NCBI RefSeq assembly: GCF_003634585.1
Contig: NZ_RBLG01000006.1
Span: 1-64,000, forward strand
Length of the DNA: 64,000 nt
Origin: Gillisia mitskevichiae
GTDB taxonomy: Bacteria; Bacteroidota; Bacteroidia; Flavobacteriales; Flavobacteriaceae
Reading direction: 5' to 3'
Shown: positions 1 through 64,000 of the stretch, in pieces
How positions within the stretch are numbered: position 1 is the first letter of the stretch
How the letters are laid out: each line of letters begins with the position of its first letter
Made by a program: the position numbers and the translations under genes
Notes under the pieces: model-generated
What the model was told of the DNA's origin: nothing
Databases searched by the model: none
What the model saw: only the letters and a program-made list of their open reading frames with translations

Positions 1-2
1 AA

Positions 3-41
3 ATCGATGTTGTTTACATTCCTGAAAGACCAGATGATTAA
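3..41 (+). CDS. 3' end of a cassette gene, cut by the window edge
   Basis: Frame 3 reads IDVVYIPERPDD and then stops, about 40 bp before the first attC site, as expected for the tail of a cassette gene. Frame 1 is also open and would read through the attC site to a stop at 147, so the choice of frame is uncertain. The product cannot be identified. Confidence 0.3.
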   Translation: MDVVYIPERPDD

Positions 42-80
42 TAGTGGGATTACTAATTATGTTAACTTACAAAAGCCAGT

Positions 81-214
81 TGCCAACATCGGTTATGAGC
101 AAATAGCGGGCAGTCCGGTGAAAAGTGCTATTTTAGATACCAAGTAAAAACCAACTAAGCCGACAAGGACGCGTCCCTACTCCACGCTACTTGCCGTAAC
201 CAAGACCGTTGTAA
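81..214 (+). repeat. attC site 1
   Basis: The left arm GGTTATGAGCAAATAG pairs with the right arm CTACTTGCCGTAACC, with one T-G wobble. This is a rare arm variant in which both arms differ from the majority form together. R' is GTTGTAA. Confidence 0.9.
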
Positions 215-679
215 AGCATTGTTTTAGAGAGAAAAACTCAAAAAAAATATCATAAATCTGATTACATAAGATCAATATTTCGCAACTGTTGCGCTGACTT
301 TTTCAAGATTTTATTTAAGAACATAAACTTTTCAAACTTGAGTTTTATTGAGAAAGTTTAAAAGGATGAAAAGTATGAAAATTGGATGCTCTTAAAATCA
401 GATCGCGGATCCTTACTCGAACTTAAAAAACTAAAATTTGATGCATTCAACTTATTATTCTGACTTTTACTCAAGCGTGAAAAATGGATAAATTGAATTC
501 CTTTAGTTCTATAATTCTGACTTCCATTCAGACGTGAAAAATGACAAATTAATTAAGAACAAAAAAACTTAAAACTGAATATTACTCGAACTCAAAAAAT
601 AAAATCAAGATTCAGAAAAGAACAAAATGACTCAAAAAGGCTGGCAACTAAATAACATATTCCGAAGAAAAACAACGCT
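215..679 (+). other. Gene-less cassette body (cassette between attC 1 and 2)
   Basis: No convincing reading frame is present. The stretch resembles the cassette at 2294-2734 over most of its length. Both contain a TTTCGCAACTGTT(G/T)CGCTGA-like segment, copies of a TGACTTTTACTC...GTGAAAAATG repeat, and a shared 3' end (GATTCAGAAAAGAACAAAA, then ACATATTCCG). It may encode an RNA, be a decayed gene, or be passive DNA. The sequence does not decide between these. Confidence 0.6.
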
Positions 680-813
680 ATACAACATCGTTTAACAGCA
701 AATAGCGGGCATTCTGGTGAAAAGTATTATTTTAGACACCAAGTAAAAAACAACTAAGCCGAAAAGTTCGCGTCCCTACTCCACGCCACTTGCGTTAAAC
801 AAGACCGTTGTAG
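680..813 (+). repeat. attC site 2
   Basis: The left arm GTTTAACAGCAAATAG pairs perfectly with the right arm core TTGCGTTAAAC, leaving a single unpaired A. Both arms are changed together relative to the majority form, which is compensatory covariation. R'' TACAAC mirrors the cassette start GTTGTA at 208. Confidence 0.92.
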
Positions 814-905
814 CCAATAGCCTAGAAAACATGATTTAGGAAAGAACATATCTGACCATTAATTATAAATAAGAATTAAAAGGAAATAAACTAAAGAATC
901 GAAAA

Positions 906-1127
906 ATGGAAAAGAATTGGGTAATAGTAATAGCAGTATCGATTTTTTTAATAATCTCTTTAATTTATTGGAAGTTTACTCGTAGTACTATCAAAACAAA
1001 ATATGGTAAAATTTATAAAACATGGGGAGCACGAACTTTTTATTGGCAAGATGCCATATATATTATTACCGGAATTACATTTCTAATATTGGTTATTTTA
1101 AAATTGACAAATGTTTTGAATTTTTAG
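906..1127 (+). CDS. Small membrane protein, unknown function
   Basis: This is a 73-residue protein with two hydrophobic segments (about residues 5-22 and 50-70) and a basic loop between them (KFTRSTIKTKYGK). A small two-span inner-membrane protein is likely. I recognise no family. It starts 93 bp after attC 2 and is followed by some 260 bp of gene-less sequence before attC 3, so it fills only part of its cassette. Role unknown. The frame itself is supported by its position in the cassette and its membrane-type composition. Confidence 0.6.
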   Translation: MEKNWVIVIAVSIFLIISLIYWKFTRSTIKTKYGKIYKTWGARTFYWQDAIYIITGITFLILVILKLTNVLNF

Positions 1128-1398
1128 AAGCCTAAAAAACAAAGAGTGGCTGTTGCCAACCACAAATTTTAAAATGATGTTTTGATATTTTGACTTTGCG
1201 TTTTACTCGAACCTAAATGATTTGAGTTCTTATTCTGACTTTTACTCAGGATTGTTAGCTACAAAAAATAGTATGATTTAAAATGGAAATCACCGACATC
1301 ACTCAAGTGTGAAAAGTGATAAAATTAAAGAGGTTTAAAATAATATTTTTTAAAATCAGAACGCTAAAAAAAGTTCTTACTCGGATAAAAGCTACTGG
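1128..1398 (+). other. Non-coding tail of cassette with dispersed repeat
   Basis: No gene is seen. It holds copies of the TTCTGACTTTTACTC and GTGTGAAAAGTG elements found in the gene-less cassettes elsewhere in the array. Confidence 0.5.
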
Positions 1399-1532
1399 CT
1401 ACAACATCGGTTACCAGCAAATAGCGGGCATTCGGGTGAAAAGTGCTATTTTGGACATCAACTAACAAACAACAAAGCCGACAAGAAGCCGTCCCTACTC
1501 CACGCTACTTGCGTTAACCAAGACCGTTGCCA
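1399..1532 (+). repeat. attC site 3
   Basis: The left arm GGTTACCAGCAAATAG lies opposite the right arm CTACTTGCGTTAACC, with one mismatch. The cassette end GGCTACAAC is the exact reverse complement of that cassette's start GTTGTAGCC at 807. Confidence 0.92.
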
Positions 1533-1538
1533 AACATT

Positions 1539-2138
1539 TTGAAGAAAATTCTGCTCATATCGATAATCCTAATGAATTTAGCTTGTAATGAAAAAACAAG
1601 TGAAGTTCGATATTATCCAAATTTTGAAATTTCAAATAAAGACAAGATTCAAAAGATGATCTTGGATACTACTCAAATGAATTTCAAGAAAATCACAAAT
1701 TGGATTGGTAATAATCAGTATAATGGAATACTATCAATAATTGAATTTGAAGATAATAAAATAACTAAAAGAATAATTCCTTCTGTACGCGGAAATGGAC
1801 TGATTAAACAACGAAATATGCTGAGTATAACATCAGATTCTATTTTAATTGACAACGGATATCCTGTTTCGGAACTTAAGAGAATATTAAAAAGGCACTA
1901 TTTAAACAATAATAATATTCCATATTACTCGGAATCAGCTTATAAAGCTGCAATAGAAATAACAATTGACACAAGTAAATCCGGGGCAGATTTAAAAAAA
2001 TTATTGACAAAATTGACACGGGACTTTGATGAAGTGAAAAATGAAGTCGAAGATTCAATAAAATTGCGATTTTTATTTAGTTATTTGAGACAAACTCCAC
2101 CGCCACCACCTCCGCCAAAAAGCGAGGACGATTATTGA
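1539..2138 (+). CDS. Cassette lipoprotein with proline-rich tail
   Basis: Starting at TTG 1539, the product is about 199 residues and opens KKILLISIILMNLAC, a lipoprotein signal with the acylated Cys near residue 16. An upstream TTG at 1527 lies inside attC and is less likely. The C-terminal third (EITIDTSKSGADLKKLLTKL onward) matches the pattern of the cassette protein at 13717, including a final proline run (seven Pro here). The two are probably distant paralogues. Function unknown; the location is the cell envelope, anchored by lipid (inference). Confidence 0.7.
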   Translation: MKKILLISIILMNLACNEKTSEVRYYPNFEISNKDKIQKMILDTTQMNFKKITNWIGNNQYNGILSIIEFEDNKITKRIIPSVRGNGLIKQRNMLSITSDSILIDNGYPVSELKRILKRHYLNNNNIPYYSESAYKAAIEITIDTSKSGADLKKLLTKLTRDFDEVKNEVEDSIKLRFLFSYLRQTPPPPPPPKSEDDY

Positions 2139-2159
2139 GAAGTCGACAAACAAAACGTT

Positions 2160-2293
2160 AGGCAACATCGGTTAAGCTCAAATAGCGGGCATTCCAATGA
2201 AAAGATATATTTTAGACATCAAGTAACAAACAACAAAGCCGACAAGAAGCCGTCCCTACTCCACGCTACTTGCCTTAACCAAGACCGTTGCCA
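2160..2293 (+). repeat. attC site 4
   Basis: Majority type: GGTTAAGCTCAAATAG with CTACTTGCCTTAACC. R'' GGCAAC mirrors the cassette start GTTGCC at 1526. Confidence 0.92.
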
Positions 2294-2734
2294 AGCATTG
2301 CTCGGAAAAAAAATCAAAGAACATATTTGAAGTTTTTAATTGATAAAAACTCACTCTTTCGCAACTGTTTCGCTGATTATTTCAAGATTTTGGAATACAA
2401 TTAAAACTACTAAATTCTGATTAAGTCATCAGTATTCGGAAAGATGAAAAGTGTAAAAAAACAATCCTCTTCCGATCAGTACGCTGACTTTTACTCGGAC
2501 GGGAAAAAGTAAAATGAAAAATAGAAACTAAGAACAAATGATTTTAAAAGCACTGCGCTGACTTTCACTCGGATGTGAAAAATGACAATTTTGACTAAGA
2601 ACAAAAGAACATTTGTACTTTAGAATTTAAAAGCTGATTATCACTCGGACTCAAAAAACTGAAGATTCAGAAAAGAACAAAAAGGACAAAAAAGGCAGAC
2701 AGTAAAATAACATATTCCGTCGTATCGCCACGCT
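2294..2734 (+). other. Gene-less cassette body, homologue of the one at 215
   Basis: It has no reading frame of note. It shares with 215-679 the TTTCGCAACTGTTTCGCTGA region, the repeated CGCTGACTTTTACTCGGACG and CGCTGACTTTCACTCGGATG units, and the 3' end. In the second unit TTTCAC and GTGAAA could form a short hairpin. Shared structure across the whole length suggests a family of non-coding cassettes that spread as units. Confidence 0.6.
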
Positions 2735-2868
2735 AGGCAACAACGGTTAAGCGCAAATAGCTGGCATTTGAGTAAAAAGTGATATTTTAGACACCAAGTA
2801 AAAAACAACTAAGCCGACAAGAACGTGTCCCTACTCCACGCCACTTGCCTTAACCAAGACCGTTGTGA
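2735..2868 (+). repeat. attC site 5
   Basis: Majority arms, with AACAACGG instead of AACATCGG next to R''. R'' GGCAAC mirrors the cassette start GTTGCC at 2287. Confidence 0.9.
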
Positions 2869-2901
2869 GCAATTTCACCAATCAAGATTTAAAGAAATAA
2901 A

Positions 2902-3789
2902 ATGATTCGCAAACAAATATTCCTATTACTAATTCTGACATTGATATTTGTTTCGTGTAAAGAGCAAAGTAATACTCAAGAAGACCCAAAAGATAAATTA
3001 ACAATTTCTAATGAAAAAATTGATCGAAAAAAACTAGATGAAAAACTAGTTGAAACCAATAAAACTTGGGATTCATTAAGTAATCAAATGAGAAGTAAAG
3101 AATTGAATAAATTTCAAGAAGATTCTCTTCAAAGATTATTTAATGATAACAAGAAACAACAGGAAACAATTTTTAAAGATTTTATCCTGAAAAATCCAAA
3201 CTCTTTGGTATCAATTGAAACTTTGAATGGTTTTAAGTTTAGTTGGGGAAAAGATATAACTAAAAAACTTTTCAAATCTTTAAGCCCAGCAATAAAGTCA
3301 TCCGACAAGGGAGAAATTGTTCAAGAATACATTAAATATTATAGAAATCCCGAGATTTCAGATAAATACAGTGATTTTATATTGCCTAATTCTAAAGGGG
3401 ATACCATAAGGATTTCTAATAATTTAAATGATTATACCTTATTAGAATTTTGGGCTTCTTGGTGTTCTGGTTGCAGAAAAGAACATCCAGAATTGATTAA
3501 GGTTTTTGAAAAATATAAGGATAGAAATTTTACTGTAATAAGTATATCAAGCGATACAAATGACGAAAATTGGCTAAATGCAATTGAAAAGGATAATTTA
3601 CCTTGGATCAATTTAAGAGATCCAAATGGTCGAGAAAGTATCGTTCAATATCAATATGGCATTCACGTTATACCCACCAACTTTTTAATTGGACCAAATA
3701 AAGAAATTATTGCCAAGAATATTGAACCAAAAGAATTGGACAAATTATTAAAGGAGGAACTAAGTGAAACTGCTCACAACATCGGTTAA
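2902..3789 (+). CDS. TlpA-like thioredoxin-fold lipoprotein
   Basis: The product has 295 residues. A lipoprotein signal (LTLIFVSCKEQ, Cys at about 19) is followed by a mostly helical, charged region and a C-terminal thioredoxin fold with WASWCSGC (cysteines about 187 and 190) and the cis-Pro segment VIPTNFLIG. TlpA/ResA proteins reduce or exchange disulfides outside the inner membrane; the actual substrate here is unknown. The last codons read AHNIG-stop and lie inside attC 6, so the site supplies the stop codon. Similar proteins are at 9426 (also a cassette) and 35928 (outside the array). Confidence 0.85.
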   Translation: MIRKQIFLLLILTLIFVSCKEQSNTQEDPKDKLTISNEKIDRKKLDEKLVETNKTWDSLSNQMRSKELNKFQEDSLQRLFNDNKKQQETIFKDFILKNPNSLVSIETLNGFKFSWGKDITKKLFKSLSPAIKSSDKGEIVQEYIKYYRNPEISDKYSDFILPNSKGDTIRISNNLNDYTLLEFWASWCSGCRKEHPELIKVFEKYKDRNFTVISISSDTNDENWLNAIEKDNLPWINLRDPNGRESIVQYQYGIHVIPTNFLIGPNKEIIAKNIEPKELDKLLKEELSETAHNIG

Positions 3790-3905
3790 GCGCAAATAGC
3801 GGGCTTAGTCGAAAAAGTGTATTTTAGATACCTAGTAAAAAACAACAAAACCGACAAGGACGCGTCCCTACTCCACGCCACTTGCCTTAACCAAGACCGT
3901 TAGCC
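3774..3905 (+). repeat. attC site 6 (short-core subtype)
   Basis: Majority arms with the second core type, GGGCTTAGTCGAAAAAGTG followed by TATTTTAGATACC. The cassette end GCTCACAAC exactly mirrors its start GTTGTGAGC at 2862. Confidence 0.93.
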
Positions 3906-3935
3906 CAAATTATTAATGAAGAATTACGTTTTTAT

Positions 3936-5594
3936 ATGAACTGGATTTTAGGCTCTATTCTAATTTTGATTATGATTTACCTTGTTGGTATCCAATTAAA
4001 AAAACGCAGAAATAAAAATGTAAAAAAAACTGTAATAGAAAATTGGGGAAAACCTAAAAATGCAAAGTATTTCGATTTTGATTTAATTGAACAGTTTTTT
4101 AAAAATCATAAAACTCAAGAAGAAATATTGCAAACAATTTCTGACAATACCTGGGATGATTTAGATCTAAATGCAATTTTCAAGTTTTTGGATAGAACCA
4201 CTTCAAAAATAGGGCAGCAATTTCTTTACTATAAACTTAGAACGATAACAGATATTTCTGACTTAAGGAGATTTGGAAAACTGACCGAAACCCTCAAGTT
4301 AAATACATCATTAAGAATTAAAAGCCAGGTAGAACTATCAAAACTGTCCTCAAACAAAGCATATTACTTAGAAGAAATATTTCGCTCACAAAGTTTAGAA
4401 ACATTTGGAAATATCTGGCTATTTCGTCTACTATCAATAGCTGCAATTTCATCCATTATTTTAAGCTTTTTTGATCCAACTTGGTTTCTACTTTTAATCC
4501 CTATATTTTTCATTAATCTTGTTTTTCATTATAAAAACAAGTCTTCGATACAATATTATTTAAATGGTGTTGGTCAACTAGCGACGAGTTATAAAGTTGC
4601 TAAGAATTTAAGCTCGTCTGAAGAAATTAAATCTTTTTATCAAGACTTTAATTTCTTGAAAAACGTGAAATCTATCTTATCAAAAATTAGATTTATGGAG
4701 TGGGAGAAAAAACTGGATAATGAGTATGCTCTTTTAATTTGGTTCGTATCAGAAATCATAAAAATCACATTCAATTTAGAACCTATCCTTTTTTACAGTT
4801 TTCAGAAATCATTAGAAAATAAAAATGAGGATATTAAAAACCTCTTTCTCTTCATAGGTGAAATTGACTCTGCGATATCTTGTGCATCCATACAAGAGGG
4901 TGATTTAAAATGTTGCACGCCAAAATTTATAAGCAAGAAAGAAGTTTTTACAGAAGATATCTATCATCCGCTTATTGTAAATTGTATTCCTAATGATCTA
5001 AGCTTAGAGAATAAAAGTTTGCTTCTAACTGGATCCAATATGTCTGGTAAAACAACATTTATAAGAACTTTTAGTATTAATGCAATTTTAGGACAAACAT
5101 TAAATTTTTGTTTCGCTACAAAATTTGAAACTCCATTTTTCAAGGTTTATTCATCAATTAGAATTTCAGATAATATATTGAATAACACTAGTTATTATTT
5201 AGAAGAAGTGATTAGAATTAAAGAATTAATCGATGCTTCAAAACAAGAAGATTGCAGTCTATTTATATTAGATGAGCTTTTTAAGGGAACCAATACTGTT
5301 GAGAGAATCGCCGCGGGAAAATCGATATTATCATACTTGAATAAAAAGAACCACATTGTAATGGTTTCTACACACGATTTGGAGCTTACCGAATTATTAA
5401 AAAATGAAAAATTTGATTTATATCATTTTTCGGAAACTATAGAAAATGACAGACTAATTTTTGATTACAAGATTAAACAAGGAAAACCGAAAAGTGGTAA
5501 TGCTATCAAAATATTAGAGTTGTATAATTATCCGTTAGAAATTATTGAGAATTCAAAAAGTTTGGATAAAATAACTTTGGCTAACATCGGTTAA
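3936..5594 (+). CDS. Membrane-anchored MutS-like ATPase
   Basis: The product has 552 residues. One N-terminal membrane span (about 3-20) and a pair near 165-205 are followed by a C-terminal MutS domain V ATPase: Walker A GSNMSGKTTF (about 365-375), Walker B LFILDELFKGTN, and the switch-like MVSTHDLEL. The N-terminal mismatch-binding and connector domains of MutS are absent, so a role in classical mismatch repair is unlikely. Membrane-bound MutS-like proteins of this shape are common in Bacteroidetes but poorly understood. The end reads LANIG-stop, with the stop inside attC 7. It is the only gene of its cassette, and one of the largest cargo genes. Confidence 0.85.
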   Translation: MNWILGSILILIMIYLVGIQLKKRRNKNVKKTVIENWGKPKNAKYFDFDLIEQFFKNHKTQEEILQTISDNTWDDLDLNAIFKFLDRTTSKIGQQFLYYKLRTITDISDLRRFGKLTETLKLNTSLRIKSQVELSKLSSNKAYYLEEIFRSQSLETFGNIWLFRLLSIAAISSIILSFFDPTWFLLLIPIFFINLVFHYKNKSSIQYYLNGVGQLATSYKVAKNLSSSEEIKSFYQDFNFLKNVKSILSKIRFMEWEKKLDNEYALLIWFVSEIIKITFNLEPILFYSFQKSLENKNEDIKNLFLFIGEIDSAISCASIQEGDLKCCTPKFISKKEVFTEDIYHPLIVNCIPNDLSLENKSLLLTGSNMSGKTTFIRTFSINAILGQTLNFCFATKFETPFFKVYSSIRISDNILNNTSYYLEEVIRIKELIDASKQEDCSLFILDELFKGTNTVERIAAGKSILSYLNKKNHIVMVSTHDLELTELLKNEKFDLYHFSETIENDRLIFDYKIKQGKPKSGNAIKILELYNYPLEIIENSKSLDKITLANIG

Positions 5595-5712
5595 GCGCAA
5601 ATAGCGGGCATTCTGGTGAAAAGTGCTATTTTAGTGACCAAGTAAAAAAGAACAAAGCCGACAAGAACGTGTCCCTACTCCACGCTACTTGCCTTAACCA
5701 AGACCGTTGCCA
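5579..5712 (+). repeat. attC site 7
   Basis: Majority arms. R'' GGCTAAC mirrors the cassette start GTTAGCC at 3899. It overlaps the last codons of the MutS-like gene. Confidence 0.92.
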
Positions 5713-5725
5713 TTAATTTTTTGAA

Positions 5726-6181
5726 ATGAGAAAACTACTTTTATTGATTTTTATAATATCATTCTTCACAAATTGTGACAAAAGAAATACCGACAATTAT
5801 GAAAACGAATTTCATCTTTTAAAAAAAGAAAATGACAGTCTGAAAAATATCATATCTGAAATAGATAACAAATATGTATTTGACAGTATTTCATATAAAA
5901 ACAACTTTGACACAGATAATACTTACGGACTTAATTCCACGGTGAAAAGTAAAATGGTTATTGTAGCCTATGGTACCGAAACTCAATTCATAAAATATGA
6001 TAGTTTGGTAGCTGGAAAAAAAATTAATCCAGATACACTTGACCAGAAATATGGAAGCTATTATTTCTCAACTAAACTGGATAAAGAGAAAAAAATCATA
6101 CATGTTGAAATTGAAACAAATAATAAATACGGAAAAAATAGAACCGTAACTTTAAACGATATTATTAGAACAAAAAACTAA
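5726..6181 (+). CDS. Cassette lipoprotein with short coiled coil
   Basis: The product has 151 residues. The signal MRKLLLLIFIISFFTNC puts a lipidated Cys at about 17. A heptad-rich stretch (FHLLKKENDSLKNIISEI, about 30-47) looks like a short coiled coil, and a beta-rich C-terminal half follows. I do not recognise the family. It starts 18 bp after the cassette boundary, and its stop abuts attC 8, leaving almost no untranslated sequence. It probably sits in the envelope. Confidence 0.7.
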   Translation: MRKLLLLIFIISFFTNCDKRNTDNYENEFHLLKKENDSLKNIISEIDNKYVFDSISYKNNFDTDNTYGLNSTVKSKMVIVAYGTETQFIKYDSLVAGKKINPDTLDQKYGSYYFSTKLDKEKKIIHVEIETNNKYGKNRTVTLNDIIRTKN

Positions 6182-6313
6182 AGGCAACATCGGTTAAGCG
6201 CAAATAGCGGGCGTAGTCGAAAAAGTGTATTTTAGATACTTAGTAAAAAACAACAAAGCCGACAAGAAGCCGTCCCTACTCCACGCTACTTGCCTTAACC
6301 AAGACCGTTGGCA
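6182..6313 (+). repeat. attC site 8 (short-core subtype)
   Basis: Core GGGCGTAGTCGAAAAAGTG, majority arms. R'' GGCAAC mirrors the cassette start GTTGCC at 5706. Confidence 0.92.
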
Positions 6314-6373
6314 ACAATATTAAAAAAATCATGCCTTTTAACAGATAATTTAAGGTAATCTCAAGTTCACAAT

Positions 6374-6733
6374 ATGAATCTGAAAAATCAAAATAGAAAT
6401 GTTATTATAGGTTTTCTACTGATTGTATTAATATTTATTTTAATACAGTTTTATTACGAGAAAAGTAATAAAGCACAAAATAAAACAACGGTAGGTAAAG
6501 TTTTTAAACAAGTGGAGAAAATAGGAGTTACTCCAGGAACAGTGATCGATTACTATTTTTATGTTGACGGAAATAAAACAAAAGGAAACACTAAAATTTT
6601 TAAAGATTTTCGTTTACAAACTAAAAATAAATTTTTTACTGTTAAATACGAAAGCGATAATCCTAAGAACTCAAGCATTTTATTGAACCAACAAATCATA
6701 AATGAATCTTTGATTAGAAAGGCAGGATTTTAA
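6374..6733 (+). CDS. Small single-span membrane protein
   Basis: The product has 119 residues: one N-terminal membrane span (about 9-27, IIGFLLIVLIFILIQF) and then a small beta-rich domain (YYFYVDGNKTKGNTKIFKDF... FFTVKYESDNPKNSSIL). The pattern resembles DUF3592-like small domains, but I cannot confirm membership. It is likely membrane-anchored with the domain outside. It is followed by about 75 bp and a decayed attC. Confidence 0.6.
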   Translation: MNLKNQNRNVIIGFLLIVLIFILIQFYYEKSNKAQNKTTVGKVFKQVEKIGVTPGTVIDYYFYVDGNKTKGNTKIFKDFRLQTKNKFFTVKYESDNPKNSSILLNQQIINESLIRKAGF

Positions 6734-6809
6734 ATAATAAAAGGAAGGAAATCATTTTTTATTGAATTGATAACATTAAGAATAATATAAGTTTTAGAAT
6801 TTATACTGT

Positions 6810-6925
6810 TACCAACATCGGGTATTTCAGTGAAAAGTGATATTTTAGATACCAAGTAACCAACAATAAATCAGACAAAAAAGCATCCCTACTCACACTA
6901 ATTGCGTTAACCAATACCTTTGACA
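6810..6925 (+). repeat. attC site 9, degenerate
   Basis: It is shortened to 116 bp. The left arm has lost the GGTTAAGCGCAAATAG segment (AACATCGGGTATTTCAG). R' is TTTGACA instead of GTTGRnn. It can no longer fold fully and is probably inactive, unlike its neighbours. Confidence 0.8.
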
Positions 6926-6930
6926 ACAAT

Positions 6931-7311
6931 ATGAAAAAAATAGGCATAATCATATTATTGTTTTTTTAAATGCTAATTACAGCACAGGAAAAAGAATGTT
7001 TTGATATTAAAAACGGAAAATTTAAATATCTGGATTCTCAATCGAACGAATTTATAGTGAAAAGAATAGATTCGATCCAAGTCGACAGCTGTACAACTGT
7101 AAATTTCGTTTATCATAGCAAAATCCACTGGAAATCTGAATGTGAATATGAAATGACTGTTTTTAAAGTTAACGATTCTCTATACAACCAGATTCTAGGA
7201 AATGTTTTTGAATTTAAAATAATGAGTATCGAAAATAATAAGATAAAATTGAAAACAAAAACGGTCAATAAAAAACGAGAAATGGAATACATTATGAATA
7301 TTCTCGATTGA
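6931..7311 (+). pseudogene. Secreted-protein cassette gene with a stop in the signal peptide
   Basis: From ATG 6931 the frame reads MKKIGIIILLFF, then TAA at 6967, then continues in the same frame from ATG 6970 (MLITAQEKECFDIKNG...). Together these form a natural signal peptide ending in an AQ/E junction, so a nonsense change has split the gene. Internal initiation at 6970 would give a 113-residue protein without a proper signal. The mature part is unrecognised. The neighbouring attC 9 is decayed too, which fits a dying cassette. Confidence 0.65.
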
Positions 7312-7328
7312 GAAATAAAAAATACTGT

Positions 7329-7462
7329 TGCCAACATCGGTTACGAGCAAATGGCGGGCAGTCCGGTGAAATGTGCTATTTTAGACACCAAGTAAAAACC
7401 AACTAAGCCGACAAGAACGCGTCCCTATTCCGCGCCACTTGCCGTAACCAAGACCGTTGGGC
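7329..7462 (+). repeat. attC site 10
   Basis: The left arm GGTTACGAGCAAATGG pairs with the right arm CCACTTGCCGTAACC perfectly apart from the kept unpaired A and the usual A-C pair. Three positions differ from the majority form in both arms, which is strong covariation. Confidence 0.93.
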
Positions 7463-7534
7463 AGCATTAAAAACAGCAAAAATTCAACTTAATTTTAAGG
7501 AAGAATCCTTATTTTTGTTATAAATGATTAAGAA

Positions 7535-7756
7535 ATGAATATTCAAGCAGAAAAAATAGAATTAGCAAAATTGTTGTTAAACACTAACAATCCTAGGATT
7601 ATTCAATCAATTAAACAAATTTTCAGAAAAGAAAAATCCAATGACTTTTTGGATGACTTAAATTCTGATCAAATAGCTGAAATTAAAAAAGCTTCATTAG
7701 AAATAAAGGAAGGAAAAATCACAGATTACGAAACCTTTATGTCTAAACATAGATAA
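7535..7756 (+). CDS. Antitoxin of a ParE/RelE-type module
   Basis: The product has 73 residues, is charged and helical, and has the layout of the small 'addiction module component' antitoxins of Bacteroidetes (an N-terminal helical part, then LNSDQIAEIKKASLEIKEGKITDYETFM). Its stop overlaps the toxin start at 7756 by one base, so the two are translated together. A TAnnTTTG-like -7 box lies at 7510-7517, so the module may carry its own promoter, unlike most cassettes here. It should neutralise the toxin and repress the pair (family knowledge). Confidence 0.8.
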   Translation: MNIQAEKIELAKLLLNTNNPRIIQSIKQIFRKEKSNDFLDDLNSDQIAEIKKASLEIKEGKITDYETFMSKHR

Positions 7757-8058
7757 TGAATAGAAAGGTCATTATTTCAAAAACAGCTGAAAAGAAATTA
7801 AGTTCACTTTTTGAATATCTACTCGAAAATTGGTCTGCAAAGGTGAAATCTAATTTTATTAAAAAATTAGACCATAATATTGACATTATAAAGCTAGAAC
7901 CAGAAACTTTTCCTGAATCTCAAAAGGATCCAGGTTTGCGGAAATGTGTAATCACAAAGCAAACAACTTTGTATTATAGATTTGACTCCGACCAGATTAA
8001 AATTGTTACAATATTTGACACGAGACAAAATCCCGATAAATTAGAAAAAGAGTTGTAA
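7756..8058 (+). CDS. ParE/RelE-family toxin
   Basis: The product has 100 residues with the usual fold pattern: VIISKTAEKKLSSLFEYLLENW (helix hairpin), LRKCVITKQTTLYYRFD (beta strands) and the typical end VTIFDTRQNPDKL. ParE/RelE relatives poison gyrase or cleave ribosome-bound mRNA; which one applies cannot be told from sequence. It overlaps its antitoxin by one base. Toxin-antitoxin pairs are common in chromosomal integrons, where they resist cassette loss. A second, diverged pair is at 21427-21946. Confidence 0.85.
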   Translation: MNRKVIISKTAEKKLSSLFEYLLENWSAKVKSNFIKKLDHNIDIIKLEPETFPESQKDPGLRKCVITKQTTLYYRFDSDQIKIVTIFDTRQNPDKLEKEL

Positions 8059-8070
8059 AAAACCAACGCA

Positions 8071-8204
8071 GCCCAACATCGGTTAAGCGCAAATAGCGGG
8101 TATTCCAATGAAAAGATATATTTTAGACATCAAGTAACAAACAACAAAGCCGACAAGAACGCGTCCCTACTCCACGCTACTTGCCTTAACCAAGACCGTT
8201 AGCC
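8071..8204 (+). repeat. attC site 11
   Basis: Majority arms. The cassette end GCCCAAC mirrors its start GTTGGGC at 7456. Confidence 0.92.
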
Positions 8205-8214
8205 ACAATTAGAT

Positions 8215-8703
8215 ATGACCGACATGGAAATTATGCCTTTAATTATAGGATTAGGAGCTCCAATATTAATTGCGCTTGGAGGGATAATAACTTGGTTTTT
8301 AAAATCAAGAAAAGAAGACCTACAAGCCATTGAGGAAAGAGCTTTAGAACGTAGAATAGAAACTTACAATGAACTTTTACATCCACTAATAGTGTTATTT
8401 TCTAAAAATGCTAGCAAAAAAACAAAAGATCTAGCAACCTCAAAAATGGGTTCCGTAGAATATCGAAAAGCAGCTTTTAATCTTATTACATTTGGTTCAG
8501 ATGAAATGGTGGTTTCTTACAATGAAATGATGCAAAGTTTTTATAAAAACGAAGCTGAAAATGACATTAAGACAGCAATGCAAAAATTTGCTTCATTTAT
8601 CTTATCCATTCGCAAGGATGTTAATAATAAGAATACAAAGTTGAGAGAATGGGATATGCTAAAGTTTATGATAACAGATATTGACAAAATTATTAAAAAG
8701 TAA
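8215..8703 (+). CDS. Membrane-anchored helical protein, first gene of a two-gene cassette
   Basis: The product has 162 residues. One membrane span (about 6-26, LIIGLGAPILIALGGIITWF) is followed by a basic stop-transfer patch and a long helical, probably coiled-coil region (EDLQAIEERALERRIETYNELLHPL). The start at 8215 is 17 bp after the cassette boundary; a second ATG at 8221 is possible. It is two bases from the next gene, which carries a HEPN-like motif, so the pair is probably one functional unit. A membrane sensor or partner of that gene is a guess. Confidence 0.65.
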   Translation: MTDMEIMPLIIGLGAPILIALGGIITWFLKSRKEDLQAIEERALERRIETYNELLHPLIVLFSKNASKKTKDLATSKMGSVEYRKAAFNLITFGSDEMVVSYNEMMQSFYKNEAENDIKTAMQKFASFILSIRKDVNNKNTKLREWDMLKFMITDIDKIIKK

Positions 8704-8705
8704 AT

Positions 8706-9254
8706 ATGACCCAATTATCTTCATCAGTTAATGATGACCAGTTAACATTATTGATTACAAATTCAGACAAAATCCAAATTGCTGACTTTATACTAGAAAG
8801 ATTCTCTGAAAGGTATATTATTCCTATAAAAAATTTAAATAAAAATGAAAAACATGGCTTTAGTATAATGGCTATTTCTTGCCTAATGATCGAGTCTTTA
8901 GAATCATTTAAAAATGGCTGGGAAACTTCTAAAAATAGAAGCGAAGCTGCATTTAAATCCTTTTTTAATTCAGAACCTGAATTTTCTGATTTTAGATCTT
9001 GTTCTTCTGATTTTTATAAAAATGTAAGATGTGGTATTTTACATCAATCGGAAACCACTAATGGTTGGAAAATCAGGAGAGATGGAGAACTTTTAAAAAA
9101 CTCAAATAAAACAATTAATGCTTCCAGATTCTTGATTCAGCTTAAAAAAGTTTTAATCAGTTATACCGAAACATTAAAAACGTCTGAATGGGATTCTGCC
9201 GATTGGGATAATCTAAGAAGAAAATTAAGAGTTTTAATAAGTAACTGTGGCTAA
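8706..9254 (+). CDS. HEPN-like helical protein, second gene of the cassette
   Basis: The product has 182 residues and is all-helical in composition. The segment FYKNVRCGILHQSETTNGW (about 101-119) contains R-C-G-I-L-H, matching the R-x4-6-H motif of HEPN ribonuclease-like proteins, with the hydrophobic and small residues expected around it. HEPN proteins often act in toxin-antitoxin or phage-defence modules. The pairing with a membrane protein two bases upstream supports that reading but does not prove it. The stop codon (TGT GGC TAA) lies in attC 12. Confidence 0.55.
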   Translation: MTQLSSSVNDDQLTLLITNSDKIQIADFILERFSERYIIPIKNLNKNEKHGFSIMAISCLMIESLESFKNGWETSKNRSEAAFKSFFNSEPEFSDFRSCSSDFYKNVRCGILHQSETTNGWKIRRDGELLKNSNKTINASRFLIQLKKVLISYTETLKTSEWDSADWDNLRRKLRVLISNCG

Positions 9255-9382
9255 CATCGGTTAAGCGCAAATAGCGGGCATTCTGATGAAAAGTGCTATT
9301 TTAGACATTAAGTAAAATACAACAAAGCCGACAAGAACGCGTCCCTACTCCACGCTACTTGCCTTAACCAAGACCGTTGGCA
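9249..9382 (+). repeat. attC site 12
   Basis: Majority arms. The cassette end GTGGCTAAC exactly mirrors its start GTTAGCCAC at 8198. Confidence 0.93.
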
Positions 9383-9425
9383 AACATTTTTAAACGCTAA
9401 ATATTGAACAACATAATTCTAAGAA

Positions 9426-10550
9426 ATGAAAATTAAAGGTCTCACAACATTTACTATTTTATTATTTATTTTAACATCCTGTAATCAACCTAAATCCAAT
9501 AGTAAGACTTTTACACTAAAAGGTAAAGTTGATGGTCAAAATACAGAATATGTAGTCTTAAGTTATATTGATAGTAGCGATGTTTACATATCCGACACAT
9601 TAGTAGTAGAAAATAATTCTTTTTTTAAACAAGGTTCTCTTATCCATCCACAATTGGTTGTATTGACAAGCAATTTAACGGGTGTATTTATGGAAGACCC
9701 TAATCGATTACGGTTTTTTTTAGAACCAAATGAAATGGAAATAGACCTTAAGGAAGATCAATTCCCTGATGCGCTAATTACTGGTTCTAAAAGCCAAATT
9801 GAATATGAGCACCTGGCTAAAGAAATTAAACCATATTATGAAAAACTTAAATCAAAAGAAACTGGAAGGGAAAAGGCGCGAAAACTATTGGCTGAAGTTA
9901 AAAATATCCACCTCAAATATGCTATCAATAATCCCAATTCATATGTAAGTGCAGAAATGATTAATTTTCATAGTGAAGAAATGCCGATTGATTCACTTAA
10001 GATGCTTTATGCTGGTCTGGACCCAATTATAAAAGAGTCGTTTTATGGTTTAGATATTCAGGAGACAATCGAATCCTTCATACCTATCGTTGATTCAGGA
10101 GATGTAGCACCTGGTTTTTCTTCAGAAAATAGTGATGGTAATGTTTTAAGTTTGAATCAATTTAAAGGAAAAACTGTATTATTAGATTTTGGAGCAGGTT
10201 GGTGTGTGCCTTGTAAAAAAGAAATTCCCGGAGTGAAGAGAATTTTTGATAAGTACCATTCAAAGGGGCTGGAAATTATCGGTGTGTCATTTGATAAAGA
10301 TAAAACCAGTTGGAAAGAAAACATAAAGGATGAAAAATTAAATTGGCACCACATTTATGTAGGATCGGACAATATCCGAGAGAAGGGCTCTATTAACTCA
10401 TTATATCGAGTAAAGCCCATCCCAGCATACATTTTGATTGATAAAAATGGAATTATAATTGACCGCTATCGTGGTGCTGACAAGAAAGATAAAAGCTTAA
10501 AAGATTTGGAAGCAAAACTTGAAACATTGATATCTTCTAAATTACTTTAA
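9426..10550 (+). CDS. TlpA-like thioredoxin lipoprotein with DUF4369-like N-terminus
   Basis: The product has 374 residues. After a lipoprotein signal (LLFILTSCNQ, Cys at about 19) comes a DUF4369-type beta domain (about 28-120, FTLKGKVDGQNTEYVVLSYID), a helical linker, and a C-terminal thioredoxin fold with FGAGWCVPCKKE (cysteines near 260 and 263) and the cis-Pro region VKPIPAYILIDKNG. This layout is standard for Bacteroidetes envelope thiol-disulfide oxidoreductases. It sits alone in its cassette and shares its layout with the non-cassette gene at 35928. Confidence 0.9.
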   Translation: MKIKGLTTFTILLFILTSCNQPKSNSKTFTLKGKVDGQNTEYVVLSYIDSSDVYISDTLVVENNSFFKQGSLIHPQLVVLTSNLTGVFMEDPNRLRFFLEPNEMEIDLKEDQFPDALITGSKSQIEYEHLAKEIKPYYEKLKSKETGREKARKLLAEVKNIHLKYAINNPNSYVSAEMINFHSEEMPIDSLKMLYAGLDPIIKESFYGLDIQETIESFIPIVDSGDVAPGFSSENSDGNVLSLNQFKGKTVLLDFGAGWCVPCKKEIPGVKRIFDKYHSKGLEIIGVSFDKDKTSWKENIKDEKLNWHHIYVGSDNIREKGSINSLYRVKPIPAYILIDKNGIIIDRYRGADKKDKSLKDLEAKLETLISSKLL

Positions 10551-10567
10551 TTGTAAAAAAAAACGTT

Positions 10568-10701
10568 AGCCAACATCGGTTAAGCGCAAATAGCGGGCAT
10601 TCGAGTGAAAAGTGCTATTTTAGACACCAAGTAAAAAACAACTAAGCCGACAAGAAAGCGTCCCTACTCCACGCTACTTGCCGTAACCAAGACCGTTGTA
10701 C
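10568..10701 (+). repeat. attC site 13
   Basis: Left arm GGTTAAGCGCAAATAG with right arm CTACTTGCCGTAACC; one stem mismatch shows a mixed arm pair. The end GCCAAC mirrors GTTGGC at 9376. Confidence 0.9.
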
Positions 10702-10720
10702 ACAATTTTAAAAATTGAAA

Positions 10721-11125
10721 ATGAGAAAATTTAAAATTTTAAGTCTACTATTATTACTAATAAATATTTCAAGCTGTAATAGTTTTGAAAAATCTGAAAA
10801 AGCTCCAAATCTTAGTGAAGCAACGGAACTAAATTCTAACCAGAAAATTATATCGAAAATTGATCTCGATGAAAACATTGAATTCGGATATTCAACACAA
10901 TCTATAAAGTTTTTGTCAAAAAAATCTCAGACAAATACTTTAAATGTCAAAATAATAGCAAACGAGAATAATCATTCTATTCCTAAAAATTACTTGATCG
11001 AGAAAAGCGAAAGAATACAGAATGTCTTAAAAGAGGAGATGTCAACTTATAGAAATTTTGACAAGATAGATTTCCGACTAATTTCAGAGGGTAAAGAAGT
11101 ACAAAAGATAATTCGAGAAATTTAA
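10721..11125 (+). CDS. Small cassette lipoprotein
   Basis: Starting at ATG 10721 (a TTG two codons earlier is possible), the product is 134 residues and opens MRKFKILSLLLLLINISSC, a lipoprotein signal with Cys at about 19. The mature part is hydrophilic, with a beta-rich middle and a helical region near the end (NYLIEKSERIQNVLKEEM). I recognise no family. It sits 20 bp after the cassette boundary and ends just before attC 14. It is likely anchored in the envelope. Confidence 0.65.
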   Translation: MRKFKILSLLLLLINISSCNSFEKSEKAPNLSEATELNSNQKIISKIDLDENIEFGYSTQSIKFLSKKSQTNTLNVKIIANENNHSIPKNYLIEKSERIQNVLKEEMSTYRNFDKIDFRLISEGKEVQKIIREI

Positions 11126-11131
11126 AACAGT

Positions 11132-11265
11132 GTACAACATCGGTTACGCGCAAATAGCGGGCATTCAGGTGAAAAGTGCTATTTTAGAGACCAATTAAAT
11201 AACAACCAAGCCGACAAGAAGCCGTCCCTACTCCACGCCACTTGCCGTAACCAAGACCGTTAGCT
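11132..11265 (+). repeat. attC site 14
   Basis: The left arm GGTTACGCGCAAATAG pairs with the right arm core TTGCCGTAACC; both arms are changed together. The cassette end GTGTACAAC exactly mirrors its start GTTGTACAC at 10695. Confidence 0.93.
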
Positions 11266-11293
11266 GTAATATTCAAACAAATCACACTATAGA

Positions 11294-11854
11294 ATGAAAT
11301 TGACTTTAAAATATATTATCCTGCTTATTTTTATAAGTGGATTCTGTCAAGAAAAAGAAAGTTTTGAATTAAAATTATCTTATACCGGGACTAAAACTCA
11401 TAATATAGAGATAAAGAATCATGAAGAAAATACAACAATGATTGTTAGTAAGCCGTATGCTACTAATATTTCAAAAAATGACAGTATAGAAATCCGGAGG
11501 TTGCTAAAAATTAATTCAAAGAATTCAAATAAGAAAGCAATCAAAATTATTGAGAATAATAGAGAATATAATAGTGATACATTAATAATTCCCAATGGAA
11601 ATCCTGTTATAAACTACGTTAACGATCTAATCAAAAATTGGAAAAAAATAGAAAATAATTTAAAAACTAAGCCAGATAAGAGAATTATGTTAGATGGATA
11701 TATAGTAAAAATATCTTTAATGAAAAATGAACATAATTCTGAAGATATTTACGCAAAATCTCCCACAAAAGAATCCCATCCAGAAATTTTTGAATTGATT
11801 TCAGAACTCGAAAAACATTATAAAAATGAATCTAAAAAACCAGTTATAAACTAG
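11294..11854 (+). CDS. Secreted cassette protein, distant relative of 19989 and 30360
   Basis: The product has 186 residues: a signal peptide to about residue 19 (YIILLIFISGFCQ) and then a beta-rich secreted domain. The order of elements matches the proteins at 19989 and 30360: a helical patch after NDSIEIRRL, then RIMLDGYIVKISLM (compare RVVIHGIQIEVTIE), then a C-terminal helix. The cassette leader also shares GCTGTAATATTCA with the 19989 cassette, so the whole cassettes look related. Function unknown. Confidence 0.65.
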   Translation: MKLTLKYIILLIFISGFCQEKESFELKLSYTGTKTHNIEIKNHEENTTMIVSKPYATNISKNDSIEIRRLLKINSKNSNKKAIKIIENNREYNSDTLIIPNGNPVINYVNDLIKNWKKIENNLKTKPDKRIMLDGYIVKISLMKNEHNSEDIYAKSPTKESHPEIFELISELEKHYKNESKKPVIN

Positions 11855-11862
11855 AATACTAC

Positions 11863-11996
11863 AGCTAACATCGGTTAAGCGCAAATAGCGGGCATTCCAA
11901 TGAAAAGTGATATTTTAGACATCAAGTAAAAAACAACAAAGCCGACAAGAACGTGCCCCTACTCCACGCTACTTGCCTTAACCAAGACCGTTGGCA
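11863..11996 (+). repeat. attC site 15
   Basis: Majority arms. The cassette end TACAGCTAAC exactly mirrors its start GTTAGCTGTA at 11259, ten bases. Confidence 0.94.
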
Positions 11997-12015
11997 ACAA
12001 GCTGAAAACAAAAAA

Positions 12016-12972
12016 ATGAAAGATTCCTATAAAAATGCAAAATTATTCGGAGAGATATTACGAAACACAAAGCTTCCCAAAGATTTGACAATTGGAAACT
12101 TCCGAATTGATTACAAAAATGGTATTAAAGGAAATACCATTCTATCTAAAAAATTTAACCTCCATGAAAATTTATTAGACAAAAAGCATAATTATACTTT
12201 TCAAATAATGGAAGGGAATTTAGAGATTTCATTAGAATTATGTGAAAGTAGAAATGATCAATTTAGATTGTTTTGTAACAGTTCTTTTAATGGAAAAAAG
12301 GGCATGTTATTTATGCTAAACTTGGATACTCAAAAGGATGCAGAAGGAATTATATTTTTAACACAGAAAATTAAATTTGTTGAGAGATTAAAAACAAATG
12401 AAAATTTAGCTTCCGAATATAGACGTAATAAGCAATTGATATTTACAAATTATCTTAGGAAATTGGGGTTAGATGTAACCGATAATAACGATTTAATATT
12501 TGGGATTTTTGACACAAAAACTAACAAATTATTAAATACTACTGCACAACGCTTCATAAATGACTTCATTGCTATTTCTATAATTAAAGGTCATTTTATG
12601 GGTAATAAAGGTTACGAATTGGAAATATTACCAAGTTATAAATTTGACTATAATTTATATGAAAGTAAGAATTATGAAATAGAAATTATGTCAAATAAAA
12701 TGATCGTTTCTCAAAAAAACAGAACGATACCTCTAGGAATTAGATTTAAGATATTAGAAAGAGATAATGGCAAATGTGTTTTATGTGGGAAGAATCCTGA
12801 AAAAAATGGAGTCATTTTACATATTGATCATGTTTTACCCTATTCATTAGGAGGATTAACTGAAATGAATAATTTACAAACATTATGCTCTGATTGTAAT
12901 ATTGGTAAGAGTAATAAATCAAATATAAATTGGACAAAAAGCCAGTTGCCAACATCGGTTACCAGCAAATAG
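12016..12972 (+). CDS. HNH endonuclease with a large N-terminal domain
   Basis: Starting at ATG 12016, the product is 318 residues; an upstream frame to 11953 only reads the attC. The C-terminal domain (about 245-305) has the HNH pattern: CVLCGKNP, then LHIDHVLPYSLGG, then NLQTLCSDCN, with CxxC pairs that bind a structural zinc. The N-terminal 230 residues are unrecognised and may bind DNA or sense something. HNH nucleases with private N-terminal domains are often defence or restriction enzymes, but no methylase or partner is present. Translation runs through the attC arm to a TAG at 12970, adding an attC-encoded tail. Confidence 0.85.
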   Translation: MKDSYKNAKLFGEILRNTKLPKDLTIGNFRIDYKNGIKGNTILSKKFNLHENLLDKKHNYTFQIMEGNLEISLELCESRNDQFRLFCNSSFNGKKGMLFMLNLDTQKDAEGIIFLTQKIKFVERLKTNENLASEYRRNKQLIFTNYLRKLGLDVTDNNDLIFGIFDTKTNKLLNTTAQRFINDFIAISIIKGHFMGNKGYELEILPSYKFDYNLYESKNYEIEIMSNKMIVSQKNRTIPLGIRFKILERDNGKCVLCGKNPEKNGVILHIDHVLPYSLGGLTEMNNLQTLCSDCNIGKSNKSNINWTKSQLPTSVTSK

Positions 12973-13080
12973 CGGGCATTCGAGTGAAAAGTACTATTTT
13001 AGACATCAACTAACAAACAACTAAGCCGACAAGAAGCCGTCCCTGCTCCACGCTACTTGCGGTAACCAAGACCGTTGTAA
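12947..13080 (+). repeat. attC site 16
   Basis: The left arm GGTTACCAGCAAATAG pairs perfectly with the right arm core TTGCGGTAACC, a fully compensated variant. The cassette end GTTGCCAAC mirrors its start GTTGGCAAC at 11990. Confidence 0.94.
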
Positions 13081-13090
13081 AACATTTTAT

Positions 13091-13561
13091 ATGAAGATTT
13101 TTATAATAATTTTTTCTTTTTTAACTCTATCAAATGCTTCAAAACCAAATCAATTTGATAACAAGCTGGATAGTGATGAATTGCAATTTATTCGCGAAAA
13201 CTACGGCTGGAATGAATCAGATTTAATAATTATTAATTTTAAAGAACCCAATAGTAATTGTTGGTATGACAATTATAAAAGTCCAAAAAAGGCAAATAAG
13301 TGGTGGGATGAATTTTATTCTGATATTAAATTAATAAATATCCGCAATGTTTTTATTTACTCGGACTCGAAAAGAGTGAAATCTGTAATTGATTTTGACA
13401 AGCATTTTCCAGATTATTCTAATTTCTTTCTAAATAAATTTTTCAATAAAGAGAATACATGTTTCGGATTATTAATAATCCATAAGAATGGAAGTTATAT
13501 ATCGAAAAATGGAGAATACACAAAATCTGACATATTAACTATGATCAGCAAATTGCAATAA
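13091..13561 (+). CDS. Secreted cassette protein, possibly thioredoxin-like
   Basis: The product has 156 residues, with a signal peptide MKIFIIIFSFLTLSNAS cleaved at about 17. The region INIRNVFIYSDSKRVKSVIDF and the end CFGLLIIHKNGSYISKNGEYT look like the last strands of a thioredoxin-like fold, but no CxxC is present, so no redox role is claimed. It begins 17 bp after the cassette boundary. Function unknown; periplasmic or surface location inferred from the signal. Confidence 0.6.
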   Translation: MKIFIIIFSFLTLSNASKPNQFDNKLDSDELQFIRENYGWNESDLIIINFKEPNSNCWYDNYKSPKKANKWWDEFYSDIKLINIRNVFIYSDSKRVKSVIDFDKHFPDYSNFFLNKFFNKENTCFGLLIIHKNGSYISKNGEYTKSDILTMISKLQ

Positions 13562-13567
13562 AACGTT

Positions 13568-13700
13568 ATACAACATCGGTTACCAGCAAATAGCGGGCAT
13601 TCAAGTAAAAGTTTTATTTTAGTCATCAAGAAACAAACAACTAAGCCGACAAGAACGCGTCCCTACTCCACGCTACTTGCGTTAACCAAGACCGTTGTAG
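13568..13700 (+). repeat. attC site 17
   Basis: Arm variant GGTTACCAGC with TTGCGTTAACC. R'' TACAAC mirrors the cassette start GTTGTA at 13074. Confidence 0.9.
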
Positions 13701-13716
13701 CAAATTTTTGAAGAAA

Positions 13717-14346
13717 ATGAAATACATACCAATTTTTCTGATTCTACTCCTATTTTCTTGCAATCAAATAAGCAAGAATGATGATTTAGAAAAGAAAGAA
13801 TTCTACTATCCTGAAAAAGGAAAATTTGAACAGAATTTAATTCAGAAGAATATTTTTATCGACAGCATAAAAAATTATGGAGAATTACTCACTGAGATTG
13901 ATAAAATTGCTTGTCAAGACTCAATTCCAATTATTAATTATTCAAATAGAGATGAAAGATTTAAACTTTTACCTTGGTATGAATGTTCGGAAAGTAATAT
14001 AGTTAGTTGTCCTACATTTAGATCAAGAATATTTATTCAAAATGATTCGATTTTAACTAATTATGAAATCAGGCATTCTATAGATAGTTTAGATATAATT
14101 TTGGAAAGACATTTATTAAATAAAGGAAAAGATTTCAATTATTCGGATTCACCAGACCGAGCTGGAATTGAAATTTATTTTAAAGATGATGTAGAATCAA
14201 AAAAAGTAAATAAATTGCTATTGGATCTATCTGCAAGGTTTAACGATTTAAATGACAAAACCCCAGACACATTATATCTAAAAGTATATTTCAGAGATAG
14301 AGCTTTAATAATAATTCCACCGATTCCGCCTCCGAAACAAAATTAG
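13717..14346 (+). CDS. Cassette lipoprotein with proline-rich tail, relative of 1539
   Basis: Starting at ATG 13717 (a TTG at 13708 is possible), the product is 209 residues with the lipoprotein signal MKYIPIFLILLLFSCNQ. The C-terminal third (GIEIYFKDDVESKKVNKLLL... LSARFNDLNDKTPDTLYLKVYF) follows the same pattern as the protein at 1539, and both end in proline-rich tails (IIPPIPPPKQN here). The N-terminal parts differ more. This points to two copies of a cassette family that have diverged for a long time. Function unknown. Confidence 0.7.
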   Translation: MKYIPIFLILLLFSCNQISKNDDLEKKEFYYPEKGKFEQNLIQKNIFIDSIKNYGELLTEIDKIACQDSIPIINYSNRDERFKLLPWYECSESNIVSCPTFRSRIFIQNDSILTNYEIRHSIDSLDIILERHLLNKGKDFNYSDSPDRAGIEIYFKDDVESKKVNKLLLDLSARFNDLNDKTPDTLYLKVYFRDRALIIIPPIPPPKQN

Positions 14347-14360
14347 TTTACAAAAACTTG

Positions 14361-14494
14361 CAACAACATCGGTTAAGCGCAAATAGCGGGCAGTCTGGTG
14401 AAAAGTGCTATTTTAGACACCAAGTATAAAACAACTAAGCTGACAAGAACGCGTCCCTACTCCACGCTACTTGCCTTAACCAAGACCGTTACCT
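14361..14494 (+). repeat. attC site 18
   Basis: Majority arms. The cassette end CAACAAC mirrors GTTGTAG at 13694 with one mismatch. Confidence 0.9.
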
Positions 14495-14570
14495 GCAAGC
14501 TTTACGGTAATCTGAACTAATAGAAAAGATTGATTTTAATGGGATTTCCTGAATAATATTTACTAAAAAA

Positions 14571-14951
14571 TCACTTAGTAAAACAGAGATCTAAATTAGG
14601 ACATAGATGAGGCAGTATTATCCAAGTATGGATAAAAAATAAAATAACAAAAAGCAAACCTATTAATAAAGCGTGACTAATATAAACTTCCTCACCATAA
14701 GGTTTTATTTTTGACCAAAGTAAGCCAAAACTAGCAGTAACAAATAAAAAGAAAGGAAGACCAGAGAAAAATACCAGGAATTGAAAACTAAATTTTTTTT
14801 GCAAAAAAACATATAATATTAAACCTAAAACTATCGATAAAACTAATAGAATCCAGTAAAATTTATTTCTTGATTTTTTTCTAACCTTATCCATAGTTTG
14901 AATATTATTTCGGGTAAACTGCCCTATTATTTTAGATAAATATTGACCCAT
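14571..14951 (-). CDS. Small multi-span membrane protein, antisense in its cassette (copy 1)
   Basis: The product has up to 126 residues. Hydrophobic segments at about 34-50, 56-76 and 90-112 suggest three membrane spans; a later start at Met20 (MDKVRKKSRNK) is also plausible. It is on the opposite strand to nearly all other cargo. The next cassette (15163-15867) carries a nearly identical gene, with changes such as KKFSFQF to QQFSFQF. An inverted gene needs its own promoter. I recognise no family. Confidence 0.65.
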   Translation of the reverse strand: MGQYLSKIIGQFTRNNIQTMDKVRKKSRNKFYWILLVLSIVLGLILYVFLQKKFSFQFLVFFSGLPFFLFVTASFGLLWSKIKPYGEEVYISHALLIGLLFVILFFIHTWIILPHLCPNLDLCFTK

Positions 14952-15035
14952 AAAAGAATGGAAGACATAACAATCTAATTAATTAGAAGGAAATTAAAAA
15001 ATCACTTGAAGAAAATAATTCAGCTTTAAGCCAGC

Positions 15036-15169
15036 AGGTAACATCGGTTAAGCACAAATAACGGGCATTCTGGTGAAAAGTGCTATTTTAGACACCAAGT
15101 AACAAACAACAAAGCCGACAAGAACGTAACCCTACTCCACGCTACTTGCCTTAACCAAGACCGTTACCT
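15036..15169 (+). repeat. attC site 19
   Basis: Left arm GGTTAAGCACAAATAAC, slightly altered. The cassette end GCAGGTAAC exactly mirrors its start GTTACCTGC at 14488. Confidence 0.92.
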
Positions 15170-15244
15170 GCAAGCTTCACCGTAATCTGAACTAAAAAAA
15201 AGATTGATTTTAATGAGATTTCCTGAAAAATATTTACTAAAAAA

Positions 15245-15625
15245 TCACTTAGAAAAACAGAGATCTAAATTTGGACATAGATGAGGCAGTATTATCCAAG
15301 TATGGATAAAAAATAAAATAACAAAAAGCAAACCTATTATTAAAGCATGACTAATATAAACTTCCTCTCCATAAGGTTTAATTTTTGACCAAAGTAAACC
15401 AAAACTAGCAGTAACAAATAAAAAGAAAGGAAGACCAGAGAAAAATACCAGAAATTGAAAACTAAATTGTTGTTGCAAAAAAACATATAATATTAAACCT
15501 AAAACTATCGATAAAACTAATAGAATCCAGTAAATTTTATTTCTTGATTTTTTTCTAACCTTATCCATAGTTTGAATATTATTTCGGGTAAACTGCCCTA
15601 ATATTTTAGATAAATATTGACCCAT
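15245..15625 (-). CDS. Small multi-span membrane protein, antisense in its cassette (copy 2)
   Basis: The product has up to 126 residues and is nearly identical to the gene at 14571-14951. The few differences are mostly conservative (II to IL near the N-terminus, LL to LI, CFTK to CFSK at the end). Both reading frames are intact, which suggests that both copies are recent or kept. This cassette has some 30 extra bases near 15656-15690 that copy 1 lacks. Tandem duplicates like this can arise by replication slippage, unequal crossing-over between attC sites, or re-insertion of a cassette circle. Confidence 0.65.
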   Translation of the reverse strand: MGQYLSKILGQFTRNNIQTMDKVRKKSRNKIYWILLVLSIVLGLILYVFLQQQFSFQFLVFFSGLPFFLFVTASFGLLWSKIKPYGEEVYISHALIIGLLFVILFFIHTWIILPHLCPNLDLCFSK

Positions 15626-15740
15626 AAAAGAATGGAAGACATAACAATCTAATTAATAGTAATTTACGAATAAAAGTTAATTATAAATTAGAAGGAAATT
15701 AAAAAATCACTTGAAGAAAATAATTCTACTTTAAGCCAGC

Positions 15741-15874
15741 AGGTAACATCGGTTAAGCGCAAATAGCGGGCGTTCTGATGAAAAGTGTTATTTTAGAGAC
15801 CAAGTATCAAACAACAAAGCCGACAAGAACGTGTCCCTACTCCATGCTACTTGCCTTAACCAAGACCGTTAGGC
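15741..15874 (+). repeat. attC site 20
   Basis: Majority arms. The cassette end GCAGGTAAC mirrors its start GTTACCTGC at 15163, as in the neighbouring copy. Confidence 0.93.
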
Positions 15875-15879
15875 ACAAT

Positions 15880-16872
15880 ATGAAAGCAAGATTTTTTTCC
15901 ATATTAATAATTCTGACAATTGCATTTTCGTGTTCAAAAAAGGTAATTCCAAAAAATGACTTGACTCAGGCCAATTTGAATGGAGAAGTAAAACAAGTGA
16001 AATCCGAACTTTATGAATTAGTTCAGGTTAATGATACATTTGAAATTGGCCAACAGGTAAATTCAAGATCTTTTGATAGAAATGAAATTCTAGTATTTAA
16101 TAAAGAAGGTAATCGGGTCTTTAAAAAAGAATTTTTGAGCAATGGTAAAATAGAAAATGAATCTGAATATAGATATGAAAAGGGAAAACTAAAAAAACTT
16201 ATAGAAAACGATTATTACGGACGTGGATCCACATCTATTTCTACATATTTCTATAATCAAAAAGATAGTATCTCTAAAATTATTTATTCAAATGACAACT
16301 TTGAAAGAACTGTAATTTTTGAAAGAAATAAAGGAAACAGAACAATCAAACAGACCTATTTCGTTGAAGATACTATAACTGGAATTTTAATCATGAAATT
16401 TGATGAAAATCAAAATATCATTAAAAAGACCAAATACAAAAATGAAAATACTCCAATACAAATTGTAGAGAAATTGTATAATAGAAATAACCTCATAATC
16501 GAAGAAAAGATTACGGATTATAATGACTGGGGTACTTTAATTGATATCGTTACTTATAAAAACTATCAAGATGAATATCCCACAGAATTGGAAAACAATT
16601 CAGAAAACACAATTATTGAGAATATTTTTAAAAAGAACATTTTGATAGAATACAGAATTATACCTCCTCCATCTGATTATAGAATCATTACAGTTCAAAA
16701 ATTTAATCATCAAGAAAATCTGACCGAAAACTTGAGAATTGAAAATGGCGACACTTTAGATAGTTGGAAATTTAATTATATTTTGGATGATAAAAATAAT
16801 TGGATTAAAAAGTATTCATTCAAAAACTATAAACCGCTAACTTTTACAAAAAGGGAAATAGATTATTACTAG
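15880..16872 (+). CDS. Cassette lipoprotein with repeated YD-like beta strands
   Basis: Starting at ATG 15880, the product is 330 residues; the longer frame upstream merely translates attC 20. It has a lipoprotein signal MKARFFSILIILTIAFSC. The mature part has many short alternating strands (FNKEGNRVFKKEFLSNGKIENESEYRY..., FDENQNIIKKTKYKNEN...) like the loose YD/MORN-type repeats seen in many Bacteroidetes envelope proteins. A binding or structural role is possible; no enzyme motif is visible. Confidence 0.7.
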   Translation: MKARFFSILIILTIAFSCSKKVIPKNDLTQANLNGEVKQVKSELYELVQVNDTFEIGQQVNSRSFDRNEILVFNKEGNRVFKKEFLSNGKIENESEYRYEKGKLKKLIENDYYGRGSTSISTYFYNQKDSISKIIYSNDNFERTVIFERNKGNRTIKQTYFVEDTITGILIMKFDENQNIIKKTKYKNENTPIQIVEKLYNRNNLIIEEKITDYNDWGTLIDIVTYKNYQDEYPTELENNSENTIIENIFKKNILIEYRIIPPPSDYRIITVQKFNHQENLTENLRIENGDTLDSWKFNYILDDKNNWIKKYSFKNYKPLTFTKREIDYY

Positions 16873-16882
16873 ATCATACTTT

Positions 16883-17015
16883 GCCTAACATCGGTTAAGC
16901 GCAAATAGCGGGCTTAGTCGAAAAAGTGATATTTTAGACACCAAGTAAAAAACAACAAAGCCGACAAGTTTGCGTCCCTACTCCGCGTTACTTGCCTTAA
17001 CCAAGACCGTTGCCA
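16883..17015 (+). repeat. attC site 21 (short-core subtype)
   Basis: Core GGGCTTAGTCGAAAAAGTG, majority arms. The cassette end TGCCTAAC exactly mirrors its start GTTAGGCA at 15868. Confidence 0.93.
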
Positions 17016-17020
17016 CAATT

Positions 17021-18136
17021 ATGAGAAAAATTCGAGTATATATAATAATTTTTGCCTCTCTATTCCTTTCAATAAATGGGTTTTCACAAGATGTATCATT
17101 TCTTAATGCTGATGGATTCTTTTCAATCGGAACTCAATCTAATAGAACTGCTTCAATAAGCTTGTCAGATTTAGATCAGGATGGAGATTTAGACGCCCTT
17201 GTTGCGAATGGCAGACACTGGGCAGAACAGAACTACCTTTTTTATAATGATGGTAAAGGAGGCTTTAAAATGGCAATTCCAATAGGAAACATTCTTGACG
17301 CATCTTACGCTGTAAAAAGTGCGGATTTCAATAATGATGGATTTATGGACATTGCAGTTGCTAATGACAATATTGATAATAAACTATTTTTTGGTTCTTC
17401 AGATAATGACTTTGACAAAGGAATTTCTTTTGGATCCATATCACCTTCAAGAAATCTTGAAATAGCAGATATTGACAATGATGGAGATTTTGACCTTATA
17501 CTTTCAAATAGAAAAGCTGAAAACGAAATTTGTCTAAACGACGGAAAAGGAAATTTTGAGAAAATTATATCGTTTGGAAGTCAATCCGACCAGACAATTC
17601 AAACTAAAATAATAGACATAAATAAAGATGGTTTTTTAGACTTAATTACAGCAGAAAGACAAACTAAGAACAAAGTATATCTCAATGATGGAAAACAGAA
17701 TTTCTCAAAGAAAATAGAATTCGGTAACGAGGAAGATGAAACTCGTTCTATTGATGTTGGTGATTTCGATAAAGATGGATATTTGGATATTGTTACTGGA
17801 AATCTAGGCTCAAAAAATATTATTCATTTTGGCGATAAGGAAATGACATTTGATAGAACATTCGAATTTAAAGAAGATCGTATGACTTCATCTATAAAAG
17901 TTGCTGATCTAGACAAAGACGGAAACTTAGACATAGTAGAAGGAAATTCAGAAGAACGGAATTATGTTTTTATGGGCAGAGAGAATGGGAAATTTCAAGA
18001 AATCGGATTAAGGGAAGATTTAAATGATGATACATACAACATAGAAATTGGAGATTTGAACAGCGATGGACTTCTAGATATCATTGAATCAAACTCAGGA
18101 AGTTGGAATTTGTATTATAGAACCCAGAAAAAATAA
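17021..18136 (+). CDS. Secreted FG-GAP/VCBS seven-repeat propeller protein
   Basis: Starting at ATG 17021, the product is 371 residues; the frame upstream only reads attC 21. After a signal peptide (about 1-23, ending GFSQ) there are seven calcium-binding-type motifs of the form D-x-D-x-D-G-x-x-D: DLDQDGDLD, DFNNDGFMD, DIDNDGDFD, DINKDGFLD, DFDKDGYLD, DLDKDGNLD and DLNSDGLLD, each about 45 residues apart. Seven repeats fit a seven-bladed integrin-like propeller. A binding role at the cell surface is likely; the ligand is unknown. It begins 12 bp after the cassette boundary. Confidence 0.88.
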   Translation: MRKIRVYIIIFASLFLSINGFSQDVSFLNADGFFSIGTQSNRTASISLSDLDQDGDLDALVANGRHWAEQNYLFYNDGKGGFKMAIPIGNILDASYAVKSADFNNDGFMDIAVANDNIDNKLFFGSSDNDFDKGISFGSISPSRNLEIADIDNDGDFDLILSNRKAENEICLNDGKGNFEKIISFGSQSDQTIQTKIIDINKDGFLDLITAERQTKNKVYLNDGKQNFSKKIEFGNEEDETRSIDVGDFDKDGYLDIVTGNLGSKNIIHFGDKEMTFDRTFEFKEDRMTSSIKVADLDKDGNLDIVEGNSEERNYVFMGRENGKFQEIGLREDLNDDTYNIEIGDLNSDGLLDIIESNSGSWNLYYRTQKK

Positions 18137-18140
18137 CTGT

Positions 18141-18274
18141 GGGCAACATCGGTTAAGCGCAAATAGCGGGCATTCTGATGAAAAGTATTATTTTAGAGAC
18201 CAAGTATCAAACAACAAAGCCGACAAGAAGCCGTCCCTACTCCACGCTACTTGCCTTAACCAAGACCGTTAGCA
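18141..18274 (+). repeat. attC site 22
   Basis: Majority arms. The cassette end GGGCAAC mirrors GTTGCC at 17009 over six bases. Confidence 0.92.
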
Positions 18275-18280
18275 ATTATT

Positions 18281-18985
18281 ATGAAGAAACTTTATATTTT
18301 ATTCTTAATTTTTAATGTGACTAGTACATATTTATTTAGTCAAGAGAACTTAAAAATTCCACCTGGAACAATATTTTTGAAAGACAATTTGTTTATTGAT
18401 AAAGTTCCTGTAAATAATTTAATGTTTTTAGAATATTTGACTGCTAAGCATTTTATCAGAAAAAAAGGTTTCGAATCATTCGCAGACTTACATAACAGTA
18501 CGGATAAGAAATTTGACCGAGTAAGATTATTATATCCATCTTTTTTAAAAAATCTAAATAAGAAAGGAAGTTTACTAACTAGGAAAAATTACTTTGAAAA
18601 TTATAAATATAAATATTCTCCAGTTCTCAATGTGACAAAAAAACAAGCAATAGATTATTGTAATTGGAGAACAGAAATGGTCTTGTATTTATGGTCGAAT
18701 GAAAATGAAAACGTCAATTATAAAATTAATTATAGATTACCACAAGAGAGTGAAATGATTTTGGCTAAAGAATATTTCTCTAAAGGGAACAAGTTCAAAT
18801 TAATTGATGGTGAAAATCCTACCAAATTTAAAACTATGAATATAGAAAAGAATTTCGTCCTGTATAATATTTCAGAATTTACAATGTCAGAAATCGTTTT
18901 TGGAGAAAATTGGAAAAATATTACTCCGAATGAATTTCCTAATGATATTACAGGGTTTCGTTGTGTATGTGAAATTCAACCATAA
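18281..18985 (+). CDS. Secreted FGE/SUMF1-like domain protein
   Basis: The product has 234 residues with a signal peptide to about 20 (FSQ). The order PPGTIFLKDNLFIDKVPVNN (about 27-46), VTKKQAIDYCNWRTEM (about 122-137), YRLPQESE (about 153-160) and the end ITGFRCVC follow the sulfatase-modifying-factor fold: 'PGTF.. D..EVTN..Y', 'A..YC.W', 'YRLPTEAE', 'GFR'. In Bacteroidetes such domains often serve in gliding or secretion lipoproteins rather than as formylglycine enzymes. The oxidase cysteines are not obvious here, so catalysis is doubtful. Confidence 0.75.
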   Translation: MKKLYILFLIFNVTSTYLFSQENLKIPPGTIFLKDNLFIDKVPVNNLMFLEYLTAKHFIRKKGFESFADLHNSTDKKFDRVRLLYPSFLKNLNKKGSLLTRKNYFENYKYKYSPVLNVTKKQAIDYCNWRTEMVLYLWSNENENVNYKINYRLPQESEMILAKEYFSKGNKFKLIDGENPTKFKTMNIEKNFVLYNISEFTMSEIVFGENWKNITPNEFPNDITGFRCVCEIQP

Positions 18986-18989
18986 CAAT

Positions 18990-19123
18990 TGCTAACATCG
19001 GTTAAGCGCAAATAGCGGGCATTCTGGTGAAAAGTGCTATTTTAGACATCAAGTAAAAAACAACTAAGCCGACAAGAACGTGTCCCTACTCCACACTACT
19101 TGCCTCAACCAAGACCGTTGTGA
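18990..19123 (+). repeat. attC site 23
   Basis: Right arm CTACTTGCCTCAACC, one change. The cassette end AATTGCTAAC exactly mirrors its start GTTAGCAATT at 18268, ten bases. Confidence 0.93.
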
Positions 19124-19151
19124 GCAATTTGAAAAAATCAGAAGAACAAAA

Positions 19152-19820
19152 ATGAATCAAAATTTCAATTTTTTAATTTTACTAAGTTTTCTTTTCTATA
19201 ACAGTCCTGGAAATGCTCAAACCGAATCAACAGCTGGATTTATTCCGAATGGATATGTATTGCTTGAAGAGCATAGTGGAGATGTTAATAAGGATGGATT
19301 AGAAGATTGTATTTTGATTATCAAGAATACAAAAGAGGAAAATATAGTTGAAAATAGATTTGGAGATATAGTTGATCGTAATAGAAGAGGAATAATTGTG
19401 CTATTGAACACTGAAAATGGTTATGAACCAATTCTTAAGAATTTAGATTGCTTCTCCTCTGAAAATGAAGATGGCGGCGTTTATTATCCTCCAGAACTTT
19501 CAATTGAGATTCATACTAACATTTTAAAAATTCATTACGCACATGGCCGATATGGAAATTGGGAGTATATTTTTAGATATGGTAAATCTGACTATCGATT
19601 AATTGGTTATGAATCAAGTGAAAATCGTGGACCAATTGTGAATTACAAAACAAGTATTAATTTTCTAACAAAGAAAAAACAAGTTTTAGAAAATGAAAAC
19701 ATGAATTCACAAGATGAAGTGGGAATTTTCAAAGAAACTTGGGAGAAAATTAAAATTGAAAACTTGATAAAGTTGTCTGAAATACAAGATTTCGATAATA
19801 TTGATATGACTAAATATTAG
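19152..19820 (+). CDS. Secreted protein with one FG-GAP-like motif
   Basis: Starting at ATG 19152, the product is 222 residues. A signal peptide (to NAQ, about residue 23) is followed by GDVNKDGLEDCILII, a single Ca-binding FG-GAP-like motif, and a segment NRRGIIVLLNTENGYEPIL. Proteins of this kind are frequent and uncharacterised in Flavobacteria. It shares the motif type, but not the repeat number, with the protein at 17021. It is probably exported; role unknown. Confidence 0.7.
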   Translation: MNQNFNFLILLSFLFYNSPGNAQTESTAGFIPNGYVLLEEHSGDVNKDGLEDCILIIKNTKEENIVENRFGDIVDRNRRGIIVLLNTENGYEPILKNLDCFSSENEDGGVYYPPELSIEIHTNILKIHYAHGRYGNWEYIFRYGKSDYRLIGYESSENRGPIVNYKTSINFLTKKKQVLENENMNSQDEVGIFKETWEKIKIENLIKLSEIQDFDNIDMTKY

Positions 19821-19833
19821 TGTAACAAACAGC

Positions 19834-19965
19834 TCACAACATCGGTTAAGCGCAAATAGCGGGCTTAGTCGAAAAAGTGTATTTTAGATACCAAGTAAAA
19901 AACAACAAAGCCGACAAGAACGCGTCCCTACTCCACGCTACTTGCCTTAACCAAGACCGTTGGCT
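19834..19965 (+). repeat. attC site 24 (short-core subtype)
   Basis: Core GGGCTTAGTCGAAAAAGTG. The cassette end GCTCACAAC exactly mirrors its start GTTGTGAGC at 19117. Confidence 0.93.
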
Positions 19966-19988
19966 GTAATATTCACATAAATTCAAAA

Positions 19989-20555
19989 ATGTACAAGATC
20001 CTAATTCTCTTATTCCTTTTGACAAATATAAACTGTATTGCTCAAAACGATTATCATTTAAAAATGAAAGTGAGTAGCAATGAAACAGGTAATGAATATA
20101 TCTTGGACATTTATAGAAGTAGTAAAAATTCTAAAATCTATTTTTTAAAATATACAGGCGAACAAAAATATAATAAAGCTGATAAGGAAAGAATAGAAGA
20201 ATTATGGAATAAAAAAGATAGAAAAGCAGCTGAAAATAAAGAACTAAATAGTATCCACGAAAGATCAAAAATCTTTACAAAAGAAAGTTTTAATTATTCA
20301 GCGAAGGATTCAAGTATCAAAATTAGTGACTCCATCGTTCTATCAAAAGCAGATATCCTATCTGAAATTGAAAGGAATAAAAATCGAGTTGTGATTCATG
20401 GCATTCAGATTGAAGTAACAATAGAAACCAATGATGGAGTTGAATATTCTTATCATGTTCACGCTCCAGATAAAGATCATTATAAGTTATTTGAAAAATT
20501 TGTAGATGAGAGTTCTAAAGAATTTAAGGTATTTCAATATCACGATAAATATTAG
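19989..20555 (+). CDS. Secreted cassette protein, paralogue of 30360
   Basis: The product has 188 residues with a signal peptide to about 19 (NINCIAQ). It is clearly related to 30360-30914: both have YLKxKVS.. N, EYI.DI.RSS.N.KIYF, KISDSI..SK.DILSEIE.NKNRVV and Y.HAPDK.HYKLF. The protein at 11294 is a more distant relative. The leader TAATATTCAC before the gene is also shared with the 30360 cassette, so the whole unit was duplicated. Function unknown. Confidence 0.75.
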   Translation: MYKILILLFLLTNINCIAQNDYHLKMKVSSNETGNEYILDIYRSSKNSKIYFLKYTGEQKYNKADKERIEELWNKKDRKAAENKELNSIHERSKIFTKESFNYSAKDSSIKISDSIVLSKADILSEIERNKNRVVIHGIQIEVTIETNDGVEYSYHVHAPDKDHYKLFEKFVDESSKEFKVFQYHDKY

Positions 20556-20573
20556 ATTCGTGTATAATACTAC

Positions 20574-20704
20574 AGCCAACATCGGTTAAGCGCAAATAGC
20601 GGGCTTAGTCGAAAAAGTGTAATTTAGATACCAAGTAAAAACAACAAAGCCGACAAGAACGCGTCCCTACTCCACGCTACTTGCCTTAACCAAGACCGTT
20701 GCCT
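20574..20704 (+). repeat. attC site 25 (short-core subtype)
   Basis: Core GGGCTTAGTCGAAAAAGTG. The cassette end TACAGCCAAC exactly mirrors its start GTTGGCTGTA at 19959, ten bases. Confidence 0.93.
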
Positions 20705-21233
20705 ATAATGGGAGCATTCTGCAAAGAAGAATATTAGTCGTCCTAAATAAAGAATCCGGTAGCTGACAAATATAAAAACTGAATTAAGAAAAAGTGGATT
20801 TTAAACTTTGACTTAAAAGAAATTAAGATAATCTAATTGGTATAAAAACCACCGTGCGAAAATGAATAAAAAAATCTAAAAAGATCAAAACTTAAAACAA
20901 AAAGTAAGAAATGGGATAAAATTTAAAAGACGAAAAATGTAAAAATTGGAGATCTTTAAAAATTAGTTGGCGGACTCTTACTCAAACGTGAAAAGGCATT
21001 TAAAGTAATTATTCTGACTTTTACTCAAGAATGATAAATGTAAAAATTGAATGCTCTTAAAATCAGTTCACGGACTCATACTCGGGCGTGAAAAATGTCA
21101 AAATTCAATACTTCTAATATAAAACGCCGACTTGAATTTTGATCTGATAAATGGATATTCTGAACCCTATATAAATTAAGAATCAAAACGGAATAAAATA
21201 TCTATCGGATAACCAGAACGCAAAAACCACTAT
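20705..21233 (+). other. Gene-less cassette body with dispersed repeats
   Basis: Over 500 bp hold no gene. They contain several units of the array's non-coding repeat: CGGACTCTTACTCAAACGTG, ATTCTGACTTTTACTCAAG and CGGACTCATACTCGGGCGTG, each followed by GAAAA-type sequence. The flanking attC sites are intact, so this is a complete cassette without an evident protein gene. Confidence 0.6.
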
Positions 21234-21367
21234 AGGCAACATCGTTTAACAGCAAATAGCGGGCATTCTGGTGAAAAGTGTTATTTTAGACACCAAGTAA
21301 TAAACAACAAAGCCGACAAGAACGCGTCCCTACTCCACGCCACTTGCGTTAAACAAGACCGTTATGC
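21234..21367 (+). repeat. attC site 26
   Basis: Variant arms GTTTAACAGCAAATAG and CCACTTGCGTTAAAC, the same covarying pair as site 2. The cassette end TATAGGCAAC exactly mirrors its start GTTGCCTATA at 20698. Confidence 0.94.
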
Positions 21368-21426
21368 AGCAGTTAAAAAACCCGAACAAAGAATCATATT
21401 TGAAGACAAATTTGTAAATTTGAATT

Positions 21427-21660
21427 ATGGACGTAAATATTCAAAATAAAAAAATAGAATTAATTCAGTGGTTATCTACTCTGAATGATATGTCAATTAT
21501 TGAAAAAATAATTAAACTTCGAGAACGAGAAAAATCTGATTGGTGGAATGAAATATCTGTTTCTGAGAAAAAATCTTTAGAAAAAGGAATCAAGGATGCT
21601 GACGCTGGAAACTTGAATTCTCACTCTGATGTAAAAAAGATTTATGAAAAGTGGCTATAA
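21427..21660 (+). CDS. Antitoxin of the second ParE/RelE module
   Basis: The product has 77 residues with the same layout as the antitoxin at 7535 (helical N-terminus, then ISVSEKKSLEKGIKDADAGNLNSHSDVKKIYEKWL). It overlaps the toxin start by 17 bases. A TAAATTTG -7-like box at 21415-21422 lies five bases before the ATG, so a nearly leaderless transcript from the module's own promoter is possible (inference). Confidence 0.8.
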   Translation: MDVNIQNKKIELIQWLSTLNDMSIIEKIIKLREREKSDWWNEISVSEKKSLEKGIKDADAGNLNSHSDVKKIYEKWL

Positions 21661-21946
21661 AATTTTGTGGACTGACCATGCTATTTCAGAATTAAAAGAC
21701 ACACTTGAATATTTAGAGGAAAATTGGACAGAAAGGGAACTGTCAAACTTTTCAGAAGAACTAGATCATACAATTGAACTTATCTCAAAAAATCCTGAAC
21801 TTTTCCAAGTTTCAAAAAAGAAAAAAGGAGTAAGAAGAGCAGTTGTCGCACGATATAATAATCTCTTTTATCGGACTAAAAATGACACTGTTGAAATACT
21901 ATCTCTATTTTCCAACCGACAAGATCCAGATAAAATTAAGATCTAA
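21644..21946 (+). CDS. ParE/RelE-family toxin (second module)
   Basis: The product has 100 residues: YKILWTDHAISELKDTLEYLEENW (helical hairpin), VRRAVVARYNNLFYRTKND (strands) and the end ILSLFSNRQDPDKI. It has the same fold and length as the toxin at 7756, but the sequence is clearly diverged, so the two modules need not cross-talk. The start overlaps the antitoxin in another frame, typical of coupled translation. A molecular target cannot be assigned. Confidence 0.85.
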   Translation: MKSGYKILWTDHAISELKDTLEYLEENWTERELSNFSEELDHTIELISKNPELFQVSKKKKGVRRAVVARYNNLFYRTKNDTVEILSLFSNRQDPDKIKI

Positions 21947-21954
21947 AAACCGCA

Positions 21955-22086
21955 GCATAACATCGGTTAAGCGCAAATAGCGGGCTTAGTCGAAAAAGTG
22001 TATATTAGACACCAAGTAAAAAACAACTAAGCCGACAAGTTTGCGTCCCTACTCCACGCTACTTGCCTTAACCAAGACCGTTGCCA
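21955..22086 (+). repeat. attC site 27 (short-core subtype)
   Basis: Core GGGCTTAGTCGAAAAAGTG. The cassette end GCATAAC mirrors its start GTTATGC at 21361. Confidence 0.92.
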
Positions 22087-22115
22087 TTCATTGTACTCAC
22101 TCAAACTCTAGAAAA

Positions 22116-22316
22116 ATGATAAAAAGAAATTTAGCTTCAATATTTATAATAGCCTCTTGTATTTGGAGTATCCTAACTGTTGAATTTTCAAATATTTCGG
22201 AACCAAAAGAATATTGGGATTTGATTATTTCATCGCTCATAATTATAGCGTCATTAATATTAATTTTTAGTACGGAATATAAAATCAAGAAAAATAAAGA
22301 ATATAAATCTGAATAA
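22116..22316 (+). CDS. Small two-span membrane protein
   Basis: Starting at ATG 22116, the product is 66 residues; the longer frame only translates attC. Two hydrophobic segments (about 8-22 and 38-54) are followed by a lysine-rich tail (KIKKNKEYK). The layout matches the 58-residue protein at 31092. It is followed by about 200 bp without a gene, in which GCAAGTTTGCG-like words recur. Function unknown. Confidence 0.55.
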   Translation: MIKRNLASIFIIASCIWSILTVEFSNISEPKEYWDLIISSLIIIASLILIFSTEYKIKKNKEYKSE

Positions 22317-22525
22317 AATAACAAAGGAATATTAGCAAGTTTGCGCAATCGAAATCTGAATTAAAAACGTGGAATCTCACTAAATCATTATTCAGCAAGT
22401 TGCGGAATTGCTTACTCAATCGGAATTGAAAAAGTTTGCGGAATAACGCGCTGAACGAACTCAATGATAAGCTGAATTTAAAAATGGGAATTTGATTGAA
22501 AATTTGAACTAAAAAAACAACGAAA

Positions 22526-22659
22526 TGGCAACATCGGTTAAGTGCAAATAGCGGGCATTCTGGTGAAAAGTGCTATTTTAGACATTAAGTAAAAAACAAC
22601 AAAACCGACAAGAACGCGTCCCTACTCCACGCTACTTGCCTTAACCAAGACCGTTACCT
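22526..22659 (+). repeat. attC site 28
   Basis: Left arm GGTTAAGTGCAAATAG, majority right arm. The cassette end AATGGCAAC exactly mirrors its start GTTGCCATT at 22080. Confidence 0.93.
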
Positions 22660-22689
22660 TGCATTTGAACTCACTCAAAAACAGTAGAA

Positions 22690-23253
22690 TTGAATAACAG
22701 AATTAAAATTCCTTTAAGTAAAAAGAAAATCATTATACTTCTCGTGTCTGCAATTGTTTTTATAACTGGAGGAATTTGGATGATAATTGAGCCTGGAAAT
22801 GCAAGACATTTTTTTAATCCTATAAATGGAAGATTTTTCTATCTCAACCCAGAATCTATCATGCTATTTGGAATTATTGGAATTTTGTTTTTCGGAGCAG
22901 CAGTAATTTATGGGGTTAAAAAACTATTCTACAAAAAAGTTGGACTTATTATCGACTCAAACGGAATAACTGACAACTCCAACGCATCAAGTATTGGACT
23001 AATTGAATGGAATGACATTTCCGATATAAGAGTAATGCAAGTAATGTCGACCAAATTCTTGTTAATCGATATCTTAAACCCTGAAAAATATATCGGAAAA
23101 GCTAAAAACGGAGTACAAGCTAAACTTATGAAAGCAAATATGAGTATTTACCAAACACCACTTTCGATTACATCAAACACTCTGAAATATGATTTTGGAG
23201 AACTTGAGAAATTGATACGAAATGAATTTAAACGGAATAAAAACGCAAGGTAA
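22690..23253 (+). CDS. STM3941-like membrane protein
   Basis: The product has 187 residues from a TTG start; no nearby ATG fits the N-terminus. Two membrane spans (about 12-30 and 56-75) are followed by a soluble domain with SIGLIEWNDISDIRVMQVMSTKFLLIDILNPEKYI, a pattern I associate with the STM3941 family, small membrane proteins of unknown function. The stop (AGG TAA) lies in the first bases of attC 29, another case where the site supplies the stop codon. Confidence 0.7.
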   Translation: MNNRIKIPLSKKKIIILLVSAIVFITGGIWMIIEPGNARHFFNPINGRFFYLNPESIMLFGIIGILFFGAAVIYGVKKLFYKKVGLIIDSNGITDNSNASSIGLIEWNDISDIRVMQVMSTKFLLIDILNPEKYIGKAKNGVQAKLMKANMSIYQTPLSITSNTLKYDFGELEKLIRNEFKRNKNAR

Positions 23254-23379
23254 CATCGGTTAAGCGCAAATAGCGGGCTTAGTCGAAAAAGTGTATTTTA
23301 GATACCAAGTTAAAAACAACAAAGCCGACAAGAACGCGTCCCTACTCCACGCTACTTGCCTTAACCAAGACCGTTGTAG
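23248..23379 (+). repeat. attC site 29 (short-core subtype)
   Basis: Core GGGCTTAGTCGAAAAAGTG. The cassette end GCAAGGTAAC exactly mirrors its start GTTACCTTGC at 22653, ten bases. Confidence 0.94.
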
Positions 23380-23404
23380 GCAATTATTAAGGAAAATTTT
23401 AGGA

Positions 23405-24106
23405 ATGAATGAAACTTTCATAGCATCTTTAATATTGTTGATATATTTTTCACCTGTATTTTACCAACTAATTCTCGCAATAAAGGAAAGTAAGGGAGGA
23501 AATCGAATACCTCTAAAGAAATTTATAAAGTTCACGAAATTTAGTTTATTGATTCTGATCCCAATTTTAATATCATTTGCTGTCGTAAGCCATACCAACT
23601 ACTTAAATTATGAAAAGCCTATCACTTTTGATAATTACAAAAAAATTACATTTGAAAACTTTAGGGGTCTTGAGCTTTTTAAAAAGTCATTGTATGGTAA
23701 TAAAAGGTTTGCTTATGTTGTAACGACAATCGACAGTGATATAAGTGAAAATAGCATAACTATAAGATCCTTATTTCATCCTTCTCGTTCATTCGTTTAC
23801 AATCAAAATACAAACAGTAAGGAGTTATTAAGTCATGAAAAATATCATATTAAAATCACTGAATTATACACTCGAAAAGCAAAAGAAAAAATTTCAAAAC
23901 TCAACTCTTATTCTAAAGATAAAATTGAAGAAATTTTAATAGAAGTGAAAAAGAATGAACAAGTTTTTCAGGAGGAATATGATTATAATACATTTCATAG
24001 CTATGTTTTAAGTGAACAAAAGAGATATGAGAAAGATGTTGATAGTTTATTAAATTTACTTACCGATTTTAAAAACCCACAAATTATAATTAATGACAAA
24101 GATTAG
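23405..24106 (+). CDS. Membrane protein, first gene of a two-gene cassette
   Basis: Starting at ATG 23405, the product is 233 residues with two membrane spans (about 4-25 and 42-62), then a soluble part with strands and long charged helices (KEKISKLNSYSKDKIEEILIEVKKNEQVFQEEYDY). I recognise no family. Its end overlaps the next gene by 14 bases, so the two are translated together and probably work together. The upstream frame only reads attC 29. Confidence 0.65.
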   Translation: MNETFIASLILLIYFSPVFYQLILAIKESKGGNRIPLKKFIKFTKFSLLILIPILISFAVVSHTNYLNYEKPITFDNYKKITFENFRGLELFKKSLYGNKRFAYVVTTIDSDISENSITIRSLFHPSRSFVYNQNTNSKELLSHEKYHIKITELYTRKAKEKISKLNSYSKDKIEEILIEVKKNEQVFQEEYDYNTFHSYVLSEQKRYEKDVDSLLNLLTDFKNPQIIINDKD

Positions 24107-24845
24107 ATTTATTTTATTGGCACTCGCATGCATAACACTTACAAATTGCAATACAACAGAACATGAATTTCCTTTAGATAAAAGATTTTGGGATACAAAT
24201 GATTATGATACCGCAGTTTTAGAATTAAGATATGGTTATAAAGAAGATGAAAAACTGCCCACTTTTGCAGACCCTGAAAAAAGACTAGTTGTAGAAAAAC
24301 TGACAGATGAGCAAAATTTCAACATTGTTCTAAATGATAATGAACTTGGTATAGAACACCGAAACGATGTGGCAACTGAGTTTTTTAAACATTGGCAATC
24401 CATGACCCGTATTTATGTAGCAAAAGATAGAAAGGATCAATATCTATATGATAAAGAATTGCTAGCTGTTTGGCATTTCGGATTAGAATTACAATTAAAA
24501 TATTTTAAATTAGGAAACGATCAAATTCGCAATATGGCTGACGATCCCAATTCAGTTATTGTACAGAGTAATATTGATTCCAATGTTAAAACAATGATTA
24601 ATAATTATCTAATCTATTTAGATTTGATAAATGAAGAAGATGCATTTACAGAAGAAGGTGAAAATGACTTAGCAAGTGGAATTGATCAATACTTTACTCA
24701 AATGATTGAACTTTATCCAGATGCTGATTATAACAGCATGAAAAGGAAGGCTGAATTGATGATTAATAAAAGTCATTCTGATAATATAAAGTCATCTCTT
24801 AACAAATTGATCCAACTGATAGAATCAAAAACTATAGAACAATAA
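24093..24845 (+). CDS. Lipoprotein, second gene of the cassette
   Basis: The product has 250 residues with a lipoprotein signal (ILLALACITLTNC, Cys at about 19) and an all-helical mature part (LLAVWHFGLELQLKYFKLGNDQ..., MKRKAELMINKSHSDNIKSSLNKLI). No known family is recognised. Overlap with the membrane-protein gene upstream suggests an envelope pair. It is one of only a few two-gene cassettes in this array; the others are the HEPN-like pair and the toxin-antitoxin pairs. Confidence 0.65.
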   Translation: MTKIRFILLALACITLTNCNTTEHEFPLDKRFWDTNDYDTAVLELRYGYKEDEKLPTFADPEKRLVVEKLTDEQNFNIVLNDNELGIEHRNDVATEFFKHWQSMTRIYVAKDRKDQYLYDKELLAVWHFGLELQLKYFKLGNDQIRNMADDPNSVIVQSNIDSNVKTMINNYLIYLDLINEEDAFTEEGENDLASGIDQYFTQMIELYPDADYNSMKRKAELMINKSHSDNIKSSLNKLIQLIESKTIEQ

Positions 24846-24849
24846 CTGC

Positions 24850-24980
24850 CTACAACATCGGTTAAGTGCAAATAGCGGGCTTTGTCGAAAAAGTGTATTT
24901 TAGATCTCAAGTAAAAATCAACTAAGCCGACAAGTTTGCGACCCTATTCCCACTACTTGCCTTAACCAAGACCGTTGTGA
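24850..24980 (+). repeat. attC site 30 (short-core subtype)
   Basis: Core GGGCTTTGTCGAAAAAGTG, with a worn right half (CGACCCTATTCCCACTACTTG). The cassette end TGCCTACAAC exactly mirrors its start GTTGTAGGCA at 23373. Confidence 0.9.
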
Positions 24981-25090
24981 TTAATGATTTTTATTAACAT
25001 TCGGTTTCAATAACTTAAACTAAATACAGTTATCAAAATAGCGAATAACATTTAATAGAAAACATTTAACTTCACCAACAACCCAAGTTT

Positions 25091-25126
25091 AAAGCCGACA
25101 AGACCGCGTCCCTAATATAGCTCTTG
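25091..25126 (+). repeat. Fragment of an attC site next to the IS remnant
   Basis: AAGCCGACAAGACCGCGTCC matches the right core of attC, but it stops at CCTA and the closing arm is missing. The left half is also absent. It abuts the IS3-type fragment, so the insertion or a later deletion probably cut the site. Confidence 0.7.
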
Positions 25127-25129
25127 TAA

Positions 25130-25906
25130 AAATCGTGGACGTTTGGTGTTAGACGAAATCAATTTACCGGTGGAATTAAACTCTATCAGGAATTAAAGGC
25201 TGATATGGACAGACTCGGTATTAAAATAGGAAGGGATAAATTCTATCGAGTAATGCGAATGAATAACCTGCTCGTTCCTAAATTAAAGCGGTTTCATATC
25301 ACAACCGATTCAAAACATCGATTCTTTAAATACAAAAACCTCGTAAAAGACAAAGTTCCCAGCAGGCCTGAACAACTTTGGGTGAGCGATATCACCTATA
25401 TCAAAACACAGAACGGACACAGTTACTTGGCATTGGTCACAGTCGCCTATTCTAAACAAATTATGGGTTATAAATTAGCAAGCCATATGAAGACGTCACT
25501 TTGCATCGATGCGCTTCGAATAGCTATTAAAAATAGAAAATACAAGAATCAAAAACTCATCCATCATTCAGATCGTGGAATTCAGTATTGCAACCCGCGA
25601 TACACCAGCTTTGCTGAGAAACACGGAATACTCAAGAGCATGACAGAGAAGTACGATCCATTTGAAAACGCCGTAGCTGAGAGAAGAATCAACAGGACGC
25701 TCAAATATGAATATGATTTAAAACGAACTATAAAAAATACTAACTTAGCGAAGAAGATGGTCAAACGAGCTGTTGAAATTTACAACAACAAGAGACCGCA
25801 TTTTAGTCTCAAATTGAACACCCCTAACTTTGTTCATTTGAATAGAAATGTAGACTATCATTCCTATAAAAAAATCAAACAAAATTTACAACTATTGACC
25901 ATTTAA
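25130..25906 (+). pseudogene. IS3-family transposase orfB, 5' truncated
   Basis: The frame is open from 25130 (KSWTFGVRRNQFTGGIKLYQELKAD) through ATG 25205 to 25906. The rve/DDE domain is intact: WVSDITYI (first D), HHSDRGIQYC (second D), and a glutamate-bearing region FENAVAERRINRTLKYEY, then NNKRPH. The usual orfA helix-turn-helix part and the first part of orfB are missing. An upstream stop at 25127 confirms the truncation. The transposase cuts and joins IS ends; here it is probably inactive. Confidence 0.85.
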
Positions 25907-25950
25907 ACTGTCGAAAATTGAATCAAAAATGGTCAACCTATTTCAGTATA
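25130..25950 (+). mobile_element. IS3-family insertion sequence remnant
   Basis: It contains a 5'-truncated DDE transposase (orfB) and, after it, GGTCAACCTATTTCAGTA (25931-25948), which looks like the right end of an IS3-type element. No matching left end and no orfA are seen. It therefore cannot move by itself, and it marks a deletion in the array. Confidence 0.75.
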
Positions 25951-26135
25951 ATACACTTTAGAGCCGAATTTACATCGGATCTGATAAAATTAAAATAGGT
26001 ATATAGACTTATTATTCTGACTTTTACTCAAGTATGAGATAAGTAAAAATTGAATGAGTCATTAAATATTGATTTTTTTTAAAAGTAGTACAGGACTTTT
26101 ATTAGGAGTTAAATCCAATTAAAACACTGAAAATC

Positions 26136-26663
26136 ATGAACAAAATAAAATCAAATATTGTAATCGTAATTTTAATTTATTTGAATTCTAATTTCACTCT
26201 TGCACAAGAGAGCAAGTTAACTTTAAATTCAACGAGTATTGGTATTGGCTTAATCGGTTCATCATCTGAAACTTCTGATGGTGGACTAAGTATAAGTTTG
26301 GATTTATCGACTAAACTGAATGAAAATATTTTCTCGTTCTATTTGAATGGTGGCTCTGAATTGAACTTATTTGATGCGGAGGAAAATTATACTGAAATAA
26401 ATTTAACTTATGGAAGACAAATAGAATTGAATAATTGGATAAAGTTAGAAGGGCACTTAGGAGTAGGGTATTTTAATTATAGCGTTAAAAATGGCTCAAC
26501 TAATTTTACTACAAATAAGGAATCAACTATCGGCTTTCCATTTAGAGTAAAACTGATTTTTTACACAGGCAAGCATTTCGGAATTGGCATAAACCCAAAT
26601 ATGAATTTGAATTCTTTAGTAAATACATATTCTGGAAATATAATCTTCCAATATAGATTTTAA
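26136..26663 (+). CDS. Small outer-membrane beta-barrel-like protein
   Basis: The product has 175 residues. A signal peptide (to LAQ, about 23) is followed by alternating hydrophobic/polar strands with many Gly and aromatic residues, ending in GNIIFQYRF: a terminal Phe, as in outer-membrane barrels. Eight strands would fit this length. I cannot name a family. It lies between the IS remnant and decayed attC 31, in the eroded part of the array. Confidence 0.65.
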   Translation: MNKIKSNIVIVILIYLNSNFTLAQESKLTLNSTSIGIGLIGSSSETSDGGLSISLDLSTKLNENIFSFYLNGGSELNLFDAEENYTEINLTYGRQIELNNWIKLEGHLGVGYFNYSVKNGSTNFTTNKESTIGFPFRVKLIFYTGKHFGIGINPNMNLNSLVNTYSGNIIFQYRF

Positions 26664-26885
26664 ACAAGCATAATACTGTGTTTAACTAATTTCTTTAGTC
26701 TTTGCGTATTTGAAAAATTCCATTGTAATCTTCTCGAATTCGTTTTTGTAACCTAAATTAGTTGCTGAAACATCCAACTAACCATACACAAACTCGATAT
26801 AGATCGTTAAAATCGAAATGCATTAAAAACAAAAAATCTGATCAAACTGTTAAAAATATGGGCTCACTCGGATAGTCGCCCCAGT

Positions 26886-27018
26886 TTAAAACATCGTTTA
26901 ACAACAAAATCTGGCATATTATTGAAAAGTATTATTTTAGAGACCAAGTAAAAAACAACAGAGCCAAAAAGAACGTGTCCCTACTCTACACTTTTTGCCT
27001 TAACCAAGACCGTTATGT
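26886..27018 (+). repeat. attC site 31, degenerate
   Basis: The left arm AACATCGTTTAACAACAAAATC and the right arm CTTTTTGCCTTAACC no longer pair well. The cassette-end mirror is lost. R' GTTATGT is still present. Confidence 0.8.
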
Positions 27019-27071
27019 CCAAGCTCATCTGAAAAACAGAGACAAAGAGCAATTTTTAAACCTATTAGTAA

Positions 27072-28007
27072 ATGAAGAAATATTACTTAATTATATTAAT
27101 TGTTTTTGCTTTTTCTAGTTGCATAAATGATGACTTAGCTAATAAAAAAGAAGAAGCTAAAGACATATGCATAGATTCTATAATTCCTTGCCCAGTTATA
27201 ATTGGACAAGAAAACATTGGATGTGTAGCTAATATTATATTTTTGGCGGAAGGATTTACACAAGATGAAATGACAGAATTTCAAACCTTGTGTAATATTG
27301 CAAAACAAGCAATTCTTGACATGGAACCTTTTACTTCATCAATTAATAGCTTAAATTTTTACAGAGTAGACTCACCTTCAATAACTTCAGGAATTAGAAC
27401 AATTGAATTCACCAATACTTGTAATGGAACAACAGGAACAAATACTACGTCCCAGACTCCATGGTCGGTTTTCAGTAATAAAATTGGACTAAAACGTCTA
27501 TTAGGTCTAGACACTTCTACTAGAGATGAACTTGAAAGTTTGTATGGACATTATGCAACGGGGGACTATGCTTATACAATAATTATTGCTAATTCATCAG
27601 GATTTTTTGCTAGTGCGGAATTTCCAGGGGTTACAGAATTTAATACGATTGAAAATCCCAAAGTTTCCAATATGATAATTTCAAAAAATGACAGTGGTGA
27701 AATATTTAAATTTCTGACAAGACATGAATTCGGTCATTCATTTGGAAACATGGATGATGAGTATGAAGATTCCGGATCTAATTGTGCTTTAAAACTACAA
27801 CCTTGGTTTCTACCAATAACACCAAAATTAAATGTTCTAACATATAACCCAAACACTTGGTTTGAAGGAGCAAGATATTCTCAAACAGGTTATTGGAGAG
27901 AATGGAATAATTCTATAATGAGAAATGATTATTATTCAAGTGAATATTCTCCCATACAAAAATCGATAGTAAAACAAAGACTGGTGGAAGCAATTGGATG
28001 TGACTAA
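27072..28007 (+). CDS. Peptidase M64 (IgA-peptidase family) lipoprotein
   Basis: The product has 311 residues with a lipoprotein signal (VFAFSSCIND, Cys at about 17). The zinc motif TRHEFGHSFGNMDDEYE (about 219-235) gives HExGHxxxxxxDE, typical of the M64 metallopeptidases, preceded by the family's NFYRVDSPS region. The protease should act at the cell surface or in the periplasm; its substrate is unknown. It is one of the few recognisable enzymes in the array and sits between two decayed attC sites, so it is probably fixed in place now. Confidence 0.88.
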   Translation: MKKYYLIILIVFAFSSCINDDLANKKEEAKDICIDSIIPCPVIIGQENIGCVANIIFLAEGFTQDEMTEFQTLCNIAKQAILDMEPFTSSINSLNFYRVDSPSITSGIRTIEFTNTCNGTTGTNTTSQTPWSVFSNKIGLKRLLGLDTSTRDELESLYGHYATGDYAYTIIIANSSGFFASAEFPGVTEFNTIENPKVSNMIISKNDSGEIFKFLTRHEFGHSFGNMDDEYEDSGSNCALKLQPWFLPITPKLNVLTYNPNTWFEGARYSQTGYWREWNNSIMRNDYYSSEYSPIQKSIVKQRLVEAIGCD

Positions 28008-28050
28008 TTAAGTTAATTATAAAGCAAAAAGTATACTAATTGCCACCACA

Positions 28051-28183
28051 GTTTAACATTGCTTAAGCACAAATATCAGACAGTCTATTGAAATTTGCTA
28101 TATTAGAGACCAGCTAAATAATAACAAGTGGATAATAATGCATCCCTACTCTATGCTACTTGCCTTAATCAAGACCGTTATGA
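28051..28183 (+). repeat. attC site 32, degenerate
   Basis: Arms AACATTGCTTAAGCACAAATAT and CTACTTGCCTTAATC are still partly pairable. The core has changed (GACAGTCTATTGAAATTTGC), and the cassette-end mirror is lost. Confidence 0.8.
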
Positions 28184-28249
28184 ACGATGCCTTTTCAAAT
28201 TTTACACTTACTCTTTGTTTTTTAGAATCGCTTTAAACAAAAAATAGAT

Positions 28250-28747
28250 ATGAAGATAATTAAATGGATCTACACAATTTTTATTGGACTATTCATATTC
28301 TCAGCATGTTCCAACAATGATGAATCAGAGCCAGTCCCAGATCCGGTCACAGAGCCTGTTCCTATTCTCATTACAAGTGAAATTATCGGAGTCTGGAAAC
28401 CAATTAAGTCGGCTGTGGTGTGTTCAACTGGAAATGAAGATATTTATAATTTAGATCCATGCGAAAAAAGAGGTGAAATAATATTTTTTAATGATAGTAC
28501 AATGCGTATTTCTGTAACCGAAGCTCACACAGATATCTGTAGGACAATATATCAAGCAACAGGAACTTGGATGCTGAGTGACGATCAACTTAAACTCACA
28601 ATAGAAGGAGAAACGGAAATTCCAGCTTTCTTTGAGTTAACCAATAATATTTTACGAATTGGCGGAAATGATTTTGGAGATGATGACCGGTGTGATGGAG
28701 ATAATCTTCCCTCTTATTACTATACTGAATATGAAAGAGCTAATTAA
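28250..28747 (+). CDS. Lipocalin-like lipoprotein
   Basis: The product has 165 residues. The lipoprotein signal (LFIFSACSNN, Cys at about 20) is followed by a Pro/Glu-rich linker (SEPVPDPVTEPVPI) and a barrel-like domain starting ITSEIIGVWKPIKSAV with GTWMLSDDQLKLTI, the usual pattern of lipocalin-like domains in Bacteroidetes lipoproteins. It probably binds a small ligand at the outer membrane; this is not certain. Confidence 0.75.
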   Translation: MKIIKWIYTIFIGLFIFSACSNNDESEPVPDPVTEPVPILITSEIIGVWKPIKSAVVCSTGNEDIYNLDPCEKRGEIIFFNDSTMRISVTEAHTDICRTIYQATGTWMLSDDQLKLTIEGETEIPAFFELTNNILRIGGNDFGDDDRCDGDNLPSYYYTEYERAN

Positions 28748-28793
28748 TCAGGAATTATAAATCATAAATTTATTATTCCTAAACACACATACT

Positions 28794-28942
28794 AATTTTC
28801 ATTTATTAAGCCCAAATAACCAGTTTTTGATTAAAGCGTGATATTCTAGACATCAATTAAAAATAAACGAATTTGACAAAGCTCGATAACTATCGGAAGC
28901 GTCCCTGCTCCACGCCACTTGCCTTAATCGAGACCGTTATAA
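28794..28942 (+). repeat. attC site 33, degenerate, with inserted palindrome
   Basis: The right arm CCACTTGCCTTAATC remains; the left arm is worn (TTCATTTATTAAGCCC). The right core holds CTCGATAACTATCGGAAG, a palindrome absent from the intact sites. Confidence 0.75.
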
Positions 28943-28967
28943 ACAAATTAGATTAAAAATTACCAGA

Positions 28968-29849
28968 ATGAAGATGAAAAATACATTTCTATGGCTCGTA
29001 ATTCTTTTTGCAACCTCATGTCAAGATGAACCAATAGGATTACCTTCTCCAATTGATGACAAAATATTTTTTACAGGATTGGATTGTACTGGAAGCGGAG
29101 AGTATTCTTTTAATCCTGATAATTTACTTGAAGATTTAATTATTTCAGATAGTTTACCTGAAAGTTATGATTTATCTAACTTGTTACCTCCTGTTGGAAA
29201 TCAAGGTCAACAAGGATCATGCACCTCTTGGGCAGTTAGTTATTACATGAAATCGCTTCAAGAAAATTTAAAAACTGAATTACAAGATACTTCCTCTGTT
29301 ATCATGAGTCCCTCCTTCACATATAACCAAATCACCCAAGGCAATTGTGAAGGAACAGGTATATCGGAAACTCTTGATTTCATAAAAGAAAAAGGAGTTT
29401 GTTCAATACAGGAGTTTCCTTATTCAGACGGAAGTTGTTCTATACAACCTGCGGATTCAGTTATGAAATTGGCTGAAAATGCTAAAATTAGCGATTATAA
29501 GAATTTAAGTGGTAACAATATGGTTTTAGAAATGAAAACCTTAATTACAGAACAAACGCCAATAATAATTGGAGCGTATTTATCTGCGGAATTTGGGAAA
29601 TTAGATGAATTTGATGTGATTGCGTACAGAGATCATAAAGTAGATTATAGCTCAAATAGATGCCATGCCATGTTAGTTGTTGGATATTCAGACACTTATA
29701 ATGCTTTTAAGGTTGTGAATTCCTGGGGAAGTGATTGGGGAAATGATGGGTTTATCTGGATTGATTATAAAGCATTTGAAAATGTTTTGGATGAGAATGC
29801 TGAATTCAAAGTAATAAATCAAGCATATATAGCTTATGATTTAAAATAA
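28968..29849 (+). CDS. C1A papain-family cysteine peptidase, lipoprotein
   Basis: The product has 293 residues with a lipoprotein signal (ILFATSCQD). The papain pattern is complete: LPPVGNQGQQGSCTSWAVSYY (oxyanion Gln and catalytic Cys, about 77-95), then SNRCHAMLVVGYSD (catalytic His), then VVNSWGSDWGNDGFIWI (catalytic Asn). No long pro-domain is present. It should cleave proteins in the envelope. Like the M64 gene nearby, it lies between decayed sites. Confidence 0.9.
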   Translation: MKMKNTFLWLVILFATSCQDEPIGLPSPIDDKIFFTGLDCTGSGEYSFNPDNLLEDLIISDSLPESYDLSNLLPPVGNQGQQGSCTSWAVSYYMKSLQENLKTELQDTSSVIMSPSFTYNQITQGNCEGTGISETLDFIKEKGVCSIQEFPYSDGSCSIQPADSVMKLAENAKISDYKNLSGNNMVLEMKTLITEQTPIIIGAYLSAEFGKLDEFDVIAYRDHKVDYSSNRCHAMLVVGYSDTYNAFKVVNSWGSDWGNDGFIWIDYKAFENVLDENAEFKVINQAYIAYDLK

Positions 29850-29853
29850 TAAA

Positions 29854-29975
29854 TGTCCACATCGATTATCATCAAATAGCTGGCAATTAATTAAAACATG
29901 CTATTTTAGAGATTAAGTAAAAAATAACTAAACCGACAATCGCGATAACTATCGGGACGTGTCCATATTCCACAT
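29854..29975 (+). repeat. attC site 34, degenerate
   Basis: CACATCGATTATCATCAAATAG with the core GCTATTTTAGAGATTAAG; the right half carries GCGATAACTATCGGGACG, and the closing arm is gone. Confidence 0.65.
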
Positions 29976-29978
29976 TAG

Positions 29979-30200
29979 TGGTTAATTACAGAGGATAATA
30001 AATTTGAATATTCATACATTACTCTTGGCAAAGGTGGTGAATTGACAGATATATCGTATGAACCAGCAATTGGAATGATTTCCAGTTTGAAGTCTGGTTA
30101 CAGTTGGATATTCAATCAAGGCAAATGGATTGAAACTTGGATCGGTTCAATTAGTAACGAATATAATCTTTTAGCCTTAAAATTAGAATTGTCTGATTAA
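29979..30200 (+). pseudogene. C-terminal fragment of a lost gene
   Basis: An open frame of about 73 codons without a start reads EDNKFEYSYITLGKGGELTD... SGYSWIFNQGKWIETWIGSI and then stops at 30198. It has normal protein-like composition and begins directly at the broken attC 34. This suggests that a deletion removed the closing arm and the 5' part of the gene. The product is unknown. Confidence 0.55.
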
Positions 30201-30206
30201 TATACT

Positions 30207-30336
30207 TTAGGCAATATCTATTGCGCGCAAATTGTGGGCAATTCAGTAAAAAATTATATTTATAGACCAGGTAACAAGCAATAAATCGACAATTCCGATA
30301 ACTCCAAGCTCATTGCTTTAAACAAAAGCATTGGAT
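30207..30336 (+). repeat. attC site 35, degenerate
   Basis: Recognisable order of elements (GCGCAAATTGTGGGCAATTC, TATATTTATAGACCAGG, CATTGCTTTAAACAAAAGC), with poor arm pairing and R' ATTGGAT. Confidence 0.65.
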
Positions 30337-30359
30337 ATAATATTCACTTAAATTATAAT

Positions 30360-30914
30360 ATGAAAAAAATAGCTTTATTAGTAATAATGTTGACAGGCAT
30401 AAGTTGTTTTTCACAGACCAATTATCAGTTAAAAGTGAAAGTGAGTGAAAACATGCCAGCAATTGAATATATCGTAGACATTCATAGAAGTAGTCAAAAT
30501 ACTAAGATATATTTTTCAACATATACAGGAATCCAAAAATATAGTAAAACTGATAAAAATAGAATTGAAGAATTACGCCTTAAAAAGAAACGAACAGCAT
30601 CTGATAATAAGGAATTAATGAACTTAAATAATAATTCAAAAGTTTTTACAAAAGAATGTTATGATTATTCAGCAAATGATTCAATTATCAAAATTAGCGA
30701 CTCAATTATTCAATCAAAAGAAGATATCTTATCTGAAATTGAAAAGAATAAAAACCGAGTAGTCCTTGACGGTATTAATTTGGAAGTAACTGTAAAAAAT
30801 AACTCTGAATATTCATATTATATTCACGCTCCAGACAAAAAGCATTATAAATTATTTGCACAATTCTTAGTTGAAAGTTTAAACGATTTTAAAAAAGTTC
30901 AAAACATAAATTAG
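30360..30914 (+). CDS. Secreted cassette protein, paralogue of 19989
   Basis: The product has 184 residues with a signal peptide to about 19 (ISCFSQ). It aligns along its whole length with the protein at 19989 (shared KISDSI, SEIEKNKNRVV, HAPDKKHYKLF) and shares the leader TAATATTCAC. This copy lies in the decayed zone, while its sister is flanked by intact sites, so an old copy and a mobile copy of the same cassette coexist. Function unknown. Confidence 0.75.
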   Translation: MKKIALLVIMLTGISCFSQTNYQLKVKVSENMPAIEYIVDIHRSSQNTKIYFSTYTGIQKYSKTDKNRIEELRLKKKRTASDNKELMNLNNNSKVFTKECYDYSANDSIIKISDSIIQSKEDILSEIEKNKNRVVLDGINLEVTVKNNSEYSYYIHAPDKKHYKLFAQFLVESLNDFKKVQNIN

Positions 30915-30927
30915 AAAGGTAAAAAAT

Positions 30928-31058
30928 ACTACGGAGTAGACAATTCTGTAAAAAGTGATATTTTGGATCCCCTGTAACTAATAAAAATTCCGAAATCCCG
31001 ATTAAATTATGAAGATGCTACTGCCCCACCCTACTAGCTTTTACCAGAAGTGTTAAGA
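30928..31058 (+). repeat. attC site 36, degenerate (last recognisable)
   Basis: The core GTAAAAAGTGATATTTTGGA and the right part CTACTAGCTTTTACC-AGAAG-TGTTAAG are still in order. The left arm is lost. Confidence 0.6.
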
Positions 31059-31091
31059 ACAAATGCCTCAAAACAAAAAACTGAACAAACT

Positions 31092-31268
31092 ATGAAAATT
31101 AATAGAACAGGATTTATTTTACTCAATATTATATTATTTGCAGCGATAATAGTGGGGTATTACGAGTTAGTTGAAATTAAAGAGCTTGTATCCATTTTCG
31201 TTATACCGGCATTTATAATCTCCGCCTCGTTACAATATGGACAAAAGGATCGCAAAAAAAAGGCATAA
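31092..31268 (+). CDS. Small two-span membrane protein
   Basis: Starting at ATG 31092, the product is 58 residues: two hydrophobic segments (about 6-21 and 30-46) and a basic tail (KDRKKKA). Its layout resembles the cassette protein at 22116. It lies directly after the last recognisable attC remnant, so it may be the last cassette gene. An alternative longer start would run into the repeat. Function unknown. Confidence 0.5.
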   Translation: MKINRTGFILLNIILFAAIIVGYYELVEIKELVSIFVIPAFIISASLQYGQKDRKKKA

Positions 31269-31510
31269 AAGTGAACTATTTTTTACTAAATCAGACTATA
31301 AAAAGACTAGCAATATTTTAAGAAAAAGCGAAACCCAAAAACAGTGTATTAGCAACTAGCGCAGTGTTAAGTGAAATAATTAATATATAGACACTAATAA
31401 ATAACCCAGGTGAGAATAGCAGATTACTCCAATAATCACCTTGCAAATTGATCTTAAAAAAGTGAATTGATAATCTATCAAAACAGCTTATCTTTAATAA
31501 AAATGAACAT

Positions 31511-31864
31511 ATGCTTACAGATATTAGTCCGAAATTACCAATGCGTAGTAAACACATTACTAAAGAGTATTATTTAAAATTAGGATTTGAAGAATTTGGT
31601 ATTGCAGACTATGATGGATATTTAATGATGCAAAAAGATAAAGTTCAGCTACACTTTTTTGAATTTAAGGAACTTGATCCTAAACAGAATTATGGGCAAG
31701 TATATTTAAGAACAGACAATATCGTGCAACTTTATAAATCAATTCAAGAGAAAAAAATACCCGTACACCCCGCCGGAAAATTAGAATTAAAATATTGGGG
31801 ACAGAAAGAATTTGCACTTCTCGATCCAGATAATAATTTGCTAACATTTGGACAGAGTATCTAA
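31511..31864 (+). CDS. VOC-family (glyoxalase/bleomycin-resistance-like) protein
   Basis: The product has 117 residues. The order PMRSKHITKEYYLKLGFEE, DGYLMMQKDKVQLHFFEF, YLRTDNIVQLYKSIQEK and KEFALLDPDNNLLTFGQ is that of a single vicinal-oxygen-chelate module, as in bleomycin-binding resistance proteins and small lyases. The metal-ligand set seems incomplete, which favours binding over catalysis (inference). It is the first ordinary chromosomal gene after the array, though it too could be an old cassette. Confidence 0.8.
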   Translation: MLTDISPKLPMRSKHITKEYYLKLGFEEFGIADYDGYLMMQKDKVQLHFFEFKELDPKQNYGQVYLRTDNIVQLYKSIQEKKIPVHPAGKLELKYWGQKEFALLDPDNNLLTFGQSI

Positions 31865-32561
31865 ATAATAGATTTAACAGCTGCTTGAAAACAATTATCT
31901 ATCAACTGAATATTTCATTGAACTGTTACATTTCGCAACTTCTATATGTTTTAAATAGTTAGAATTTACACTCTTGTTTATTCTTGAAAACAACAATTCC
32001 AGTAACTATAAATCTCAGGGTAAAATTGAATAAAAATCACCCATTAATATTTTTCTAAGTACCCACAGACCATAGCTAATCTATTTTAGCTATGTTAATA
32101 AAGTCGTGTCTTGGTTTATAGAAAGTTGAAGATAGAAATGAATTCTAGAGAAGAAATTGAGATCTTCAGAAGGCAATCTTATATTTTCATAAGAACAGTT
32201 GAGTTTTTAAATCTACTATTTTTACCAATAAAATCTGACGTCAATTCTATTAGGGATTATATCTTAAACAGTTTAAGATTATTACTGTATCAAATAAGCT
32301 TAAAACTAAAATGAGCAAGCTTAAAAGTAGATTATCAACATCTTGTGAATATCTCTAGCAGCATTATTTTTCTATATTTGCAAAATCGCTGAATCTTAAT
32401 AGATCTAGCTTTTAACAAAAAAACTAAAAAAGGTTTCAGCTTTGTATGTTTCTGAATATAAGTTGATTTTCAAAGCATCACTAACCTAGTTTAAAACTAC
32501 CTCCACAGATTTTTCATATCCATGGCAGTCAAAAATAAAGTCGATCAAACAGGAAGTGAAA
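31865..32561. other. Intergenic stretch without a supported gene
   Basis: Nearly 700 AT-rich bases. A 67-codon frame at 32111 has no homology signal and I do not accept it. A TATATTTG -7-like box lies at 32373-32380, ahead of the monooxygenase gene, without a clear -33 partner at normal spacing. Confidence 0.5.
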
Positions 32562-34013
32562 ATGGTAGATAATCAAAAGGTTACCTGGACACTTTGTCAA
32601 GAATGTCAAGGCAGAGGTAAAAAAAGACGGAGGCTTCGCAAGAAAGTAAAACTCCAATACCAGTATTTATTAGAAGAATTTGAAAAAAACCAGAATCAGG
32701 GTATAGCTCCAGTTCGCCCTAAGGGTAGCCTATATCCATGTTTGAACTGTAATGGTTCTGGATTAATTTCTTCTAGCAGTAATACCATTGTCGATAAAGA
32801 AAATTATCCACATGTAGCTATCATTGGTGGTGGCATAGGTGGTGTGGCACTTGCTGTGGCTTGTTTACACCGCGGTATTCCTTTCACTCTATATGAGCGT
32901 GATAAAAATTTTGATTCCAGGTCTCAAGGCTACGGACTCACTTTACAACAGGCTAGTAAAGCGATCGAGGGATTAGGTATTTTCGTGTTAGATGAAGGAG
33001 TCATTTCAACAAGACATGTAGTGCATACTACAGAAGGAGAAGTGATTGGAGAATGGGGAATAAGAAAATGGGTACAAAAAGATGCGCAAATGCCTCCAAA
33101 ACGCACAAATATACATATTGCACGACAGTCATTACGTTTAGCTTTATTAGAACAACTTGGGGGACAAGATAAAATCCAATGGGGGCATCAATTAACTGGT
33201 CTTAGAGAAAGTAAAGCTAATGGTGTTGAGTTGGAATTTCAGGTGAATGGAGAAATAAGGAGTGCCAAAGCAGATCTTGTAGTTGGAGCCGATGGGATAC
33301 GTAGTTCTGTGCGTAGATTGTTGATTGGTGATGATAGAAATCCCTTACGTTATCTTGGATGTATTGTCATTTTAGGCATTTGCCCATTAGAGTCTCTAAA
33401 AGGTGTTAGTAGTTCTCTATTGGATTCTGCTACTGTATTTCAAACTGCAAATGGCACAGAGAGAATCTACATGATGCCTTATACTTCCGAATCAATAATG
33501 TGGCAACTTAGCTTTCCAATGTCAGAAAAAGAAGCTAAGGTCTTGAGTGTTCTAGGACCTAAAGCACTTAAGAAAGAAGCACTTCGTAGAACTAAATGGC
33601 ATGATCCCATTCCTCAGATCTTAGAAGCAACTCAGGAAGCACAGGTTTCAGGATATCCCGTATATGATAGAGAATTACTTACACCAGAATTGTTGCAAAC
33701 TCTAGGGCAAGTGACTTTATTAGGAGATGCGGCTCATCCTATGAGCCCTTTTAAAGGACAGGGAGCAAATCAGGCGCTGTTAGATGCACTTTCTCTTGCT
33801 CGTAGTATTCATAGAAACTGTAAGTACTTATCTCAATGGAGAGAAGCCCGTCTTAGGGAAACTGTATTAAAAGATTTTGAATTAGAAATGTTAGAACGCA
33901 GCGCTTCAAAAGTGAAAGATTCTGCAGAGGCAGCAAAATTCCTGCATTCTGAAGTTGTACTCCATGTTGGAGATGAGCCAAGAGGAAGGTTTCTAAAGAA
34001 AAATGATTTGTAA
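32562..34013 (+). CDS. FAD-dependent monooxygenase with N-terminal DnaJ-like zinc module
   Basis: Starting at ATG 32562 (AGGAAG seven bases ahead), the product is 483 residues. Residues about 12-70 hold two CxxCxGxG-type motifs (CQECQGRG and CLNCNGSG), like half of a DnaJ zinc-binding domain. The rest is a UbiH/PHBH-type flavoprotein: VAIIGGGIGGVALAVAC (FAD ADP part), DLVVGADGIRSSVRR (DG motif), LLGDAAHPMSPFKGQGANQAL (FAD ribityl part). It should hydroxylate an aromatic or similar substrate with NAD(P)H. The zinc module is unusual for this class; it may bind a partner or substrate protein. Apparently monocistronic. Confidence 0.88.
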   Translation: MVDNQKVTWTLCQECQGRGKKRRRLRKKVKLQYQYLLEEFEKNQNQGIAPVRPKGSLYPCLNCNGSGLISSSSNTIVDKENYPHVAIIGGGIGGVALAVACLHRGIPFTLYERDKNFDSRSQGYGLTLQQASKAIEGLGIFVLDEGVISTRHVVHTTEGEVIGEWGIRKWVQKDAQMPPKRTNIHIARQSLRLALLEQLGGQDKIQWGHQLTGLRESKANGVELEFQVNGEIRSAKADLVVGADGIRSSVRRLLIGDDRNPLRYLGCIVILGICPLESLKGVSSSLLDSATVFQTANGTERIYMMPYTSESIMWQLSFPMSEKEAKVLSVLGPKALKKEALRRTKWHDPIPQILEATQEAQVSGYPVYDRELLTPELLQTLGQVTLLGDAAHPMSPFKGQGANQALLDALSLARSIHRNCKYLSQWREARLRETVLKDFELEMLERSASKVKDSAEAAKFLHSEVVLHVGDEPRGRFLKKNDL

Positions 34014-34182
34014 AAACCATCTATCATAACCCAACTAATACAAAATACCTCAACAATTTTAGCGCAAGAAAGTTCTAACTAATAACCCTGTGAAAACTTG
34101 AAATATTAAGGTTCTCCATCACATAAATCTACTAAAATTTCTAATAGATTAATTATCATATATTTATAGAAAGCGATTTCTA

Positions 34183-34923
34183 ATGATAAGATTCTTTAGG
34201 AAAATTAGGCAACAACTACTTTCTCAAGATAAGTTCAGCAAATACCTACTATATGCTGTTGGAGAAATTTTACTTGTGGTTATTGGAATTTTAATTGCCT
34301 TGCAAATAAACAACTTTAATGAAGATCGTAAAGCACGAGATAAAGAGCAAATTGTTCTTAAAAATTTAAAAGAGGATTTTTTAGCTAATCAAAAGATCAT
34401 CGATAGAAGTCTGGCTGTACATGAATATCATTTGAATGAATTAAAATCCTATTTAAAACATCTTGGACCGAATGTTCCGGCCTTAACCGATTCCATTTAT
34501 AAGTTTGATGTATCAGACTATGGTAAATTAAATTTAATCAATGGGACATTGCAAGCTGTTATTAATACAGACAAATTTGAAATAATTCAAAACGAACTTC
34601 TAAAAAAGAAACTTTCTACCTACCCAAGCATCTTTGCCACTTATAAAGAATTTGAGGATGTTAATAGAGATATTGTGATTAATAAGCATAGAGCACTGGG
34701 CGAAAAATATACTTCGATCCTAAGATTAGACGAATCCTTATTAGATATAGCTGAACCTCATAAATCAGACTTTCTAGCTTGGGCCAGAGATCCACAACAT
34801 CAAAATAATACAGTAAACAGAATTAATATTATTAGAAATAAATTGATTCCAGCACTCATGGAAGTGCAAGCAAAAAATCATGAAATATTAGAACTTCTAG
34901 ATGAAGAGATAAGAAAAGAATAA
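34183..34923 (+). CDS. DUF6090-family membrane protein
   Basis: The product has 246 residues. It starts MIRFFRKIRQQLLSQDKFSKYLLYAVGEILLVVIGILIALQINNFNEDRK, the hallmark N-terminus of this Flavobacteriia family: basic amphipathic start, one membrane span (about 25-44), then a helical soluble part. The function of the family is not known. It converges with the methyltransferase gene downstream. Confidence 0.85.
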   Translation: MIRFFRKIRQQLLSQDKFSKYLLYAVGEILLVVIGILIALQINNFNEDRKARDKEQIVLKNLKEDFLANQKIIDRSLAVHEYHLNELKSYLKHLGPNVPALTDSIYKFDVSDYGKLNLINGTLQAVINTDKFEIIQNELLKKKLSTYPSIFATYKEFEDVNRDIVINKHRALGEKYTSILRLDESLLDIAEPHKSDFLAWARDPQHQNNTVNRINIIRNKLIPALMEVQAKNHEILELLDEEIRKE

Positions 34924-34933
34924 TCGAAAGTGA

Positions 34934-34960
34934 GGTTTTTATAAATAGTTTAAAACCACC
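34934..34960. terminator. Possible weak bidirectional terminator
   Basis: GGTTTTT and AAAACC face each other across a short loop between two convergent genes. The stem is short and AT-rich, so this is tentative. Confidence 0.3.
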
Positions 34961-34984
34961 AAGATTGAAATCATTATATTTTTT

Positions 34985-35668
34985 TCAAAATATCGTGTAT
35001 AAAGTAGTTACAATAATGCCTTTGCCATTATTTGGTGCAACCGATAATAATTGTTTTTCTTCTATTATCTTAAAATTAAATGGTGCCTCCAATAAATTAA
35101 TACCACTTTGTATTTTAATTCTATTCCCTTGTCCTGAAATAATATCTTTATTGGCCGTAAAATCTACATCGGGCAAATGCTCTGTTAAAATAACATATTT
35201 AAAATCTGCTAATTTATTTACTATTCTATGTATTTCTGCATTCGATAAATGTTGTAACACTTGTCTTAATATAGCACAATCCCCCACAGGTAAATTATCT
35301 GTAGCAATATCCAAACAATGAAATTCTAAATTTTCTTCTTTAAATGTTTCCTTGTTATGCTCTATCAGTTTCTTTACAATATCTACCGCGACATATTTCT
35401 TAGTATGCTTTACCAGTTCTTTACCTACATTAAAATCCCCACAACCCAAATCGCATACATTAAGAGGAGCTTTAAATGAGTTTAAAAAAGATGTTATCAC
35501 ATCTATATATGGATTTACTATCTCCGGAAGATGCGATCCTTCCCCAGAATAAAACTGAAAATTATTACCACCCCATAAATTCATTTCATAGACCTGCTCC
35601 ATTGCAGCCTTTGTTGGCCAAGGCTTCTTTATTTTTTTTATCTCATTTTCTTTCTTGTTCATAAGCAA
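34985..35668 (-). CDS. Class I SAM-dependent methyltransferase
   Basis: The product has 227 residues. Motif I is LNVCDLGCGDFNVGKELV (about 72-89), followed by YVAVDIVKKLIEHN (motif II acidic residue) and HCLDIATDNLPVGDCAILRQVLQHLSNAEI, which has the acceptor-site region of small-molecule methyltransferases. It transfers a methyl group from S-adenosylmethionine; the substrate is unknown. It is on the minus strand, convergent with the DUF6090 gene. Confidence 0.82.
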   Translation of the reverse strand: MLMNKKENEIKKIKKPWPTKAAMEQVYEMNLWGGNNFQFYSGEGSHLPEIVNPYIDVITSFLNSFKAPLNVCDLGCGDFNVGKELVKHTKKYVAVDIVKKLIEHNKETFKEENLEFHCLDIATDNLPVGDCAILRQVLQHLSNAEIHRIVNKLADFKYVILTEHLPDVDFTANKDIISGQGNRIKIQSGINLLEAPFNFKIIEEKQLLSVAPNNGKGIIVTTLYTIF

Positions 35669-35737
35669 CCTATCGGTCTACGGAAACTATTAATTCAAAA
35701 TAATATGTATGTAGATCTACATATTTAAACAAACCTA

Positions 35738-35900
35738 CAACATCAATTCAAAGAATGTTCAAAATACGAATTTCTGGCAGGTTGCAGATATTCCATTGAA
35801 AAGTGATATTTTAGACATCTAGTTATAAATAACTAAGCCAACAAGCCCGATAGTTATCGGGAGGCGTCCCTACTTCACGTTACTTGTATTAATAAGAACT
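35738..35900 (+). repeat. Isolated attC-like relic upstream of a TlpA gene
   Basis: It keeps CCTACAACATC at the left, GAAAAGTGATATTTTAGAC at 35798, AACTAAGCCAACAAG, the palindrome CCCGATAGTTATCGGG, GGCGTCCCTACTTCACG and TTACTTG at the right. The order equals a full attC with an insertion. It ends some 30 bp before the TlpA-like gene, as a real attC would. Confidence 0.7.
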
Positions 35901-35927
35901 CAAAAGGCTTTACAAAATCAGGTATCT

Positions 35928-36926
35928 ATGATAAAAAAATTACTTTTCCTTTCAGTGTTCATAATTTTTTCATGTTCAGAAGAAAAAAAGGAAAGCTTTA
36001 GTTTAACAGGCAAGACAGATAAATTAGAAAATCAGAGTACATTATACTTACACGATTTGGTAAATAATAAAACCTTGGATTCTGCCATTGTAAAGAATGG
36101 CCAATTTCAGTTTGATAAAGAATTACCAAATTATCCATTCTGGGCTATTATTCATACAAAGGACAGGTCCATTAATAAAGATATCTGGATAGAAGATAAA
36201 ACCATGACCTTAGATGCAACTAATACAGTTTTTAGCAAGGCTAAGATCACAGGATCTGAATCCAATAAATTGATCACAGAACTTTATGAAAATGTCGATT
36301 TTACAAAACGAAAGGAATTAAAGGAGAAAGAGAAAGAATTTATAGAACAACATCCAGAAAGTATTATTAGTGCGTTTTTACTATCAGGGAATTTAAGTAC
36401 ATGGGGATTAAGTGAGACTAAAAGATTATTTCAAAGTTTCCCAGAAACAAACAAAATATCTCATTTTGGTGAGAAAATCTCGATATATGTAAAAACTTCT
36501 ACTGCTCCAGAGATTGGTGAAGATTTCTTGGATATTTCTATGGAAAATCCAGATGGAGAAATTAAGAAATTATCAGATCTTAAAGGCAAGGTGATACTTC
36601 TTGAATACTGGGCTGCTTGGTGCTTACCATGTAGAAAGGACAACCCTGAATTAGTGAAAATTTATAATGAATATCATTCTAAAGGTTTTGAAATATATGC
36701 AGTTTCTTTGGATAGAGATAAAGATAATTGGGTGAATGCAATTAATCAAGATAATTTAGAATGGACTCACGTAAGTGATCTTCAGAAACCAAATAAAGCT
36801 GCAAAATTATATGGAGTTACTTCTATCCCCGATAGTTTTTTAATTGGCAGGGATGGAAAGCTAATTGAAAACAAATTAAGAGGTGATGATCTAAGAAAGA
36901 AATTAGATGAAATATTTACCAAATAG
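35928..36926 (+). CDS. TlpA-like thioredoxin lipoprotein with DUF4369 domain
   Basis: The product has 332 residues: a lipoprotein signal (FIIFSCSEE, Cys at about 16), a DUF4369 beta domain (FSLTGKTDKLENQSTLYLHDL, about 24-115), a helical linker, and a thioredoxin fold with YWAAWCLPCRKDNPE (cysteines near 232 and 235) and TSIPDSFLIGRDG. It is an envelope thiol-disulfide exchange protein. It is close in design to the cassette genes at 2902 and 9426, and an attC relic lies right upstream, so it may be a former cassette (inference). Confidence 0.9.
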   Translation: MIKKLLFLSVFIIFSCSEEKKESFSLTGKTDKLENQSTLYLHDLVNNKTLDSAIVKNGQFQFDKELPNYPFWAIIHTKDRSINKDIWIEDKTMTLDATNTVFSKAKITGSESNKLITELYENVDFTKRKELKEKEKEFIEQHPESIISAFLLSGNLSTWGLSETKRLFQSFPETNKISHFGEKISIYVKTSTAPEIGEDFLDISMENPDGEIKKLSDLKGKVILLEYWAAWCLPCRKDNPELVKIYNEYHSKGFEIYAVSLDRDKDNWVNAINQDNLEWTHVSDLQKPNKAAKLYGVTSIPDSFLIGRDGKLIENKLRGDDLRKKLDEIFTK

Positions 36927-37479
36927 TCTCGAATACATACAATTATAAGATATACCATCTTAAAAAATTAAAGTACTTAAGTAAGATCTATTAATTGCAA
37001 CTATTCTAGCAAATATTTCTTTGGGCTTGGACATAAAACGATTAGAGAACCTACTAAGTGGAAATCTTACAGGTAAGTCTTTTTATTATTTCTAATTATC
37101 ACTTTAATTATTCTAAGTGTAATACATTCTGTCTGATATTAAATCCTAAATTAAAATTTCCCTCTACCAGATTTTATGGATCAACACTTTCCCCAACGAT
37201 ACTAGTTGATTAGGATCAAATTATTGAAAAAAAACCAACTCGATCTTTTCTTAAAATAGCTAGTATCAAAACTTAAAGTGATGATTTAGATTATTTCAAT
37301 TCAATTATAATTAACAGACCTTAGCTAAAAAAATAAGCTTAAAATAGAAATTTAGATCCCAAGCTTATATTTTGTGTAGAAAATATCAAAAAAAACTTTA
37401 ATTAAATTTTAAGAAAGATCGGCCTATATCGATAATGGAAACCTAGATGCCCCAACTAATATTTAGTAATTTTGCACCT
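36927..37479. other. Intergenic stretch without a supported gene
   Basis: About 550 AT-rich bases with many stops. No RNA gene or repeat is recognised. A TAATTTTG -7-like box at 37467-37474 ends five bases before the ATG at 37480, which would give an almost leaderless transcript if used. Confidence 0.5.
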
Positions 37480-38259
37480 ATGAATAAAATTGATATTCGC
37501 ACGGTAAATGTGGTGCAATATGTACAAGCCTTGCGGGAAGGTGGCTCACTACCTGCCATTGTAAAAGCAGATGATGATTTTCTCTATGTTATTAAATTTA
37601 GAGGTGCAGGCCAGGGTAAAAAAGCCTTGATAGCAGAGTTCATAGGTGGAGAATTAGCACGCGCTATAGGTTTAAATGTTCCTGAGCTCGTCTTTATGGA
37701 TCTTGACGATTCATTTAGTAAGACAGAACCAGACGAGGAAATTCAAGATTTATTAAAATTTAGTGTTGGATTAAATCTTGGCTTACATTTCTTATCAGGT
37801 TCCATAACCTACGATCCATTAGTTAGTGAAGTAGATCCATTAACTGCTTCAAAAGTAGTCTTATTGGATAGTATTATTAGCAACATAGATAGAACTACCA
37901 AAAACACCAATTTACTGCATTGGAATAAGGAGCTCTGGATAATTGACAATGGAGCTAGTTTTTATTTCCACCATGATTGGAAAACTTGGGAAAACCATCT
38001 TACGAGAACTTTCCCTCTAATTAAAGACCATGTTCTTTTACAAAAAGCATCACAGTTAGAAGAGGCATCCAAAGAGATCTTGCAATACATTGGTGAAGAT
38101 CGTATTAAAGAAATAATCTATAGTATCCCTGAGGATTGGCTTTTAAGTGAGTCTGATATTATGACTAGTAATGAAATGAGAGAAGCTTATATCCTGTTCT
38201 TAAAAACTAGGCTTTCAAAAATTGATATTTTAATTAAAGAAGCTAGAGATGCAAGATAG
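37480..38259 (+). CDS. HipA-like kinase-fold protein
   Basis: Starting at ATG 37480, the product is 259 residues. The segments LPAIVKADDDFLYVIKFRGAGQGKKAL (nucleotide-binding strands with Lys), LLDSIISNIDRTTKNTNLL (catalytic-loop-like D-R-xx-xN) and LWIIDNGASFYF (metal-binding D-N-G) follow HipA/PI3K-like kinase order. It overlaps the DUF3037 gene by 11 bases; HipA-like/DUF3037 pairs recur in many genomes. A kinase role and a toxin-antitoxin-like role are both possible; neither is shown. Confidence 0.75.
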   Translation: MNKIDIRTVNVVQYVQALREGGSLPAIVKADDDFLYVIKFRGAGQGKKALIAEFIGGELARAIGLNVPELVFMDLDDSFSKTEPDEEIQDLLKFSVGLNLGLHFLSGSITYDPLVSEVDPLTASKVVLLDSIISNIDRTTKNTNLLHWNKELWIIDNGASFYFHHDWKTWENHLTRTFPLIKDHVLLQKASQLEEASKEILQYIGEDRIKEIIYSIPEDWLLSESDIMTSNEMREAYILFLKTRLSKIDILIKEARDAR

Positions 38260-38632
38260 ATATACTTTTGAATACGCTATAATTAGGATCGTCCCCAAAG
38301 TAGAGCGAGAGGAGTTCTTTAACGTAGGTGTTATTTTATTTAGTAAACGAAAGAAATTTCTTGGCATTAAATATTATATAGATCCAGAAAAATTAGCAGC
38401 TTTCTCACCTGATGTTGAGTTAAAGGTTTTTGAAGATTATTTAAAGGCATGGGAACTTGTTTGTAAAGGCTCACCCGCAGGAGGAAAAATAGGTGCTATG
38501 GAATTATCAGATAGATTTAGATGGTTATCTGCGTGTAGAAGCACGATCATTCAAAGCTCCAAAACACACCCTGGTTTAAGCGAGGATCCTCAAAAAACAT
38601 TAGAGGATATCTTTAATAAACAGGTTCTTTAA
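38249..38632 (+). CDS. DUF3037 protein
   Basis: The product has 127 residues. It opens YTFEYAIIRIVPKVEREEFFNVGVILFSKRKKFLG, the DUF3037 signature, and has a conserved end region with RFRWLSACRSTIIQSSKTHPGLS. It overlaps the HipA-like gene and is certainly co-translated with it. The biochemical role is unknown; an accessory or inhibitor of the kinase-like partner is a guess from genome context. Confidence 0.85.
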   Translation: MQDRYTFEYAIIRIVPKVEREEFFNVGVILFSKRKKFLGIKYYIDPEKLAAFSPDVELKVFEDYLKAWELVCKGSPAGGKIGAMELSDRFRWLSACRSTIIQSSKTHPGLSEDPQKTLEDIFNKQVL

Positions 38633-38686
38633 GTAGAATTTTAATAAAAAGTAGGTTGAATTTACAACCTCTGAAAATTGAAAATT

Positions 38687-40531
38687 ATGAAAGACAATAA
38701 AATGCTGAACTATATTAAAGATGTATTAGAAAATATGCCAACTGGTTGGTTAAATCTTACAACTCATAGGCTAGATATATATGATGAAAAATTAGCTAAA
38801 ACTCAATTCTTAGATCAATTTGAAGAGTTGTTTGAGAACAATAATTCTAAATCTTCTGCACTAAATGCACTACCCACAGCATACGATTATATTCGGTTGG
38901 GACATCCGCTATCTAGTGTGTTAGAATGGGTAATTGCTAATTTAAATGATCTTAAATCTGAAAATGTAATTAGTTTTTCATCAAAGACGATCCCTGTTTT
39001 AGCTGTACTAAGAAAAAATTTGTTGGAGAATAAAAATACTCAAATTACCTATACGGGCGAATTACCAAGTTTCTTTGATGCTGAAATAGTGAAAAGTGTT
39101 TATGCTTATAAATTCGAATTAAAGAAAGTAAATAACATTGAAGAGATTCCGGCATTTGACGGAAGTAGTATTTATATTTCCCAACAATCTGAAATTGGAG
39201 ATTTAAATCTTCACCCTAATATTGACTTTTACCTAAGTCTGCATGGAACTCTTGGAAGCGTTTTAGCAATAAATGGTGAAGCAAATGAAAATTACGTCTC
39301 AGACATCCAACATGTTAGAAGAAGAGAGACAATTGCAATGACGCCAGCTAATTCTCTTACTGCTTTAAAGGCTATAACAGATAAATCCTCTTTTAAAAAT
39401 GAAGAAAAAGATGTGGAGACCAACAAAGCCAATGTTTTAAATTCAATTAAGGAGATCACTGGTACAACCTTAACACCTCTTGTTGCCTCTAGTGGACTTT
39501 CTATTCAATATGCCATTATGATGGGATTAATTCATGATGCACTAGACAAACATCAAGGAAAAGCTATTAAATTTATTGTACCTCCAAATTGTTATGGAGG
39601 AACTAATGATCAAGCAAGACGTGTTGCTGCTTGTCTAGATAATGTTGAAGTGGTGGATTTACTTGTAGATGGTGATAATGAAATGGTGCAAAGTATTGAT
39701 ACTATTTTAGATCAAATCGCTAAAGAAGATGCAGTATCTTACATTATTGCAGAAATCCCCACCAATCCCAGAGTGGAAGTTCCAGACCTTTTAAAATTAA
39801 AAGAAGTCTTAAGCCAAGAGCGTAAAACTGCAACTGGTGAAATCGCTATAGACCCAGTCTTTATTTTAGACCAAACATTTTGCCCGAATTTTCACTTTCT
39901 AGGGGAAGGTAAAATACTTTCAAAAGTGAGAGCCATTTCTTATGCTAGCGGATCTAAATTTCCAAGCGGTGGAAAATGTACTGCTGGATATGCGGTAGGA
40001 AATAATAAAACGGATGCTTTAATGGAAAAAATAGAAAAGCATCTAGAACTTTGCGATAACGAGGCAACAGCTCTGCAATATGAAATCTTAGCCAAACAAT
40101 TGCCTTCTATGAATCAAAGGATAATTGATGCTTATAAAAACACTCGTGAATTTGTGAATTTCATCCATGAAACTTTACCAGCTGCTAAAATCAATTTTGT
40201 TTCAGAAGAACTAGCAGATCAAGGATTTACTCCATCTGTATTTTCATTAGATCTTCCTACCAAAGGTTCTACAAAAGAGGAAAAAGAAGCCTATAAAAGA
40301 GCCTTAAATCTTAAATTAATTAATTTAATGATTACAGAAATTCCAAATGAAAGTAAGTATTGTGTGAGTTATGGACAGTTAAATGGATGCTACTGGACAA
40401 TTCCAGCAACATCTACTCAAGGAACAACAAAAGAAGGTGATAAGGATTATATTATTCGCGCCTCACTTTCTCCTAATCTGGATCTTGACTTACATAAAAA
40501 AGTCTTTTTGGATTTTGTTGAAAGTATTTAA
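38687..40531 (+). CDS. Cys/Met-metabolism PLP-dependent enzyme (cystathionine synthase/lyase-like)
   Basis: Starting at ATG 38687, the product is 614 residues, longer than the usual 380-400. The C-terminal two thirds have the fold-type-I layout: LVASSGLSIQYAIMMG, ILDQTFCPNFHFLGEG, and ISYASGSKFPSGGKCTAGY, where Lys in SGSK or nearby should bind PLP. The N-terminal 200 residues are extra. Enzymes of this class make or break cystathionine or release thiols from sulfur amino acids. The exact reaction is uncertain. Confidence 0.75.
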   Translation: MKDNKMLNYIKDVLENMPTGWLNLTTHRLDIYDEKLAKTQFLDQFEELFENNNSKSSALNALPTAYDYIRLGHPLSSVLEWVIANLNDLKSENVISFSSKTIPVLAVLRKNLLENKNTQITYTGELPSFFDAEIVKSVYAYKFELKKVNNIEEIPAFDGSSIYISQQSEIGDLNLHPNIDFYLSLHGTLGSVLAINGEANENYVSDIQHVRRRETIAMTPANSLTALKAITDKSSFKNEEKDVETNKANVLNSIKEITGTTLTPLVASSGLSIQYAIMMGLIHDALDKHQGKAIKFIVPPNCYGGTNDQARRVAACLDNVEVVDLLVDGDNEMVQSIDTILDQIAKEDAVSYIIAEIPTNPRVEVPDLLKLKEVLSQERKTATGEIAIDPVFILDQTFCPNFHFLGEGKILSKVRAISYASGSKFPSGGKCTAGYAVGNNKTDALMEKIEKHLELCDNEATALQYEILAKQLPSMNQRIIDAYKNTREFVNFIHETLPAAKINFVSEELADQGFTPSVFSLDLPTKGSTKEEKEAYKRALNLKLINLMITEIPNESKYCVSYGQLNGCYWTIPATSTQGTTKEGDKDYIIRASLSPNLDLDLHKKVFLDFVESI

Positions 40532-40602
40532 GTTCGTTGGGAGGTGATAATAGTCTCCAAATTTATTTGGTTTAATTAGATTTAAGAAGTTAATAGAAAA
40601 TT

Positions 40603-41445
40603 ATGAAAAACTTAATCTTAAATAATGGAAATAAAATTCCAATAGTTGGATTTGGAACCTACAAATCTACAGAACAAGAAGGAATAGAATCGGTTAAAAC
40701 TGCTATTTCAAATGGCTATTCTCTAATAGATACTGCATCGAAATATGGTAATGAAGAAGCTATTGGGAAAGGAATCAAAGAAAGCGGGGTATTAAGGGAA
40801 GATGTTTATGTAACTACGAAATTGTGGCGTGAGAATTTAGGATATGAATCTACAAAAATAGAATTCGAAAAATCTTTAAAAAGACTTAACCTAGATTACC
40901 TTGATCTTTACTTAATACATTGGCCTGCTAATGCTAAAAATTATGATAACTGGCAAAAAACCAATGCAGATACTTGGCGCGCAATGGAAGAATTACAAGC
41001 TGCAGGCAAAATAAAATCTATTGGGGTAAGTAATTTTTTTCAAGAGCATTTAGAGGCTTTATTTCTAACTGCCAATGTAATTCCAGCAATTAATCAAATA
41101 GAATTTCATCCAGGTTATTGGCAACAAGAATTAGTTGAATTCTGTAAAAAACAAAAAATTGCAGTTGAATCATGGTCTCCCTTGGCAAGAGGAAAAGTAT
41201 TCGAAAATGAAGTATTAAAAGAAATCGCCAACAAGCACAACAAATCTGTTTCACAAATTTGTTTACGATGGATCATTCAACACGATGTAATTGTAATTCC
41301 CAAATCTACCTCTCCTAAGAGAATTGCAGAGAATATAGATCTTTTTAATTTTGAATTGAATTCATTAGAAATGGATCTAATCAACAAACTTCCAGAGATG
41401 GGTTTTAGTGGAGAATTGCCTAACAACTGGCCAGATAGGGTTTAA
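40603..41445 (+). CDS. Aldo/keto reductase
   Basis: The product has 280 residues, typical of the family. The motifs are in place: PIVGFGTYKSTEQE, LIDTASKYGNEEAIGKGI (catalytic Asp and Tyr), YVTTKLWRENLGYE (Lys), LDLYLIHWP (His), SIGVSNF, and VIPKSTSPKRIAENIDLFNF (NADPH-binding loop). It reduces aldehydes or ketones with NADPH in the cytoplasm; the substrate range cannot be read from sequence. It is 70 bp downstream of the PLP enzyme gene and may share its transcript. Confidence 0.9.
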   Translation: MKNLILNNGNKIPIVGFGTYKSTEQEGIESVKTAISNGYSLIDTASKYGNEEAIGKGIKESGVLREDVYVTTKLWRENLGYESTKIEFEKSLKRLNLDYLDLYLIHWPANAKNYDNWQKTNADTWRAMEELQAAGKIKSIGVSNFFQEHLEALFLTANVIPAINQIEFHPGYWQQELVEFCKKQKIAVESWSPLARGKVFENEVLKEIANKHNKSVSQICLRWIIQHDVIVIPKSTSPKRIAENIDLFNFELNSLEMDLINKLPEMGFSGELPNNWPDRV

Positions 41446-41455
41446 GAATATTGGT

Positions 41456-41550
41456 TTGCAACCCAAAAAAACATAATAGATTAAAAAGTGATATTTTAGA
41501 CTATAATTAACATACAACCAAATCACAAAGCTAGCATCCCTACTCTACTT
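41456..41550 (+). repeat. Isolated attC-core relic upstream of the Kelch gene
   Basis: AAAAAGTGATATTTTAGAC at 41483, then ACATACAACCAAATCACAAA and GCATCCCTACTCTAC, in attC order. The arms are gone. Confidence 0.6.
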
Positions 41551-41601
41551 TGAATGTTTTTATAATGGACTTTTAACCTCTAGAGTATGGATATTTTTAA
41601 T

Positions 41602-42969
41602 ATGAAGAAGAAACTTTTAATTATTATAGTTTTAGGAGTGTTTTTTATTTCCACACCATTCTATGCTCAGATATTAAAAGGTAAAATCTTAGATAGCGAA
41701 ACTCAATTCCCAATAGAAAATGTAAATATTTATAATAAAACTACAGGATTCGGAACCACCTCAAATTCTTTGGGAGAGTTTTATTTGAATAAAGTAAAGG
41801 ATGATACAGACAGCTTAATTTTTAGTTACATTGGGTATCATACTGAAACTAAAACGATAGCTGAGTTTAAGCGGGAATCCAATTTAATTTTACTTCAGAA
41901 AAAAATAGATGGGCTAGATCTAGTAGATGTGAGCATTAAAACACTCAATGATAAAATAAATTTTCAGAAACTTGAAAATATCCCTAAAGCATTATATGCC
42001 TTCTCTGCGAATATTATCGATGGCGAACTTTTTTTAGTTGCAGGTAATGAATCTGAGGAAACAAAACAAGCCTTAAAGCTTTTGGATAGGTATTCTGATA
42101 TGGCCTTAAATGATTTTTTAAAGGCTTTAGCAAGAAGACCTAACAAAGATTGGGCGAAATACAATTCTGAAATATATAGCTATAATTTCCTCGATAAAAA
42201 ATGGGGGAAAATTAAAAGCTCAATAAAACCTAGAGCTTACCATAATTCCGAAGTTCTAAATGATAAAATTTATATCTATGGGGGAAAAACGCTTTCTACA
42301 AATCACTGGAAAGAATATTTACCTAATCAAGTTGAAATATATGATGTTAAAAGGGATACTTTACTACTTGACGAAACTAACCCACATTTAGCAATTAACT
42401 TTGCCAGTTTTACTTACGACTCTCTAATATTCTTAATGGGTGGTTCAATTAAAGAATTTGAAAACACAAAAAGAAAACATTATACAAATAAGGTTCACGT
42501 TTTCAATTCTAATACAGGATATTGGAAAGAATTAGGCTCTATGCCAGAGGCTAAAGAAACTTCAGGAGTGCTAGTAAATGATGTTTTCTATTTTATTGGT
42601 GGTTACAAAGGGGAACCAATTAAATCTATTGAAACTTATAATCTGAGAAATGGTAAATGGAAGAGGATCGGAGAATTGTTCGATCCTATGTCTAGACCTG
42701 CAATTGCTTCAAAAGATGAACGTATATATATTTATGACAACAAAAGAATTCTAGCATTCAATACATTAACTAGATCTTTAAGAGAGTTTAAAATAGATAT
42801 TGATATTTATGAGCCTAAAATGGTGGTCTATGGCAGTGATCTTTACATATTAGGAGGATTTAATAAATTTGAATTCAAACTTAAACCCTCAAATGGATTT
42901 TATAAAATTCCGATTGAAAATTTTAAAAACACAAAAATAGAAAAGCAGAGAACATTTGATAGTTTATAA
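41602..42969 (+). CDS. Secreted Kelch-propeller protein with carboxypeptidase-like regulatory domain
   Basis: The start at ATG 41602 (41587 is also possible) gives a signal peptide ending FYAQ. A CarboxypepD_reg-like beta domain follows (LKGKILDSETQFPIENVNIY... GEFYLNKV... FSYIGYHTE, about 25-105), then Kelch-type repeats (KIYIYGGKTL, IFLMGGSI, VFYFIGGYKGE, DLYILGGFNKF), enough for a propeller. It is likely a surface-binding protein. An attC-core relic precedes it. Confidence 0.8.
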   Translation: MKKKLLIIIVLGVFFISTPFYAQILKGKILDSETQFPIENVNIYNKTTGFGTTSNSLGEFYLNKVKDDTDSLIFSYIGYHTETKTIAEFKRESNLILLQKKIDGLDLVDVSIKTLNDKINFQKLENIPKALYAFSANIIDGELFLVAGNESEETKQALKLLDRYSDMALNDFLKALARRPNKDWAKYNSEIYSYNFLDKKWGKIKSSIKPRAYHNSEVLNDKIYIYGGKTLSTNHWKEYLPNQVEIYDVKRDTLLLDETNPHLAINFASFTYDSLIFLMGGSIKEFENTKRKHYTNKVHVFNSNTGYWKELGSMPEAKETSGVLVNDVFYFIGGYKGEPIKSIETYNLRNGKWKRIGELFDPMSRPAIASKDERIYIYDNKRILAFNTLTRSLREFKIDIDIYEPKMVVYGSDLYILGGFNKFEFKLKPSNGFYKIPIENFKNTKIEKQRTFDSL

Positions 42970-43142
42970 ATATGAGCAAAAGTCTTACTTATATTTTCTG
43001 GTAAAGAATGCTGCATATATAGAAATGAATCATTTAAAATTATGGATTTAACGCTGTTAAGAAATAACTATTCAGAAGAGAGAATTCTTAAATAACTCTT
43101 TAAATTGGTATTTATAAAACAGTCCATTACTTTCTCAAACAA

Positions 43143-43172
43143 AAAAGGTGATCTATTTAAAGACCACCTTTT
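43143..43172 (-). terminator. Rho-independent-type terminator of katG
   Basis: AAAAGGTGATCT and AGACCACCTTTT form a 12-bp stem with one mismatch and a short loop. It lies 34 bp past the katG stop, with a T-run on the minus strand. Confidence 0.7.
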
Positions 43173-43205
43173 AATTTAATAATTCTAAACCTTCGACCTA
43201 GAAGT

Positions 43206-45467
<2,262 letters not shown>

Positions 45468-45574
45468 TTATTCGTTTCTAAAGTTCTAATTTACAAAATT
45501 CAACTCTATAATTTTTATCTATAATTTTTATATTATCATAAATAAAATATATGGTAAGTTATAATATTCAAGCT

Positions 45575-45650
45575 TAGAGCAATTCGGTGAAAAGTGATAT
45601 TTTAGACAACTAGTAATAAATTACCAGATCAACCAGTAAATTAAGTGTTT
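45575..45650 (+). repeat. Isolated attC-core relic upstream of the SGNH gene
   Basis: ATTCGGTGAAAAGTGATATT at 45581, continuing TTAGACAACTAGTAA, matches the left core of attC. The rest is worn away. Confidence 0.6.
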
Positions 45651-45695
45651 GAATGCTAGCTAAAATTAACTCAGATTTAGATCAAAATTTTAAAT

Positions 45696-46325
45696 ATGAA
45701 TAAATTCATAATACTGTTCTTCACCTTAATAACTATTCATTTTAGTTCAGAAAATAAACAGAAGATTGATGCTAATACTTCAAAAAAAGAGTTCAATATT
45801 TTATTCGTTGGGAACAGTCTCACTTATACGAATGATCTTCCAGCTCTTGTAAAGAAAACCGCTAAGCTTAAAGGAATAGAAGTAGAAACCACTATGATCG
45901 CATTTCCTAACTACGCTATAACAGATCATTGGAGTGATGGAAAAGTCCAAAAATTGATTAAAAGCAAAAAATATGATTTTGTAATTATTCAACAAGGTCC
46001 TTCTTCTCAAAATAATGGAAGGAAAATGCTTATTGACTATGGTAAAAAGTATAGCCGTCTATCTAAATTAAACAAGACTAAACTTTGCTATTTCATGGTG
46101 TGGCCATCTATAGATAACTACCATACTTTTGATGGGGTTATAAATAATTATAAGGATGCAGCATCTATAAATAATTCAATTTTACTTCCGGTGGGTGAAA
46201 TTTGGAAAGCGTATATTGAAAGCACTAATAATTTTGAATATTATAGTTCAGATGGCTTCCATCCTTCATTATCGGGTAGTCAAGCTGCAGCAACAGTTAT
46301 TGTTGAATCATTATTTGGCAAATAA
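45696..46325 (+). CDS. SGNH-type hydrolase, secreted
   Basis: The product has 209 residues with an N-terminal signal (FTLITIHFSS). NILFVGNSLTYTNDLP carries the nucleophile Ser of an SGNH/GDSL-like block I, and YYSSDGFHPSLSGSQ gives the Asp-x-x-His of block V. An IIQQGPSSQN segment fits block III. It is probably an esterase or deacetylase in the periplasm. An attC-core relic lies about 90 bp upstream. Confidence 0.82.
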   Translation: MNKFIILFFTLITIHFSSENKQKIDANTSKKEFNILFVGNSLTYTNDLPALVKKTAKLKGIEVETTMIAFPNYAITDHWSDGKVQKLIKSKKYDFVIIQQGPSSQNNGRKMLIDYGKKYSRLSKLNKTKLCYFMVWPSIDNYHTFDGVINNYKDAASINNSILLPVGEIWKAYIESTNNFEYYSSDGFHPSLSGSQAAATVIVESLFGK

Positions 46326-46395
46326 TTACAAGAATATAATAAGCCTAATCAATTTTTTAATTATTATAATCTGTTATTAATTGAATCGATTCGGA

Positions 46396-47070
46396 TTAAG
46401 ACAATAGTTTATCGGCAAAATAATTCAGCATTGTTTCTACCTCATCCACATTATTCCCGTTAACCGAAATGTCTGTTAATCTAGGAAGATGCTTTGCGAA
46501 ATATATATGATTGTTAGACATCTCAAAAAGATTAGTGGCTAACGCATAGGGATATTTAAATTGTGGATTGATCTCCGATATAACATTAGATACCGTTGTT
46601 GCTAAATTTTTATAGCTTTTAAAAAAACCTTTAGAATTTTCTTTATCTACATCTTTGGTAAGGTATGCTTTAACCCCTTCAGAAATAACAATATTATGGA
46701 GTTTGCTTTCATTTACATACTCTACGCCTGGATTATCCTTTGAAGCAAAGACAAAAGAATGTATTATGGTCTTAAGTTTAACTTTCGCATCACTTACATT
46801 CATGGTATTTATCTGTATAAGATAGCTTACCCATTCCCAATACCAGTTCACTAAGAATATCAATAATAAATGTTTGTTTTCAAAATAACGGTAGATAGAA
46901 GCTTCAGTAGAACCAATTCTTTCTGCTAGCTTTTTAAAGGTGAAAGACTCAAAACCACATTCATCTATTAATAGAATGCTATGCTGAATAATATTTTTTC
47001 CAAGTTTTGAATCTTGTGGATTCTTAAGATATAAACCCTCATTTAAAGAAAATCTTATTTGTATGCTCAT
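46396..47070 (-). CDS. TetR-family transcriptional regulator
   Basis: The product has 224 residues. The N-terminal helix-turn-helix is GFESFTFKKLAERIGSTEASIYRYFENKHLLL (about 38-69), typical TetR/AcrR; the rest is a helical ligand domain. It is divergent from the SulP/carbonic-anhydrase operon with about 170 bp between, so it may control that operon (inference from position). Confidence 0.88.
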   Translation of the reverse strand: MSIQIRFSLNEGLYLKNPQDSKLGKNIIQHSILLIDECGFESFTFKKLAERIGSTEASIYRYFENKHLLLIFLVNWYWEWVSYLIQINTMNVSDAKVKLKTIIHSFVFASKDNPGVEYVNESKLHNIVISEGVKAYLTKDVDKENSKGFFKSYKNLATTVSNVISEINPQFKYPYALATNLFEMSNNHIYFAKHLPRLTDISVNGNNVDEVETMLNYFADKLLS

Positions 47071-47197
47071 AGTTCTATGAATGTAAAACCAATTTAGATA
47101 TTAAACTAATTCATGTTAAGCTGTGATTAAAAATTCAAAGGTACAAAAGGATAACAATTTTTTATGATAGCTTTACTATCATTTTAAAAAGTATTAT

Positions 47198-47205
47198 TAT
47201 ATTTG
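47198..47205 (+). promoter_or_regulatory. -7 box of the SulP operon
   Basis: TATATTTG matches the Bacteroidetes -7 element TAnnTTTG, 36 bp before the SulP start. No clear TTG is seen at the -33 position. Confidence 0.5.
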
Positions 47206-47241
47206 TGCCTGAAATTTGAATAATTACATAATATTAAGACT

Positions 47242-48834
47242 ATGAATAATAATATTTTTTCACATTTAAAGAATGACATCCCATCCAGTATCGTGGTGTT
47301 TTTTGTAGCACTTCCTCTATGTTTAGGAATTGCTCTTGCCAGTGGAGCTCCACTCTTTTCTGGTTTGATAGCGGGAATAGTTGGAGGTATTGTTGTTGGT
47401 GCATTAAGCGGATCTAAAATTGGAGTAAGTGGTCCTGCTGCTGGATTAGCTGCCATTGTATTAACAGCAATAGGAACTTTAGGCGGATTCGAAAATTTTC
47501 TGCTAGCCGTGGTATTAGGTGGGGTTATTCAACTGCTTTTTGGAGTTCTAAAAGCTGGAATTATTGGATATTATTTTCCTTCCTCTGTAATTAAAGGGAT
47601 GCTTACAGGAATTGGAATTATAATCATTTTAAAACAAATTCCACATTTTTTTGGTTACGATGCAGATCCGCAAGGGGATTTTGCTTTTATTCAAATTGAT
47701 GGGGAAAACACCTTTTCTGAACTATTTAAAATGGTGAATTATATTAAACCTGGTTCTGCCTTAATAGGTATTATAGGTTTATTTATTCTACTTTTATGGG
47801 ATAAGGTATTGTCTAAAAAGTCTAAAGTTTTCCAAGTGATCCAAGGACCTTTAGTAGCAGTAGCTGCAGGTATTATCTTTTACTTAGTTACAAAATCTAA
47901 CGATGCATTTGCTATTTCTCAATCTCATTTAGTTAGTGTGCCTGTACCAGAAGATCTTTCCTCATTTATAGGTCAATTTAGTTTTCCGAACTTTGGAGCA
48001 ATTGGAAATCCAGAAATATGGGTTGTTGCATTCACTATTGCTTTAGTTGCAAGTTTAGAAACATTATTATGTGTAGAAGCAACAGATAAGTTAGATCCGC
48101 ATAAAAATGTAACTCCAACCAATAGAGAATTACTAGCTCAAGGAACTGGTAACATTTTATCTGGAATGATTGGTGGTTTACCAATTACTCAAGTAATCGT
48201 TAGAAGTTCAGCTAACATTCAGTCTGGAGGTAGAACTAAATTATCTGCGATCCTTCACGGTTTCCTTTTGTTACTATCTGTTATGGTAATTCCTAACCTA
48301 TTAAATATGATCCCGCTTTCTGTATTAGCTGCTATCTTATTGATCGTAGGTTATAAATTAGCAAAGCCTGCATTATTTAAAACCATGTACAATCTAGGCT
48401 GGAAACAATCCATACCATTTACAGTTACTGTTTTAGGAATTGTATTTATTGATCTTCTTTACGGAATTGGATTAGGATTAGCTGTAGGAATTGTGGTGAT
48501 ATTAATAAAGAGCTACCAAAATTCACACTTCTTACACAAAGAAGGGGAAGGTGAAGCTAACGGAATAGTTAAAATGACTTTAGCTGAAGAAGTTACCTTT
48601 TTCAATAAAGGAGCCATTTTAAAAGAACTGGAAAATTTGCCTGAAAATTCCAAATTAGAATTAGATGTTAGAAAAACCAGATATTTGGATAATGATATAA
48701 TAGAAATTTTAGAAGACTTTGCTTTCAAGGCAAAAGAACGAAACATAGATATAAAATTGATTTCTGAACGTGGCATTGTAGAAAACCCTCCTAGCTATAT
48801 TCAATTCTTTAAACTCAGACCCAAATCAGCATAA
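47242..48834 (+). CDS. SulP-family anion (probably bicarbonate) transporter
   Basis: The product has 530 residues with a dozen or so membrane segments. KIGVSGPAAGLAAIVLTAI and ETLLCVEATDKLDP... GNILSGMIGGLPITQVIVRSSANIQSGGRTKLSAI are SulP signatures. A shorter STAS-like domain ends the protein (KGAILKELENLPENSKLELDVRKTRYLDNDIIEIL). The carbonic anhydrase gene follows 25 bp later, which strongly suggests bicarbonate as substrate. Confidence 0.92.
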   Translation: MNNNIFSHLKNDIPSSIVVFFVALPLCLGIALASGAPLFSGLIAGIVGGIVVGALSGSKIGVSGPAAGLAAIVLTAIGTLGGFENFLLAVVLGGVIQLLFGVLKAGIIGYYFPSSVIKGMLTGIGIIIILKQIPHFFGYDADPQGDFAFIQIDGENTFSELFKMVNYIKPGSALIGIIGLFILLLWDKVLSKKSKVFQVIQGPLVAVAAGIIFYLVTKSNDAFAISQSHLVSVPVPEDLSSFIGQFSFPNFGAIGNPEIWVVAFTIALVASLETLLCVEATDKLDPHKNVTPTNRELLAQGTGNILSGMIGGLPITQVIVRSSANIQSGGRTKLSAILHGFLLLLSVMVIPNLLNMIPLSVLAAILLIVGYKLAKPALFKTMYNLGWKQSIPFTVTVLGIVFIDLLYGIGLGLAVGIVVILIKSYQNSHFLHKEGEGEANGIVKMTLAEEVTFFNKGAILKELENLPENSKLELDVRKTRYLDNDIIEILEDFAFKAKERNIDIKLISERGIVENPPSYIQFFKLRPKSA

Positions 48835-48859
48835 AATAAATAATATAAAAAGATAAATT

Positions 48860-49489
48860 ATGAAAGCACACACTAAAGAAACACAGGCTACAATGACACC
48901 GGATAAGGCATTAAACTTTTTAAGAGAAGGTAATGTTAGATTCCAAAATAATTTAAAAGCAAATAGAAATCTTTTGGAGCAGGTAAATGATACCAGTGAT
49001 GGGCAATTCCCTTTTGCAACAATATTAAGTTGCATAGATTCGAGAGTTTCGGCGGAGTTGGTTTTTGATCAAGGACTCGGTGATATTTTTAGTGTTCGTA
49101 TTGCAGGTAATTTTGTGAACGAGGACATACTAGGTAGTATGGAATTTGCCTGTAAACTTGCAGGTACTAAACTAATTGTAGTCTTAGGTCATACCGCTTG
49201 TGGAGCAGTAAAAGGCGCTTGTGATGATGCTAAATTAGGTAACCTAACAAATATGTTGGCGAAAATTAAACCAGCAGTAGAAGCCGTTAAAGAGCCTCAA
49301 GATATTAGTTTACGTAATTCTTCAAATTCAGAATTTGTAGACAATGTTTCAGCAAAAAATGTACAACTAACCATAGATAGGATCTTGAAAGAAAGTGATG
49401 TACTAGCAGAAATGCAAAGCAATGGAGATATTAAAATTGTTGGAGCCATGTACGACATCAATACTGGAGAAGTTAATTTTTATGAATAA
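48860..49489 (+). CDS. Beta-class carbonic anhydrase
   Basis: The product has 209 residues. The zinc and catalytic motifs are ATILSCIDSRVSAELVFDQG (Cys, Asp-Arg pair) and IVVLGHTACGAVKGAC (His and second Cys), plus IFSVRIAGNFVNEDILGSMEFA. It interconverts CO2 and bicarbonate in the cytoplasm. It lies in one operon with SulP and the DUF2490 gene, so the set probably takes up and balances inorganic carbon. Confidence 0.95.
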   Translation: MKAHTKETQATMTPDKALNFLREGNVRFQNNLKANRNLLEQVNDTSDGQFPFATILSCIDSRVSAELVFDQGLGDIFSVRIAGNFVNEDILGSMEFACKLAGTKLIVVLGHTACGAVKGACDDAKLGNLTNMLAKIKPAVEAVKEPQDISLRNSSNSEFVDNVSAKNVQLTIDRILKESDVLAEMQSNGDIKIVGAMYDINTGEVNFYE

Positions 49490-49491
49490 AA

Positions 49492-50178
49492 ATGAAACCT
49501 AAACTAGAATTAAAGAACAAAATTAAAATTGTAGCATTAACCTTAGGGTTGATGCTACCTTTTTTAACACAAGCTCAAGAAAGTGGTCTAGGAAATTGGA
49601 TGATCTATATTGGAAATAAGAAGATAAATAAAAGCTGGAACCTTCATCATGAAGTTCAATATAGAAATTACAATGCACTGGGGGATTTGGAAATGTTACT
49701 TTTAAGAGCCGGATTAGGTTATACTTTTAATGAGGCTAAGATCAATTTCTTAATAGGTTATGGCTATATTTTATCTAAGAACTATCTGTTAGATAGTGAT
49801 GACAAAATATCTATAAATGAACATCGGATTTTTCAGCAATTAACTTCCAAACAAAACATAGGGATCGTTCAAGTTAATCATCGATACCGTTTCGAACAAC
49901 GATTTGTTGAAGAGGACTATAAAATGAGATTTAGATATTTCCTCGGTTTAAATATTCCTTTTAAAAACACAGAAGGTGTCAAGGAAAAATTCTACTTATC
50001 TGCTTACAATGAAATATTCTTAAATACTGAATCTTCAATTTTCGATAGGAATAGAGTTTATGGAGTACTAGGTTATCATCTTAACAAAAATATACGATTG
50101 GAGTTAGGGTATATGAACCAGTTTTTTGAAACGCGAAGTCGCGATCAAATCAATATTGTCACCTTCGTTAACTTTTAA
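49492..50178 (+). CDS. DUF2490 outer-membrane-type protein
   Basis: The product has 228 residues: a signal peptide (LPFLTQAQ, about 29) and then the DUF2490 layout GLGNWMIYIGNKKINKSWNLHHEVQYRNY, with strand-rich sequence ending in an aromatic residue (VTFVNF), as in outer-membrane barrels. It begins two bases after the carbonic anhydrase stop and is surely co-transcribed. Its role in the operon is unknown; a porin-like function is possible. Confidence 0.82.
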   Translation: MKPKLELKNKIKIVALTLGLMLPFLTQAQESGLGNWMIYIGNKKINKSWNLHHEVQYRNYNALGDLEMLLLRAGLGYTFNEAKINFLIGYGYILSKNYLLDSDDKISINEHRIFQQLTSKQNIGIVQVNHRYRFEQRFVEEDYKMRFRYFLGLNIPFKNTEGVKEKFYLSAYNEIFLNTESSIFDRNRVYGVLGYHLNKNIRLELGYMNQFFETRSRDQINIVTFVNF

Positions 50179-50207
50179 TTGTAAAGATTATTCATAAACT
50201 TCTCAAT

Positions 50208-50345
50208 ATGGGTTAGTCCCAAATTGCTGATATTCCGGTAAAAAGTGATATTTTAGGGACTCCGTAACAATTAATTAGGCCAACATTCGAATTACCTATA
50301 AGACTGTTCCTCTACTCCACGCTTCTTGGATAACTCAAGGCTCTT
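50208..50345 (+). repeat. Isolated attC-like relic upstream of the M28 peptidase gene
   Basis: GTAAAAAGTGATATTTTAGG at 50238, then CTCCGTAACAATTAATTAGG, CTCTACTCCACGCTTCTTGG and ACTCAAGGCTCTTGG, in attC order. One of the better relics. Confidence 0.65.
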
Positions 50346-50373
50346 GGAGATAATTTACTTAGAAAAATCGTTT

Positions 50374-51990
50374 ATGAGAAATTGTTTAAAGTTTTTAGTA
50401 ATAATACTTTTTATAGGTTGTGAGAACAACAAAAAAGAAGCTTCTAATTTAGTAGAAGTAAATCAAACCACTATAGCTAATCATATCGAGAGGCTGGCTT
50501 CAAATGAGTTTTTAGGAAGAAAACCATTTACCGAAGGCGAAGAGAAAACAGTGAACTATTTAAAAGCTGAATTCGAAAAATTAGGGCTTGAGCCTGGAAA
50601 TGCTGATAGTTTTTTTCAAGATGTTCCCATGGTGGAAATTACAGGAACCCCTTCTGAAAATATGCTTATTTCCGGAAAAAATGATAGCTTCAATTTAAAA
50701 TATTTAAAAGATTTTGTTGCAACCACTAACAAAGCAGTAGAGAATGTAAACCTAAAAAACTCCGAACTAGTTTTTGCAGGCTATGGAATAGTTGCTCCTG
50801 AATATGGATGGAATGATTATAAAGGAATTGATTGGGAAGGAAAAACTGCTGTTGTATTAATTAATGATCCTGGATTTAAATCTGCAGATTCTACTTTATT
50901 TAAAGGAAATGAAATGACCTATTATGGAAGATGGACCTATAAATATGAAGAAGCTGCTAGACAAGGCGCTTCCGGATTGATCATTATACATGATACCGAG
51001 CCAGCCTCATATGGCTGGAATGTAATAGAATCTAGTTGGAGCGGAGCTCAATTAACTATTGAAAGTGATTCTCCTCTATTAAATATTGAATCATGGATAA
51101 GTAGCGAAAGTGCAAAAAAAATGTTCGAAGTTTCAGCAATGAAAGATCAAGATTATAAAGCTCTATCCAGAGATAAAAACTTTAAACCAATTCCTTTAGA
51201 TTTAAAAGTTTCTGTTTCCATTCAAAATAAGATCAAAAAAGACATTTCAAAGAATGTAGTAGCAATGATACTTGGCACAGACAGGAAAGATGAAGTGATC
51301 GTGTATTCTGCACATTGGGATCATTTAGGTGTGGGAAAAGCAATTGATGGGGATTCCATTTACAATGGAGCGGTAGACAATGCGTCTGGAACAGCAGGTT
51401 TATTGGCATTGGCAGAAGCCTACAAAAAAAGTTCGCCTACAAAACGTTCTATAGTTTTCATTGCCCTTACTGGAGAAGAGCAAGGATTATTAGGTTCAGC
51501 ATATTATGCAGAAAATCCAATTTTTGATCCTAAAAAAACGGTAGCCAATATAAATATGGATGCATTAGCTAGTCCAGGAAAGATGAAAGATCTTACAATT
51601 ACTGGTTATGGCCAATCCGAAATGGATGAATATGCCGAGGAGGCCGCAATTGCCCAGGATAGATACATTATTCCTGATCCAGAATCTGAAAAAGGATATT
51701 TTTTTAGATCAGATCATTTTAATTTTGCGAAAATTGGAATTCCTGCTTTATACGCCAGTGGAACTTACGAAGGCTTTGATACTAGTATCGAAGAAATTAA
51801 AAAGTTAAATGACAATTATAATACTTATAAATATCATCAACCTTCAGATGAATACAATGCTGAAACAACAGAATTAAGCGGAATTCAATTAGATCTTCAA
51901 CTGTTTTTTAATGTAGGCTTTAAATTAGCTAACGAAGATTATTTTCCAAAATGGTACGATGGGAGTGAATTTAAAGCTGCTAGAAAATAA
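50374..51990 (+). CDS. M28-family metallopeptidase lipoprotein
   Basis: Starting at ATG 50374, the product is 538 residues; the longer frame includes the repeat relic. Lipoprotein signal MRNCLKFLVIILFIGC. A PA domain in the middle (about 145-245) is inserted before the zinc peptidase domain: VIVYSAHWDHLGVG (His), NGAVDNASGTAGLLALAEA (Asp), IALTGEEQGLLGSAYYA (Glu-Glu), NINMDALA (Asp), and the late His in YKYHQPSDEY. It removes residues from peptides outside the inner membrane. Confidence 0.9.
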   Translation: MRNCLKFLVIILFIGCENNKKEASNLVEVNQTTIANHIERLASNEFLGRKPFTEGEEKTVNYLKAEFEKLGLEPGNADSFFQDVPMVEITGTPSENMLISGKNDSFNLKYLKDFVATTNKAVENVNLKNSELVFAGYGIVAPEYGWNDYKGIDWEGKTAVVLINDPGFKSADSTLFKGNEMTYYGRWTYKYEEAARQGASGLIIIHDTEPASYGWNVIESSWSGAQLTIESDSPLLNIESWISSESAKKMFEVSAMKDQDYKALSRDKNFKPIPLDLKVSVSIQNKIKKDISKNVVAMILGTDRKDEVIVYSAHWDHLGVGKAIDGDSIYNGAVDNASGTAGLLALAEAYKKSSPTKRSIVFIALTGEEQGLLGSAYYAENPIFDPKKTVANINMDALASPGKMKDLTITGYGQSEMDEYAEEAAIAQDRYIIPDPESEKGYFFRSDHFNFAKIGIPALYASGTYEGFDTSIEEIKKLNDNYNTYKYHQPSDEYNAETTELSGIQLDLQLFFNVGFKLANEDYFPKWYDGSEFKAARK

Positions 51991-52050
51991 GCCTGACTAA
52001 TAATCACCAATAAGATTTTAATTCCTAAAAAATTCCTTTAAAGCAATTCA

Positions 52051-52081
52051 TTGTTTGTCATATCTAAGAATTTTATATTTG
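52051..52081 (+). promoter_or_regulatory. Promoter of the ClC gene
   Basis: TTG at 52051 and TATATTTG at 52074-52081 with a 20-bp spacer fit the Bacteroidetes promoter. The ATG at 52096 follows at once, which rules out the longer reading frame. Confidence 0.65.
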
Positions 52082-52095
52082 ACAAAATATCTGAA

Positions 52096-53376
52096 ATGAA
52101 ATTGCACCGAAGGCGAAAATTAATTAGCTATCTAAATATATTAGATCAACCAATTAGTTTCAACCCCTTTGTATTTAGTCGCACTTTCTTATTATGGGCA
52201 TTATTAGGCTTAATTGGTGGCCTAATTGCAGGTATCTATTGGATAATCCTGGAGTTTTTAACCCACCAAATAGCTGTTTTTGAAGGTTGGCAAGTAATCC
52301 CTGTAATGTCTGTTTGTGGTCTATTAGCAGGATTAATTATACATTTTATTGGGGATCCTGGAGAAATTCATTTAATAGTAGATAATATTAAGTTCAATAA
52401 AGGAAAGCTCGACCCCAAGAATAATCCCTCCATGATCTTATCTTCTTTACTATGTGTAGCCTCTGGCGGCAGTTTAGGTCCTGAAGCTCCTTTAGTACAA
52501 GTTACTGGCTCTACCGGAACTTGGCTTGGTAAAATATTTAGGCTTAAAGGAGAAGAATTAAGATCTCTAAGTATTGCAGGAATGGCATCTGGATTTACGG
52601 CATTATTTGGTGCACCATTGGGTGGGAGTTTATTTTCATTAGAAATCTTACATCATAAACATGCGCTCGAATATTACAAGGCGATAATACCTGCTTTAGT
52701 TGCAAGTTGTTTTAGTTACGTGATATTTGCTCTAGTTGTTCACTTAGGGCTTGGCGCCGTTTGGAACTTATCTGCTTATGAATATTCTGGAATATTTGAT
52801 TTTGGAAGTGCAATACTTTTTGCAATAATAGCTACTGCAATTGGCTGGGGGTTTATTTATTGTGTAAAGTTTTTCAAGTTTCTATTTAAAAAACAGGAAA
52901 CACCAATCTACATAAAAACCTTAATTGGTGGAATTTTATTAGGGGTAATTTCCTATTACCTACCTATTACTAGATACTTTGGTCACCACGAATTAAATGA
53001 ATTACTTATAAATGATCTTGATTTAAATTTATTACTACTGATTTTGTTTTTTAAAATTGTTGCTATTTCTATTACCGTAACTTCAGGCTGGAGAGGTGGG
53101 TTTATTATCCCATTGTTTTTTGTTGGCGCAACTTTAGGCTTGATCATTCATCAAATATTTCCAGGTACAAATCTCACGTTAGCAATAATAAGTTGCATGG
53201 CAGCCATAAATGTATGTGTGACTAGAACTCCTATGAGCACTACTATTTTGCTGGCAACTTTAACTGGGTTCTCATATTTTATCCCTATACTATTTGCAAG
53301 CTTAACAGGTTATTTCTTAGCACCAAAAATTCCATTTATAAGTTCTCAAATGGGAATTGGAGAAATAAACACCTAA
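52096..53376 (+). CDS. ClC-family chloride channel/transporter
   Basis: Starting at ATG 52096, the product is 426 residues. ClC signatures: SGGSLGPEAPLVQVTGSTGTW, FTALFGAPLGGSLFSLE and SGWRGGFIIPLFFVGATLG, plus about ten or more hydrophobic helices. It moves chloride or similar anions across the inner membrane. No C-terminal CBS domains are present. It is monocistronic, with a promoter just upstream. Confidence 0.92.
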   Translation: MKLHRRRKLISYLNILDQPISFNPFVFSRTFLLWALLGLIGGLIAGIYWIILEFLTHQIAVFEGWQVIPVMSVCGLLAGLIIHFIGDPGEIHLIVDNIKFNKGKLDPKNNPSMILSSLLCVASGGSLGPEAPLVQVTGSTGTWLGKIFRLKGEELRSLSIAGMASGFTALFGAPLGGSLFSLEILHHKHALEYYKAIIPALVASCFSYVIFALVVHLGLGAVWNLSAYEYSGIFDFGSAILFAIIATAIGWGFIYCVKFFKFLFKKQETPIYIKTLIGGILLGVISYYLPITRYFGHHELNELLINDLDLNLLLLILFFKIVAISITVTSGWRGGFIIPLFFVGATLGLIIHQIFPGTNLTLAIISCMAAINVCVTRTPMSTTILLATLTGFSYFIPILFASLTGYFLAPKIPFISSQMGIGEINT

Positions 53377-53582
53377 CTCTTCCCAAGAATACTGATTATT
53401 TATAGTTACTTTTTGGAACCGCCAACCTATTACGAATTTCAATTTATTCTGAAATTAATAGAAAGGGATGATCTTAAATTATTTGAGTGATTAATTGGTA
53501 TTAATAAGTCCTAAAACCTTTTAATTAAAAGCTTTCCCCTATAAACTGAAGAACAATATTTAACAGTACGAATTTATTATAA

Positions 53583-53613
53583 GCCTCTAACCCAATCCTA
53601 TTAGGCTAGAGAC
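53583..53613 (-). terminator. Probable terminator of the NTF2-like gene
   Basis: GCCTCTAACCC and GGCTAGAGAC face each other in an imperfect stem directly past the stop codon of the minus-strand gene. No strong T-run follows. Confidence 0.4.
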
Positions 53614-53627
53614 ATTTAATTAAGTTG

Positions 53628-54143
53628 CTATTCTAGTTCCATTCCAGATTTAACAGGGCCGGTAGTAGTACTCATATCTCTTACACAGATGTATTTGCCA
53701 TTACGTTTTTCAAAATATGACATGTTGTAACCATTTTCCACTTCTTTTCCAGAAGAATCGAAATCTGTCCAAGAACCTATTTCAACTGCCGAATCCCCTT
53801 CAATAAATAAGTCTACAATTTTATAAACGCTATAATTTCCCGTGGTATCATTCGCAATATTATTTGCAATAGATTCTCTTATAGCTGCTTTACCAGATAA
53901 TGGCTTCTTATTTCTGCTATAACTAATCGCATCGTCGCTATAATATGCCGCAACAGCATCGGCATCTTTATTCTTTTCTCCTGCCGCATATGCATCTTCC
54001 ATAGCTTGAATCTCAGCCATAACTTTCTCCTTATCTACTGGTTCTTCAACTGTTTCCTTTTTTTCAGTAGAGGTACAAGCAACAAATGTAACCAGGCTGA
54101 AGAGCAATATTCCAAATAGTCTAATGTATTGTTTCATAATCAT
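53628..54143 (-). CDS. NTF2-like (SnoaL/DUF4440-type) lipoprotein
   Basis: The product has 171 residues with a lipoprotein signal (LFSLVTFVACTST). The domain opens EIQAMEDAYAAGEKNKDADAVAAYYSDDAISYSRNKKPLSGKAAIRE and ends VCVRDMSTTTG-like; this is the usual cone-shaped NTF2-like fold with a conserved Trp-Asp region (GSWTDFD). Small ligands or substrates bind in such pockets; no specific reaction can be given. Confidence 0.82.
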   Translation of the reverse strand: MIMKQYIRLFGILLFSLVTFVACTSTEKKETVEEPVDKEKVMAEIQAMEDAYAAGEKNKDADAVAAYYSDDAISYSRNKKPLSGKAAIRESIANNIANDTTGNYSVYKIVDLFIEGDSAVEIGSWTDFDSSGKEVENGYNMSYFEKRNGKYICVRDMSTTTGPVKSGMELE

Positions 54144-54495
54144 TAATTTTTGGTTTGATTATGAATATACAACTTAAGAGGCGAAATAACTATAGAATTC
54201 AGGAATACAATTACGATTAATTTAAGAAATACTGAATTTTCCTACATATTTTATAATTATTATTCAAAAAGTTAGCATATATCCGAATTTTTAGTAATAT
54301 CTGCAATAATTCATATTTATAAGAATTTCAACTTTACGCATATCAGCTAAAGCTATATAGTAGATTTTTACTTAAAAAATGATATTTTAGACGACAAGCT
54401 TTAATGCCCCCAATGGTAATTTTAATAGTATTACTAAATGTTATTAATTATGGCTTAAGTGAAATAATACATCTCTTTAAATAGATCAACAATTA
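54144..54495 (+). other. Intergenic stretch with an attC-core relic
   Basis: The only feature seen is AAAAAATGATATTTTAGACG near 54375, a worn copy of the attC core about 100 bp before the next gene. The rest is AT-rich and unassigned. Confidence 0.5.
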
Positions 54496-55074
54496 ATGGC
54501 AGTTCAACAATTTAAAGATAGGATACAATTACCTTTTACATTCGATGTAAACAAAATGCTTGAGGAATCACTCGCACTTAAACAAAAACATTACGAATAT
54601 TATAAAGTTATTTCTTTACGTGCCCCTGCCCATCTTGTAGACTCATCATTAGCATTTCCTACAGCTGTAGGAGATTATGCAGATGGCTCGTGGACAGCTT
54701 GGATGGATACACCTAATTTAGAAAAGTCTCCATATTTAAAGGGTATAATAGATGAGTTCTCACAATACACGACGGTAAATTTGGTTAGATTATTATTCTT
54801 AGCACCAAATTCTGAAGTAAAAGAACATACAGATCCAACATTAGCTTTAGAGGAAGAAAATTCTATGATTAGACTTACCATTCCTATTGATAATAAAGAT
54901 GGAGTAGAATTTTTCTTAAATAACTCATTAGTATCTATGAAGGAAGGAGAATGTTGGTATTTACGCCTTTCAGATCCTCATCGGGTTCTTAATAACAGTA
55001 GTAAGGACCGTATTAATTTAACAATAGATTTAACCCCGAATCAAAAGATTATCGATATCATTAATAATAGTTAA
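54496..55074 (+). CDS. Aspartyl/asparaginyl beta-hydroxylase-like protein
   Basis: The product has 192 residues. The cupin-type Fe/2-oxoglutarate site reads VKEHTDPTLAL (His-x-Asp) and DPHRVLNNSSKDRINLTID (second His and Arg), in the layout of the Asp/Asn hydroxylase domain family. It is predicted to hydroxylate a protein or small molecule in the cytoplasm; the target is unknown. The VOC gene follows 38 bp later and may be co-transcribed. Confidence 0.8.
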   Translation: MAVQQFKDRIQLPFTFDVNKMLEESLALKQKHYEYYKVISLRAPAHLVDSSLAFPTAVGDYADGSWTAWMDTPNLEKSPYLKGIIDEFSQYTTVNLVRLLFLAPNSEVKEHTDPTLALEEENSMIRLTIPIDNKDGVEFFLNNSLVSMKEGECWYLRLSDPHRVLNNSSKDRINLTIDLTPNQKIIDIINNS

Positions 55075-55112
55075 TTTTATTAGATATACTATTAATCCTT
55101 AAATTAGAAAAT

Positions 55113-55484
55113 ATGAAATTAGGTGCATTTTCGATTAGTCTTAATGTTAAAGATATAGAGACTTCAAAGCAATTTTATGAAAACCTAGGGTTTACAATTC
55201 TTGGAGGAGATATTGAAAATAAATATCTTATTATGAAAAATGAAAATTCTATCATTGGATTATTCCAAGGAATGTTTGAGAAAAATATTCTAACATTTAA
55301 TCCAGGCTGGGATGAAAATGCTAACAATATTGAGAGGTTTAATGACATTCGAGAAATTCAAAATAAGCTTAAGAACAAAGGAGTTAAAATAGAAACTGAA
55401 ATAGATCCAACAACTACTGGCCCTGCTAGTTTTACAATCACCGATCCAGATGGAAATGTTATTTTATTAGATCAACATCGTTAA
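55113..55484 (+). CDS. VOC-family protein
   Basis: The product has 123 residues. It follows the vicinal-oxygen-chelate pattern: GAFSISLNVKDIETSKQFYENLGFTILGG, NKYLIMKNENSIIGLFQGMF, and FTITDPDGNVILLDQH. This is a glyoxalase-like single domain that forms a dimer in known relatives. The substrate is unknown. It probably shares a transcript with the hydroxylase gene upstream. Confidence 0.85.
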   Translation: MKLGAFSISLNVKDIETSKQFYENLGFTILGGDIENKYLIMKNENSIIGLFQGMFEKNILTFNPGWDENANNIERFNDIREIQNKLKNKGVKIETEIDPTTTGPASFTITDPDGNVILLDQHR

Positions 55485-55603
55485 ATTATTTTGGATTTTT
55501 TATAAAATGTCTAAAGGAGAAATCTTCTTTTCTAAATTTAACTGTTCAATCAAACAGCTATAGGGGTAATCCCCTTCTCTTATTTGCTACATAAATCATT
55601 ATA

Positions 55604-56443
55604 ATGCCAATAGAAAACATCCCAGAGATATTTATTGAAGACTCAAAAGCACACCCGCACTTATTTGTTTATGACTTTAAAATGACCAGTGATGTCGTGA
55701 AAAGCAAGGTGAATTTAAGCATGAATATGTTTAGTTTTTTACAAGTTGGGAAAAAACAAGTCCACTTTGCAGACACCTCTGTTGCAGTTAATAAACAACA
55801 ATCTTTACTTCTTAAAAAAGGAAATTGGCTCTGGACAGAATTATTGGATACGGAAGCTATTTATTATTGTAAACTTTTCTTTTTTTCTGAAAAAAAATTG
55901 ACCGATTTTTTAAGCAAGTACACAAATAACATACAACCTACTAAGGATGAAATCCCATATTTCGTGATTGAGAATGATCCTTATATTACCTCCTTCTTAA
56001 ACTCATTATCTAATTTAAATACCAATAATGCAGGCTTTATGGAAGCCCTCCTTTTAGTGAAATTTGAGGAAATTTTATTGTATTTACTTCATAAATACGG
56101 GACTAAATTTGAATTATATCTACATTCATTAATATCTAAAGAAGTCTCACCTTTTAAAAAGGTAGTTGAAAGCAATGTATATTCAAATTTAAAGTTGGAG
56201 GAAATTGCTTTTCTATGCAATATGAGCTTATCTACCTTTAAACGATATTTCACGGCTGAATATAAGCAAGCTCCTGGCAAATGGCTTCAGGATAAGCGTC
56301 TTCAAAAGGCAAAAGACATTTTACAAGAAGGCACATTAAAACCTTCGGAGGTTTATCTTGAAATAGGATACAACAATCTATCTAACTTCAGTATTGCTTT
56401 TAAAAACAAATTCGGAGTGAGTCCAACAGATATTTCTAACTAG
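55604..56443 (+). CDS. AraC-family transcriptional regulator
   Basis: The product has 279 residues. The C-terminal 100 hold two helix-turn-helix units: NLKLEEIAFLCNMSLSTFKRYFTAEYKQAPGKWLQDKRLQKAKDIL and PSEVYLEIGYNNLSNFSIAFKNKFGVSPTDI. The N-terminal part is probably a cupin-like sensor. It converges with the symporter gene. Its targets are not evident, though the VOC/hydroxylase pair upstream is a candidate. Confidence 0.92.
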   Translation: MPIENIPEIFIEDSKAHPHLFVYDFKMTSDVVKSKVNLSMNMFSFLQVGKKQVHFADTSVAVNKQQSLLLKKGNWLWTELLDTEAIYYCKLFFFSEKKLTDFLSKYTNNIQPTKDEIPYFVIENDPYITSFLNSLSNLNTNNAGFMEALLLVKFEEILLYLLHKYGTKFELYLHSLISKEVSPFKKVVESNVYSNLKLEEIAFLCNMSLSTFKRYFTAEYKQAPGKWLQDKRLQKAKDILQEGTLKPSEVYLEIGYNNLSNFSIAFKNKFGVSPTDISN

Positions 56444-56490
56444 AAATTTCTGTTGGGCTATTTAGTATGGATTTAACTAGAATCTTTAAT

Positions 56491-57666
56491 TTAAGCGACC
56501 AACTTTTCTTTGGTTATCTCATTAACAACTATTGAAATAGCCCCATCTCCAGTAACATTACAAGCAGTACCAAAACTATCCATAGCTATATAAAGGGCGA
56601 TCATTAATCCTAACATTTCTTCATTAAAACCTAACATAGACTGCAAGATCCCTACAGCTGCCATAATTGCGCCTCCAGGTACTCCTGGGGCTGCGATCAT
56701 TGCGATTCCCAGCACAAAAATAAATCCGGCAAAGAGTGTAAAACTAAAAGGCATTCCGTGTAAAATCATTAAGGCCATGGCACAGGCGGTAATTTTCATG
56801 ATACTACCAGATAAGTGTATAGTTGCACATAAGGGAACAACGAAGCCTGCAATTTTTTCTGAAACTCCATTTTTTAGAGTCTGTTCTAAGGTAACCGGAA
56901 TGGTAGCTGCAGAAGATTGTGTCCCCAATGCAGTAAAGTAAGCGGGCATCATAGTGGCTAATAGCTTGATAGGGTTTTTCTTTGTGATCACCCCTGCAAT
57001 AGTGTATTGAAGCAATAAAAGTAAAATGTGCAAAGCAAAAATAACTCCTATAATACTTATGAAAACGGAGAGGATAGAAAACACTTTTCCACTATAAGAC
57101 ATACTCACAAAGATGCCTAAAATAAATATCGGCAATAGAGGTACGATCACGTTTTCGATTAGTTGCATTATAATTTTCTGAAAATCTTTAACCACATGTT
57201 TTAAACTTGATTTCTCTTGATAGGAAAGTCCCAAACCTATAATAAACGCAAGCACCAATGAAGACATTACATCTAATACCGGAGGTATGTTAATACTGAA
57301 ATATGGTAATAATTCACGACCCGAATCGGCTATTTGGGCTGCTTCATTTACATGGGTTTCTAAAAGTTGTGGAAAAATGTTGGAAGCTGTAAAATAGGTC
57401 ATGAACCCCGAAAACAAGGTTGAGCCGTATGCGATAGCAGCTGTTAGCAATAATAATTTCCCGGCACCTTTACCAAGATCAGCAATGGCTGGCATTATTA
57501 ATCCCATTATAATTAAGGGAATAGCGAAGTTTAAGAACTGTCCAAAAAAAGCATTGAAAGTCGTAAATATTCGATTTACAGATTCTGGTAAATATTGCCC
57601 GAAAACAATACCTAATACTATGGCTAGAAAAACTTTAAATAGTAAATTCGAAAATAAACGCTTCAT
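56491..57666 (-). CDS. Dicarboxylate/amino acid:cation symporter (DAACS family)
   Basis: The product has 391 residues. NRIFTTFNAFFGQFLNFAIPLIIMGLIMPA, FTALGTQSSAATIPVTLEQ (serine-rich hairpin 1) and the end AMDSFGTACNVTGDGAISIVVNEI (substrate-binding NxxGD) are typical of glutamate/aspartate/C4-dicarboxylate carriers driven by Na+ or H+. It sits in the inner membrane. Length is within the family's normal range. Confidence 0.92.
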   Translation of the reverse strand: MKRLFSNLLFKVFLAIVLGIVFGQYLPESVNRIFTTFNAFFGQFLNFAIPLIIMGLIMPAIADLGKGAGKLLLLTAAIAYGSTLFSGFMTYFTASNIFPQLLETHVNEAAQIADSGRELLPYFSINIPPVLDVMSSLVLAFIIGLGLSYQEKSSLKHVVKDFQKIIMQLIENVIVPLLPIFILGIFVSMSYSGKVFSILSVFISIIGVIFALHILLLLLQYTIAGVITKKNPIKLLATMMPAYFTALGTQSSAATIPVTLEQTLKNGVSEKIAGFVVPLCATIHLSGSIMKITACAMALMILHGMPFSFTLFAGFIFVLGIAMIAAPGVPGGAIMAAVGILQSMLGFNEEMLGLMIALYIAMDSFGTACNVTGDGAISIVVNEITKEKLVA

Positions 57667-58098
57667 ATTATATGCTAATTTAGAAAAGACAAGACCTGAC
57701 TTCCCGTAGGTTATTTAAGCCCGCTAATATAAAGCCAACTTGAAGAACGGAGCTTCTATAGCAAATCTTTTTATATTATAAATGTTAACATTATTTAGCT
57801 GCTAGATATTGGCTGTAACAACCTGACTAACTTTATGATAGCGCTTAAAAATGCACTTGAATTTAGTTCAATTAATATTTTAAATTAAAAACCATAAAGT
57901 TAAATAATTGATATTCAGCTAGATGATATTTGTTAAAAGGTTTAACAACCAGCCGATTTTCAATTTGACCTTTTTTCATAAGTTTATGAACCATATCAAT
58001 AACTTATAAGGCTAGGGCTCCTCTTATATTTGCACTGTAATTAATACCTCTCAAATTAAGCAAGTATTAGTACAGATTAATAAACTAAAAATTTTATT
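57667..58098. other. Divergent intergenic region
   Basis: About 430 bp lie between the symporter and the aldehyde dehydrogenase genes. TATATTTG at 58025-58032 is a likely -7 box for the dehydrogenase gene, giving a leader of about 60 bases. No clear -33 TTG was found at normal spacing. No other structure is recognised. Confidence 0.5.
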
Positions 58099-59601
58099 AT
58101 GGCAAACGTAAGTAAACCCGATTTTAAAAAAAGATATGGTAATTTTATTGGAGGAAAATTTGTTGAACCTATTAAAGGACAATATTTTGATAATCCATCA
58201 CCAGTAGACGGTAAAGTATTTACTCAAGCAGCAAAATCAACACAGGAAGATGTAGATGCGGCATTAGATGCAGCACACGGAGCTTTTCCAACTTGGAGTA
58301 AAACCTCTGCTACTGAAAGAAGTAATATGTTATTGAAAATTGCCCAGGTAATGGAAGATAACTTAGAATACTTAGCAACTTTAGAAACGATTGACAATGG
58401 TAAACCGATCCGTGAATCTCGTGCAGCAGACATTCCGTATTGTGTAGATCACTTTCGTTATTTTGCAGGTGTAATTCGTGCAGATGAAGGAAGTATTTCA
58501 GAACATGATAAGGATACCGTAAGTATTGTATTACATGAACCATTAGGAGTTGTGGGTGAAATCATCCCATGGAACTTCCCAATGTTAATGTTGGCCTGGA
58601 AAATTGCTCCGGCTTTAGCAGCAGGAAATACGGTGGTGGTTAAACCAGCTGAACAAACACCAACAAGTGTGATGTGTTTAATGGAACTAATAGGTGATAT
58701 TTTACCTGCAGGTGTCCTAAATATTATTACAGGGTTTGGTAACGAAGCAGGTGCAGCATTAGCGACTTCTGAGCGTATTGCAAAACTTTCATTTACAGGA
58801 TCTACTGAAACTGGACGTAAAGTGTACCATAACGCAGCCGAAAATATTATTCCAGTAACTATGGAATTAGGTGGTAAATCTCCAAACGTTTTCTTTCCAT
58901 CTGTAGCAGATCACGATGATGCTTTCTTTAGTAAAGCAATTGAAGGAGCACTTATGTTTGCCTTGAATCAAGGTGAAATCTGTACGACTCCATCTCGTAT
59001 CTTAGTTCACGAAAGTATCGCGGATAAATTTATTGAGAGAATGTTAGAAAGAATCAAAAAAATTAAAGTAGGAAATCCATTGGATCCCGAAACAATGATT
59101 GGTTCTCAGGTTTCAAAAGCTCAAATGGACAAAATTCTTGGATATATCAATATTGGTAAAGAAGAAGGAGCAGAAGTACTTTCAGGAGGTGAAGCCGGAA
59201 ATCATGTAGGTGAAACTGCAGACGGATATTATATACAACCAACCATCTTGAAAGGAAATAACAAAATGCGTGTTTTCCAGGAAGAGATCTTCGGACCAGT
59301 GGTAGCTTTAACTACTTTTAGTTCTACTGAAGAAGCGATTGAAATTGCAAATGATACCATTTATGGTTTAGGTGCAGGAGTTTGGAGTAGAGATGCTCAC
59401 GAATTATTCCAAGTACCAAAAGCAATTCAAGCTGGTAGAGTTTGGGTAAACCAATACAATACGTATCCTGCACATGCACCCTTTGGTGGAGTTAAAAAAT
59501 CAGGATTTGGTCGTGAAAACCATAAATTAGCCTTAGACCATTATCGTCAGGTTAAAAATATGTTGGTTTCCTATGATAAAGAACCAGTTGGTTTCTTTTA
59601 A
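58099..59601 (+). CDS. Aldehyde dehydrogenase (NAD(P)+)
   Basis: The product has 500 residues, the full family length. Motifs: GEIIPWNFPMLMLAWKIAPALAAGNTVVVKPAEQTP (NAD binding), LSFTGSTETGR, VTMELGGKSPNVFF (catalytic Glu), NQGEICTTPSRILVHESI (catalytic Cys) and FQEEIFGPVVAL. It oxidises aldehydes to acids in the cytoplasm; the natural aldehyde is unknown. A strong hairpin terminator follows. Confidence 0.95.
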   Translation: MANVSKPDFKKRYGNFIGGKFVEPIKGQYFDNPSPVDGKVFTQAAKSTQEDVDAALDAAHGAFPTWSKTSATERSNMLLKIAQVMEDNLEYLATLETIDNGKPIRESRAADIPYCVDHFRYFAGVIRADEGSISEHDKDTVSIVLHEPLGVVGEIIPWNFPMLMLAWKIAPALAAGNTVVVKPAEQTPTSVMCLMELIGDILPAGVLNIITGFGNEAGAALATSERIAKLSFTGSTETGRKVYHNAAENIIPVTMELGGKSPNVFFPSVADHDDAFFSKAIEGALMFALNQGEICTTPSRILVHESIADKFIERMLERIKKIKVGNPLDPETMIGSQVSKAQMDKILGYINIGKEEGAEVLSGGEAGNHVGETADGYYIQPTILKGNNKMRVFQEEIFGPVVALTTFSSTEEAIEIANDTIYGLGAGVWSRDAHELFQVPKAIQAGRVWVNQYNTYPAHAPFGGVKKSGFGRENHKLALDHYRQVKNMLVSYDKEPVGFF

Positions 59602-59626
59602 TTCAAACATAATTCATATTTATTAA

Positions 59627-59662
59627 AATAAACCTCGGACTTGTCCGGGGTTTATTGTTTTT
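59627..59662 (+). terminator. Rho-independent terminator of the aldehyde dehydrogenase gene
   Basis: AATAAACCTCGGAC and GTCCGGGGTTTATT form a 14-bp stem (one T-G pair) with a 2-base loop, followed by TGTTTTT. Confidence 0.9.
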
Positions 59663-59714
59663 AAAATCAATTCTATAATACGAGATTTCCAAAACAAAAA
59701 GGACTCAATAGTTT

Positions 59715-59747
59715 TTTGAAACTAATTGATGAGAAATAATATCTTTG
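59715..59747 (+). promoter_or_regulatory. Promoter of the K+/H+ antiporter gene
   Basis: TTTG at 59715 and TATCTTTG at 59740-59747, with a 21-bp spacer, fit the Bacteroidetes -33/-7 consensus. The start codon is 28 bp further on. Confidence 0.7.
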
Positions 59748-59774
59748 CCAGCTAAGAATAGAGAGTCATAAGAA

Positions 59775-61244
59775 ATGAATTTAACGATTGAAAACATATT
59801 ATTGGTTGGCTCTTTATTACTTCTTATAAGTATTTTTGCCGGTAAGACTTCTTATAAATTTGGCGTTCCCACCTTATTGTTGTTTTTGGCAATTGGAATG
59901 TTAGCGGGATCTGATGGGATAGGAGGAATTCGTTTTGATGATCCAAAACTCGCTCAGTTTATTGGAATAGTTTCGCTTAATTTTATACTGTTTTCTGGAG
60001 GGCTAGACACCAACTGGACATCAGTAAAACCCATACTTTGGGAAGGAATTGCCTTATCTACTTTAGGCGTTTTACTAACCGCCGTTTCCCTAGGTACTTT
60101 TGTATGGTTAGTTACTGATTTTACTATTTATGAAAGTTTGTTATTAGGTTCTATCGTTTCTTCAACAGATGCTGCAGCGGTATTTTCTATTTTACGTTCA
60201 AAAAGTCTTGCATTAAAAAGCAACCTGAGACCAACTTTAGAACTGGAAAGCGGAAGTAATGATCCAATGGCATATGTATTAACTATTGCATTTCTAACCT
60301 TAGTGATTCATCAAGATCAAAGTTTTATCTCCATAGTTCCTTTGTTTTTACAACAAATGATCCTCGGTGGTGCTGCAGGAATTGCCTTCGGAATGCTTAG
60401 TAAATATATTATTAACAAAATTAAACTAGATTTTGAAGGGCTTTATCCCGTTTTGGTTATCGCCTTAATGTTTATAACCTTCTCTGCCACAGATTTTGTA
60501 GGCGGCAACGGATTTTTAGCTATTTATATTTGTGCTGTTTACTTGGGTAATCAAGACCTTATACACAAGAAAACCATTTTGAAAATGTTCGATGGTTTGG
60601 CTTGGCTCATGCAAATTGTGCTCTTCCTCACTTTAGGTTTACTTGTTTTTCCAACTGAAATTATTCCATATTTAGGAATAGGACTACTTATTTCCTTATT
60701 TCTAATTGTAATTGCTAGACCTATTGGTGTGTTTATAAGTCTTATGTTCTTTAAAATGAAGCTTAGAAGAAGGTTTTATATCTCTTGGGTTGGATTACGT
60801 GGTGCCGTCCCTATTGTGTTTGCTACGTATCCACTATTGGCAGGAATAGACAAAGCAAATATGATATTCAACATCGTGTTTTTTATTTCGGTAACATCCA
60901 TATTAATTCAAGGGACTACACTTTCTATTGTGGCAAAATGGTTGAATGTAGGTTTACCAGAAAAAGCAAAGAAATTAACTGCAACCGATTTACTATTGGC
61001 TGAAAATCCGAAAGCAGAAATGAAAGAGCTTTTAATAACATCAGATTGTTTTGCTGTAGATAAGAAAATAGTAGAATTAGGTTTTCCTAAAAATGCCATA
61101 ATAGCAATGATAAAAAGAGATGACAGTTATATAATACCAAACGGACTTACAAAAATTGAATCTCAAGATACTTTAATTGTACTTGCAGATAGACCAGAAA
61201 TTTTTGATGAGGTAAACAAAAGCCTGAAAGCGAATAAATTATAA
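59775..61244 (+). CDS. Potassium/proton antiporter (CvrA/NhaP2 type)
   Basis: The product has 489 residues: about twelve membrane segments (to residue ~390) with the CPA1 features FSGGLDTNW, SIVSSTDAAAVFSILR and LELESGSNDPMAYVL, and YISWVGLRGAVPIVFA. A C-terminal TrkA_C-like domain follows (CFAVDKKIVELGFPKNAIIAMIKRDDSYIIPNGLTKIESQDTLIVLA). It exchanges K+ or Na+ for H+ at the inner membrane, which helps with osmotic and pH balance. Monocistronic. Confidence 0.9.
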   Translation: MNLTIENILLVGSLLLLISIFAGKTSYKFGVPTLLLFLAIGMLAGSDGIGGIRFDDPKLAQFIGIVSLNFILFSGGLDTNWTSVKPILWEGIALSTLGVLLTAVSLGTFVWLVTDFTIYESLLLGSIVSSTDAAAVFSILRSKSLALKSNLRPTLELESGSNDPMAYVLTIAFLTLVIHQDQSFISIVPLFLQQMILGGAAGIAFGMLSKYIINKIKLDFEGLYPVLVIALMFITFSATDFVGGNGFLAIYICAVYLGNQDLIHKKTILKMFDGLAWLMQIVLFLTLGLLVFPTEIIPYLGIGLLISLFLIVIARPIGVFISLMFFKMKLRRRFYISWVGLRGAVPIVFATYPLLAGIDKANMIFNIVFFISVTSILIQGTTLSIVAKWLNVGLPEKAKKLTATDLLLAENPKAEMKELLITSDCFAVDKKIVELGFPKNAIIAMIKRDDSYIIPNGLTKIESQDTLIVLADRPEIFDEVNKSLKANKL

Positions 61245-61564
61245 CAAGTCTAAGTTTTCGATTTCAGCTTTTAGCATATTTCTAATTCTTGTGTTAAGGA
61301 TTTTATTGGACACTAATATATAAGAACAACACTCTTCCTCCATTTCATTTATCTATATCACCACTCAATACCCATTTAAATATATTGAGACCTAACTAAA
61401 ATTCCTTTATTGCTTGATAGAGGAAAATAAATTAATGAATTAGGCTTACCTATATTTAGTGGCTATTCCATTGAAAAGTGATATTTTAGACAATACATCA
61501 CTTCATCATCTACATTACTTAAATTAACCCAGCAGTTATTAGTCCATGAAAATATTGACTTGAA
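61245..61564 (+). other. Intergenic stretch with an attC-core relic
   Basis: ATTCCATTGAAAAGTGATAT at 61465 and TTTTAGACAATAC match the attC left core, and TTACTTAAATTAACCCAGCAG weakly resembles the right arm. It ends close to the DUF3124 gene. The remainder is unassigned. Confidence 0.55.
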
Positions 61565-62074
61565 ATGAAAAAAATATCTTTACTAATATTATTTATCCTA
61601 ATATTTTTCTCTTGCAACGAACAAAAGGAAATGAGTTCTATAAATCCGGAGAATTGGTCCAAAAGAACAGCAAACCTAAATGAAAAAGATTCGCTTGAAT
61701 TTGGCAAGTCCTATCTTTCCATCTACTCACAGATTTATAGTATCTCTGAACATAAAACACATAATCTAATTGCAATGGTTAGCTTAAGAAACACCAGTGA
61801 TTTAGATACCATCTATATTTTAAAAGCTGAATATTTTGATACACATGGAAAATCTGTGCGCAACTATTTCGAAAAACCAATATATCTAGCCCCATTGGAA
61901 ACCGCAGAAATAATTATAGATGAAGTAGATACAATTGGAGGAACTGGATCCAATTTTATATTTGAATGGAAAATCCCGAAAAATTGCTCTGAGCCTTTAT
62001 TTGAAGGAATAATGAATTCTACCATGGGCCAGCAAGGATTATCTTTTATAACTCAAGGGGTTCGGGTAAAATAA
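61565..62074 (+). CDS. DUF3124 lipoprotein
   Basis: The product has 169 residues with a lipoprotein signal (LILIFFSCNEQ, Cys at about 17). The body matches DUF3124: HNLIAMVSLRNTSDLDTIYILKAEYFDTHGKSVRNYFEKPIYLAPLETAEIIIDEVDTIGGTGSNFIFEW. The function is unknown; the family is exported. It is preceded by an attC-core relic. Confidence 0.85.
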   Translation: MKKISLLILFILIFFSCNEQKEMSSINPENWSKRTANLNEKDSLEFGKSYLSIYSQIYSISEHKTHNLIAMVSLRNTSDLDTIYILKAEYFDTHGKSVRNYFEKPIYLAPLETAEIIIDEVDTIGGTGSNFIFEWKIPKNCSEPLFEGIMNSTMGQQGLSFITQGVRVK

Positions 62075-62109
62075 TTGTTCCAATTAAGAATTAGCATTAA
62101 GTATCGTGA

Positions 62110-62865
62110 ATGTTTAGACATCAAGGCAAAAGCAGAACTTTAAAACATAATCTACGCATTGCTACGGTATTGTCTTTTGTGGCTGGAATTGTAAATGTTA
62201 CAGGTTTTCTTTCTTTCCAGCAATTAACAACGAATGTTACAGGACACTTCGCACTTTTTATTTATGATGTTGCTAATTTTAAATTTTGGAAAGGCACTAT
62301 ATATTTTCTTTTCATTTTTTCTTTTCTCTTTGGTTCCTTTTTCTCAAGTTTTTTAATAGAGAAGTATAAAAAAAATAAACAACTCAATGTTTTCCTTCTT
62401 CCCACAATTATTGAATGCGCAATTTTAATATCTATAGGTTTCTTAAGTAATTTTATAAAAATAGAATCGCCAAATTTAATTGTATGTTTATTGCTTTTTG
62501 CCATGGGGCTTCAAAATTCCTTTGTAACAAAAATCTCGAATGCTGTAGTAAGAACAACACATTTAACAGGTTTATTTACAGATTTAGGCATTGATATTTC
62601 TCATTTATTTTTTCCGAAATCCCTAATTGAAAAAGAACAACTTAAAGCAAATATTAAACTTAGAAGCTACATTATTTCTTTCTTCTTTTTGGGTGGCTTG
62701 TTTGGCGGACTTCTTTTTTCCAGATTCAATTTAGGATTGAATACGCTACTTTTTGCAGCTCTAATTTTATTTATAAGCTTATTTTATGACGATTTGAGAT
62801 ATAGAATTATAAAAACTAAGAGGAAATATTACCCTAGAAAAAAGCACCAGACAGTAATTAATTAG
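62110..62865 (+). CDS. YoaK-family (DUF1275) membrane protein
   Basis: The product has 251 residues with about six membrane segments. The N-terminal part ATVLSFVAGIVNVTGFLSFQQLTTNVTGHFALFI and the central LLFAMGLQNSFVTKISNAVVRTTHLTGLFTDLGIDISHL are signatures of the DUF1275/YoaK family. These are inner-membrane proteins of unknown role; some members are suspected transporters. It begins 35 bp after the DUF3124 gene and may be co-transcribed. Confidence 0.88.
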   Translation: MFRHQGKSRTLKHNLRIATVLSFVAGIVNVTGFLSFQQLTTNVTGHFALFIYDVANFKFWKGTIYFLFIFSFLFGSFFSSFLIEKYKKNKQLNVFLLPTIIECAILISIGFLSNFIKIESPNLIVCLLLFAMGLQNSFVTKISNAVVRTTHLTGLFTDLGIDISHLFFPKSLIEKEQLKANIKLRSYIISFFFLGGLFGGLLFSRFNLGLNTLLFAALILFISLFYDDLRYRIIKTKRKYYPRKKHQTVIN

Positions 62866-63110
62866 ATAAGATATAGGACAAATTCCACTTTTAAACCTTA
62901 TCAATTATTCACTCTGCTAAATATTATTAAATCAAATTGCTTTCTCCCCTAACCTGATCTTTTACCTAAAAATAATTAGGTTTTTCAGAATTATATTATA
63001 AAAATATGCATTAAAATTTGAATGTAATACTCTTAGGAAACAAAATTGGAAGTTCTTGTTGTCACATTTTCAAGCCAATAAAAATTCTTATTTAGATTTA
63101 TTATAAATAG
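62866..63110. other. Intergenic stretch before the TonB-receptor promoter
   Basis: AT-rich, no gene or repeat recognised. Confidence 0.4.
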
Positions 63111-63142
63111 TTTGCTGCAACCAATTAACATAAATATATTTG
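63111..63142 (+). promoter_or_regulatory. Promoter of the TonB-dependent receptor gene
   Basis: TTTG at 63111-63114 and TATATTTG at 63135-63142, with a 20-bp spacer, match the Bacteroidetes consensus closely. The start codon is 38 bp downstream. Confidence 0.75.
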
Positions 63143-63180
63143 CAGAAAATTATTATTTATATTAAGTCCAAATAAAAAGA

Positions 63181-64000
63181 ATGAAAAATTTAATATCTCT
63201 TTTAGCAATATTCTTACTATCTAACATAGCCTTTTCTCAAACTGCAGCGCTTACCGGATCTATAACAGATAATAATAAAAATCCATTACTAGGTGTGAAT
63301 GTTCTTATAAAAGATTCTAATATGGGAACTCAAACTAACGAAGCTGGAGAATTTAAGATCAATAATATCGAACCTGGCGATTACATTCTTGTAATCTCAT
63401 CATTAGGCTATAAATCCAAAGAGATTACAGTCTCCATTTCTAAAAGCGAAACCAAAAACATAAATACCATTGTTCTTTACGAAGGGAACGAGATTTTAGG
63501 GGAAGTAGTTATTGAAGGTGAACGTAGAAATAAATTTTCAAGGAAAAAAACAGCATATGTTTCTAAATTATCTCTTCAAGATATTGAAAACACACAGGTA
63601 TATAGTACCATAACCAATGAGCTTCTAAAGTCTCAGGTTGTAACCAATTTTGATGATGCGCTAAAAAATGCAACCGGAGTTGAGAAATTGTGGGCTTCTA
63701 CAGGTCGTGGAGGAGATGGTGCCGGATATTATTCCCTACGGGGGTTTTCTGTACAACCACAATTGGTTAACGGGCTTCCAGGTTTAACAAACGGAACTAT
63801 CAATCCTGCTAATATTGAGCGTATTGAAGTTTTAAAAGGCCCTTCAGCTACATTGTTTGGAAATGCAGTGAGCTCCTATGGTGGGCTAATTAACGTGGTT
63901 ACCAAAAAACCCTATATAGGAACCGGTGGAGAATTATCTTTCACTTCTGGATCCTATGGTCTCAATCAAATAGTGGGAGATTTTAATACCGCCTTAAGTA
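63181..64000 (+). CDS. TonB-dependent receptor, siderophore type (5' part; runs off the window)
   Basis: At least 273 residues are visible. A signal peptide (to AFSQ, about 20) is followed by a carboxypeptidase-like regulatory domain (AALTGSITDNNKNPLLGVNVLIK... ISSLGYKSKEITV, about 22-110) and then the plug domain: FDDALKNATGVEKLWASTGRGGDGAGYYSLRGFSVQPQLVNGLPG and IERIEVLKGPSATLFGNAVSSYGGLINVVTKKP. This plug type is common in iron-siderophore receptors. The beta-barrel lies beyond position 64,000. It imports its ligand across the outer membrane with TonB energy. Confidence 0.9.
   Translation, partial: MKNLISLLAIFLLSNIAFSQTAALTGSITDNNKNPLLGVNVLIKDSNMGTQTNEAGEFKINNIEPGDYILVISSLGYKSKEITVSISKSETKNINTIVLYEGNEILGEVVIEGERRNKFSRKKTAYVSKLSLQDIENTQVYSTITNELLKSQVVTNFDDALKNATGVEKLWASTGRGGDGAGYYSLRGFSVQPQLVNGLPGLTNGTINPANIERIEVLKGPSATLFGNAVSSYGGLINVVTKKPYIGTGGELSFTSGSYGLNQIVGDFNTALS

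Follow-up and report, generated by a model that had tools for sequence, protein, structure and literature searches.

An integron-like cassette array in a Gillisia-like bacterium, probably run by a tyrosine recombinase other than IntI

The window, by which we mean the whole 64,000-nucleotide stretch of DNA analysed here, carries a run of 28 cassettes between positions 208 and 24973 followed by a decayed distal end (Table 1). Each cassette is followed by an attC-like imperfect inverted repeat of about 126 nt, as is found in integron arrays, and 116 such paired sites are present on 7 contigs of the genome. This Gillisia-like genome holds more than 100 apparently mobile cassettes with mirrored ends, as in integrons. 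An Rfam scan of the window returned no match and a tRNA scan found no tRNA. On the best explanation, the window holds the distal stretch of a large integron-like array that sits on the chromosome of this bacterium.

Table 1. Cassettes and sites in the window; own-end pairing is the length over which a cassette's start pairs with its own end.
Feature	Coordinates	Strand	Own-end pairing (nt)	Following site	Remarks
attC-like site (AAC...GTT)	85-210	+			ends a cassette running off the contig start
cassette	208-686	+	6, resuming past position 7	684-809	no ORF of 60 aa
cassette	807-1405	+	10	1403-1528	
cassette	1526-2166	+	6, resuming past position 7	2164-2289	94.9% copy in L199, another genome of the genus
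cassette	2287-2741	+	6	2739-2864	no ORF of 60 aa; near-copy C12:2478
cassette	2862-3780	+	10	3778-3901	thioredoxin-like protein
cassette	3899-5585	+	7	5583-5708	MutS domain V protein
cassette	5706-6188	+	6	6186-6309	
cassette(s)	6307-7335	+	10 (outer ends)	7333-7458	counted as one; probably two, split by a decayed site near 6814-6921
cassette	7456-8077	+	7	8075-8200	ParE-type toxin gene
cassette	8198-9255	+	10	9253-9378	
cassette	9376-10574	+	6	10572-10697	redoxin/DUF4369 protein
cassette	10695-11138	+	9	11136-11261	
cassette	11259-11869	+	10	11867-11992	
cassette	11990-12953	+	9	12951-13076	HNH endonuclease-domain protein
cassette	13074-13574	+	6	13572-13696	
cassette	13694-14367	+	5	14365-14490	
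cassette	14488-15042	+	9	15040-15165	126-aa ORF on minus strand
cassette	15163-15747	+	9	15745-15870	tandem near-copy of 14488-15042
cassette	15868-16889	+	8	16887-17011	
cassette	17009-18147	+	6	18145-18270	FG-GAP repeat protein
cassette	18268-18996	+	10	18994-19119	FGE-sulfatase-domain protein
cassette	19117-19840	+	9	19838-19961	
cassette	19959-20580	+	10	20578-20700	
cassette	20698-21240	+	10	21238-21363	no ORF of 60 aa
cassette	21361-21961	+	7	21959-22082	ParE-type toxin gene; near-copies C11:10108 and L205 (another genome of the genus)
cassette	22080-22532	+	9	22530-22655	
cassette	22653-23254	+	10	23252-23375	
cassette	23373-24856	+	10	24854-24976	two ORFs; last intact site
decayed distal end	24974-29980	+	3 and 4		own-end pairing lost; sites 26890-27014 and 28055-28179; half-site ending 28938; 5' half at 29858

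The initial annotation proposed that these units are cassettes bounded at the edge of a GTT and that each begins with the reverse complement of its own end. Such a boundary remains the best reading. GTT stands at 109 of 109 starts and AAC at 108 of 109 ends, and the eight examples originally offered all lie where they were quoted, each matching over 10 nt. When own and shuffled end pairs were compared, as had been suggested, own pairs matched over far greater lengths: in the window, the mean exact match is 8.21 nt for a cassette's own start and end and 3.90 nt for 756 mismatched pairs, GTT/AAC supplying 3 nt for free, and none of 100000 permutations gave a mean as high as the true one. Matches of at least 7 nt occur in 20 of 28 own pairs compared to 26 of 756 mismatched pairs. 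Genome-wide, the 109 cassettes derived from the 116 paired sites gave means of 8.17 nt for own pairs and 4.00 nt for 11772 mismatched pairs (permutations as high, 0/10000), and after thinning of near-duplicates, with one dropped per pair, an own match of 9 nt was reached in 64/98 cassettes as against 79/9506 mismatched pairs. Ends that are self-complementary in the circular form of the cassette, as in integrons, are thus found across the genome.

An own-end match of 4 nt or less was found in 7 of the 109 cassettes. Three of these (C8:6690, C8:23810 and C11:3021) contain an additional half-site that the site search left unpaired, two, at window positions 24974-26892 and 27012-28057, fall within the decayed tail past the point at which the initial annotation ended, and the remaining two are C8:843 and C8:19148. 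Complementary ends are a sign that both ends of a cassette are used, or were made, together; they do not by themselves prove hairpin recombination. The pattern had been described as expected only if the ends were joined in a folded circular intermediate, and while an attC-like hairpin in a circle is indeed the best reading, the word only was too strong.

The match had also been given a limit of 10 bp, which is in fact an interruption, as pairing is broken at position 11 and returns from position 12 for 4-5 nt. At position 11, own ends match in 0 of 109 cassettes, and in 99 of 109 the start has A and the end has C (A/C). At positions 12 to 15, own ends match in 91, 92, 81 and 66% of cassettes, respectively, compared to 68, 38, 43 and 40% of mismatched pairs. 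Pairing past 7 nt is not special in itself because most known integron cassettes, as described in PMC2727003, pair over 9-11 nt; the earlier suggestion that matches exceeding the 7-bp R box might reflect a longer R stem was to this extent wrong. The unusual traits are position 11, with its fixed A/C, and the continuation of pairing to about position 15.

Position-11 A/C is a mismatch on the top strand and a T.G pair on the bottom strand. When hairpins of own junctions were modelled, the bottom strand was the more stable in 106 of 109 junctions of this genome and, at 34 loci preselected for A/C, in all 110 junctions. Sites modelled alone, with no flanks and no A/C selection, also favored the bottom strand (99/116 in this genome and 114/124 at the 34 loci, compared to 63/124 control stretches). 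The predicted bottom-strand fold, a consensus drawn from 82 of the 109 junctions, leaves a spacer unpaired and carries one extrahelical G on the R''-L'' arm. Wobble pairs at positions 4-10, considered as a further sign of strand selection, showed no excess (11 bottom-type and 14 top-type departures), and the strand bias of the R stem therefore comes down to position 11 alone. These models suggest that the cassette system recombines through bottom-strand hairpins.

Upstream of one array end and pointing along the cassettes is a gene for a 381-aa tyrosine recombinase (TR), with an attI-like site (ATATAACNN^GTT) just past its stop codon. A motif, ATATA[AG]CNN before GT[TA], occurs within 260 nt past the TR stop codon at 69 of 80 loci, where the first cassettes differ, and the other 11 lack it. 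By its sequence, the region appears to possess an attI site that adjoins the integrase gene and at which cassettes are joined, as integrons do. First cassettes match in at least 13 of 14 at 32 of 50 testable loci, all 32 with A/C, compared to 8 of 2450 crossed pairs. Chained cassette pairs number 132 downstream of TR, 0 upstream and 3 in reversed sequence; for unchained cassette hits the corresponding counts are 249, 43 and 86.

TR itself is not an IntI but a Xer/IntI-related recombinase that lacks the IntI insertion and carries an N-terminal alpha/beta domain. It scores 201 bits against the IntI profile TIGR02249, in two pieces and under the curated cut-off of 265, and has 24 aa where IntI4 has 67, such that the IntI insertion (I2 helix region) is missing. 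In two trees TR falls outside the clade of IntI proteins (100/100), and the Xer rows stand apart from TR plus IntI at 98/93 in the first tree, which carried long-branch warnings, and at 100/96 in the second. TR barely passes the cut-off of the XerA-like model NF040815 (220.5 bits against 220), and the solved structures nearest to it in sequence and fold are 4a8e and 5hxy, from XerA/Xer proteins that likewise lack the IntI insertion. Unlike XerA/Xer, from which it is separate in the trees, TR has an additional N-terminal domain, a cassette array and an attI-like site. The same genome encodes two more recombinases, of 306 and 295 aa, which we term Xer-like.

The N-terminal domain and the array tend to occur together. 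Among loci with at least 1.5 kb of downstream sequence, one or more A/C cassette pairs were found at 21 of 23 with the domain and at 0 of 10 without it; L242 and L272 have a domain-bearing TR yet no cassette pair, and L274 has an array and an ORF that, as found, carries just the final part of the domain. Domain-bearing TRs fall into several lineages of the second tree with domain-less TRs in between and IntI apart, and a single origin of the domain is therefore unsupported. Among 54 TRs, PF07443 (HARP) was hit by 1 (E 0.012) and DUF5710 by 3 (best 0.019), neither being a significant match nor placed within the protein, and unrelated families score equally; for the N-terminal domain, Foldseek ranked YciH first (E 0.17) and SMARCAL1 HARP (4o66) second (E 0.44). 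We treat these weak hints of HARP kinship as a lead, not a finding.

The combination of TR, attI-like site and A/C-marked cassettes is repeated in other Bacteroidota. TR relatives are present in 116 of 299 genomes of the family (E <= 1e-60) and 99 of 345 of the phylum (E <= 1e-70), only part of them with arrays. IntI-type integrons are already described in Bacteroidota (PMC9668308, PMC8618304, PMC2426708), and the account of IntegronFinder 2.0 gives one complete integron in Bacteroidetes proper, hosted by Salinibacter (PMC9024848). The array could be an ordinary sedentary integron whose true IntI acts from elsewhere, or was lost to leave a CALIN, with TR a bystander, as its integron-like anatomy and the true IntI genes above cut-off in 46 of 148 sampled genomes of other Bacteroidota would allow. 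However, no protein exceeds the IntI cut-off in the genome itself, which is 99.97% complete, or in the 14 further genomes of its family that were listed for the 148-genome sample, and the attI-like site and first cassette lie immediately behind TR in many genera. Moreover, the surroundings of 20 true IntI genes have almost no A/C-marked cassettes (6 pairs, of which 1 is chained, in 662 kb with both strands counted), and we consider this explanation highly improbable. The strict criterion used for that count took the place of a looser one of 7 exact end matches, under which the reversed control was higher in 15 of the 20 loci.

Other genomes of the genus contain cassettes 98.5-99.3% alike, flanked there by unrelated neighbours, and this identity begins at the (C)GTT edge even when the upstream site is of a different type (L199 for C6:1526; L189). 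Among the closest of these copies, that of C8:11500 retains the downstream site (0.93, against 0.62 for the upstream one), that of C9:6346 (99.3%) keeps its upstream site (0.97) next to a broken-looking downstream one (0.73), and that of C8:25489 gives little signal for either (0.82, 0.91). Within the genome, the downstream sites of 14 near-duplicate pairs have a similarity of 0.82-0.96, the background being 0.878 (sd 0.044). Near-duplicates fail as proof that a site travels with its cassette: inside the genome they give this no support, and between genomes they are split. The array could accordingly be reshuffled by homologous recombination or homogenisation as well. A rival reading has the array shuffled by homologous recombination between the repeats of about 126 nt, which are about 88% alike, with the complementary ends as relics of cassette making that are no longer in use; it would suit both the near-duplicates, which show no clear retention of their own sites, and the upstream site retained with C9:6346. 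We nonetheless regard it as very unlikely, given that copies in different genomes become identical from the (C)GTT edge onward despite an other-type upstream site, that first cassettes join an attI that differs from the repeat, and that end pairing and position 11 are maintained far beyond the genus.

Collectively, the sequences point to a likely integron-like system run by a non-IntI tyrosine recombinase, and we infer bottom-strand hairpin recombination. TR would excise cassettes as circles, in which a cassette's own end would meet its own start and turn the site into a well-paired hairpin. Insertion would follow when TR recombines this site, as a folded bottom strand, at its GTT edge with attI or with some other site, the cut falling at G^TT or next to it, and the N-terminal domain may aid recognition of the folded site. 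Alternatively, TR could cut its core sites as ordinary duplex DNA, in the way that Xer acts at dif, with the hairpin being incidental; its resemblance to XerA would agree with this, as would its lack of the I2 region, regarded in PMC7790495 as the step toward single-strand recombination. Duplex recombination of this kind calls for neither own-end complementarity outside the core nor a strand-biased fold, and appears unlikely.

A non-IntI system of this type would share much with sedentary chromosomal integrons such as the Vibrio superintegron, including a long array, mostly co-oriented cassettes of which some are gene-less and some carry ParE-type toxin genes, AAC...GTT sites, own-end complementarity and an attI-like site adjoining the recombinase gene. 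It is unlike them in its recombinase, in its fixed A/C and extended pairing and in the location of the attI-like site past the 3' end of the recombinase gene. The attC core consensus is RYYYAAC...GTTRRRY, and its RRRY part is matched by just 5 of 109 starts here. The AAC/GTT of attC is conserved, and a bottom strand predicted to be the better folder, a spacer left unpaired and a lone extrahelical G are attC features that recur here (all as described in PMC2727003). As is described for Treponema integrons, the recombinase gene reads toward attI and runs the same way as the cassettes (PMC3607928), whereas those integrons have a true intI.

The I2 helix has been presented as the innovation that led integron integrases toward single-strand recombination, and direct proof of its causality is absent because I2 deletion abolishes IntI1 function (PMC7790495). 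A literature search by topic found no description of such a non-IntI integron-like system, and tools that require an IntI profile are expected to overlook such loci. It is a real, if tentative, possibility that a second, IntI-independent integron lineage extends across Bacteroidota, in which the N-terminal domain of a Xer-like recombinase, perhaps HARP-like, and not I2, handles folded single-stranded sites, either as an independent invention or as a pre-I2 relic. A system from nature that combines mobile cassettes with attC-like hairpins and an attI-like site but lacks the I2 insertion would make the question of I2 testable, and would add a large gene-exchange system to the Bacteroidota.

From 85 to 24976 in the window, a repeat of ~126 nt separates short genes, mostly in the same orientation; the window itself is the opening 64 kb of the 85,742-bp contig C6, in a genome of 3.59 Mb and 18 contigs. 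Genome-wide, the CATCGGTTANNNNCAAATAGCGGGC pattern occurs 117 times with at most three mismatches and, among the matches listed, these occurrences fall on contigs C6 to C12, plus one on C2. Pairing of 5' and 3' motifs across the genome delimits 116 attC-like sites, spread over seven contigs and enclosing 109 cassettes with a median length of 724 bp, and we infer that the array contigs are one array split by assembly. The decay seen at the distal end in the window matches what is expected of the oldest cassettes. Coordinates of these and other features are collected in the table.

Coordinates of array features, the recombinase gene and neighboring observations
Feature	Location	Strand	Remark
Repeat-separated short genes	window 85-24976		
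Distal array end, decayed	window 24974-29980		
Transposase-like gene	window 25205-25906		integrase core domain (rve, PF00665); directly past last intact site
Gene with Peptidase M64 domain	window 27072-28007		between decayed sites
Near-identical tandem cassettes	window 14488-15747	ORF on minus	126-aa ORF; no Pfam match for the first of the two
Related cassettes, ~445-480 bp	window 208-686, 2287-2741; C7:18363, C8:31104, C11:4570, C11:8438, C12:2478		
Single site-like sequence	G000:C2:809198		contig without array
attC-like sites, contig C7	C7:270-3847	minus	
Tyrosine recombinase (TR), 381 aa	C7:4368-5513	same direction as sites	directly upstream of C7 sites
Two chained A/C-type cassettes	L279 2959-5384 (G005)		~4 kb from true IntI gene

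The initial annotation held that each cassette begins with the reverse complement of its own end. We reverse-complemented the cassette ends (to AAC) and compared them with the cassette starts (from GTT), which bears this out: the 28 window cassettes match over a mean of 8.21 nt with their own end while mismatched pairs reach only 3.90 nt, and 0 of 100000 permutations gave a mean as high. For all 109 cassettes, own pairs average 8.17 nt versus 4.00 nt for all other pairs, a value equalled in 0 of 10000 permutations. Pairing by position amounts to 73-96% at positions 4-10, drops to zero at position 11 and returns to 66-92% at 12-15. Position 11 is A in 106/109 starts and C in 102/109 ends, with both present in 99/109; this A/C combination is a mismatch on the top strand and a T.G pair on the bottom strand. 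By comparison, the two boxes within one site, which derive from neighboring cassettes, match over 4.13 nt, barely above the 4.00 nt of random pairs, so that a good stem arises only where own start meets own end, as in a circle.

We modeled the 109 own start/own end junctions as circles. Mean predicted folding energies are -26.0 kcal/mol for the bottom strand and -22.6 kcal/mol for the top strand; the bottom strand is predicted to be lower than the top in 106/109 junctions and lower than the array-state junction, likewise in 106/109. The 82 junctions whose interior is 120 nt long yield a consensus fold of -19.2 on the bottom strand and -9.6 on the top strand, which contains R and L stems, an unpaired stretch of 3 nt and one extrahelical G on the R''-L'' arm. 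Known attC sites are described as having an unpaired central spacer and extrahelical bases, including a G in L'', and most known cassettes as self-pairing over 9-11 nt (PMC2727003). Across 34 other loci the bottom strand is lower in all 110 junctions, these having been selected for A/C; sites alone from these loci, taken without flanks or A/C selection, show it in 114/124 cases versus 63/124 control stretches, and those of the Gillisia genome in 99/116. The structure predicted by this modeling is a bottom-strand hairpin.

The first C7 cassette (GTTGTGCACAATAC...) starts 30 nt away from the TR stop codon, counted from the codon's first base, is preceded by GATATAACAC, and has an own end that pairs with its start across the first 10 positions. 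Among 80 TR-related loci taken from the matches listed, 69 carry an attI-like motif (ATATA[AG]CNN before GT[TA], at most 260 nt from the TR stop). After removal of 19 loci with less than 600 nt downstream, the first-cassette end matches at least 13 of 14 positions in 32 of the 50 testable loci versus 8 of 2450 crossed pairs, and at least 12 of 14 in 42/50 versus 65/2450; all 32 loci at the stricter threshold have A/C at position 11. A motif-free scan found 132 chained cassette pairs downstream of TR and none upstream; reversed sequence gave 3.

TR possesses SAM-like and catalytic Pfam domains, and scores 220.5 against the XerA-type NCBIfam model NF040815 (cut-off 220) and 201 against the IntI model TIGR02249, under its cut-off of 265. 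It has 24 residues where IntI4 (2a3v) has 67, the stretch that forms the additional domain of IntI, and R217, K242, H306, R309, H332 and Y341, presumably its catalytic residues, are invariant in 54 relatives. In trees, IntI sequences form a single clade (100/100) containing no TR, and TR and IntI lie separate from Xer, a placement to which long-branch warnings apply. The TR model (pLDDT 82.9, pTM 0.59; residues 334-347 below 50) matches XerA and IntI structures; a structure search with the N-terminal domain modeled alone (pLDDT 90.5) gave no significant match.

The closest TR relatives among the matches listed belong to Gillisia, a genus of Flavobacteriaceae (95% and less). Relatives occur in 116/299 family genomes (E <= 1e-60), usually one each, and a profile from 54 TRs finds matches in 99/345 phylum genomes (E <= 1e-70). 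From the latter, 40 loci were picked and their ORFs searched with an N-terminal-domain profile. Of the loci with this domain and at least 1.5 kb downstream, 21/23 hold at least one A/C cassette pair (exceptions L242 and L272; the sole pair of L246 does not adjoin TR), versus 0/10 without the domain, these ten representing eight distinct proteins (L259/L263 and L260/L265 are near-identical). This count excludes L237, L239, L261, L262 and L264 (less than 1.5 kb downstream), L241 (broken ORF; one pair present) and L274 (ORF keeps just the domain end; array present). Background was 3 A/C pairs in reversed sequences of 20 of the phylum loci. Applied to the surroundings of 20 true IntI genes (662 kb with both strands counted), the same scan gave 6 A/C pairs, 1 chained; in the window it gave 27 pairs, 24 chained, in the first 25 kb and none in the last 32 kb. 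Judging by L279, TR-type and IntI systems may meet in one genome.

Within the genus, 31 stretches from seven other genomes contain 64 near-full-length matches to cassettes of this genome, many from one gene-less family; the related ~445-480 bp cassettes supply most of them. The two such cassettes in the window lack an ORF of 60 aa and contain internal repeats (CTGACTTTTACTC...), and the group possibly has a regulatory role. The clearest copies share 99.3% identity over 715 bp (G162), 98.9% over 468 (G152), 98.5% over 752 (G154), 94.9% over 641 (G162) and 91.1% over 1003 (G153), with neighbors at the level of unrelated sequence (0.45-0.53). The copies of C6:1526 in G162 and C8:11500 in G152 follow a different upstream site type, and identity starts at the (C)GTT edge. 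Sequence evidence on whether the site travels with the cassette is mixed: the C8:11500 copy retains the downstream site (0.93, against 0.62 upstream), the C9:6346 copy the upstream one (0.97, against 0.73 downstream), and 14 near-duplicates within the genome reveal no clear cassette-site tie.

A literature search, with preprints (bioRxiv) and most subscription papers outside its reach, returned no title or abstract describing this system. Cassette units, their boundaries near GTT, the attI-like site, linkage to TR and sharing between genomes are all evident at the level of sequence comparison. Mechanistically, a cassette would be excised as a circle, TR would be the enzyme acting on it, the folded bottom strand would recombine and the TR N-terminal domain would read the fold. 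Such a system would work like an integron, yet on the IntI criterion it does not class as one, and an integron-like system run by a non-IntI recombinase is, in our judgment, quite probably the best explanation of the whole.
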